Shown in pieces: positions 1 through 30,405 of a stretch of 30,405 bases of DNA (position 1 is the first letter of the stretch; the number at the start of each line of letters is the position of its first letter). The DNA comes from a virus, in IMG/VR virus record IMGVR_UViG_3300038701_002509, positions 1 through 30,405 of that record; one strand, given 5' to 3'. Below the pieces are notes generated by a model. The model did no database searches and was not told the origin of the DNA. It saw only the letters and a list, made by a program, of their open reading frames with translations. The position numbers and the translations under genes were made by a program.

Positions 1-2
1 AA

Positions 3-32
3 GCCCGCAAGCGGAAGGCGGCAAGGTCATGA
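3..32 (+). CDS. 3' end of an upstream gene (partial)
   Basis: An open frame enters from the left edge and ends at a TGA (30-32) that overlaps the ATG of the next gene in an ATGA arrangement. This is the same coupling used by most genes in the block. Only nine codons are visible, encoding a basic tail (ARKRKAARS), so no function can be given. The support is the overlap pattern alone. Confidence 0.4.
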   Translation, partial: ARKRKAARS

Positions 33-436
33 GCGCCGCTGAGATCGAGCGGCAGGCACTCGCCGACATCGTCGCCGAGCGGGCCAGGCAGGAAGCGAAG
101 TTTCCAGGCCAGCGCCTGCCGGCGACAGCCGTCCAGCGCTTGCGAGAGGTAGCCCCGCGGCTTTGGCGGAGACTCGAGGGCGGCGGCAACGCGCGACGGC
201 GGCGCTTCTACGCCGCGGCGGCATGCAGTAAGGCCGGCATCCCGTCGGAGGGGGCGGCGAGGGCCGCTTGCGAGACCGAGCCGGACTACACGCACGTGAT
301 CGTCGAAGAGCTGGCGGAAGCGGTCGAGAAGATGGCGATCGGCGATGCTGAGGGAGCCTACACCGAGCTGATCCAGCTCTCGGCGACGGCGCTTCGCGCT
401 GCGGTCGGGATCAAGACGGGGGACACGATCCTGTGA
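29..436 (+). CDS. MazG-like nucleotide pyrophosphohydrolase-type phage protein
   Basis: This 135-residue protein has an N-terminal helix with the pattern DIVAERARQEAKFPGQ (about 13-28), which resembles the ERxRQxxKwG segment of small phage MazG-superfamily proteins. A C-terminal segment, VIVEELAEAVEKM...YTELIQLSATAL (about 90-123), resembles the helical EExxE plus ELIQxxA core of the same group. Members of the family hydrolyse nucleoside triphosphates or are inactive relatives. Here only part of the acidic metal-binding set is obvious, and a basic insert at about residues 37-60 (several RRR runs) separates the two halves. Its ATG overlaps the preceding stop and its own stop overlaps the next GTG start, so it is part of a translationally coupled early operon. 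The family match is by eye, so activity is uncertain. Confidence 0.55.
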   Translation: MSAAEIERQALADIVAERARQEAKFPGQRLPATAVQRLREVAPRLWRRLEGGGNARRRRFYAAAACSKAGIPSEGAARAACETEPDYTHVIVEELAEAVEKMAIGDAEGAYTELIQLSATALRAAVGIKTGDTIL

Positions 437-1371
437 TCCAGGCGTCGCTATGGGGTAGCGCCGGCCGCACCGACTCGGCGGAAGTCCTCGAGAGCTTCGA
501 GGTCGACTATACGCCCGTGGGGGTGGCCGTGGCGTGGCTGCTCGCGCTCGCCGAGCTCTACAGCCTGCCGACGCTGCTCCAGCCGGCGCGGCGTGGCATC
601 GGCCGACGGTGGCGTCGAGCCGCCCCTCGTCGCCGGCTGAGGATCCTAGACCCCTCGGCAGGGTCCGGGGTCTTCGGCAGGGCCGCCCTCGCGGTCTTTG
701 GCGGCGACGCCTTGCTCGTCGCGGTTGAGCCGCGGGAGAGCGAGCGCGAGGGGCTGCTCGACATCTACGATCACGTCCACACAGGGACGCTCGAGGGTTG
801 GCTCGCGCTCGTGAGCGCATCCGACGAGCGCCCGGCTTTCGATCTTGTGGTGACCAATCCGCCTTTCTCGGCCTTCGAGAGCGGGTGGGCGTGGCTCGAC
901 ATCCGAGCCGCGGGGCTCCTCGCGCCCGGGGCGATCGTGGCGATGGTCGGTCTCTCTCAGTGGGGGCAAGGCGAGGCGAGCGGCGAGGTGATTGGGCGCT
1001 GGTGTCCTGATGCGCAGCTCCGGATCGGCGGGCGCATCGCCTACCGGCCGAAGGGGAGCCGCCGATGGGTGGAGATCCCGAGGAAGCGGAGGACGCCGGG
1101 CGGCCCCTCGCATGAGTGGCGAGAGAACTCGACCGACACGCGCGAGTATGCGCTTTGGTGCTGGCGCAACGGCCTCGCGGCGAGCCGGGCGATCGCGGTC
1201 TTCGCCGGCCGCCGCTCGACCGCCAAGAGCTGGCAGACCCTCCAGCTCGAAGTGCTCCCCCCGGAGCTGCGCGAGTGGAAGGCGGACGCGGTGCCGGGAA
1301 CCTATGCGATCGACCGGCTCCTCGTCGTTCGCGTCGCGAATTGCATCAACTACAGGAGGGCGGCAGCTTGA
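433..1371 (+). CDS. N6-adenine-type DNA methyltransferase
   Basis: This 312-residue protein carries the two signatures of class-I DNA methyltransferases. DPSAGSG at about residues 73-79 is the SAM-binding motif I. NPPF at about 142-145 is the catalytic (N/D)PP(Y/F) motif of amino-methyltransferases acting on adenine (or N4-cytosine). The order motif I before motif IV fits the gamma-type layout. The C-terminal part (HEWRENSTDTREYALWCW, about 228-245) resembles the tail of phage MTases that usually have a DxxEYxxFVW-like segment. It probably protects phage DNA from host restriction or affects gene expression. The start is GTG at 433, overlapping the upstream TGA (GTGA). No restriction endonuclease is encoded nearby, so it reads as an orphan phage MTase. 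Confidence 0.85.
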   Translation: MIQASLWGSAGRTDSAEVLESFEVDYTPVGVAVAWLLALAELYSLPTLLQPARRGIGRRWRRAAPRRRLRILDPSAGSGVFGRAALAVFGGDALLVAVEPRESEREGLLDIYDHVHTGTLEGWLALVSASDERPAFDLVVTNPPFSAFESGWAWLDIRAAGLLAPGAIVAMVGLSQWGQGEASGEVIGRWCPDAQLRIGGRIAYRPKGSRRWVEIPRKRRTPGGPSHEWRENSTDTREYALWCWRNGLAASRAIAVFAGRRSTAKSWQTLQLEVLPPELREWKADAVPGTYAIDRLLVVRVANCINYRRAAA

Positions 1372-1736
1372 CTAGACCAGCACGACGACGAGGACCAGCA
1401 CGGCACTTGACGATCGCCGTCCGCGGACAGAAGCCGACGGGCGATGCGCCGGATCACTGGCGCCCGACGAAGCGAGCGGAGTGCGTCGACGGCCCCCGCC
1501 CCTGCCCCTACGCAGGCTGCAGGTATCACCTCTATCTCGACGCCAAGCCCTGCGGGTCCATCCGGATCAACGATCGCAACGTCGCCCTCGAAGACATGGA
1601 AGAGACCTGCGCGCTCGACGTTGCGGAGCGCGGCGGGGCGACGCTCGAGGAGGTCGGCGACCTCCTCGCGGTGACCTACCAGGCGGTGCAGAGGATTCAA
1701 GACGGGGCGCGAGTCCGGCTCGGGGTGCTTCGGTGA
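1368..1736 (+). CDS. Sigma-70 region 4-like DNA-binding protein
   Basis: This is a 122-residue protein if translation starts at the TTG at 1368. That codon overlaps the previous stop (TTGA) and follows a good Shine-Dalgarno sequence (AGGAGGG, 1352-1358). The frame is open far upstream, but that part is a shadow of the methyltransferase gene. Residues about 44-65 hold CPYAGCRYHLYLDAKPCGSI, with a Cys-x4-Cys pair. Residues about 81-118 (CALDVAERGGATLEEVGDLLAV...VQRIQDGARVRLG) match the helix-turn-helix of sigma-70 region 4, where the recognition helix is usually TRERVRQIE. A family with this CPYxxCxYxLYLD plus region-4 layout is known from deltaproteobacteria. The recognition helix here diverges (TYQAVQRIQ). 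It has no region 2, so it cannot act as a complete sigma factor. It may act as an anti-sigma, co-activator or transcription regulator. Confidence 0.75.
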   Translation: MTRPARRRGPARHLTIAVRGQKPTGDAPDHWRPTKRAECVDGPRPCPYAGCRYHLYLDAKPCGSIRINDRNVALEDMEETCALDVAERGGATLEEVGDLLAVTYQAVQRIQDGARVRLGVLR

Positions 1737-2806
1737 GCGACCTCCGCCGCGACCTCTTCCGTGCGCTCGGCCGCGGGCCTCTGTCGCCCGCTCCTGGCGC
1801 CCGTCTTGCGCTCTGCGCTCTCTACACCTTCGTCCCCTCTGCGGAGGCACAGAGGGCCCGCGAGGATGGCCTGCGGGTGAGCGTCGTTGTCCCGCAGCGG
1901 GTGGTCGCAGACCTGTGCGGCTTCGAGGAGCGGAGCGTGCGGCGGCACATCAAAGCGCTGGTGGCCGCCGGGGCGGTTGTGCCGGGCGAGAAGATCGGGA
2001 ACGTGCGCGAGCTCCTCCTCGCGTCGACGGTCGACCACCTGCGGGGCAGGACCGATGGGTCCGGAGAGGATGACCAGAGCGACCGCCCGGACCGTGGGGG
2101 CATGGGGCCGCGCAGGCCTGAAATGAGGACAGAGCCGTCACCGGTCCCCACGGTCCGGGCGGTCCGTCCGGTCATGGTGAAGAGGACAGAGCCGTCCGAA
2201 CTACAGGACAGTCACGCCCTCCATAAGCCCCTAGTAGCCCCGGAAAGAGCCCCGACTCACAGCGGCAGCTCGAGATCACCCTACGGAGACAGGGTGCGGG
2301 CGGTCCGTCCGGTCCCGGACGCTCCGGACCGGCCGACGGGGCTCGACGCTCACGCGATCCTGACAAGGCTTGCGGAGCACCGGCACCCCGAGGGCATCGC
2401 CCCGATCCGCGCCTACGCAGGGCGAGACCTCGAGCGCCTGCTAGCCGGCGACGGCGAACACGGCGGAGCGCCGGGGCGCGAGGTGCTCGACACGGCGATC
2501 GCCTACCTGCGGATCCTTCGCGAGCGGGTGCCGGTCCCGCAGCGACGAGGACCGGCCAAGCCGGAGGATCCGCGCTGGTGGGGCGCCGGCATGTTCAAGC
2601 CCGAGCGATGGGCGGTGATCGAGCAGGTCGTCGCCCGTGTGCAGGCGATCGAAGCGCAGCAAGCCGCCCCCGCGCCGAAGGATCCAGCGCTGGCAAGGCT
2701 CGAGGCGATGGAGCGCGAGACCGCAGGCGGCCGTCGGGTATCGGCGGAGGAGCTGCACGCGGGTCTCCGGAGGCTGCGAGGAGGGGACGACGATGACGCT
2801 GCGTGA
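1733..2806 (+). CDS. Winged-helix replication-initiator-type protein
   Basis: The product has 357 residues, starting at a GTG that overlaps the upstream TGA. Residues about 20-100 look like a winged helix-turn-helix: a helical start, then VVVPQRVVADLCGFEERSVRRHIKALVAAGAVV and a basic wing. This resembles the N-terminal domain of phage lambda O-type and similar replication proteins. The middle (about 105-205) is a low-complexity Arg/Pro/Asp linker encoded by DNA repeats that may be an origin. The C-terminal region (about 205-350) is helical and contains DPRWWGAGMFKPERWAVIEQ, a Trp-rich segment seen by eye in some phage replication proteins. Its position between a regulator and early genes fits a replication role. 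A plain transcription regulator is the alternative. Confidence 0.55.
   Translation: MSDLRRDLFRALGRGPLSPAPGARLALCALYTFVPSAEAQRAREDGLRVSVVVPQRVVADLCGFEERSVRRHIKALVAAGAVVPGEKIGNVRELLLASTVDHLRGRTDGSGEDDQSDRPDRGGMGPRRPEMRTEPSPVPTVRAVRPVMVKRTEPSELQDSHALHKPLVAPERAPTHSGSSRSPYGDRVRAVRPVPDAPDRPTGLDAHAILTRLAEHRHPEGIAPIRAYAGRDLERLLAGDGEHGGAPGREVLDTAIAYLRILRERVPVPQRRGPAKPEDPRWWGAGMFKPERWAVIEQVVARVQAIEAQQAAPAPKDPALARLEAMERETAGGRRVSAEELHAGLRRLRGGDDDDAA
2081..2314. repeat. Iteron-like repeats and 19-bp inverted repeat inside the replication-type gene (candidate origin)
   Basis: A perfect 19-bp inverted repeat has arms at 2081-2099 and 2146-2164 with 46 bases between them. An 18-bp direct repeat (core GGTCCGTCCGGTC) lies at 2156-2173 and 2297-2314, and a 15-bp direct repeat lies at 2125-2139 and 2182-2196. 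The span between the 18-mers (about 2197-2260) is visibly less GC-rich than its surroundings. Clustered repeats inside the linker-coding part of a replication initiator gene recall the lambda O gene, which contains ori lambda. The origin function is inference. The repeats could simply reflect a repetitive protein linker (RTEPS and VRAVRPV each occur twice). Confidence 0.5.
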
Positions 2807-3029
2807 TGACCTGCAAGCGGTGGCAGAGGTGGCTCGCGAGGGTGACTCCTGCGGGGTGCTTGTGCGGCGGCTCGAGGGGCGCAGGACCGCAGCCGGCGGG
2901 GTCTTCCACCGGATGAAGGTCTGGCGAGTCGCCCGTCGCATGCGCCGGGCCCTCGGCGAGCGGCCGACATGTTCAGGAGAGACGCGCGTCGGCGATGTTG
3001 TCGTGCGCTGGAGAAGACGACACGGATAG
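2793..3029 (+). CDS. Small basic protein of unknown function
   Basis: The product has 78 residues and many Arg (MTLRDDLQAVAEVAREG... ending RWRRRHG). I do not recognise a family. The ATG at 2793 is chosen because a strong Shine-Dalgarno run (GAGGAGGGG, 2778-2786) precedes it. It overlaps the end of the upstream gene by 14 bases in another frame. The N-terminal half is acidic and helical and the C-terminal half is strongly basic, as in small nucleic-acid-binding proteins. That reading is only a suggestion. Confidence 0.6.
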   Translation: MTLRDDLQAVAEVAREGDSCGVLVRRLEGRRTAAGGVFHRMKVWRVARRMRRALGERPTCSGETRVGDVVVRWRRRHG

Positions 3030-3067
3030 ACGCGATCCGCGGCGATACTGCGGTGAGGAGAGAGACG

Positions 3068-4051
3068 ATGTTCGACGCAACGATAGAGGATTTTGACACC
3101 GCGCCAACGGCTGACGAGCACACCCTAGCGAGCGCTTGGGTTGCGCAGGACAAGGCGGCAGAGGAGCTTCTCGCGGTCGAGCGAGACAGGCTCGCGACGG
3201 CGGCGGCTTTCGGTTTTGCGGCGGGGAGAGTCGCCGCACAGAGGGTCGAGAGTGCGGCGGTCTCACAGCTCCAGGCGGAGGCCGGAGTCGCCGAGTCGGT
3301 GATCGGCGAGCTGCGAAACGACCTCGCCGTCGCCGAGTCGAGGATCCAGGAGCTCGAGGAGGAGGCCGGCGTCGCCGAGTCGAGGATCCGCGAGCTGGGG
3401 CACGAGCTTGCAGCGTGGCACAAGCAGCACGCCGCCCTGGAGGGCCGGCTGGAGACAGCCGAGGAGTCCTTCTATAAGTCGCAGCGCCTTGTAGAAAGCC
3501 ACGCGAAGGCGCTCGCGAAGGGCCGCGAGCACGCGCTCGCAGCCCTCGGCGAGGACGCGGACAAGTCGAAGGGGCTCCCCGCTCTCGTCGAAGAGATGGG
3601 GATCCGTCTAGGTGACGCCGAAGGGAGGGCGGCCGACTGCGAGCAATGGGACTCCTGGGTAGCAAACCGCCGCGAGGATCTGCGCAAGGCTGGGCTCGAG
3701 GGGCTTGTCGGCCCCACCGGTGATGTTGGCCTGGCGCTAAAGCGTCTGATCACGCAGCGAGCCAAGGCCCGCGAGGCGGCCCTCGCGGCCCTCGGCGGAG
3801 GGGCTGACGAGTCGAAGGCGCTCCCCTCCCTTATCGAAGAGCTCGGGGTCCGCCTCGAGGTCGTGTGGGAGAAAGCCGCTAACGCGGCGAAGAGTGTGCA
3901 GGAGGAGGAACTCAAGGCGCGCTGTGAATCTATGGAGGCAGAGCGTCGGCGAGAGAGGGAGCGCATGTGCTCCAGCCTGGCGACGATTCGGCACCTAACC
4001 GGGGCGGTCCGCGAACTCACAGAGCAGGCGTGCGGGGAGGTGAGCCCGTGA
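3068..4051 (+). CDS. Repeat-containing coiled-coil protein of unknown function
   Basis: The 327-residue protein is almost entirely alpha-helical and rich in Ala, Glu, Arg and Leu. The ATG at 3068 follows GAGGAGAG and is preferred over the upstream in-frame start, which overlaps the preceding gene. Two layers of internal duplication are visible. Residues about 74-115 hold three 14-residue units around VAESRIxEL. Residues about 150-195 and 231-275 hold two copies of a longer unit (AREHALAALGEDADKSKGLPALVEEMGIRL and its relative AREAALAALG...SLIEELGVRL). Such proteins usually act as structural or scaffold-like rods or as adaptors, but no specific function can be read. It sits in the early block, far from the tail genes, so a tail-rod role is unlikely. 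Confidence 0.75.
   Translation: MFDATIEDFDTAPTADEHTLASAWVAQDKAAEELLAVERDRLATAAAFGFAAGRVAAQRVESAAVSQLQAEAGVAESVIGELRNDLAVAESRIQELEEEAGVAESRIRELGHELAAWHKQHAALEGRLETAEESFYKSQRLVESHAKALAKGREHALAALGEDADKSKGLPALVEEMGIRLGDAEGRAADCEQWDSWVANRREDLRKAGLEGLVGPTGDVGLALKRLITQRAKAREAALAALGGGADESKALPSLIEELGVRLEVVWEKAANAAKSVQEEELKARCESMEAERRRERERMCSSLATIRHLTGAVRELTEQACGEVSP
3287..3382 (+). repeat. Three copies of a 12-bp core at exact 42-bp spacing in the coiled-coil gene
   Basis: GTCGCCGAGTCG occurs at 3287-3298, 3329-3340 and 3371-3382, each 42 bp (14 codons) apart. Each encodes VAES at the start of a 14-residue helical unit. This is recent tandem duplication of four heptad-like half-turns. It could allow length variation by slippage or recombination. 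Confidence 0.8.
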
Positions 4052-4299
4052 CCCGCCCCGTCCACTACTACGCGGTGACCGTCGCCCTTATGGACGACGG
4101 CACGAGCAGGGTACGCCTGCAGAGCGGCGCCCCTGGCACGACCGACGCCGAGGGGTCCTGCTACCCGAGCGGCGAGGTACCGGTCGCCCTCACCGGCCTG
4201 CGGGATGCGGTTTCAGACGTGACCGTGAAGATGGTCGAGCACAGCGCCCGCGCAGCGCAGCGTCGCCGTGACGAACGAGCGGAGGCGGTGACCACATGA
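4048..4299 (+). CDS. Small protein of unknown function
   Basis: The product has 83 residues starting at GTG 4048, overlapping the preceding TGA (GTGA). The first 55 residues suggest beta strands (VHYYAVTVALMDDGTSRVRLQSGAP), and a basic helix closes the protein (HSARAAQRRRDERAEAV). I do not recognise a family. Its stop overlaps the next ATG, so it is translated as part of the same coupled string. Confidence 0.6.
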   Translation: MTRPVHYYAVTVALMDDGTSRVRLQSGAPGTTDAEGSCYPSGEVPVALTGLRDAVSDVTVKMVEHSARAAQRRRDERAEAVTT

Positions 4300-4592
4300 T
4301 CACCCTCGGCGAGAATGGACCGGTCGAGGAGCGCCTAACGCCGATGGTCGGCCGCTTCCTCGGCTACGACGTGAAGGTCGGGCGTTTGACGGTGTTCAGC
4401 ACAGAGGAGCGAGGCACGGGGCGCCGCCTGGTGCGGATCAATCTCGCGGTGCCGCCGCATCGCACCTTGTGGGAGCACCGGCTACCCGACGGAGTGACAC
4501 GGGAGAAGGAGCGCGACGCCGTCGTGTCCCTGGCGTCTGGGATGGAAGGTGCGCTCGCGGAGCTCGTCGGCGAGGGGGTCACCGGTGGCTAG
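4296..4592 (+). CDS. Small protein of unknown function
   Basis: The product has 98 residues with an ATGA overlap to the upstream gene. It has predicted strands around FLGYDVKVGRLTVFSTEERGTGRRLVRINLAV (about 24-55) followed by a helical C-terminus. I do not recognise a family. It lies directly before the small terminase gene, whose GTG start overlaps its last codons, so it is probably co-translated with the packaging genes. Confidence 0.6.
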   Translation: MITLGENGPVEERLTPMVGRFLGYDVKVGRLTVFSTEERGTGRRLVRINLAVPPHRTLWEHRLPDGVTREKERDAVVSLASGMEGALAELVGEGVTGG

Positions 4593-5232
4593 GGTCCGGC
4601 GCCGAGGGGCGAGCCGCAAGCCGAAGCGCAAGCACTCCCCCGGTCGCAGTGGGAAGGGTCAACGATCACGCGGGGAGGTTCCTATCCCGGTGCGTGGGAG
4701 CGCCGTCACAGCGGCCACACAGGGGGCGCCACTCGACAAGACTAGGCCGGACCTAGCCCGACTTGTGGAGGGGTCACGTCTGACACCACGTCAGATCAAG
4801 TTTGCTCTGGCGCTGGCCGAGTCCCCCTCGATCGCCGCCGCGGGCCGCGCCGCGGGCTACGCAGAGAGCTCGCTCTCGTCGCTCTTCCGCCTTTGCAGAC
4901 GGCCTACGGTGCGCGCGATAGCGTACGCGCGTCGCGAGCAGATCGCCGCCGCTCTGCCGATCAAGAGCGAGGCCGTGATCGCCCTGCTCTGGGATGTCGC
5001 CCGCGACCCGAAGACACACGCAGCCCACAAGATCACCGCGGCCGCCGAGCTGCTCAAGTGGCTGGGGCCGCCCGGCGGCGCTCCGGCGGTCACGGCCAAC
5101 ACAGAGGAGCAGGAGGAGGCCGCCCTGCCGCCCGCGCTCTCTCACCTGATGGTCATGGCCTCGCACGTCGGCGTGCCCGTGAAGATGGTCGAAGGCCCCG
5201 ACGGGGAGCTTGTGCCGGAGGTGACGCACTGA
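4585..5232 (+). CDS. Terminase small subunit-like protein
   Basis: The 215-residue product starts at GTG 4585, overlapping the upstream stop. A very basic N-terminus (about 1-30, RVRRRGASRKPKRKH) is followed by the diagnostic segment LTPRQIKFALALAESPSIAAAGRAAGYAESSLSSLFRLCRRPTVRAIAY (about 66-114). This is the helix-turn-helix signature of small terminases (terminase_2-type). A further helical part (about 115-165) would provide oligomerisation. The family forms a ring that recognises phage DNA and delivers it to the large terminase. The large terminase gene follows after two DNA-modification genes, which supports the call. Confidence 0.7.
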   Translation: MARVRRRGASRKPKRKHSPGRSGKGQRSRGEVPIPVRGSAVTAATQGAPLDKTRPDLARLVEGSRLTPRQIKFALALAESPSIAAAGRAAGYAESSLSSLFRLCRRPTVRAIAYARREQIAAALPIKSEAVIALLWDVARDPKTHAAHKITAAAELLKWLGPPGGAPAVTANTEEQEEAALPPALSHLMVMASHVGVPVKMVEGPDGELVPEVTH

Positions 5233-5275
5233 TGAGAGGGGAACTCAGGTGCCCGCGGCACGCGAAGGGAGAGAC

Positions 5276-6091
5276 ATGAGCGCACTCGTCGGCGGGCCGA
5301 TCCTGCGCCGCGTCGCAGCGCTCTACGTTGAGCGGAAGGGCGTCTACTCGAAGCTCGAGGGCGTTGAGCTCTGGCCAGAGGACCGCGACGCGCGGCGCTA
5401 CATCGGCACGCTTCCGATCGTCGGTCACCCACCCTGCGCGCGCTGGGGGAGGTATTGGAGCGGCGGCCCGTCGGCGAAGGTCCGGCGAGAGCTCGGCGAC
5501 GACGGCGCCTGCGATCCCGAGCTCGCGGCCTGGTGGGCCCTGGCACAGTCGCAGGCGATCGGCTCGCGGGTGATCGCGGCCCTGCCCTACCTCAGCGGTG
5601 CGGGGCTCGGTTGGCAAGCGATACGGCAACGCAACCGCGCCGGGGCGGGTCAAACCGGCACCAGGTGGGGCAGCTACCTCGAAGACCTCGAGCGGCGCCT
5701 CGCTCATGTGCGGATCGTCTGCGGGGACTATCGGCGGTTGCTCACCCGTGCGTCGCTCCTGATGACGCACGGCATGGTCGAGGTAGCGGGGATCTACGTG
5801 GATCCGCCCTACGGCGTAGATCGCTACGCGGAGGAGCTCGGGGCGGAGGGCGAGGCCTTCGACGCCGAGGAGCTGGCAGCGAACCTCGAGCGCGTGGCTG
5901 AGGAGTTCGGCTCGCGCGTGCGGATCGTCGTGTCTGGGTACGAGGACAGCTTCGTCCTTGGCGACAGATGGGCCCGCGTGGCGTGGAAGGGCGACCGGGG
6001 GCACTACAAAGGCGAGCGCCCGCCGGAGGTGCTCTGGAGCTACAACGCCGCGCCCCGGCTGCAGGGCGGGCTCTTCGACGGGGTCGCATGA
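5276..6091 (+). CDS. Chimeric protein: HPPC-family head joined to the catalytic half of a Dam-type DNA adenine methylase
   Basis: This 271-residue protein uses the ATG at 5276, preceded by GAAGGGAGAG. Residues about 10-60 (ALYVERKGVYSKLEGVELW...ARRYIGTLPIVGHPPCARWGR) resemble a family of small phage proteins with an AHPPC...W motif. Residues about 79-260 resemble the distal part of D12/Dam-type adenine methylases: DPELAAWWALAQSQAIGS, then VRIVCGDYRRLL, the catalytic motif DPPY at 176-179, and VSGYED. The Dam N-terminal part carrying the SAM-binding FxGxG motif is not seen anywhere in the protein. It may therefore be inactive, use a partner, or bind SAM through the replaced head. The gene lies between the small terminase and the AlkB-type gene. 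Methylase relationship is fairly sure; activity is doubtful. Confidence 0.7.
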   Translation: MSALVGGPILRRVAALYVERKGVYSKLEGVELWPEDRDARRYIGTLPIVGHPPCARWGRYWSGGPSAKVRRELGDDGACDPELAAWWALAQSQAIGSRVIAALPYLSGAGLGWQAIRQRNRAGAGQTGTRWGSYLEDLERRLAHVRIVCGDYRRLLTRASLLMTHGMVEVAGIYVDPPYGVDRYAEELGAEGEAFDAEELAANLERVAEEFGSRVRIVVSGYEDSFVLGDRWARVAWKGDRGHYKGERPPEVLWSYNAAPRLQGGLFDGVA

Positions 6092-6792
6092 TCACGGTCA
6101 TCGATCCAGACGTCGGCGAGCGCTTCGGCCTGTGGAGACTCCGCGGTCTCCTCGGCGAGGCTGAGGTCGCCGAGGTTGTCGAGCTCACCAGGGGGCTTGC
6201 GCGGGTTGCTCCTCTTGCTCGCCCGACGATGCTCGACGGCGTGCCGCTCACGGTGCGGGTCACCTCATGGGGCGATCTGGGCTGGTGGGCGGACCGCGGC
6301 GGGTATCGCTACGTAGACCGCCACCCCGTGACCGCGAGGCCGTGGCCGGCCATCCCTCCGGAGCTCCGAAGACTTGCGGCCGCGTGTGTCGAAGCGGCGA
6401 ACGAGGCGGGCGCGGGCCTCGAAGGAGGCCTCGCCGAGGTCTTCGACTCCTGTCTCGTGAACTTCTACGACGACGGCGCATCGCTCGGCTGGCACGTCGA
6501 CAGGACAGAGCAGGACAGGCACACGCCGATCTTGAACGTCTCGATCGGCGCAACGGCTCGCTTTGAGATCGAGGAGGTCGAGGGCCCCGGGCTCGGAGAC
6601 CGCACAGTGCACCGTGTGCCCCTGCTCTCGGGTGACGTGGTGATCATGGCCGGCGCCGCGCGGCTGGCTAGGCATAGGATCGCGAAGATCGAGCCGGTGC
6701 CGGCTCAAGAGGGGCTCTTCGGCTCGGCGCCTCGCTCCCCGCTGCGATCGGGGCGGATCTCGCTCACCTTCCGCCGTGTGAGGCGAGCATGA
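6088..6792 (+). CDS. AlkB-type 2-oxoglutarate/Fe(II) dioxygenase
   Basis: The product has 234 residues with an ATGA overlap to the methylase gene. The core CLVNFYDDGASLGWHVDRTEQD (about 122-143) matches the AlkB pattern NxYxxGxxxxxHxD, giving iron ligands H136 and D138. The distal histidine is probably H196 (ARLARHRI). RISLTFR (223-229) is the Rx5R 2-oxoglutarate-binding signature. AlkB enzymes remove methyl or etheno adducts from DNA or RNA by oxidative demethylation. In a phage this may repair alkylated packaged DNA or edit modified bases. All key residues are present, so activity is likely. The gene is coupled both to the methylase-like gene before it and to the large terminase after it. 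Confidence 0.88.
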   Translation: MITVIDPDVGERFGLWRLRGLLGEAEVAEVVELTRGLARVAPLARPTMLDGVPLTVRVTSWGDLGWWADRGGYRYVDRHPVTARPWPAIPPELRRLAAACVEAANEAGAGLEGGLAEVFDSCLVNFYDDGASLGWHVDRTEQDRHTPILNVSIGATARFEIEEVEGPGLGDRTVHRVPLLSGDVVIMAGAARLARHRIAKIEPVPAQEGLFGSAPRSPLRSGRISLTFRRVRRA

Positions 6793-8291
6793 GCGCGATC
6801 GTCGATGATCCGGTTCTCCGGGCCAAGGTTGGCCTGTTCCTCCCGTACCAGGGGGGGTGGATCGCGGGCGGCCTTGGCCGCGGGTGGAAGCTCCGCCTAG
6901 CCGAGAAGAGCCGGCGAATCGGCATCACATGGGCGGAGGCGTACAGGCAGACGATCCTCGCGTCGAGCGCCGACGGCTGCGATTGCTTCTACGTCTCGAC
7001 GTCGCAGATCCTCGGGCGGGACTATATCGACGTAGTCGCGCAGTGGGCCCGCGGCCTCGAGGAGGCCATGCCGGGGCGGATCGTCAAGCGGATCCTGGCC
7101 GACAAGGTCGAGTTTATGAGCGGTCACAGCGTCACCGCTGTGACCAGCTCACCGCGGGCGCTCCGCGGAAAAGGGGGCGACGTTGTCGTCGACGAGGCGG
7201 CTCACCACGTCGACCTCGAGGCGATGTTGAAAGCCGCGAGCGCGGTCGGCAAGTGGTCACCCTACGGGCTCACGCTGATCAGCACGCACAACGGGGCCGA
7301 CAATCTCTTTGCGCAGATCGCCGACGAGATTCGCGACGGCAAGCGGCGCGGGATCCTTCACCGCGTGGACCTTCGCGAGGCGTGCGCGCAGGGGCTCTAC
7401 CGCCGGATCTGCGCCGTAAATCGGATGATCTGGACGCCGGAGGCTGAGAGGCGCTGGATCGAGGAGGCGCTCGAAGAGCCGGGCGCCGAAGAGGAATATC
7501 TCGTGATCCCCGCCCGCGGGAGTGGGGTGTACTTCCGCCTCGACCTCCTCACGCGGCAGGCCGACCCCGAGCTGCCGGTGTTGCACTGGAAGCCGGGCGA
7601 TGACTTCTTGCACGCCCCGGACCGCGACGCGACGGTGCGCGCCTGGTGTGTCGAGAACCTAGACCCGCTGATCGCCGCCCTCCCCCCTCGGCTCCCCGTG
7701 GGCATTGGTTCGGACTTTGCCCGCTCGGGAGACGGCGATCTCTCGTCGTTCGCCGTATCTGTCGAGCAGCGCGACCTATCGCTGCGGTTCCCGATCTCGA
7801 TCGAGCTCCGCGGAGTGCCCCACGCCGTGCAGGAGGAGATCCTAAAGTGGCTGATCGACGGCATCGGCCGACGGCTGCGCGGCGTGAAGATCGACGCCGC
7901 GGGCAACGGCTCAAGCCTCGCAGAGTTCGCCGTGAAGTACGTAGGCGACGTCAAGAAGCGCGGCAAGGCCGAGAGGGTCACGATGTCGCGAGAGTGGAAG
8001 GTGACCTATTTCGGGCGCTTCCGCCGGCGCCTCGAGGAGGGTACGGTGTGGATCCCCGCCGACGTCGACGTGCGCGACGACTTCCGCCTCGTGCGGCTCC
8101 TGCCGGGCGGGATCCCCTCGCTCCCGCCGAACAAGCGGACTCGCAGCACCCGTGACGGGGGGAAGCGGCACGGCGACGTCGCCGTCGCGATGATCGCCGC
8201 GGGGGCTGTGTTCCCGGAGACACCGAAGGGTCGCAGGCTGGCCTATACGCCGCGCCGCGGGGTCATCGGAGATCGGGGCGGGCTGTTTTGA
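6789..8291 (+). CDS. Large terminase subunit (Mu gp28-like)
   Basis: This 500-residue packaging motor has both expected domains. In the ATPase half, LPYQ (18-21) and EKSRRIGITWA (about 39-49) match the Q-motif and Walker A region of Mu gp28-type terminases, and VVVDEAAHH (about 132-140) is Walker B with catalytic Glu136. In the nuclease half, acidic residues stand at GIGSDFARSGD (D309), VKIDAAGN (D369) and KRHGDVAVA (D463). This is an RNase H-like triad. It pumps DNA into the prohead through the portal encoded at 10037 and cuts it when the head is full. The ATG overlaps the AlkB stop (ATGA) and its own stop overlaps the next TTG. Confidence 0.92.
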   Translation: MSAIVDDPVLRAKVGLFLPYQGGWIAGGLGRGWKLRLAEKSRRIGITWAEAYRQTILASSADGCDCFYVSTSQILGRDYIDVVAQWARGLEEAMPGRIVKRILADKVEFMSGHSVTAVTSSPRALRGKGGDVVVDEAAHHVDLEAMLKAASAVGKWSPYGLTLISTHNGADNLFAQIADEIRDGKRRGILHRVDLREACAQGLYRRICAVNRMIWTPEAERRWIEEALEEPGAEEEYLVIPARGSGVYFRLDLLTRQADPELPVLHWKPGDDFLHAPDRDATVRAWCVENLDPLIAALPPRLPVGIGSDFARSGDGDLSSFAVSVEQRDLSLRFPISIELRGVPHAVQEEILKWLIDGIGRRLRGVKIDAAGNGSSLAEFAVKYVGDVKKRGKAERVTMSREWKVTYFGRFRRRLEEGTVWIPADVDVRDDFRLVRLLPGGIPSLPPNKRTRSTRDGGKRHGDVAVAMIAAGAVFPETPKGRRLAYTPRRGVIGDRGGLF

Positions 8292-8722
8292 GCGGACCTA
8301 TCGCGGTGATCTGCGGAGGGCGTGACTACGAACTCACGGCCGCCGATCGTACGTGGCTCGCCGAGCAGCTCCGCGAGCGCGGGGTCGTCGGTGTCATCCA
8401 TGGGGACGCGAACACATGGCGCAAGGCGAACGCCTGGGGTCCTCGTCGAAGGGTCGGCGCCGACAGGATGGGCGCAGCGGTCGCTCGCGAGATCGGCCTG
8501 CCGGTGAAGGCGTACCCCTACCCCTCCGGGCGCGGGCGCCGTGGCGGGCCCGAGAGAAACGCGAGGATGGCGAAGATCGCCGCCGGTCGAGTCGGCTCGG
8601 TCGTGATCGCCTTTCCGGGCGGAGCGGGTACGGAGAACATGATCGCCGCGGCCGTGCGCCGCGGCCTCGAGGTTGTGAAGTCGCCGACGTGGGCGGCGGA
8701 GGAGTGGCAGCATGGAGATTGA
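8288..8722 (+). CDS. SLOG-family (DUF2493/YspA-like) nucleotide-binding protein
   Basis: The product has 144 residues with a TTG start overlapping the terminase stop (TTGA). It shows the Rossmann-like SLOG pattern: AVICGGRDY near the N-terminus, HGDAN and GADRMGAAVAREIGLPVKAYP in the middle, then GPERNARM and VIAFPGGAGTENMIAAA. These are the conserved stretches of the YspA/DUF2493 group. SLOG domains bind nucleotide-derived ligands and are discussed as sensors in nucleotide-signalling and conflict systems. The role of stand-alone phage copies is unknown. The family call is solid, while the function in this phage is open. Confidence 0.85.
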   Translation: MSGPIAVICGGRDYELTAADRTWLAEQLRERGVVGVIHGDANTWRKANAWGPRRRVGADRMGAAVAREIGLPVKAYPYPSGRGRRGGPERNARMAKIAAGRVGSVVIAFPGGAGTENMIAAAVRRGLEVVKSPTWAAEEWQHGD

Positions 8723-9044
8723 GGAACTAGGGGAAGATCGGATATTCGAGGCTTGGCCGCTCCTGCGGGAGTGTGTAGCCGCGATCAGGAGAGCAGCGGG
8801 GCGCTGGGGAAGTTTTCGGCCTCTGACGGGGGACGCGATCGGTGGGTGGACGTGGGAGGTCGGCTCACGGTTCATCATGCTCGACACCGAAGACGGGGGT
8901 GCAGAGTGGACTCTCACAACGGGCGACATCCACAGTAACGACGACGAAGACGACGGCCCGGCCGACGATGAAAACGGCAACAAGCCGACGCCTGAGCTTG
9001 CGGCGAGGTGTGGGGTGTGGCTTCTGCGGGGGCGTGGATCGTGA
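8712..9044 (+). CDS. Acidic protein of unknown function
   Basis: The product has 110 residues with an ATG at 8712 that overlaps the end of the SLOG gene in another frame. It contains a Trp-rich region (GGWTWEVGSRFIMLDTEDGGAEWTLTTG, about 44-71) that looks like beta strands. A strongly acidic tract (about 75-90, Asp/Glu run) follows. I do not recognise a family. It ends in a GTGA overlap with the next gene. Confidence 0.6.
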   Translation: MEIEELGEDRIFEAWPLLRECVAAIRRAAGRWGSFRPLTGDAIGGWTWEVGSRFIMLDTEDGGAEWTLTTGDIHSNDDEDDGPADDENGNKPTPELAARCGVWLLRGRGS

Positions 9045-9262
9045 CGGCCCGGACGCACGCCACGATCCACGCCAAGGCCCGCAGCGGCCCGCGGGTCGAG
9101 ATCCAGGTTCGCAGCGACAGGCACGGGACGCCCGCGTTGTGGGTGCGGGAGGAGAGCTCGGCGCCCGCGCTCGTCGTCGGCCGCCGGGCGCTCGTGGAAT
9201 TGCACTCGGCGCTCGAGCGCTTGCTTAGGACCGGGCGGTCCGGTGCTGGCGGTGAGGCTTGA
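9041..9262 (+). CDS. Small protein of unknown function
   Basis: The product has 73 residues from GTG 9041. This start is chosen because it overlaps the upstream stop (GTGA); an earlier in-frame GTG at 9008 is possible. The sequence suggests a strand-rich fold (ATIHAKARSGPRVEIQVRSDRHGTPALWVREE) and a C-terminal helix. I do not recognise a family. Confidence 0.5.
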   Translation: MTARTHATIHAKARSGPRVEIQVRSDRHGTPALWVREESSAPALVVGRRALVELHSALERLLRTGRSGAGGEA

Positions 9263-9462
9263 GCTACCTCGAGGAGCTTCGGATCCACGTGCAGCAGCTC
9301 GCGATAAAAGAGCCGCCGAGGGCCATAGGGTCATCGCTGGAGCGACTTGCGGAGATCAAGGCGGAGGAGGCGGCGACCCTGGCGAGGGTGCGCCGCGATG
9401 GAAGGGTACAGATCTCAGCCTTGGCTCTCGTCGCGTGGATCGCATGGCTCGCGCTGTCCTAG
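9259..9462 (+). CDS. Small single-pass membrane protein, unknown function
   Basis: The product has 67 residues with a TTG start overlapping the preceding stop (TTGA). A helical, charged N-terminal region (about 1-50) is followed by one hydrophobic segment at the extreme C-terminus (ISALALVAWIAWLALS, about 52-67). This suggests a tail-anchored protein. Its stop codon TAG lies inside the first of two 10-bp palindromes. No family is recognised. Confidence 0.55.
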   Translation: MSYLEELRIHVQQLAIKEPPRAIGSSLERLAEIKAEEAATLARVRRDGRVQISALALVAWIAWLALS

Positions 9463-9498
9463 GACGCGCCAGTCCTAGGACCGGTAGGACCGGAGGAC
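9456..9498. promoter_or_regulatory. Paired 10-bp palindromes (operator or hairpin)
   Basis: GTCCTAGGAC, a perfect palindrome, occurs at 9456-9465 and again at 9472-9481, 16 bp centre to centre. CCGGT and ACCGG arms follow at 9481-9485 and 9489-9493, with a further GGAC half-site ending at 9498. As DNA this looks like tandem operator sites. As RNA the two palindromes would pair into a 10-bp stem with a 6-base loop right after the stop of the preceding gene. No T-run follows, so a classic intrinsic terminator is not evident. Confidence 0.5.
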
Positions 9499-9527
9499 GT
9501 TGCTGTCACCTAGTTCGCCGCGGGGAC

Positions 9528-9908
9528 ATGCACATGAGACGGGACATGACACGGGTGTCGCCACGGGAGAGATCAGAGGCCGCCCCGGCCCTGCCGTGGC
9601 TGATCGATCTGGCCGGCGTAACAGGTGAGGAGGTGGGCCGACGACGCGACCGGCGCCTGCCCCCATGGAGCCCGGGGCACCGCTCGGCGGCTGATGCCGA
9701 CGATGAACTCGAGTTTCGCGCGAGGTGCTCGACTCCCCTCACTCTACGCACGCGGCCCTCGCAGACGCTCTCGCCTCGCTTCACCGGATCGTGCTGCAGA
9801 CCGAGCTCGCGGCACTCCTGCGACGTGGTGAGGTGTGGGAAGGCGACGGGCGGACGCTCGCCGAGCAGCTCTCGCAGAGAACCTCGCAACGCCTGGGGAT
9901 GCGCGTGA
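9528..9908 (+). CDS. Doubtful small ORF, possible 5' part of a frameshifted gene
   Basis: An ATG at 9528 opens a 126-codon frame. The first 60 or so codons (ALPWLIDLAGVTGEEVGRRRDRRL...DADDELEFR) show the normal strong GC third-position bias of the window. From about 9720 the frame degenerates into a Ser/Arg/Cys-rich shadow of the next gene. Either a short real gene ends with a junk tail, or one gene has been split by a frame change near 9715-9725 into the frame of the gene at 9725. No family is recognised. This is otherwise a 260-base stretch without a gene. Confidence 0.3.
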   Translation: MHMRRDMTRVSPRERSEAAPALPWLIDLAGVTGEEVGRRRDRRLPPWSPGHRSAADADDELEFRARCSTPLTLRTRPSQTLSPRFTGSCCRPSSRHSCDVVRCGKATGGRSPSSSRREPRNAWGCA

Positions 9909-10027
9909 TCGCTATGCCCTTCCTCCGCGCCGACGGCCGGCGCTGTGTTGACGTCGAGCTCACGGTCCCCCGGCTCGAAGGCTTCCACCTCGCCGCGGAC
10001 TTCCCGCGTAACACCGGGGGCGAGTAG
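9725..10027 (+). CDS. Small helical protein of unknown function
   Basis: The product has 100 residues from GTG 9725, the first usable start after an in-frame TGA at 9704. It is helical at first (AALADALASLHRIVLQTELAALLRRGEVWEGDGRTLAEQLSQRTSQRLG) and then strand-like (VIAMPFLRADGRRCVDVELTVPRLEGFHLAADF). No Shine-Dalgarno sequence is clear before 9725, which leaves the start open. The gene body contains the whole promoter-like motif of the portal gene near its end. Its TAG stop at 10025-10027 is the first half of the TAGCGT box. Confidence 0.55.
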   Translation: MLDSPHSTHAALADALASLHRIVLQTELAALLRRGEVWEGDGRTLAEQLSQRTSQRLGMRVIAMPFLRADGRRCVDVELTVPRLEGFHLAADFPRNTGGE

Positions 10028-10037
10028 CGTCTGCCGG
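9999..10037 (+). promoter_or_regulatory. Late promoter-like motif, copy A (leaderless), before the portal gene
   Basis: ACTTC (9999-10003), 4 bases, GTAAC (10008-10012), 12 bases, TAGCGT (10025-10030), then 6 bases to the GTG of the portal gene. TAGCGT fits a TANNNT -10 box. A start site 7 bases after its last T would fall on the G of the start codon, and no Shine-Dalgarno sequence is present. Four other copies with identical internal spacing occur in the window. Confidence 0.75.
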
Positions 10038-11269
10038 TGCTCTACGACCCTCACGGCCGCCCGGTTTCCGTGGCGAGGCTCAAGCGGGAACAGGCGACGC
10101 CGGAGGCGGGGCGCCCGCTCAAGCTCGAGGATCTGGATTCGATGACGCCGGGCCGCCTGCGCAGGATCTTCAAAGCGCAGGACGAAGGCGAGATACACGA
10201 CCTCGTCGCCTACGCATCGAACGTCGAGCGGTTAGACGGGCACATCGGCGCACAGATCGGTGTTCGCAAGCTCGCGGTCTGTGCCCTTCCCTGGAAGGTC
10301 GAGCCCGTCAACGAGGACGAGCGGGGCAAGGCCATCGCCGCGGAGGTGCGCGAGCTGATCGCCGAGCCGGCCTGGTGCGACCTGATCGCGGGGCTCCAGG
10401 GGGCGGTGCTCGGCCCCTATGCGGCGGTCGAGATCCTCTGGGATACCAGCTCGAGCCAGTGGCGGCCGCGGGCGTATGAGGCCCGCGATCTCCGGTGGCT
10501 CAAGACCGTTGACGGTGTGCCCCACCTCCGCAACGCGGCCGGCGACGGTGTCGAGCCTCTCAACCCCTACGGGTGGGCGATCCATCGAACCGGCCGCTAT
10601 AGCGGGCCGATCACTCGCGACGGCCTCGCCCGGGGGCTGTCAGCGCTGCGCCTGATGAAGAGCCTAGGCGCTCGCGCGTGGCTGCAGTTCGCCGAGGTGT
10701 GCGGCTTGCCCTTCCGCCTGGTGCGCTACCCCGACGACGCGAGCACCGACGAGCAGGATCTCTACAAGGCGATGGCCCGCGATCTCGGTCTCGACGGGTG
10801 GGCCGCGATCCCGATGGGTGCAGAGGTCGAGTTCGTCGAGCCGAAGAGCGCGACCGAAGGCGACTTTCACCAGCGCCTATGCGACTGGTGCGACGCGCAG
10901 GCGAGCAAGCTGATCGTCTTCCAGACGATGACCGCCGACTCTGGGGCCTCGCGCTCTCAGAGCGAGACGCACAAGAGCATGCTCGACATGGCGATCGCCA
11001 ACGACTCGCGGAGGGTGTGCGCGACCGCCAAGGCGGCGGCGATCGACCCTTATCTCGCGCTGAATCACGGGCCGGACACGGGCCGGCTGGTCAAGGTCTC
11101 GCAGGACTGCACGCAGCCCCTAAGCGTTGACGCGCTGATCGAGACCGCGTGCAAGCTGGGGGATCGCGGGGTTCCTGTCGAGACCTCACAGCTCCTCGAG
11201 GCGCTGCGCTTGCGCCAGGCCGGCCAAGGCGAAGGGGCACTCATTCCCAAGATCGGGAACGCGGCCTAG
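10037..11269 (+). CDS. Portal protein (Mu gp29-like, DUF935)
   Basis: This 410-residue protein is recognised by several DUF935 features. MTPGRLRRIFKAQDEGEIHDLVAYASNVERLDGHIGAQIGVRKLAV lies near the N-terminus. A middle section KSLGARAWLQFAEVCGLPFRLVRYP is characteristic of these portals. FQTMTADSGASRSQSETHKSMLDMAIANDSR corresponds to the Q(T)xTxxxGxSGSxAxxxVH stretch of Mu gp29 relatives. A dodecamer would form the DNA channel at one vertex of the head and dock the terminase. Mu gp29 is somewhat longer, so the C-terminus may be trimmed. The GTG start lies directly behind the promoter-like motif copy A and has no Shine-Dalgarno sequence. Confidence 0.9.
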   Translation: MLYDPHGRPVSVARLKREQATPEAGRPLKLEDLDSMTPGRLRRIFKAQDEGEIHDLVAYASNVERLDGHIGAQIGVRKLAVCALPWKVEPVNEDERGKAIAAEVRELIAEPAWCDLIAGLQGAVLGPYAAVEILWDTSSSQWRPRAYEARDLRWLKTVDGVPHLRNAAGDGVEPLNPYGWAIHRTGRYSGPITRDGLARGLSALRLMKSLGARAWLQFAEVCGLPFRLVRYPDDASTDEQDLYKAMARDLGLDGWAAIPMGAEVEFVEPKSATEGDFHQRLCDWCDAQASKLIVFQTMTADSGASRSQSETHKSMLDMAIANDSRRVCATAKAAAIDPYLALNHGPDTGRLVKVSQDCTQPLSVDALIETACKLGDRGVPVETSQLLEALRLRQAGQGEGALIPKIGNAA

Positions 11270-11278
11270 GATGCACCG

Positions 11279-11485
11279 ATGAAGCGCCTTCCACTCACAT
11301 CAATGATCCTCGCCCTAGCCCCGCTCGCCTGCATCGGCGGCGACGAGGATCCTGCGCCCGCCAAGCCCGCCGCCGACAAGCCGGGAAAGGTCGAGCGCGT
11401 CGAGCAGGTCGACGTGACGAAAGCCGGAACCGGCACCGGCACCGGCACCGGCACCGGCACCACGCCCGAGAAGGACGGGGCGTGA
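11279..11485 (+). CDS. Small lipoprotein with Gly-Thr repeat, possible spanin/Rz1-type
   Basis: The product has 68 residues. A short signal sequence (MKRLPLTSMILALAPLAC) ends in a lipobox-like LAC with Cys18, followed by a charged Pro/Ala/Lys stretch and a Gly-Thr repeat (about 52-61). Small lipoproteins near an endolysin often serve as outer-membrane spanins, and this one lies in a group of small membrane proteins ahead of the amidase. That role is inference, since no partner inner-membrane spanin with a long coiled coil is seen. The lipobox is imperfect, with Pro at -3. ATG 11279 lies 9 bases after the portal stop without a clear Shine-Dalgarno sequence. Confidence 0.6.
   Translation: MKRLPLTSMILALAPLACIGGDEDPAPAKPAADKPGKVERVEQVDVTKAGTGTGTGTGTGTTPEKDGA
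11429..11461 (+). repeat. ACCGGC hexanucleotide repeat, 5.5 copies
   Basis: Five perfect copies of ACCGGC run from 11429 to 11458, and ACC completes half a sixth. In frame they encode alternating Gly and Thr in the small lipoprotein. The unit is 6 bp, so slippage would change length by two residues without frameshift. Confidence 0.9.
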
Positions 11486-11488
11486 ACC

Positions 11489-11734
11489 TTGCGCCGGCTC
11501 GCCACCGTGCCGCGCTGGGTTTCGCTCCCGGTGTTTGCGCTGGGGATCGCGCTCGTCAAGTGGCTGGATCTGATCGGGCGCGATGCGATGCTCGTGATCG
11601 GCACGGGGGCGAGCTTCGAGGCCTTCTATCTCTGGCGGGCCTGGGCTCGCAGGAGCGACACACCGGACGACACCACTCCATCCCTGCGGCCCGAACGGGT
11701 GACCGAAATCAGGAGGAAGGCCCTCGGGGAGTGA
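11489..11734 (+). CDS. Small membrane protein, possible holin
   Basis: The product is 81 residues if the TTG at 11489 is used; it lies 3 bases after the lipoprotein stop. Two hydrophobic segments are visible (VSLPVFALGIALVKWLDLI, about 11-29, and AMLVIGTGASFEAFYLWRAW, about 33-52). A charged soluble tail (about 53-81) follows. Size, two membrane spans, charged C-terminus and position ahead of an amidase fit a holin. Holins cannot be named from sequence alone, so this is a context call. The next gene starts in a GTGA overlap. Confidence 0.55.
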   Translation: MRRLATVPRWVSLPVFALGIALVKWLDLIGRDAMLVIGTGASFEAFYLWRAWARRSDTPDDTTPSLRPERVTEIRRKALGE

Positions 11735-11910
11735 GTGCGGGCGGGTCGGCTACGTCGTGGGATATGGTCCGCGAGGTGTCGTGCGCCGAACTCGGCCGCG
11801 CCTCCCCGCCTCCAGTCGATCCGCCTCGCCGGTCGATCCGCGTTCTCTACTTGATGTTGTTCGCCGGCATGTGCGCGGGGTTCTTCTTGCAGTCGCAAGG
11901 GGCGCTCTAA
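11731..11910 (+). CDS. Small single-span membrane protein in the lysis group
   Basis: The product has 59 residues from GTG 11731, overlapping the preceding stop (GTGA). A soluble N-terminal part of about 36 residues is followed by one membrane segment (IRVLYLMLFAGMCAGFFLQ) and a short tail. It could be an antiholin, a type III-like holin or an accessory spanin component. No family is recognised. The frame is open far upstream, but that part shadows the neighbouring genes. Confidence 0.5.
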   Translation: MSAGGSATSWDMVREVSCAELGRASPPPVDPPRRSIRVLYLMLFAGMCAGFFLQSQGAL

Positions 11911-11921
11911 GAAGCCGGGCG

Positions 11922-11960
11922 ACTTCTGCCGTAACGCTCCGGGCGCCTAGCGTCTGCCGA
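11922..11960 (+). promoter_or_regulatory. Late promoter-like motif, copy B (leaderless), before the TM peptide and amidase
   Basis: ACTTC (11922-11926), 4 bases, GTAAC (11931-11935), 12 bases, TAGCGT (11948-11953), then CTGCCG and ATG at 11960. The six bases between box and start codon are the same as in copy A. A start site at the A of ATG would give a leaderless message. Confidence 0.75.
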
Positions 11961-12049
11961 TGCATGTGCTCCGAGCGCTTGCCGCGGCCCTTCTGTGCGT
12001 CGTGGTGTTCCTCCTTCTCTTCGCTCCGGCCCCGGGGGTGGCTTGGTGA
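11960..12049 (+). CDS. 29-residue transmembrane peptide
   Basis: A 29-codon frame begins at ATG 11960, exactly where promoter copy B would start transcription. It encodes MHVLRALAAALLCVVVFLLL followed by FAPAPGVAW, which is essentially one membrane helix. Its TGA overlaps the GTG of the amidase gene (GTGA), so it is the leader of the amidase operon. It could be a small holin or antiholin, could supply a signal-anchor function, or could be a coupling leader that lets a leaderless message reach the amidase start. It resembles no named family I know. Confidence 0.6.
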   Translation: MHVLRALAAALLCVVVFLLLFAPAPGVAW

Positions 12050-12687
12050 TCGTCGTCGACCTACAGGGAGAGGCCGACCCGCAAGCGCTGGTGTCACGGG
12101 GTAAGGCCCCGCGCCGATACCGTCGAGACGTCGAGCGGGTCGACACGATCATGATCCACCAGGGCGGCGCCCGCTTCGGCCTGTCCCGCCGGGCGAAGGC
12201 CCGCATAGCGGCGGGGGGATGCGCCGTCACAGAGGCCGCGCGGCGGGGGCTGAGGTTGCCCTATCACGTCGTCGGTGTTGTCACGCCGGACGGGCGCCCG
12301 GGGGTCGCGGACGTGTGGCCGTCGTCGGTCTACACGTACGCCTCGAACGATCTGAACAGGAGGAGCATTGCGGTCGGGATCCTCGGGAACTTCCCGCGCT
12401 TCGATCGCCGATGGGATCGGCACCGTCACTCCTCGCTCGAGGATGCGGCGGCGCTCATGCTCGCAGGTGGGCAAGCGCTCGAGGTCGCGGCGGCTCGGTT
12501 CACAGGGTGCGCGCCGCTGGTGCTCACTCACTCGCAGGTCACCGACGATCGCCCGCGCTGCCCTGGCGAACACATCGTCGCCCATGTGCTCGCTCCGGCC
12601 GTGCGAGCGGGGCTGGTGCGGGTCGACCCTGACCACGCGCAGGGGGGCGGGCAAGCGTGGCCGGAGGAGTGGCGTAGACACCTATAG
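12046..12687 (+). CDS. Endolysin: PGRP-type N-acetylmuramoyl-L-alanine amidase
   Basis: This 213-residue enzyme is related to T7 lysozyme and the amidase_2 family. IMIHQGG supplies zinc ligand H38, LTHSQVTDDRPRCPGEHI supplies H162 and C172, and SSVYTYASNDLNRRSIAVGILGNF (about 93-116) is the conserved Nx5Ixxxx(G)N-type strand of the fold. The family cuts the amide bond between muramic acid and L-alanine in peptidoglycan, causing lysis. No signal peptide is present, so it needs a holin to reach the wall. The small membrane genes just before it are candidates. GTG start in a GTGA overlap. The first 30 residues are not part of the core fold. Confidence 0.85.
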   Translation: MIVVDLQGEADPQALVSRGKAPRRYRRDVERVDTIMIHQGGARFGLSRRAKARIAAGGCAVTEAARRGLRLPYHVVGVVTPDGRPGVADVWPSSVYTYASNDLNRRSIAVGILGNFPRFDRRWDRHRHSSLEDAAALMLAGGQALEVAAARFTGCAPLVLTHSQVTDDRPRCPGEHIVAHVLAPAVRAGLVRVDPDHAQGGGQAWPEEWRRHL

Positions 12688-12719
12688 GGACGCCCTCCGG
12701 TGAGAAAGATGACGCCTAG

Positions 12720-12759
12720 ACTTCTCGTGTAACGGGTGCCCTCGCTAGCGTCGTCGGCA
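12720..12759 (+). promoter_or_regulatory. Late promoter-like motif, copy C (leaderless), before the Cys-rich gene and head operon
   Basis: ACTTC (12720-12724), 4 bases, GTAAC (12729-12733), 12 bases, TAGCGT (12746-12751), then 7 bases to ATG 12759. It lies in a 71-base intergenic gap after the amidase and has no Shine-Dalgarno sequence between box and start codon. Confidence 0.75.
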
Positions 12760-13076
12760 TGACGATCGCTGCCTCGCTCCTCGCTTCTGTCATCCTCTGG
12801 TGCGGCCAGGCGTTCGCCCCGTGCGGGGCGGCGGGTGACGGCTGCTCGGGTGACTCGCACTGCTACCGCGGCAAGCTCGACGATCAGGAGATCGCGACGT
12901 GTGCCCTGGAGTGCAAGACCGACGTCGATTGTCCCGTCGTCGACGGCATCGAAACCGAGTGCTTCGACGATGCGGGATCGTATGGGTGCTTCGTGCCCTG
13001 TGAGACCGCCGCCGACTGTCTCGCCGAGGGTGCGCTCTGCGACGGCGAGCGCTGCTTGTGGGCGGTGGCTGGATAG
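12759..13076 (+). CDS. Secreted Cys-rich small protein (accessory)
   Basis: The product has 105 residues with a signal peptide (MTIAASLLASVILWCGQAFA). The mature part has 12 cysteines, enough for six disulfides, in two rough repeats of the type CxxxCxxxxDC...C...GC (TCALECKTDVDCP... and CFVPCETAADCLAEGALC). Small Cys-rich exported domains like this are common in myxobacteria, not in phage head operons. It stands first behind promoter copy C and is directly followed by the protease gene. It may be a lysogenic-conversion product, an inhibitor of envelope proteases or a lysis accessory. These roles are inference. A virion role is unlikely because cytoplasmic assembly does not support disulfides. 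Confidence 0.65.
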   Translation: MTIAASLLASVILWCGQAFAPCGAAGDGCSGDSHCYRGKLDDQEIATCALECKTDVDCPVVDGIETECFDDAGSYGCFVPCETAADCLAEGALCDGERCLWAVAG

Positions 13077-14266
13077 TGCCCGCCGCTGCTCACTTTGCGC
13101 GCTGCGCCGGCCTCTTCTGCGCCGACACCCCAGCCGAGGATCGCCCCCTTCTCTTCGAGGTCGAGGCGGATGTCGGCGGGGGTGATGGTGTGCCGGAGTG
13201 GCTCAACATCTTCCCGCCGCTCGACGGCGAAGGGCTCTGCAGAGCTCGCGACGGGCGAGTCGTCGCCTTTCCGGAGGGGTTCGGCCCCGTCCTGCGACGC
13301 ACGCAGGAGGCCCTCGAGAAGTACGGCCCCGGCGCGGTCGACCTTGATCACGAGCTCTATGGATGGCCGGGCGGCGGCGAGGCCAGCGGGTGGATGACCG
13401 CGATCGAGGAGCGGGCCGGCGAAGGAATCTTCGCTCGCTTCGAGCCCCTTCCGCGGGGGGCCGCGGCCGTCGAGAGCAAGACCTATCGCTACACGTCGGC
13501 TGTTCTCGACGCCGATCGGGTCGTTCAATACGACGAGGACGGATGGCCCCGAGGAGTCCTGCTCGTCGCCAAAGAGTTTTTCGGCTTCGGCCTGACCAAC
13601 ATCCCCGCGATGCGGGTGCGCAGCATGTTCTCGCAGGGCGCAGGAGAAGACGACACGATGAAGACCGCCACGATCACAGCCCTGCTTTCGATGCTCGACC
13701 TCGGCGAGGACGCCACGCCGGAGCAGATCAAGACGGCCGCGCAGGCGAGGTTCGCCGCCGCCGCGTCCCCCGACCCCGTCGAGTTCGTCCCACGTAGCGA
13801 ACTACGGTCGGCCCGCGAGGAGCTCGCCAGATACAAGCCCGCCTACAACGCAGCCCTCGAGGCCTTCGAGGTCGAGGGCGTGGGCCCCGACCGCGACGCC
13901 GAGGCGGTCGACAAGGACCTCGCCGAGAGGCTCGCCGAACACCGCACCGCGAAGCTCTACAGCGCGATCGACGAGGCTGTCGCCGACGGCAAGCTACCCC
14001 CCGCCGCGGTCGAGGGGCAGAGGGCCGCCTACGCCGCGATGCCGAACGGCCTCGAAGTCTTCGAGAGGGCGATGGAGCACATGCCCCAGGTGCTCGACCG
14101 GAGCCCGCGTGCTGCCGGTGACCCTCCGCCGAAGGACCCCGCGACGCTGTCGGATAGCCGACCGCCGGCCGGGGTGGATCCGCGGATCTGGAAGCTCTCT
14201 CGCGAGATCAGAGATCCGCAGGAGCTCGCCGAGAAGATCCGCGAGCTGCCCCCGGCTAGCGCCTGA
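13076..14266 (+). CDS. Prohead protease with scaffold domain (Mu I-like)
   Basis: The product has 396 residues from GTG 13076, which shares one base with the preceding TAG; an in-frame GTG at 13058 is the alternative. The N-terminal half carries Mu protein I features: VDLDHELYGWPGGGEASGWMTAIEER, then IFARFEPLPRGAAAVESKTYRYTSAVL, then GFGLTNIPAM. These resemble the aDxxH...aGWi...yRyxSPvf...lTNxPA pattern. The C-terminal half is a helical Glu/Arg/Ala region ending in a proline-rich and helical tail, as expected of a scaffold. The protease would cleave scaffold and itself during head maturation. An internal start at 13658 probably makes the scaffold alone. Confidence 0.85.
   Translation: MPAAAHFARCAGLFCADTPAEDRPLLFEVEADVGGGDGVPEWLNIFPPLDGEGLCRARDGRVVAFPEGFGPVLRRTQEALEKYGPGAVDLDHELYGWPGGGEASGWMTAIEERAGEGIFARFEPLPRGAAAVESKTYRYTSAVLDADRVVQYDEDGWPRGVLLVAKEFFGFGLTNIPAMRVRSMFSQGAGEDDTMKTATITALLSMLDLGEDATPEQIKTAAQARFAAAASPDPVEFVPRSELRSAREELARYKPAYNAALEAFEVEGVGPDRDAEAVDKDLAERLAEHRTAKLYSAIDEAVADGKLPPAAVEGQRAAYAAMPNGLEVFERAMEHMPQVLDRSPRAAGDPPPKDPATLSDSRPPAGVDPRIWKLSREIRDPQELAEKIRELPPASA
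13658..14266 (+). CDS. Nested scaffold protein start inside the protease gene (Mu Z-like)
   Basis: An in-frame ATG at 13658 follows AGGAG (13642-13646) with a workable spacing. It falls exactly at the junction between the protease domain and the helical domain (MKTATITALLSMLDLGEDATPEQIKTAAQARFAAA). A separate product of 202 residues would equal the scaffold. In Mu, gene Z makes the scaffold from an internal start of gene I, so the arrangement is expected. The start is inferred from the Shine-Dalgarno sequence and the domain boundary. Confidence 0.5.
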   Translation: MKTATITALLSMLDLGEDATPEQIKTAAQARFAAAASPDPVEFVPRSELRSAREELARYKPAYNAALEAFEVEGVGPDRDAEAVDKDLAERLAEHRTAKLYSAIDEAVADGKLPPAAVEGQRAAYAAMPNGLEVFERAMEHMPQVLDRSPRAAGDPPPKDPATLSDSRPPAGVDPRIWKLSREIRDPQELAEKIRELPPASA

Positions 14267-14308
14267 TCGAACCCCACGCCCTCGAACATCACACCAGGAC
14301 CCCGACAC

Positions 14309-15001
14309 ATGGCCCTCACGCAAGCCCGACAGCTCTCGATCGTCAACTTCCCCCGCATCTGGCGCACGTTCGGTGTCGCCGACTCTGCCAAGCTCTACGC
14401 AGGGGGGATGGTCGGCCGCAACGCGTCCGGCTACCTGGTGCGAGCTCACGAGGCCGAGGTCGTGCTCGGGTTCGCCACCGACACCGCGGACAACACCGAC
14501 GGCGCCGACGGCGACCTCGAGCTGGAGGTCGACAGCGGGATCGCGAACTACGAGAACAGCGCGGGCGGCGAGGCCGTCGCGATCGAGGACATCGGCGCCG
14601 ACTGTTACGCCGTCGACGACGAGACCGTCGCGAAGACGGCCGGCGGGACGGCGCAGGTAACGGATGCCACACTCACGTTCAACGGGACCGACACAACCGG
14701 CCTCACGATCGCCGGCAAGCTTGTGACCGTGGTCTGCGACACCGACGCGGATACGACTGTGACCGCCCTCTATGACGCCCTCGTGGCGCATGAGCTGGCT
14801 GAGGACTTCACGTTCACGGACATGACCACCAAGGTGCGGATCGCCAAGAAAACCGGCGGGTCGTTCTCGATCGTCCCCTACAAACCCGCGACCGCGACGT
14901 TTGTGATCGCGGAGGTGACTCCGGGCGAGGCGCCCGACCGGCCTCGTGCCGGCAAGGTCCACAAGATCGAGGGTGATCAAGTCTACGTCGACTTTCGCTA
15001 G
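14309..15001 (+). CDS. Head decoration-type protein with an inserted domain
   Basis: The 230-residue product follows an AGGA Shine-Dalgarno sequence. The first part (LYAGGMVGRNASGYLVRAHE...VVLGFATDTADNTDGADGDLELEVDSGIANYENSAGGEAVAIEDIGADCYAVDDETVAKT) and the last part (RPRAGKVHKIEGDQVYVDF) together resemble small phage head decoration/DUF2190-like proteins located before Mu-type capsid genes. Between them, about residues 113-208, lies an extra domain of alternating strands and one helix (ATLTFNGTDTTGLTIAGKLV..., TVTALYDALVAHELAEDF..., VRIAKKTGGSFSIV). The protein probably binds the capsid surface and stabilises it. The insert may be surface-exposed. Confidence 0.65.
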   Translation: MALTQARQLSIVNFPRIWRTFGVADSAKLYAGGMVGRNASGYLVRAHEAEVVLGFATDTADNTDGADGDLELEVDSGIANYENSAGGEAVAIEDIGADCYAVDDETVAKTAGGTAQVTDATLTFNGTDTTGLTIAGKLVTVVCDTDADTTVTALYDALVAHELAEDFTFTDMTTKVRIAKKTGGSFSIVPYKPATATFVIAEVTPGEAPDRPRAGKVHKIEGDQVYVDFR

Positions 15002-15008
15002 CCCTTGT

Positions 15009-15069
15009 CGAGATCGACCCCTAGCCCGCCCCGGTTCACCGTGGCGGGCTTAGGGGGTGCAAGCGATGG
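15009..15069. repeat. Hairpin-containing direct repeat, copy 1 (upstream of the capsid gene)
   Basis: A 61-bp sequence, repeated at 16023-16084 with one base fewer and otherwise identical. It contains a long hairpin: left arm CCCCTAGCCCGCC at 15018-15030, right arm GGCGGGCTTAGGGG at 15043-15056 with one bulged T, and a 12-base loop. No T-run follows the stem. It lies between the decoration and capsid genes, so it may act as an attenuator, RNA-processing site or mRNA stabiliser. It ends with GCAAGCGATGG, the start context of the gene at 16081. Here that ATG opens only a 22-codon frame that runs into the capsid gene. Confidence 0.85.
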
Positions 15070-15099
15070 GCGATAGCCCCCTACCAGGAGACCGAATAG

Positions 15100-16011
15100 A
15101 TGGCCCTCGAAATGGACAACTACCAGGCGCATGACCGGCTTGTGAGCACCAAGCTCGCAGAGATGCTCGCGCGCGAAAAGTACGGGGCCGAGTCGGGCGC
15201 GCTGTACAGCGACCTCGACAGCGACGACACCGTCGTCGACTTCCGTTTCGTGCTCAAGCAGCACGGAATGAAGAAGCTGCGGGGAAACTTCGAGAAGCGC
15301 ACCCAGCTCGAGAAGTCGATCGTCATCGGCACGGATGAGTTCTACGACGAGATCACGATGCGGCTGCGTGATCTCAAGAAGAAGCGCTCGGCGAGCTTCC
15401 AGCTCGACGCGCAGGGGATGCCGGAGCAGGTCCCGAGCTTCATCGACGTGAAGGTCGCTTCGCTGCTCAAGGAATCCGGGGCCGCCTTCACGGGCTCGAC
15501 CTTCGACGGCAAGCCCTATTTCTCGAAGACGCATCCTCGGTTCTCCGGGAAGGGTACCCAGAGCAACCTTGACGACGGCGGCGGCGGAGACGGTTACTGG
15601 TACCTCTTCGACACCAAGAAAATGGCGCCGGTGATCTGGCTCTGGTTCGCGCGTCCGAACACCGACAAGTTCGGCCCGGAGAGCGAGTGGGCTCGCGACA
15701 ATCAAGAGGTGCGCTGGAGGCTGATGGCAGACTGCGGCTTTGGCATGGGCGTCTGGTACTACGGCTACGCCAGCAACAAGCCGCTGACGAAGGCCAACCT
15801 ACAGGCCGCCAAGCTCGCCATGATGTCGTTGAAGAACGACGCGAAGACCGACGGCGAGGATGCGCAGATGGGCATCAAGCCGAACCTGCTCGTGACCGGC
15901 GCGGCGAATGACCTCACAAGGCTCGAGCTGATGAACTCGACGATCGTCGGCGGCGACAGCAACGTCATGCAAGGCGCCTTCGAGTCGATGACGTTCTCGT
16001 ACCTGCCCTAA
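15100..16011 (+). CDS. Major capsid protein (Mu gpT-like)
   Basis: The product has 303 residues behind a good Shine-Dalgarno sequence (CCAGGAG). The segment TFDGKPYFSKTHPRFSGKGTQSNL (about 134-157) is the hallmark DGxxFFsxxHp...N of Mu gpT capsid proteins. The order of elements after it (LANLQAAKLAMMSLKNDAKTDG-type helix, MGIKPNLLVTGAANDLTRLELMNS) matches the A-domain part of the HK97 fold. The segment VIWLWFARPN...WRLMADCGFGMGVWYYGYASNKPL corresponds to the usual part before that helix. The protein would form the icosahedral shell after scaffold removal. It is bracketed by two copies of a hairpin-bearing repeat, suggesting separately controlled expression of the most abundant protein. Confidence 0.88.
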   Translation: MALEMDNYQAHDRLVSTKLAEMLAREKYGAESGALYSDLDSDDTVVDFRFVLKQHGMKKLRGNFEKRTQLEKSIVIGTDEFYDEITMRLRDLKKKRSASFQLDAQGMPEQVPSFIDVKVASLLKESGAAFTGSTFDGKPYFSKTHPRFSGKGTQSNLDDGGGGDGYWYLFDTKKMAPVIWLWFARPNTDKFGPESEWARDNQEVRWRLMADCGFGMGVWYYGYASNKPLTKANLQAAKLAMMSLKNDAKTDGEDAQMGIKPNLLVTGAANDLTRLELMNSTIVGGDSNVMQGAFESMTFSYLP

Positions 16012-16022
16012 GCGGCAGCCGC

Positions 16023-16084
16023 CGAGATCGACCCCTAGCCCGCCCCGGTTCACCGGTGGCGGGCTTAGGGGGTGCAAGCGATGG
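16023..16084. repeat. Hairpin-containing direct repeat, copy 2 (downstream of the capsid gene)
   Basis: The second copy has 62 bp and begins 11 bases after the capsid stop. Its left arm is 16032-16044 and its right arm 16058-16071. The one-base difference lies in the loop, which here can form an extra CCGG/CCGG pairing. The copy ends in the ATG of the gp36-like gene, so hairpin and start codon are part of the same repeated unit. Confidence 0.85.
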
Positions 16085-16521
16085 CGTACGCATCCCCAGA
16101 CGATCTCGACCTAGCAATCGGGCCCGACGAGCGGACCCGCGGGGCCGATCGCAACGCCGACGGGGTCGAGGATCCGGGGGTGTACCAACACCACTTCGAC
16201 GACGCGAGCGGGGAGATCGACATGTACCTCGCGAAGGTCGTGAAGCTCCCTCTCAAGAAGCCCTACCCGCTCGCTCTGCGGCGCCTGTGCGTCAACATGG
16301 CCGTCTACCACGCGGCCCCGGAGATCGGCGGGCGCACTAAGGAGAAGAGGAAGCGCTACGACGACGCGATCGCACAGCTCGAGAAGATCGCGGCCGGCGA
16401 CCTCGGGATCGGCCTGGGGCCGGACGGTGAGGATCCAGGCTTCACGGGCAAGCAGGCCTTTCACGGGTCCGCCGCGCGCGAGTTCACGGCCGAGTCGATG
16501 GGCTCCGGGGGTCTGTTTTGA
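16081..16521 (+). CDS. Head-tail joining protein (Mu gp36-like, DUF1320)
   Basis: The product has 146 residues from ATG 16081; an in-frame GTG at 16072 lies within the repeat and is less likely. YASPDDLDLAIGPDE at the start, then DDASGEIDMYLAKVVKLPLKKPYPLALRRLCVNMAVYHA (about 41-79), match DUF1320 proteins such as Mu gp36, which fit the AsxEID.YL...LPL...diA.Y pattern. They act at the head-tail connector. A charged C-terminal extension of about 60 residues goes beyond the core. The TTGA overlap couples it to the next gene. Confidence 0.8.
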   Translation: MAYASPDDLDLAIGPDERTRGADRNADGVEDPGVYQHHFDDASGEIDMYLAKVVKLPLKKPYPLALRRLCVNMAVYHAAPEIGGRTKEKRKRYDDAIAQLEKIAAGDLGIGLGPDGEDPGFTGKQAFHGSAAREFTAESMGSGGLF

Positions 16522-16985
16522 CGTTCGCCGTCACAGTGCGGGATCGAGGGCTCAAGCGAGCGCTTGACCGGCTGAGAGAGCCGCAGACCAAGAAGTTAGC
16601 GCGTCTGCTCGGGCGCCTCCTGGTGAGGCAGACAGAGCACCGGATCGCCCGCGAGAAGACGGGGCCCGACGGCAAGCCGTGGGCGCGGGCAAAGGTCGAA
16701 CGGGCCAAGGGCAGGGCGAGGGACGCAAAAGGGCGTTTCAGGTCGACCGGGCTCCTAGTCCGCTCCGGCACTCTCCTCGGCTCGATACGCCACGGCCAGC
16801 AACGCGACGACGTTCACGTCGGCACGGATCTCGCCTACGCCGCGATCCACCAGCTCGGCGGAAAGAGAACGAGCGGCGGCAAGGGGACACCTAGGCGAGC
16901 ATTCCTCGGCGTCAGTGAGGCGAACAAGGCAGAGGCGAACGCCGCGATCGAGCGCGAGCTCAAGCGCCTCCTGGGGGTCTCATGA
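16518..16985 (+). CDS. Virion morphogenesis protein (Mu gpG / P2 gpS-like)
   Basis: The product has 155 residues with a TTG start overlapping the upstream stop. It shows KKLARLLGRLLVRQTEHRIAREKTGPDGKPWARAK (about 25-59), LLVRSGTLLGSIRHGQQRDDVHVGTDLAYAAIHQLGG (about 79-115) and a PRRAFLGVSEAN segment. These are typical of the P2 gpS/Mu gpG morphogenesis family: PDGxxWaxL, TGxLxxSI and YAxxHQxG...iPaRpFLG. It acts in tail completion or head-tail joining. It is basic, as usual for the family. An ATGA overlap leads to the next gene. Confidence 0.85.
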   Translation: MTFAVTVRDRGLKRALDRLREPQTKKLARLLGRLLVRQTEHRIAREKTGPDGKPWARAKVERAKGRARDAKGRFRSTGLLVRSGTLLGSIRHGQQRDDVHVGTDLAYAAIHQLGGKRTSGGKGTPRRAFLGVSEANKAEANAAIERELKRLLGVS

Positions 16986-17539
16986 GCTACGTATTCGCAG
17001 ACCTGCCGGAGACCGTGGCGAAGACTCTCGACGATGAAGTCGGGAACGTCTTTCGCGACGTGGGCGCCTGCGATGGCCCCGCAACCCTCGTCGAGCTCCT
17101 TCGGCAGGCGAGGCGCCTGCCCGCGCTCCTCGTGACAACACCCTCTGACGTCACGGTGGCAAAGTCGCACGTGAAGCCGCTGCGGGTCGACTTTGAGGCC
17201 TACGTGATCGTCCCTGGCACGAGCACCGCGAAGCGCGGACGCGCCTCGCTAGCCCTCGCCGGTGAGGTCCGAAACGCCGTGGTGAGCGCCCCCGAGTGGG
17301 GAGCCTCGGAGCGACCGCAGGACGTTCGCCGAACGTCGCTCTACAGCGTCGCGCTCGACGATGAAAACGTCGCGATTCAGGTGATCACGTGGTCACAGGA
17401 CTTCACCCCTCAGAAGCTCACGGCCGGCGAGCTGCAGGACCTCCTAGGCGTCGACGTCGTCGTCGCGATCGAGAACCCCGGAGCCGGCGACCCCGACCCC
17501 CTTCCCAGTGTCGGCGACGACGTCGACGTCGAGCAGTGA
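16982..17539 (+). CDS. Tail terminator-type protein (Mu gp37-like, DUF1834)
   Basis: The product has 185 residues with an ATGA overlap. RRLPALLVTTPSDVT (about 40-54), then VDFEAYVIVPGTSTAKRG (about 63-80), a helical AxxLAGEVRNAV, and a strand ALDDENVAIQVITWSQDF near the end follow the DUF1834/Mu gp37 plan. The C-terminal 25 residues are acidic (GDDVDVE). Position between the gpG-like and gp38-like genes is that of Mu gp37. It probably caps the tail tube or works in tail assembly. Confidence 0.75.
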   Translation: MSYVFADLPETVAKTLDDEVGNVFRDVGACDGPATLVELLRQARRLPALLVTTPSDVTVAKSHVKPLRVDFEAYVIVPGTSTAKRGRASLALAGEVRNAVVSAPEWGASERPQDVRRTSLYSVALDDENVAIQVITWSQDFTPQKLTAGELQDLLGVDVVVAIENPGAGDPDPLPSVGDDVDVEQ

Positions 17540-17546
17540 GGCCCCC

Positions 17547-17747
17547 ATGAGCAAGATCCCGAGAAATGGCGAGCGAGTACTCGTCGACCTGTCCCGCGGC
17601 ACTCCGCCGTTTAGGCGCCCCGACAGGGTCGGCGCCGACGGCAAGGGCGCTCACCTGGAGGGGCCGACGCGCGTTCGCTGGTCGAAGTTTTGGACCGCCC
17701 GGCTGCTTGCCGGCGAGGTCGAGGTCGCGACAGAAGGCGAGGGCTAG
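17547..17747 (+). CDS. Mu gp38-like small protein (DUF2635)
   Basis: The product has 66 residues starting at ATG 17547, 7 bases after the previous stop. VGADGKGAHLEGPTRVRWSKFWTARLLAGEVEVA (about 28-61) matches the DUF2635 pattern of a lone domain with xLPxxGxxVxxxxYWxRRLxxGDV. It lies immediately before the sheath gene, as in Mu. Its molecular role in tail assembly is not known. Confidence 0.7.
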   Translation: MSKIPRNGERVLVDLSRGTPPFRRPDRVGADGKGAHLEGPTRVRWSKFWTARLLAGEVEVATEGEG

Positions 17748-17750
17748 GCC

Positions 17751-19196
17751 ATGGAAGACATATACAGCTCCCTGATGCTCCTGCCCGGTGTTGGGATCCG
17801 GGCGACCCCCGGTGTGCCGGGCGGTCTCAGCATCGCTAAGCACCTGGTGGTGTGCTTCGGCCTGATGCTCTCGGCGGGCACGGGCGACGCCGCGACCATG
17901 TATCAGGTGACATCCGTCGCCGAGGGCGTCGAGCTTGTCGGCGAAGGATCGCAGCTTGCGGGGATGATCCGGGCGGCGAAGCGCGAGAACCCGCTCGTCG
18001 ACTTCCGCGTGATCGGTGTGCTCGAGGACGGGGCCGGCACCGCGGCAACCGGCACGATCACGATCGCCGGCACCGCAACGGCCGCCGGCACCTTGAACGC
18101 CTACATCGCCGGCCGACGCGTGGCCGTCGGCGTCGCGAAAGGCGACGCCTTCGGCGATGTCGCGAGCGCCCTGAACGACAAGATCGCGGCGATCCTCGAG
18201 CTGCCGGTGACGTCCAGCGTCAACGCGGGAGAGGTCGCGATCGCCTGCCGTCACAAGGGGGAGATCGGCAACGCGATCGACCTTCGCGTGAACTACTACG
18301 CGCCCGCGGAGAAGACCCCCGCGGGCCTCACCGTGACGATCGTAGGCATGTCCGGTGGGGTCACCGATCCATCGTTCGCGACCGCGATCGCGGCGGTTCC
18401 CGACGACCTCCCCGTCGATACCTGGATCCTCCCGACGACGAGCACGGCGGCGCTCGGGCTCTTCACCGACGAGCTCGCCGAGCGTGCGGGCCCCGAGGTC
18501 GGCTTGCCCGGCCAGGCCTTCGCGGCGGTGCGGGGCAACTACAGCGCGACGCAGGCCGTAGGAGCCGCGCAGAATAGCGAGTCCCTCACGATCTACGGGG
18601 CCGGCTTGACGCCCGCTCCGCCGTGGGAGATCGCCGCGGCTGGGGCTGCGATCGATGCAGGGATCCGGCACGTCAACGACTCGCGCGAGGGCGAGGTCAT
18701 CAGCGAGCTGCTCCCCGCGACGAAGGCCTTTAGCAAGCCCGAGCGCAACCTCCTCCTGCAGGACGGGATCTCGACGGTCACGATCGAGGCCGGCCGGATC
18801 GTGCTCGAGCGGGTGATCACCACGCGCAACACCACGCTCGGGGTCACGGACTACACGCAGCTCGACGTCGGGATCCGCAGGGCGGTGAACCTCTTTCGCT
18901 ACGACATGGCGGCCTATCTGCGGCTCCGCTTCCGCAAGCACTCGCTCGTCGGCGACGACGACGTCGAGCTCGTCGATCCGGGTGTGAAGGTCGCTTCGCC
19001 GAAGATCATCGAGTCGGCGATGAGCGGCCGCTATCGCCAGCACATCGGCGCCGCCTACATGCGCGACGCCGAGAAGTTCGACGAGCTGATCGTCGTCGCT
19101 CTCTCGGCAACCCCGGGGCGCGTCGACGTCTCGGTCGGCGTCACCGTCGTCAACGCGCTGCAGCACATCGCCGTCGCGATGGTCTTCACCCTCTGA
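17751..19196 (+). CDS. Contractile tail sheath protein (Mu L-like)
   Basis: This 481-residue protein identifies the phage as contractile-tailed. The N-terminus (LLPGVGIRATPGVPGGLSIAKHLVVCFGLML...) and a polymorphic outer domain (about 95-190: GTITIAGTATAAGTLNAYIAGRRVAVGVAKGDAFGDVASALND) are as in Mu L relatives. The C-terminal part (GRIVLERVITTRNTTLGVTDYTQLDVGIRRAVNLFRYDM...) corresponds to the conserved core with VxRxIxT and LxTxRxLxYxR-type stretches. Hundreds of copies would wrap the tube and contract on infection. The tube gene follows directly. Confidence 0.9.
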   Translation: MEDIYSSLMLLPGVGIRATPGVPGGLSIAKHLVVCFGLMLSAGTGDAATMYQVTSVAEGVELVGEGSQLAGMIRAAKRENPLVDFRVIGVLEDGAGTAATGTITIAGTATAAGTLNAYIAGRRVAVGVAKGDAFGDVASALNDKIAAILELPVTSSVNAGEVAIACRHKGEIGNAIDLRVNYYAPAEKTPAGLTVTIVGMSGGVTDPSFATAIAAVPDDLPVDTWILPTTSTAALGLFTDELAERAGPEVGLPGQAFAAVRGNYSATQAVGAAQNSESLTIYGAGLTPAPPWEIAAAGAAIDAGIRHVNDSREGEVISELLPATKAFSKPERNLLLQDGISTVTIEAGRIVLERVITTRNTTLGVTDYTQLDVGIRRAVNLFRYDMAAYLRLRFRKHSLVGDDDVELVDPGVKVASPKIIESAMSGRYRQHIGAAYMRDAEKFDELIVVALSATPGRVDVSVGVTVVNALQHIAVAMVFTL

Positions 19197-19223
19197 CCCC
19201 CCTAGCTCGCGCAGGAGTCCGCA

Positions 19224-19592
19224 ATGAAGTTTCTAGGCATCATCACCCTCATGACCTCGACCGGGGGCATCCTCGCGACCATGGAGGGCGTCTCTATCGA
19301 GGTGGGGGGCTATGAGCGCGGCGAGGTCCTCGCGAACGGCGAGGTGAAGGGGTATTTCAACAAGCCCGTGGCGCCGAAGATCTCGGCCAAGTTCGCGATC
19401 GGCCCCGACTTCGACCTCGAGGGGCTCCGGAACTTCACGGGCGGCGAGGTGGTCGCCCAGGGCGACAACGGGATCAGCTTCACCCTCGAGGGGGCTTGGA
19501 CGGCGTCCCCGCCGAAGATCTCCGACAATAACGGAGGGTGTGAAATCGAGTTCAAGGGGAAGCGCTGCGCGCAGGCGAAGCTCGCCGGCTAG
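19224..19592 (+). CDS. Tail tube protein (Mu M-like)
   Basis: The product has 122 residues behind GCAGGAG. It starts MKFLGIITLMTSTGGILATMEGVSIEVGGYERGEVLANGEVKGYFNKPVAPKISAKFAIGPDFDLEGLRNFTGGEVVAQGDNGISFTLEGAW and ends EIEFKGKRC. This follows the Mu gpM tube pattern: a GGxxxxxxG opening, a GY.E.P..PxI strand pair, a GxxxxLxxAW strand and a final vxFxGxxC. The protein forms the hollow tube inside the sheath. It ends 42 bases before the next gene, and promoter-like copy D fills that gap. Confidence 0.85.
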   Translation: MKFLGIITLMTSTGGILATMEGVSIEVGGYERGEVLANGEVKGYFNKPVAPKISAKFAIGPDFDLEGLRNFTGGEVVAQGDNGISFTLEGAWTASPPKISDNNGGCEIEFKGKRCAQAKLAG

Positions 19593-19595
19593 GCG

Positions 19596-19635
19596 ACTTC
19601 TCGCGTAACGCCCCCAGCATCTAGCGTCTCCCCCA
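19596..19635 (+). promoter_or_regulatory. Late promoter-like motif, copy D (leaderless), before the tail chaperone
   Basis: ACTTC (19596-19600), 4 bases, GTAAC (19605-19609), 12 bases, TAGCGT (19622-19627), then 7 bases to ATG 19635. The intervening bases are CTCCCCC, with no Shine-Dalgarno sequence. The motif begins 3 bases after the tube stop codon. Confidence 0.75.
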
Positions 19636-20093
19636 TGCAGAGCAACGCATTTCACAGGATCGCCGCCGCACTCGACCTGGAGCCCAACTGCGGCGAGGCG
19701 GAGTGCTTGAAGGCGATCGAGGAGATGAAGCCGATCGACCCCGAGCATCTGCAAGCGGTGTACGACGGCAAGATCGAGGGCGTGACGTGGGACCCGTCGC
19801 GAGAGCGCCTGATCATGGAGCTGGAAGACGGGTACGAGCTCGGCGGGGAGCAGCGCATGGTGCTCGAGTTCCGCCCGGCCAAGGCCGGCGACCTGCGCAA
19901 GGCCGGCAAGGCCGGCGGCTCCGACTCCACCGGCATGGATACGAGCTTCGCCCTGATCTCGAGGCTGTCGAATCTCCCCATGGAGAAGTGCGACGAAGAC
20001 CTTACGATCGGGGATATCGCGAAGTTCGGCTCGGTTCTCCCTTTCTTACAGGCCAGCCGCCGGACTCGATCGAAGCTGCGCGAGGCGCAATAG
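19635..20093 (+). CDS. Tail assembly chaperone, zero-frame product (Mu gp41-like)
   Basis: The product has 152 residues. Residues about 75-140 (VLEFRPAKAGDLRKAGKAGG...DTSFALISRLSNLPMEKCDEDLTIGDIAKFGSVLPFL) fit the Mu gp41/TAC plan: an ELR-like opening, a helix with LxxLSGxP and a final DxxxxxxxxxFL. An N-terminal extension of about 70 residues is unusual for the family. The gene lies between the tube and tape measure genes, where a chaperone with a frameshift is expected. It would coat the tape measure protein during tail assembly. ATG 19635 has promoter-like motif D directly in front. Confidence 0.75.
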   Translation: MQSNAFHRIAAALDLEPNCGEAECLKAIEEMKPIDPEHLQAVYDGKIEGVTWDPSRERLIMELEDGYELGGEQRMVLEFRPAKAGDLRKAGKAGGSDSTGMDTSFALISRLSNLPMEKCDEDLTIGDIAKFGSVLPFLQASRRTRSKLREAQ

Positions 20094-20224
20094 CGTCTTT
20101 CTTCCGATGGACGCCCGCGCAGATCGACGACATCGACGCGCGCGAGTTCAGATTCTGGGCGGAGACCGCCACCAGAGCGCTCGAGGAAGCCGAGCGGGCA
20201 CACAACGAGGCGAGGAGTATCTAG
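19635..20224 (+). CDS. Tail assembly chaperone frameshift product (G-T type)
   Basis: A -1 shift at the heptamer C CCT TTC (20039-20045) takes ribosomes from the frame ending at 20093 into a frame that ends at 20224. The product would have 196 residues. The added part has FLTGQPPDSIEAARGAIASF and FRWTPAQIDDIDAREFRFWAETA. WTPAQIDxLxxxExxFW is typical of the T-part of phage tail chaperones just before the tape measure gene. The heptamer is in correct phase (X XXY YYZ), and the TMP starts one base after the extended stop. No start codon with a Shine-Dalgarno sequence serves the second frame, which supports frameshifting. Confidence 0.7.
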
Positions 20225-22288
20225 GTGTTCGGCGTTGAGTACGTGGTGAGGCTGATAGATCGGGCTACCGCGCCCGCTCGTCGCATCACGGACAACTTCG
20301 CCGACATCAACAATGCGGTGTCGAGCTTCGACAAGGCGAACAAGACCGCCGCGAAGATCGATGCGATCGCCGACAAGTTCGACAACATGGGGAAGATGGG
20401 GCGGAGGGCGGTCGAGGGGCCGCTCTCGGTCGCAGCGTCCCTCGAGGAGCAGCTCTCGGTCGTTCAGGCGAAGAGCGGAGCCACGGCCGAGCAGCTCAAT
20501 CAGATCAAGGCCAGAGCGCGCGAGCTCGGCGCGAACACCAAGCACAGCGCACTCGAGGCGGCCGGCGGCTTCGAGGTCCTCTCGGCGGCCGGCCTCGGGG
20601 TCGAGGAGCAGCTCAACACCATCGACCCCGTGTTGACCCTCGCCACGGCGGGGTTTGTGAAGATCGACAAGGCGGCCAAGCTCAACACCGACACGCTCGG
20701 GGCGTGGGGGCTCGGCGTCGAGCATGCGGCGATGGTCACCGATCAGCTCGTCGGAGCTGCGAACACGTCAAAGCAGACGATGGAGACCCTCGGGCAGTCG
20801 CTCAAGTATGCCGGTCCGGCGGCGAGCGAGGCCGGTGCGGGGATTGCCGAGGTGCTCGCGATGCAAGGCCAGCTCGCGAGGTTCGGCGTTACGGGGGGGC
20901 AGGCCGGGCGAGGCCTGCGGGCGATGTTCAAGCGCCTGCAGGACCCCACCAAGACCGGCAAGAAGATGCTTCGGCGCCTGCATGTCGAGACGCTCGACGG
21001 CGACGGAAACCTGCGCAGCATGGGCGACATTCTCGCCGACCTTGATCGATCACTCGACGCGAAGTTCGGCAAGGGCAAGGGGGGAGGCAAGCGCAAGCGG
21101 ATCATGGGCGAGCTCTTCGGCTCCGCAGGGGCCGACTCTGCGGCGAAGCTGATGGGTTCCGCGGTAGATGGCTCGCTGCAGAAGATGGTCGCGGACATCG
21201 AGAGCTACGACGCGAAGGCGGCTGCAGCTCTCGCCGGAGCGAACACCAAAGGTGCGATGGCGGAGGCCAAGAGCGCCTTTGAAGAGCTGCAGATCGTGGC
21301 CGGCGACGAGCTCCTGCCCACGGCAACCGAGCTGCTCAAGACCTTCACGGGCCTCGCCAGGGCTACCGGCGCGTGGGCGCAGAAGAACACAGGGCTGGTG
21401 CGCACGGTGATGCTCCTCGCCGGAGGGCTCGCGCTGATCGGCGCCGTCATGGCTCCGGTGTTGAAGGGTGTAGCCGTCATGGTGAGGATCGCCCCCTACA
21501 TCAAGACGGCTTTCGCGACGCTGAGGACCGGCGTGCTGCTCCTCTCGGCCTCCTTCCGTACCCTCGCCGCCTCGCTCTTCGCCAACCCGATCACGTGGGT
21601 TGTGGCGGGGATCGTCGCGCTGATCGCCGCGGGCTATCTGCTCTGGCGCAACTGGGATCAGGTGGGTGAGTTCTTCCGTGGTCTCTGGGATCGGATGCCG
21701 GGGCCCGTGCAGTCGGCGCTCCGGCTGATCACCGCGCCGATACGGATGCTCGTCGCCGGGGCCCGGTGGCTCGGCGAGAACTGGGGCGAGGTGTGGGGCT
21801 GGATCCGCGAGACCGTCGGCGGTGTGGCGCTCTACCTCGGCGCAAGGTTTGAGCAGCTCACCGGATATCCCGCCGACATCCTCGCGGTGTGGCGCCCGAT
21901 CGGGGAGTTCTTCTCCGAACTGTGGGAGGGGATCGCCTCGACCGTGACGGAGTCGCTCGGCGAGATCGTTCGCATGTTCGTCCGCGTCGGTGAAGAGATC
22001 GAGGACTTCGAGCGCAGCGTGCCGGAGTGGATGACCGGACGCGATCGCGTCGTCGCGGGCGGGGCCTTCGAGCAGGCGCGGGCGATCCAGGCGGCGGCGA
22101 ACGGCGGCGGCTACTCACCTCAGCAGCTCGCCGAGGGCGCGAGCGGCCTCGCCTCGACCTTCGGCGGATCGTTGCGGATCACCCTCGCGAGCGAGGACGG
22201 GAGCACGCCGACGATCGCCTCGAGCGAGTCGAACACGGGCGGCAACTCTGGGATCACGCTCGACACCGGCTATCAGGGGGCTGCATGA
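20225..22288 (+). CDS. Tail tape measure protein
   Basis: The product has 687 residues and starts at GTG 20225, adjacent to the chaperone extension stop. The N-terminal 330 residues (RITDNFADINNAVSSFDKANKTAAKI..., LEEQLSVVQAKSGATAEQLNQIKARARELGANTKHSALEAAGGFEVLSAAG...) are the TP901-type tape measure domain. Two hydrophobic segments (about 395-425 and 451-475) would insert in the host membrane. The C-terminal part has further amphipathic helices (GLWDRMPGPVQSALRLI). By the usual rule of about 0.15 nm per residue, the tail would be near 100 nm. The ATGA overlap with the next gene supports co-translation. Confidence 0.9.
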   Translation: MFGVEYVVRLIDRATAPARRITDNFADINNAVSSFDKANKTAAKIDAIADKFDNMGKMGRRAVEGPLSVAASLEEQLSVVQAKSGATAEQLNQIKARARELGANTKHSALEAAGGFEVLSAAGLGVEEQLNTIDPVLTLATAGFVKIDKAAKLNTDTLGAWGLGVEHAAMVTDQLVGAANTSKQTMETLGQSLKYAGPAASEAGAGIAEVLAMQGQLARFGVTGGQAGRGLRAMFKRLQDPTKTGKKMLRRLHVETLDGDGNLRSMGDILADLDRSLDAKFGKGKGGGKRKRIMGELFGSAGADSAAKLMGSAVDGSLQKMVADIESYDAKAAAALAGANTKGAMAEAKSAFEELQIVAGDELLPTATELLKTFTGLARATGAWAQKNTGLVRTVMLLAGGLALIGAVMAPVLKGVAVMVRIAPYIKTAFATLRTGVLLLSASFRTLAASLFANPITWVVAGIVALIAAGYLLWRNWDQVGEFFRGLWDRMPGPVQSALRLITAPIRMLVAGARWLGENWGEVWGWIRETVGGVALYLGARFEQLTGYPADILAVWRPIGEFFSELWEGIASTVTESLGEIVRMFVRVGEEIEDFERSVPEWMTGRDRVVAGGAFEQARAIQAAANGGGYSPQQLAEGASGLASTFGGSLRITLASEDGSTPTIASSESNTGGNSGITLDTGYQGAA

Positions 22289-23532
22289 GCTACCGCGAGA
22301 GACATCGGCAGGCGGAGCTCGGCGGAATCCCTCTGCTCGTGCGGAAGATCGAGGAGGTTGTCGGTCGGCGCACGACGTCGGTCGAGTATCCAGACCGCGA
22401 TCGCCCCTCCTCTCAGGACCACGGGCGGATGGCGAAGCGATGGACGGTCTCGATCGTCGTCGTCGGCGAGAACTACGACCTCGACCTCGCCGCGCTGCGC
22501 ACCCTCGCGGAGACCAAGGGGCCTCACCGCTGGATCCACCCGCTCACGGGCGAGCTGCAGGTAGCGCTCGAGGGCGGCCTGCGCTCGTCTCTGGACTACG
22601 GCGCGATCGGGCAGAGCGAGATCAACTTTCAGATCGTCGAGAGTGGCGACGACGAGGCGCAGCTCGTCGTCCTTCCCCAGACCGGCGCCGAGCTGATCGA
22701 CGCGGCCGACGCGATGGGCGTCGCGGTAGGGCTCAACCTCGCAGAGGAGCTCTCGGTCTCCTCCGGGGGCACCGCATGGGCGCGAGCGAATGCGCAGATC
22801 CTCTCGGCTGGTGTTCAGGCCGGTGTTCTCTCGGCGCAGGTGTCGGCGCTCGCCAACAAGCCGAGCTCGGCCGCGGTGTTGATCCGCGGGTTCCAGGAGA
22901 CGGCGAGCGATCTCGTCGCGTCGCCCGTCGATCTCGTCGCGTCGGTCCGCGAGCTCTCGGCCGCGATCTTCGGCCCCGTAGCGGACGCAGAGACCGCCGA
23001 GGTCGACGAGACAGGCGAGGTTGATGTCGTCGCCGCGGGCGCAAGGGCGCGGGCGCTTGTGGGGGCTATGAGGGCCGCCACGGAGTGGACCCCGCCGGAA
23101 CAGGGCGAGCCGAGCGACGCCGAGGAGGTGAACAACGACGGCGCGATCGAGCAGATGATCGCGCTCGCCAACGTCGCCGAGGTGGTCACGGTCCTGTCAC
23201 TCCTCACGCTCGACGCGGCCGACACGGCCGTCGACGTTCTCGAAGCTGTGAGCGCGGCGATCGACGAGCAGCTCGAGGCGCCGTGGACCGGCGACGAGCT
23301 GTATAACGCGGCCGTCGACCTCAAAGCCGCGACCTCGGCGCACTTCCGCGACCTCGCAGGCAGGCTCCCGTCGGTCACCAGCTACACGCCGGCCGACACC
23401 GTGCCGGCCTTCCTCCTGGCCTTCCGTCTCTATGGCGACGTCGAGCGCGAGCCCGAGATCGTGGCTCGCAACACCGTGCAGGATCCGGCCCGCGTTCCGG
23501 CGGGGAGAGAGCTGCAGGTGCTAGGTGCCTAG
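22285..23532 (+). CDS. DNA circularisation/tail protein (Mu N-like)
   Basis: The product is 415 residues from ATG 22285, in an ATGA overlap with the tape measure stop. The N-terminal 130 residues (SYRERHRQAELGGIPLLVRKIEEVVGRRTTSVEYPDRDRPSSQDHGRMAKRWTVSIVVVGENY) show the DNA_circ_N pattern of Mu gpN: FxGvpF...GRR...EfPxRd.p...D.Gr..r.fxi...v.G.dY. The rest is a long Ala/Glu-rich helical region. Despite the family name, Mu gpN is a tail/baseplate protein near the tube end. Position between TMP and the P-like gene matches Mu. Confidence 0.85.
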   Translation: MSYRERHRQAELGGIPLLVRKIEEVVGRRTTSVEYPDRDRPSSQDHGRMAKRWTVSIVVVGENYDLDLAALRTLAETKGPHRWIHPLTGELQVALEGGLRSSLDYGAIGQSEINFQIVESGDDEAQLVVLPQTGAELIDAADAMGVAVGLNLAEELSVSSGGTAWARANAQILSAGVQAGVLSAQVSALANKPSSAAVLIRGFQETASDLVASPVDLVASVRELSAAIFGPVADAETAEVDETGEVDVVAAGARARALVGAMRAATEWTPPEQGEPSDAEEVNNDGAIEQMIALANVAEVVTVLSLLTLDAADTAVDVLEAVSAAIDEQLEAPWTGDELYNAAVDLKAATSAHFRDLAGRLPSVTSYTPADTVPAFLLAFRLYGDVEREPEIVARNTVQDPARVPAGRELQVLGA

Positions 23533-24589
23533 GGTCACAACGGTGTTCGGCGGGAAGAGGCTCGAGGGATGGACCTCGATCACCGTGAAGAGCTCGCTCG
23601 ACGAGGGCGCGGACTCGTTCGAGGTGGGGATCACGAGCAAGCTCGCGGGGAGCCGCGACGCGCTCCTCGTCGCGGACGGTATGCCCGCGGTGGTCGAGGT
23701 CGACGGCCAACCCATGATCACGGGCTGGATCAACGGCATGAGGCGATCGACGATCGCGACCTCGAGGTCGATCACCGTTGCGGGGAGGAGCTCGGCCGGC
23801 GACCTGATCGACTGCTCCGTTACGACTCGCACGACGTGGCGCAAGCGGCCGGCGTCGGAGATCGCGACGCAGCTCTGCGCGCCCTACGGGATCCCGGCCG
23901 CGATCGAGGTGCCGGCCGACGACCCCCTGCCCTCCTTCCGCACGCAGACCGGCGAGAAGGTCTTCGACGCGCTCAAGCGCCTGGGGAGCGAGCTCGGCGG
24001 GCGGTGGATCTCCCGGCGCGACGGCGGGATCCGCCTGATCCGCTCGATCGGGACAAAGCGCGCCCGCGCCGTGATCGCCCGCGGCTACAACGTCGTCGCC
24101 TCCAGCCTCACAGAGCGCAGCGACGAGCGTTTTAGCTCGTACTACTTCCGATCGCAGCTCGCGACGAGCGACGGCCTGAACGGCGACGACGCGGCCAACC
24201 TCGAGAGGAGGGTCGACGACGCGGGGGTCGCTCGTCACCGGCCCCTGCTCCTGCAGGCCGACGGCCAGGGCGGCGCGAAGGCGCTGCAGCGCATGGCCGA
24301 GTGGGAGCGCACGACGAGGGCGGGGTCGTCGGTGTCCGCCTCCTACACGATCATCGACCCGGCCGACGCCTTCCGCACGTGGGAGTCCTCGGCGGGCGTG
24401 CTCTGGGCTCCTGGGATCCTCGTCGACGTCGACGACGACCTCGAGGGCGCTACGGGGACATGGGCGGTGCGTACGGTCTCGCTTCATCGTCGGGGCGACC
24501 GCATCGCCGCCGATCTCGAGCTGTGTCACCCGGACGCGCTCACGCTCGAGCCGCCAAAGCCGAGGAAGGCGGGCGAGGCCCTATGGTGA
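23525..24589 (+). CDS. Baseplate hub protein (Mu P / gp44-like)
   Basis: The product has 354 residues from GTG 23525, which overlaps the end of the N-like gene. VFGGKRLEGWTSITVKSSLDEGADSFEVGITSK (about 6-38), then VEVDGQPMITGWINGMRRSTIATSRSITVAGRSSAGDLIDCSV (about 56-98), are characteristic of the Mu gpP/gp44 hub family. This is similar to P2 gpD and T4 gp27: G.....W.....r.i...a..F.l......, G..v..Gyi......y......i.v.GRs...DLvD. The hub would connect tube and spike. The next gene starts at the last codons. Confidence 0.88.
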   Translation: MPRVTTVFGGKRLEGWTSITVKSSLDEGADSFEVGITSKLAGSRDALLVADGMPAVVEVDGQPMITGWINGMRRSTIATSRSITVAGRSSAGDLIDCSVTTRTTWRKRPASEIATQLCAPYGIPAAIEVPADDPLPSFRTQTGEKVFDALKRLGSELGGRWISRRDGGIRLIRSIGTKRARAVIARGYNVVASSLTERSDERFSSYYFRSQLATSDGLNGDDAANLERRVDDAGVARHRPLLLQADGQGGAKALQRMAEWERTTRAGSSVSASYTIIDPADAFRTWESSAGVLWAPGILVDVDDDLEGATGTWAVRTVSLHRRGDRIAADLELCHPDALTLEPPKPRKAGEALW

Positions 24590-25236
24590 GCCCGATCCGG
24601 AGAATGCTCGAACCCCTCGAGCGACGCGTCCGGGGCATGGTCCGGCGCTTCGTCCTCGCGTCGCTCTCCGACGACGGCGCCGCGGCGGTGACCGGCAAGG
24701 GGCTCGCCGAGGACTTCGACGGCGCCGAGCTCCTCGAGCAATACGGGTTCACGTCGCGGCCGGAGTCCGGCGCCGACGGCGTGAGCTTCGCCGTCAACGG
24801 GAATCAGGACAACACGGTGGCCTTTGTCTACGACAGGCGCCACCGGCCGAAGGGGCTCGAGGGGGGCGACGCCTGCATGTACTCAAAGGGCGGCAACAAG
24901 ATCACCGTCGCCGCCGACGAGACGATTACGATCGAGAATGAGAGCGGCGCACGGATCACAATGACGCCGGCCGGGAACGTAGAGATCGAGGCGGTCGCAT
25001 CGATCAAGCTCGACGGCGACACGACGCTCGCCCTAAACCCCGACCTAAAAGCCTACTCGGGAGCGCTGGCGGGGTTCTGGGGGACGTTTGTGACGTGGGC
25101 GACGGCCGCAACGGGTGTGTGGGCTGACGACTTGATCGAGCTCAAGGGCCAAGTCTCTGTACCAGCGGGGACCGCTCTAACGACGCTGGTCCCCCAGATC
25201 GCGGCCACACCAGGCGCCGCGAAGGGGAAGGGGTAG
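24583..25236 (+). CDS. Baseplate spike/assembly protein (Mu gp45-like)
   Basis: The product has 217 residues from ATG 24583, or from the adjacent GTG 24586 that overlaps the hub stop. The region AEDFDGAELLEQYGFTSRPESGADGVSFAVNGNQDNTVAFVYDRRHRPKGLEGGDACMYSKGGNKITVAADETITIENESGARITMTPAGNVEIEA matches Mu gp45: ev.....E...pYGf.s.P..Gae.l.....G...n.v.....d.r.RP..l..Ge...Y...G. The spike-like C-terminus is rich in short strands. It is the membrane-piercing tip in Mu-like phages. No clear HxH iron motif is visible at the C-terminus, unlike classic spikes. Confidence 0.88.
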   Translation: MVSPIRRMLEPLERRVRGMVRRFVLASLSDDGAAAVTGKGLAEDFDGAELLEQYGFTSRPESGADGVSFAVNGNQDNTVAFVYDRRHRPKGLEGGDACMYSKGGNKITVAADETITIENESGARITMTPAGNVEIEAVASIKLDGDTTLALNPDLKAYSGALAGFWGTFVTWATAATGVWADDLIELKGQVSVPAGTALTTLVPQIAATPGAAKGKG

Positions 25237-25239
25237 GAC

Positions 25240-25698
25240 GTGCTCGCTCTACGTTGGGATGACGCCGAAGGGCACGCGCAGCTCGTCGAAGGCGACGCGG
25301 GCCTCGTCGAAGACTACGGCCTCGAGACATCGGTGCTCGTCTCGCTCTTCACCGATCGCCGGGTGAGCGAGGTCGAGGCCGAGCGCGTGCCGGGCGGAGA
25401 TCGCCGCGGATGGTGGGCGGACAGCGAATCCCTGCGCCTCGAGGGCGACGCCTCGCCGGTGATCGGCTCGCGGCTTTGGCTGCTCCAGGGTCGGCCGTTC
25501 ACGGATGCCGCCCCCGTGGTCGCTGAGGAGTACATCCGCGAGGCGCTCGCGTGGATGGTCGAGGCCGGCGCCGTCGGAAAGATCGACGTGACGGCGGTCG
25601 TGCTCTCGCCGCGACGGCTCGGCCTCGGGGTCACGCTCTACCGGCCCCGCGATGACAAGTCGATCGCCTTCCGCAAGCTCTGGGAAATGACCGTCTAA
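25240..25698 (+). CDS. Baseplate wedge protein (Mu gp46-like)
   Basis: The product has 152 residues and starts at GTG 25240, three bases after the gp45 stop. LETSVLVSLFTDRRVSEVEAERVPGGDRRGWWADSE (about 28-63) shows the gp46 pattern: L.tav...LfTD.ra..dd...g....RGwWgd. Then GSRLWLLQGRPFTDA fits GSRLWLL.R.K. The protein resembles T4 gp25 in role, joining sheath and baseplate. The gp47-like gene follows after one base. Confidence 0.88.
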   Translation: MLALRWDDAEGHAQLVEGDAGLVEDYGLETSVLVSLFTDRRVSEVEAERVPGGDRRGWWADSESLRLEGDASPVIGSRLWLLQGRPFTDAAPVVAEEYIREALAWMVEAGAVGKIDVTAVVLSPRRLGLGVTLYRPRDDKSIAFRKLWEMTV

Positions 25699-25699
25699 A

Positions 25700-26791
25700 A
25701 TGCCCTGGTATCGCCCACCTCTCAAGACCTTGATCAAGCGCGTCGTCTCCGATGTAGAGACCCGCCTCGAGTCGCAGGCCGCACGCCTGCGGCCCCACGT
25801 CGAGAACGCGCTCGCTCGCGCCATGGCTGGCGTGTCGCATGGCCTGCACGGGGCGATCGCCTATCTCGCCACACAGGTGATCTGGGATCGCTGTGACGAC
25901 GAGTTCCTCGTGCGGTGGGCGTCGATCTTCGGTGTCTACCGCAACCCCGCAGTGCGAGCCGAGGGCGACACGATCCTGATCACCGGCACGCCCGGCACCC
26001 TGATCCCCGCCGGCACGCGATGGGCTCGCGACGATGGGATCGAGTTCGAGGTCGCGGCGGCGACGATCCTATCGCAGAGCCCCGAGAACATCTCGATCAA
26101 CGCGGTCGAGGCCGGCTCGGCGGCTAACGGTCCCGTCGGCCTGGCGGCCTCGCTCACGGCGCCGATCGCCGGCATCGACTCGAAAGGGTCGCTGTCGGTC
26201 GTCGACAGCGGCCGCGACGAGGAGACCTTCGACAGCCTGCGCGCTCGCTTCCTCCAGCGCCTGCGCAACCCACCAGCCGGCGGCGGGCCGGGGGACTACA
26301 TCCGATGGGCCAAGGCGAGCTCGTCGCCGACGCCTACCCGGGTGTGGGAGGGCGGCAAGGTGCCTAAGCCCGGCTGGGTGACGCTGTGGATGGTCGACGA
26401 CTGCAAAGTCGCGCCCGCGATCGGGATGGGGGATATCGAGCGTGCGCAAGTGCTGGAGCACATTGAGACCCTGGCGCCGCTCCACATGCACGACCGGATC
26501 GTCGTCGAGACGCCGACGCTCACAGCGTTTCCGGTCGAGGTGGCGATCTCCCCGTTCACGCCGACGATGGTCGCCGCGGTAGAGAAGGCGGTCGACGAGG
26601 AGGTGCGCCGCCGAGCTGAGACCGGCGAGGGTGGTCGCGTGTTCCGCAAGGGCTGGCTCGAGACCGCTTGCGGCAAGGTTCCAGGGCTGCGGTATCACGT
26701 GATGACGGTCCCCGCTGGGGATACGGTGTTCGCAGAGGGGGAGATACCGGTTCACGTAACCGCAAACGATCTAGCTGTGACGCAGGCCTAG
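25700..26791 (+). CDS. Baseplate J-like protein (Mu gp47-like)
   Basis: The product has 363 residues with ATG 25700. MPWYRPPLKTLIKRVVSDVETRL at the start, then VIWDRCDDEFLVRWASIFGVYRNPAVRAEGDTILITGTPGTLIPAGTRWARDDGIEFEV and GPVGLAASLTAPIAGIDSKGSLSVVDSGRDEETFDSLRARFLQRLRNPPAGGGPGDYIRWA, are classic baseplate_J (Mu gp47) stretches. DEexxxRxxxxxxxxxxGxxxxYxxWA is the hallmark. It forms the baseplate wedge. Its last codon TAG (26789-26791) overlaps head to head with the stop of the minus-strand accessory gene in the palindrome CTAG. Confidence 0.9.
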   Translation: MPWYRPPLKTLIKRVVSDVETRLESQAARLRPHVENALARAMAGVSHGLHGAIAYLATQVIWDRCDDEFLVRWASIFGVYRNPAVRAEGDTILITGTPGTLIPAGTRWARDDGIEFEVAAATILSQSPENISINAVEAGSAANGPVGLAASLTAPIAGIDSKGSLSVVDSGRDEETFDSLRARFLQRLRNPPAGGGPGDYIRWAKASSSPTPTRVWEGGKVPKPGWVTLWMVDDCKVAPAIGMGDIERAQVLEHIETLAPLHMHDRIVVETPTLTAFPVEVAISPFTPTMVAAVEKAVDEEVRRRAETGEGGRVFRKGWLETACGKVPGLRYHVMTVPAGDTVFAEGEIPVHVTANDLAVTQA

Positions 26792-27834
26792 TCGAACGAC
26801 TCGAACACGACACGCTCCCATGTGTCGCCGTCCCCGCTCATGAAGTAGTCACCACATCGACACCCCGTCTTTGCGAGCGAGTCGCTGTCGATCGTCCACG
26901 AGGCGCGAGGGACGTCGGTGTCAAAGCCGGTGATCGTCATGTCGCAACCGCTGTCACCATCGAACGGGGCCAGCGCGCCCGGCAGGAAGCCCCAGCCAAG
27001 CGGGCTACGGTACCACTTCGAGCCGTTCGCGTCGTGCGTCGCACCGATTGGTGTCAGCTCGAGCACCTCCGCCCTCGGGGCGTGGGCGATGGCCCGGATC
27101 GTCGTCGAGCCCACCTTGCGGCAGGCGAGCGCGAGGTGATCGCCGCTGCAGGCCTCGACGATGTCGCTGTATGGATCGGTCGCGTTGTAGGGGGTGCTAA
27201 AGCACTCCTCCCACTTCACGAGGGCGCCCTCGTCGACGTCGACGGCAGGCCCGAAGCTCTCCCATCGCTTCGGCGTGCAGTCGTCGTCACACAGCTCCCC
27301 GCCGTCGCAGTCCTCCTCGCCGTTGATGATCCCGTCGCCGCAGCTCGCGGCCTTGCACGTCGTCAAGCAATCGTCGCTGTCGTCGGCGTTTCCGTCGTCG
27401 CACTCCTCGCCGGCCGCTTCGTTGGCGTAGCCGTCCCCGCAGGCGGGCAAGCTGCAGTCGGCATCGCACAGGACCGTGTCCTCGCCGTCGTCGCACTCCT
27501 CGGGCTCCTCGGCGAAGCCGTCCCCGCAGACCGGCCCTCCGGTTGTCGTTGGGTCTCCGGTCGATGTGCTCGACGTCGTCGGATCGCCTGTCGTTGTCGG
27601 GTCGTCGGTCGTCGAGCTCGTCGAGCCCGTCGTCGGATCGCCTGTCGTTGTCGGGTCGTCGGTCGTCGAGCCCGTCGTCGTCGAGCCTGTCGTCGGCGCC
27701 TCGGTCGTCGAGCCCGTCGTCGTCCCCTCCTCAGTCGTGCCGGTGTGGCCGAGCCCCTCCGTAGGGCCGTCGGTGTCGCCCGTAGGCGGTTCGCAGGCGA
27801 GAACAGCGGCGAGGAGCACTAGGCGGCGCATCAT
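26788..27834 (-). CDS. Myxobacterial-type Cys-rich lipoprotein (accessory gene, moron)
   Basis: This 348-residue protein is transcribed against all its neighbours. The ATG at 27834 gives MMRRLVLLAAVLACEPPTG, a lipoprotein signal with LAC as the modified Cys. Residues about 20-100 form a Thr/Ser/Gly/Asp/Pro linker (TTTGSTTEAPTTGS...). Residues about 101-190 hold three Cys-rich units of the CGDG...EECDDGN...C...C type known from myxobacteria. The C-terminal 150 residues (for example LALACRKVGSTTIRAIAHAPRAEVLEL, GSKWYRSPLGWGFL, GCDMTITG, CRCGDYF) form a domain of unknown function. It is anchored to a membrane and exported, so it is not a virion part. It probably alters the lysogen surface. Its stop overlaps the gp47-like stop by CTAG. 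Confidence 0.85.
   Translation of the reverse strand: MMRRLVLLAAVLACEPPTGDTDGPTEGLGHTGTTEEGTTTGSTTEAPTTGSTTTGSTTDDPTTTGDPTTGSTSSTTDDPTTTGDPTTSSTSTGDPTTTGGPVCGDGFAEEPEECDDGEDTVLCDADCSLPACGDGYANEAAGEECDDGNADDSDDCLTTCKAASCGDGIINGEEDCDGGELCDDDCTPKRWESFGPAVDVDEGALVKWEECFSTPYNATDPYSDIVEACSGDHLALACRKVGSTTIRAIAHAPRAEVLELTPIGATHDANGSKWYRSPLGWGFLPGALAPFDGDSGCDMTITGFDTDVPRASWTIDSDSLAKTGCRCGDYFMSGDGDTWERVVFESFD
27575..27671. repeat. 43-bp perfect direct repeat in the lipoprotein linker
   Basis: The 43-bp sequences at 27575-27617 and 27629-27671 are identical and 54 bp apart, which is 18 codons. They encode the same TTDDPTTTGDPTTGS-type linker segment. Perfect identity indicates recent duplication, and in-frame repeat loss or gain could vary the linker length. 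Confidence 0.9.
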
Positions 27835-27890
27835 GTGAGCCTGGGTATCACGCGAGATCGCGCAGGCCAAGCCGCGGAGATCTCGGCCAG

Positions 27891-27931
27891 ACTTCCGCCG
27901 TAACGCTCCGCGCGAGTAGCGTGCGGCGCAG
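27891..27931 (+). promoter_or_regulatory. Late promoter-like motif, copy E (leaderless), before the tail fibre block
   Basis: ACTTC (27891-27895), 4 bases, GTAAC (27900-27904), 12 bases, TAGCGT (27917-27922), then 8 bases to GTG 27931. It lies in the 96-base gap between the minus-strand lipoprotein gene and the rightward fibre block, which restarts transcription after the inserted gene. No Shine-Dalgarno sequence is seen. Confidence 0.75.
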
Positions 27932-28317
27932 TGTCCGGACTCACTCTCTACAGCCTCGAGCAGCGGATCACGGGCACCTTGTACGCCGCGCTCTACACGT
28001 CCGCGCCGAGCTACAGCGCGGGCGGGACAGAGGCGACGTTCTCGGGTTATGCGCGTGTCGCACACGCCGCGTGGGTGACGGTCGAGACGGCTCCAGAGTT
28101 CGCGGAGGTGCGGAACAACGGCGCGATCGAGTGGCCTGCCGCCGCCGAGGGGGTCAAAGACCTGGTGGCGTGGGGGCTCTTCGACGCCGAGGTCGGCGGC
28201 AACCTCCTCGCGTGGGGGCTCTTCGTCGACGGCAACGGCGTCCCCGCCCCCTTCTCGATCGACTCTGGGGATCAGGCTCGGATCATCGATCAGGACCTCA
28301 GGATCCGGGCGCGGTAG
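27931..28317 (+). CDS. Small distal tail protein, fibre-associated
   Basis: The product has 128 residues from GTG 27931, eight bases behind promoter-like copy E. GTLYAALYTSAPSYSAGGTEATFSGYARVAHA (about 15-46) and the following NNGAIEWPAAAEGVKDLVAWGLFDAEVGGNLLAWGLF (about 62-98) match a common family of small phage tail proteins. The pattern is LY.ALYT.aP...gggtE.sg.gYaR..., f....G.v..wglfda..gGnlL..g.l. Such proteins occur next to tail fibres, probably as adaptors or bases. It is directly followed by the gp48-like gene with no gap. Confidence 0.7.
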   Translation: MSGLTLYSLEQRITGTLYAALYTSAPSYSAGGTEATFSGYARVAHAAWVTVETAPEFAEVRNNGAIEWPAAAEGVKDLVAWGLFDAEVGGNLLAWGLFVDGNGVPAPFSIDSGDQARIIDQDLRIRAR

Positions 28318-29757
28318 ATGGCCTTCGTCGACGCGCAGGTGCTGCCGGTCGAGGCGAGCGAGGGCGAGGCGACCTTCGACGCGACGAACGACAACTACCT
28401 CGAGCCCCTGCTCGCCTCGCTCCCCCGCGGCAAGTCCTGGCCACGCGAGGGGCTCCTGCGCAGTCTCTGCCACGGGTTGGCGATGGAGTTCTCTCGGGTA
28501 GTCCGGGCCGGCGAGACCCTGCTCGACGAGATCGACCCTGCGACGACCCGCCTACACCTGCCGGACTATGAGCGCGTGCTCGACCTGCCGGACTGCGCCG
28601 AGCTGCCGGAGGACATCGAGGGTCGACGCGCGGCCGTCGGCGACAAGCTGCGCGGGGCCCTCGGGCACACGCAGGCCCTCGGCTGGTGGGAGGGGCTCGC
28701 CGAGAACCTCGGGCTCGAGCTCTGGGGGTACGAGGCCGGCCCCGGGCCGTTCACCGTCCTGTCGAGCGTCGTCGACAAGGTCGCCGGTGAGGAGTGGGAG
28801 CACGTCTTCACGTTGACGCTCGAGCAGGGCGACGACGAGGATATGAAGGTCTTCGAGTGCCAGGTGCACGCGTCGATGTCCCTCGAGGTCCTCGTCGTCG
28901 TGCACTGGCGCTGGAACCTGGCGAACTCGGGGACGGTCTCCGATCTCCTCGCGGTCGAGGTCGGCAAGGGCTATATCGTCGCGGCCGGAGCTGTGGGGGC
29001 GGTGCGCTACAGCGCCGACCACGGGAAGACGTGGCAAGCCGGCGCGGCGCTCGTCGACGACGTGTTCGGGCTCGGCTACAACGATGGGCACTGGATCGCG
29101 GGGAGCATCGACGGCGGGATCCGGCACACGCTCGATCCAGAGGTCGGCCCCTGGATCGAGCGCGACAACCTCGGGCACGAGATCTATGCCGTCGACGCCG
29201 TGCGGGCTGAGATCGGCGCCTTCCAGTTCTCCGACGAGGGCGCCGACGCCAAGCTCAAGCAGTGGCACACGCTCACGAACGGCGAGAGCTTCGTCGGGGC
29301 GACGCGGCCCCTGCTCGTCGACATGTTCGGCGCGACGCACGATGACGTCGCGTGGGTTCAGGTGGGCGCGGGTGGCACCGTGTTTCGCTCGGTCAACCTC
29401 GGCGCGACGTGGTCGACGGCGCCGAGTGGAGTAGCGACAGCGCTCCGGGCCGTTGACGCCTACCAGGGGACCGTGATCGCCGTCGGTGATGGCGGTGTGA
29501 TCCGTCGCAGCGAGAACAGCGGGGCCACGTGGGCGGCCGCCACCTCGGGGACGAACGCCAACCTCTACGGCGTGGCGAGCTACGGCGGAGGTCGTTGGAT
29601 CGCCGTCGGGGTAGGACTGATCCTCGAGAGCGACGACGACGGCGAGACATGGGCGCCCGCAGAGACACAGCCGACCGCGGAGACGCTCCGGGCGGTGGTG
29701 ATCTACGAGGGGCGCGCCGTGATCGTCGGCGACAACGGAACGATCGTTACGGAGTAG
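28318..29757 (+). CDS. Mu gp48-like baseplate protein fused to a beta-propeller
   Basis: The product has 479 residues. The N-terminal part (about 25-195; YLEPLLASLPRGKSWPREG...LCHGLAMEFSRVVRAGETLLDEIDPATTRLHLPDYERVLDLPD) is a DUF2313/Mu gp48-type baseplate domain, which normally is the whole protein at about 190-200 residues. The rest is extra: blades of a propeller with Asp-box-like SxxxGxTW motifs at 232-239, 358-365, 398-405 and 438-445 (for example SADHGKTW, SENSGATW). Such BNR/Ycf48-type propellers often bind sugars or proteins. It could be a host-receptor-binding fusion on the baseplate. The blades between 245 and 350 are divergent. ATG starts right after the preceding stop. Confidence 0.82.
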   Translation: MAFVDAQVLPVEASEGEATFDATNDNYLEPLLASLPRGKSWPREGLLRSLCHGLAMEFSRVVRAGETLLDEIDPATTRLHLPDYERVLDLPDCAELPEDIEGRRAAVGDKLRGALGHTQALGWWEGLAENLGLELWGYEAGPGPFTVLSSVVDKVAGEEWEHVFTLTLEQGDDEDMKVFECQVHASMSLEVLVVVHWRWNLANSGTVSDLLAVEVGKGYIVAAGAVGAVRYSADHGKTWQAGAALVDDVFGLGYNDGHWIAGSIDGGIRHTLDPEVGPWIERDNLGHEIYAVDAVRAEIGAFQFSDEGADAKLKQWHTLTNGESFVGATRPLLVDMFGATHDDVAWVQVGAGGTVFRSVNLGATWSTAPSGVATALRAVDAYQGTVIAVGDGGVIRRSENSGATWAAATSGTNANLYGVASYGGGRWIAVGVGLILESDDDGETWAPAETQPTAETLRAVVIYEGRAVIVGDNGTIVTE

Positions 29758-29763
29758 AGCAGC

Positions 29764-30405
29764 ATGCACCGGGTAGACACAGCTTCGCGCGAGATCGACA
29801 AGCACGGGCCAGACAAGCCCGGCTACACGGAAGGGGACAGCAAGGCCGGCAAGCCGGCGACGATCGTCAGCGCTGCGCTCTTCGATGCCTTTCAGGAGGA
29901 GCTCGCTGCGCCGATCGAGGGCGTAGGGCGAGCCCTCGACAAAGCCGACAATGGGCAGCTACTAGCCGCTCTGCGCGATCATGTCCAGCTCGACGCTTGG
30001 CGTCTGCACGAGCCGCCGGACGCAAACACAAACCTTGCGGGGGCATTCCGCCCGCTCACCGGCAGCGAGGAGCCCGTGATCGTGGTGTGGGACGGCTCGA
30101 ACAGTCGAAAGACCTCCATCGACGGGAACACATGGGCCTCGAGTCTGGGGCTCGGGAACTTCTCAGAGGTCTACGACTGCTTGTGGTCGTCGACCTACTC
30201 GAAGTTCTATTGCGCCTGTAACAGCACCTACGGGGTGACCTCGCTCGATGCGACGTTCGGCTCGGTCTCTGTGCAGGCCCTTTCGGGCGGCGAGTTCTAC
30301 GGCCTCGCCGATGGAGGGGCGTCGCTCGCGATCTGTGGAGGAGGTGGGGCGCTCTACACGACGACGGACGGCAGCGCGTGGACGGCGAGGGTTAGCAACA
30401 CCGTC
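29764..30405 (+). CDS. Tail fibre with propeller repeats, partial (cut by window edge)
   Basis: An open frame runs from ATG 29764 to the right edge, 214 codons with no stop. The N-terminal 60 residues (MHRVDTASREIDKHG, then GYTEGDSKAGKPATIVSAALFDAFQEELAAPIE) resemble tail fibre N-termini, with a GxxxGxPAT.vsaxxxxxxQEEl pattern. After about residue 105 come strand-rich repeats with Asp-box-like ends (TSIDGNTWAS and TTTDGSAWTAR), like the propeller in the gene before. It probably is another receptor-binding fibre. Only part of it is visible. Confidence 0.7.
   Translation, partial: MHRVDTASREIDKHGPDKPGYTEGDSKAGKPATIVSAALFDAFQEELAAPIEGVGRALDKADNGQLLAALRDHVQLDAWRLHEPPDANTNLAGAFRPLTGSEEPVIVVWDGSNSRKTSIDGNTWASSLGLGNFSEVYDCLWSSTYSKFYCACNSTYGVTSLDATFGSVSVQALSGGEFYGLADGGASLAICGGGGALYTTTDGSAWTARVSNTV

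Follow-up and report, generated by a model that had tools for sequence, protein, structure and literature searches.

The analyzed DNA (30,405 bases; hereafter, the window) is a 30.4-kb virus fragment in which the left genome end is missing. The encoded proteins match a Mu-like myovirus and include TerL, portal, head protease, major head, neck, sheath, tube, and tape measure proteins, together with hubs, gp46/47/48-like proteins, and a fibre. No transposase was recognised among the proteins of this left-truncated fragment. The region 433–1371 encodes an N6-methylase-like protein, judged from an NPPF motif noticed on visual inspection and from weak Pfam matches, and the gene next to that of TerL (6088–6792) encodes an AlkB-like 2OG-Fe(II) oxygenase. 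Judged by sheath, portal, and TerL, the closest sequenced phages were Mu-like phages of Proteobacteria, with about 30–37% identity, and a megablast search of 50,697 phage records found no near DNA relative.

Five copies of a 33-bp element are located on the + strand of the window, each at a gene boundary and each followed by the first gene of a transcription unit that, from its gene content, would be expressed late; distances to start codons are counted from the last T of the element. Copy A (9998–10030) lies 6 nt before GTG 10037 of the portal gene (10037–11269, +; phrog_113, E = 5.5e-72), and the TAG in its box terminates the ORF before it, as the preliminary description of this DNA had noted. 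The portal ORF encodes 410 aa, compared with about 520 aa in the relatives, and the C-terminal part is absent. Copy B (11921–11953) lies 6 nt before ATG 11960, which opens a 29-aa hydrophobic ORF (11960–12049, +; called from the sequence). The TGA of this ORF overlaps the GTG of an amidase-like lysis gene (12046–12687, +; weak Amidase_2 match to PF01510, E = 0.0012, below the cut-off) by 4 nt (GTGA), and the same 4-nt overlap was found at several other junctions in the window. Copy C (12719–12751) lies 7 nt before ATG 12759 of a gene for a Cys-rich protein whose N terminus resembles a signal peptide (12759–13076, +; ORF and translation), for which PHROG and Pfam profile searches gave no family match. 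The second gene of this unit encodes the head maturation protease (13058–14266, +; phrog_328, E = 4.9e-28), and the remaining head genes follow.

Copy D (19595–19627) lies 7 nt before ATG 19635 of the tail assembly chaperone gene (19635–20093, +; PF10109, E = 3.1e-7), which precedes the tape measure and baseplate genes. Copy E (27890–27922) lies 8 nt before GTG 27931 of a gp80-like gene (27931–28317, +; PF23140, E = 6e-16), followed by gp48 and the fibre. The block names given previously (portal, lysis, head, tail, and fibre) were thus roughly right, but the last block opens with the gp80-like gene and gp48 before the fibre, and in the lysis block, which does contain the amidase-like gene, the start codon at copy B belongs to the overlapping 29-aa ORF. 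Elsewhere in the head region, the major head protein gene (15100–16011) is flanked by near-perfect direct repeats of 61–62 nt (15009–15069 and 16023–16084). Both repeats fold into strong predicted hairpins (−39.9 and −44 kcal/mol, with z values near −3.3) that lack a trailing T-run; they may act in mRNA processing or stability, or as an attenuator.

The composite ACTTC-N4-GTAAC-N12-TAGCGT occurs five times in the window, at 9999, 11922, 12720, 19596, and 27891, and all five copies are exact and share the internal spacing that the preliminary description had reported. In dinucleotide shuffles, 0.02 matches were expected by chance even when up to three mismatches were allowed, and no shuffle reached five. 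Further copies with one to four mismatches were found on neither strand of the window. The G directly 5′ of ACTTC, a base overlooked earlier, is invariant in all five copies and brings the number of fixed positions to 17; the 33 bp include an unconserved stretch of 12 nt. By themselves, TAGCGT (7 occurrences against 6.8 expected) and TAGCGTC (5 against 3.2) were not enriched in the window, which indicates that the signal is the entire composite. None of the copies lies inside a gene body. An RNA-structure reading of the motif was ruled out by the lack of excess folding, and an Rfam search returned nothing; the absence of unusual folding indicates that the motif acts as DNA. The five promoter-like elements are a real and strongly non-random set.

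The position of the elements relative to the start codons is likewise constrained. With 40 called starts, the chance of a start 6–8 nt 3′ of a site is 0.4% per site, and the chance of finding it at five of five sites is about 1e-12 for called starts and 7e-6 for any ATG, GTG, or TTG. A Shine-Dalgarno (SD) sequence is absent before all five motif-linked starts, so that the earlier claim of nearby start codons without SD held at every copy; no in-frame alternative start lies upstream of any of them. SD sequences precede 6 of 12 other homology-supported, non-overlapping genes and none of the five (p = 0.07), a contrast that is weak when taken alone. In each copy, an in-frame stop closes the reading frame within the motif or just 5′ of it. 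In copies A, B, and E, this stop belongs to the motif itself; in copy B it is the box TAG, and in copy E the TAA within GTAAC, that ends the frame leading into the start codon. Two of the five starts are GTG (10037 and 27931), a point against the leaderless reading.

When the start codon is taken as +1, TAGCGT covers about −12 to −7, GTAAC −29 to −25, and GACTTC −39 to −34, with the centres of GACTTC and GTAAC about 9.5 bp apart. In leaderless genes, the −10 motif lies about 6–7 nt before the ORF (PMC12340547), and in leaderless promoters the box lies about 12 bp from the start, counted from its first T (PMC3160421). The present spacing of 6–8 nt between a TANNNT box and the start in all five copies matches both values and agrees with the previous reading of TAGCGT as a −10 box at leaderless distance. 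No consensus sigma-70 −35/−10 site was found in 9000–28500, and no TTGACA-like hexamer lies 16–18 nt before the −10 box.

To place the elements in the context of related phages, we compared the window with other Mu-like loci. Single-protein searches found no close relatives, and profile searches gave 238 related loci with about 30–39% identity. These loci (3.49 Mb) contained no match to the motif with up to three mismatches in the 17 fixed positions, and the motif was also absent from seven further relatives found through the tape measure protein. In the related loci, the gap between TerL and portal had a median of −1 nt and exceeded 100 nt in 5 of 147 cases, the ORF after the tube gene lay no more than 12 nt away in 33 of 40 cases, and gp47 and gp48 were neighbours in 26 of 29; these figures derive from automatic ORF ends and homology ranges, and single values are rough. 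In the window, where intergenic gaps are short, the TerL–portal junction is open, with copy A and 1.7 kb of small genes between the two, the tube–chaperone junction is a 42-nt gap filled by copy D, and the gp47–gp48 junction holds an antisense gene, copy E, and the gp80-like gene. Three junctions that are closed in most relatives are thus open here, and three of the five copies lie where the usual Mu-like gene order was split.

Exact matches in the public viral and cellular collections were all single. In viral_contigs, the exact motif matched 11 times, once per contig, in DNA of 33–52% GC, and none of these matches had a start codon 6–8 nt downstream, so they are chance matches. A relaxed 14-base pattern was found in at least 118 stretches, with one match each among those listed. 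In the cellular genome_contigs, the exact composite gave 18 single matches in 85,000 genomes, with no Myxococcota in the titles. None of the matched public contigs listed carried multiple copies. The absence from relatives and the single matches elsewhere point to a code specific to the lineage of the phage that carries five copies, which, at the sequence level, suggests a phage-encoded recognition factor. A de novo search for multi-copy promoters in the relatives found no comparable set; this search also missed the window's own motif, because longest-ORF starts were used, and is therefore uninformative. In several other Mu-like contigs (L073, L103, L194, L195, and L025), genes are preceded by repeated TTTAAA-N5/6-TTTAAA blocks, possibly the sites of another regulator.

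The antisense gene just upstream of copy E (26788–27834, −; PF13948 and TIGR02232 above cut-off, supported by the coding score) lies within the tail region and encodes a lipoprotein-like protein of 348 aa with DUF4215/TIGR02232 cysteine repeats. It has no relative in the phage collection and looks like a lysogenic cargo gene. Since copy E lies 3′ of this gene, unit E requires its own promoter and a restart of transcription. TIGR02232 is a disulfide-repeat family named after myxobacteria. This gene and the second secreted-looking Cys-rich protein, encoded from 12759, suggest that the host is probably a member of Myxococcota.

Taken together, we consider it somewhat probable (roughly 55%) that the five motifs are leaderless late promoters of Mu-like genes in a phage with a probable Myxococcota host, used by host RNA polymerase together with a phage activator. 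TAGCGT would serve as the −10 element, and its distance to the start codon would set the beginning of transcription on the start codon or within about two bases of it, so that ribosomes would begin the first gene of each unit on an mRNA that has no leader. In place of the absent sigma-70 −35 box, the promoters would have GACTTC and GTAAC, which together span about −39 to −25 and are spaced by roughly a helical turn. With their centres about 9.5 bp apart, the two blocks would face the same side of the DNA across the −35 region, where the predicted contact is an activator or region 4 of a sigma factor. A late activator encoded by the phage is proposed to bind GACTTC/GTAAC, recruit host RNA polymerase, and co-activate the five units, as C does in Mu, and the lack of consensus sigma-70 sites is as expected for activator-dependent promoters. 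Downstream genes would be reached via translational coupling or through their own SD sequences. The preliminary description had proposed a promoter motif common to the five late units; the shared promoter-like element stands, and its activity, the leaderless 5′ ends, and the late timing are predictions.

The site of Mu C is described as a dyad, and GACTTC-N4-GTAAC is not a clear one. In Mu, C activates four late promoters (Plys, PI, PP, and Pmom) with non-consensus −10 and −35 elements (PMC4461284). Like the late promoters of Mu, the predicted ones here have a weak −35 and precede lysis, head, and tail blocks in a phage whose morphogenesis genes are Mu-like in content and follow the Mu order, and coordinated control is proposed for them. 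The set here appears to differ from the Mu late promoters in sequence; it has five near-identical copies, which stand partly elsewhere (before the portal gene, before the tail chaperone gene, and after the antisense gene), with the −10 box at leaderless distance. Neither a C homologue nor any other Mor/C-family activator or further regulator was recognised among the proteins of the window, which lacks the left genome end.

Bacterial leaderless promoters of Deinococcus, mycobacteria, and Streptomyces (PMC12340547, PMC3898074, PMC3160421) likewise have TANNNT 6–8 nt before the start and neither an SD sequence nor a sigma-70 −35 box; here, in contrast, GACTTC-N4-GTAAC and the inner GCG are also invariant, and the elements would belong to a phage late regulon. 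In mycobacteria, an ATG or GTG at the mRNA 5′ end suffices for initiation, and leaderless small ORFs are coupled to the next gene by a 4-nt overlap tetramer (PMC4633059). Mostly leaderless middle and late mRNAs occur in the Thermus phage phiYS40 (reviewed in PMC3594737), as predicted here; that phage and its host are different, and its transcripts were mapped, whereas those considered here are predicted.

The identity of the reader is the point on which the leading alternative differs. The preliminary description had pointed to a resemblance to promoters of extracytoplasmic function (ECF) sigma factors, and an ECF-type sigma of phage or host could read the leaderless late promoters with GTAAC as −35, CGT as −10, and GACTTC as an accessory site. 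The resemblance stands in part: all five copies contain GTAAC-N15-CGT, which was found 6 times in the window against 0.26 expected, in line with AAC at −35 and CGT at −10 as general ECF contacts (PMC4153023), and a sigma-70 −35 is absent. Every one of the six bases in TAGCGT is fixed, more than the three that TANNNT demands; this may point to a stricter requirement on the CGT part by whatever reads it, and an ECF sigma would account for the invariant CGT and for the unvarying centre of the box. It gives no reason, however, for the constancy of GACTTC and TAG, and no sigma factor, ECF or other, was recognised among the window proteins. The rarity of the exact composite in cellular genomes, with no Myxococcota among the titles, makes it unlikely that a host regulon uses precisely this code. 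We therefore regard the ECF reading as a minority possibility, and a phage late activator working with host sigma-70 is favoured.

The elements could also be late promoters whose transcripts have 5′ ends further upstream or are processed, their closeness to the start codons reflecting compact packing. The short intergenic gaps agree with this, and the evidence for leaderless starts comes from sequence only; yet the 6–8 nt spacing in five of five copies, the lack of an SD sequence for a leader to use, and the in-frame stops within or just 5′ of every copy make it unlikely. A long, fixed, bipartite element adjoining gene starts in a single orientation might instead be an operator or another protein-binding site, for example of a lysogeny repressor, and not the promoter itself. 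An operator needs no fixed TANNNT box at leaderless distance, and the units require promoters, for which 9000–28500 offers no other consensus site, so that this explanation appears very unlikely. Near-identical multi-copy promoters are typical of phage-encoded RNA polymerases, and AR9 has late promoters with a short motif in two parts (PMC5312081). The present element, however, has its unconserved 12 nt within the 33 bp and no conserved initiation sequence after the element in the five copies compared, Mu uses host RNA polymerase (PMC4461284), and the window proteins include no recognised polymerase; promoters of a phage polymerase are thus highly improbable.

Multi-copy late promoters and leaderless promoters are both of known kinds, and what was not found in the collections searched is this sequence code and its predicted use before five late units, which amount to almost the entire late programme. 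A literature search found no study of leaderless initiation in Myxococcota. More tentatively, and with some doubt, the 33-bp element may be read by a phage-encoded protein from a family not yet described, either a regulator or a sigma factor, that makes a Mu-like late programme leaderless, with Myxococcota ribosomes translating leaderless virion mRNAs at a high level. The five natural candidate promoters with one fixed code would allow direct tests of the regulator and of leaderless translation. If the favoured reading of leaderless, activator-dependent late promoters is true, a phage with a probable Myxococcota host begins its virion and lysis units with leaderless mRNAs, and a Mu-type late operon that has been opened or has gained cargo genes would stay under one control through the same promoter copy at each restart.
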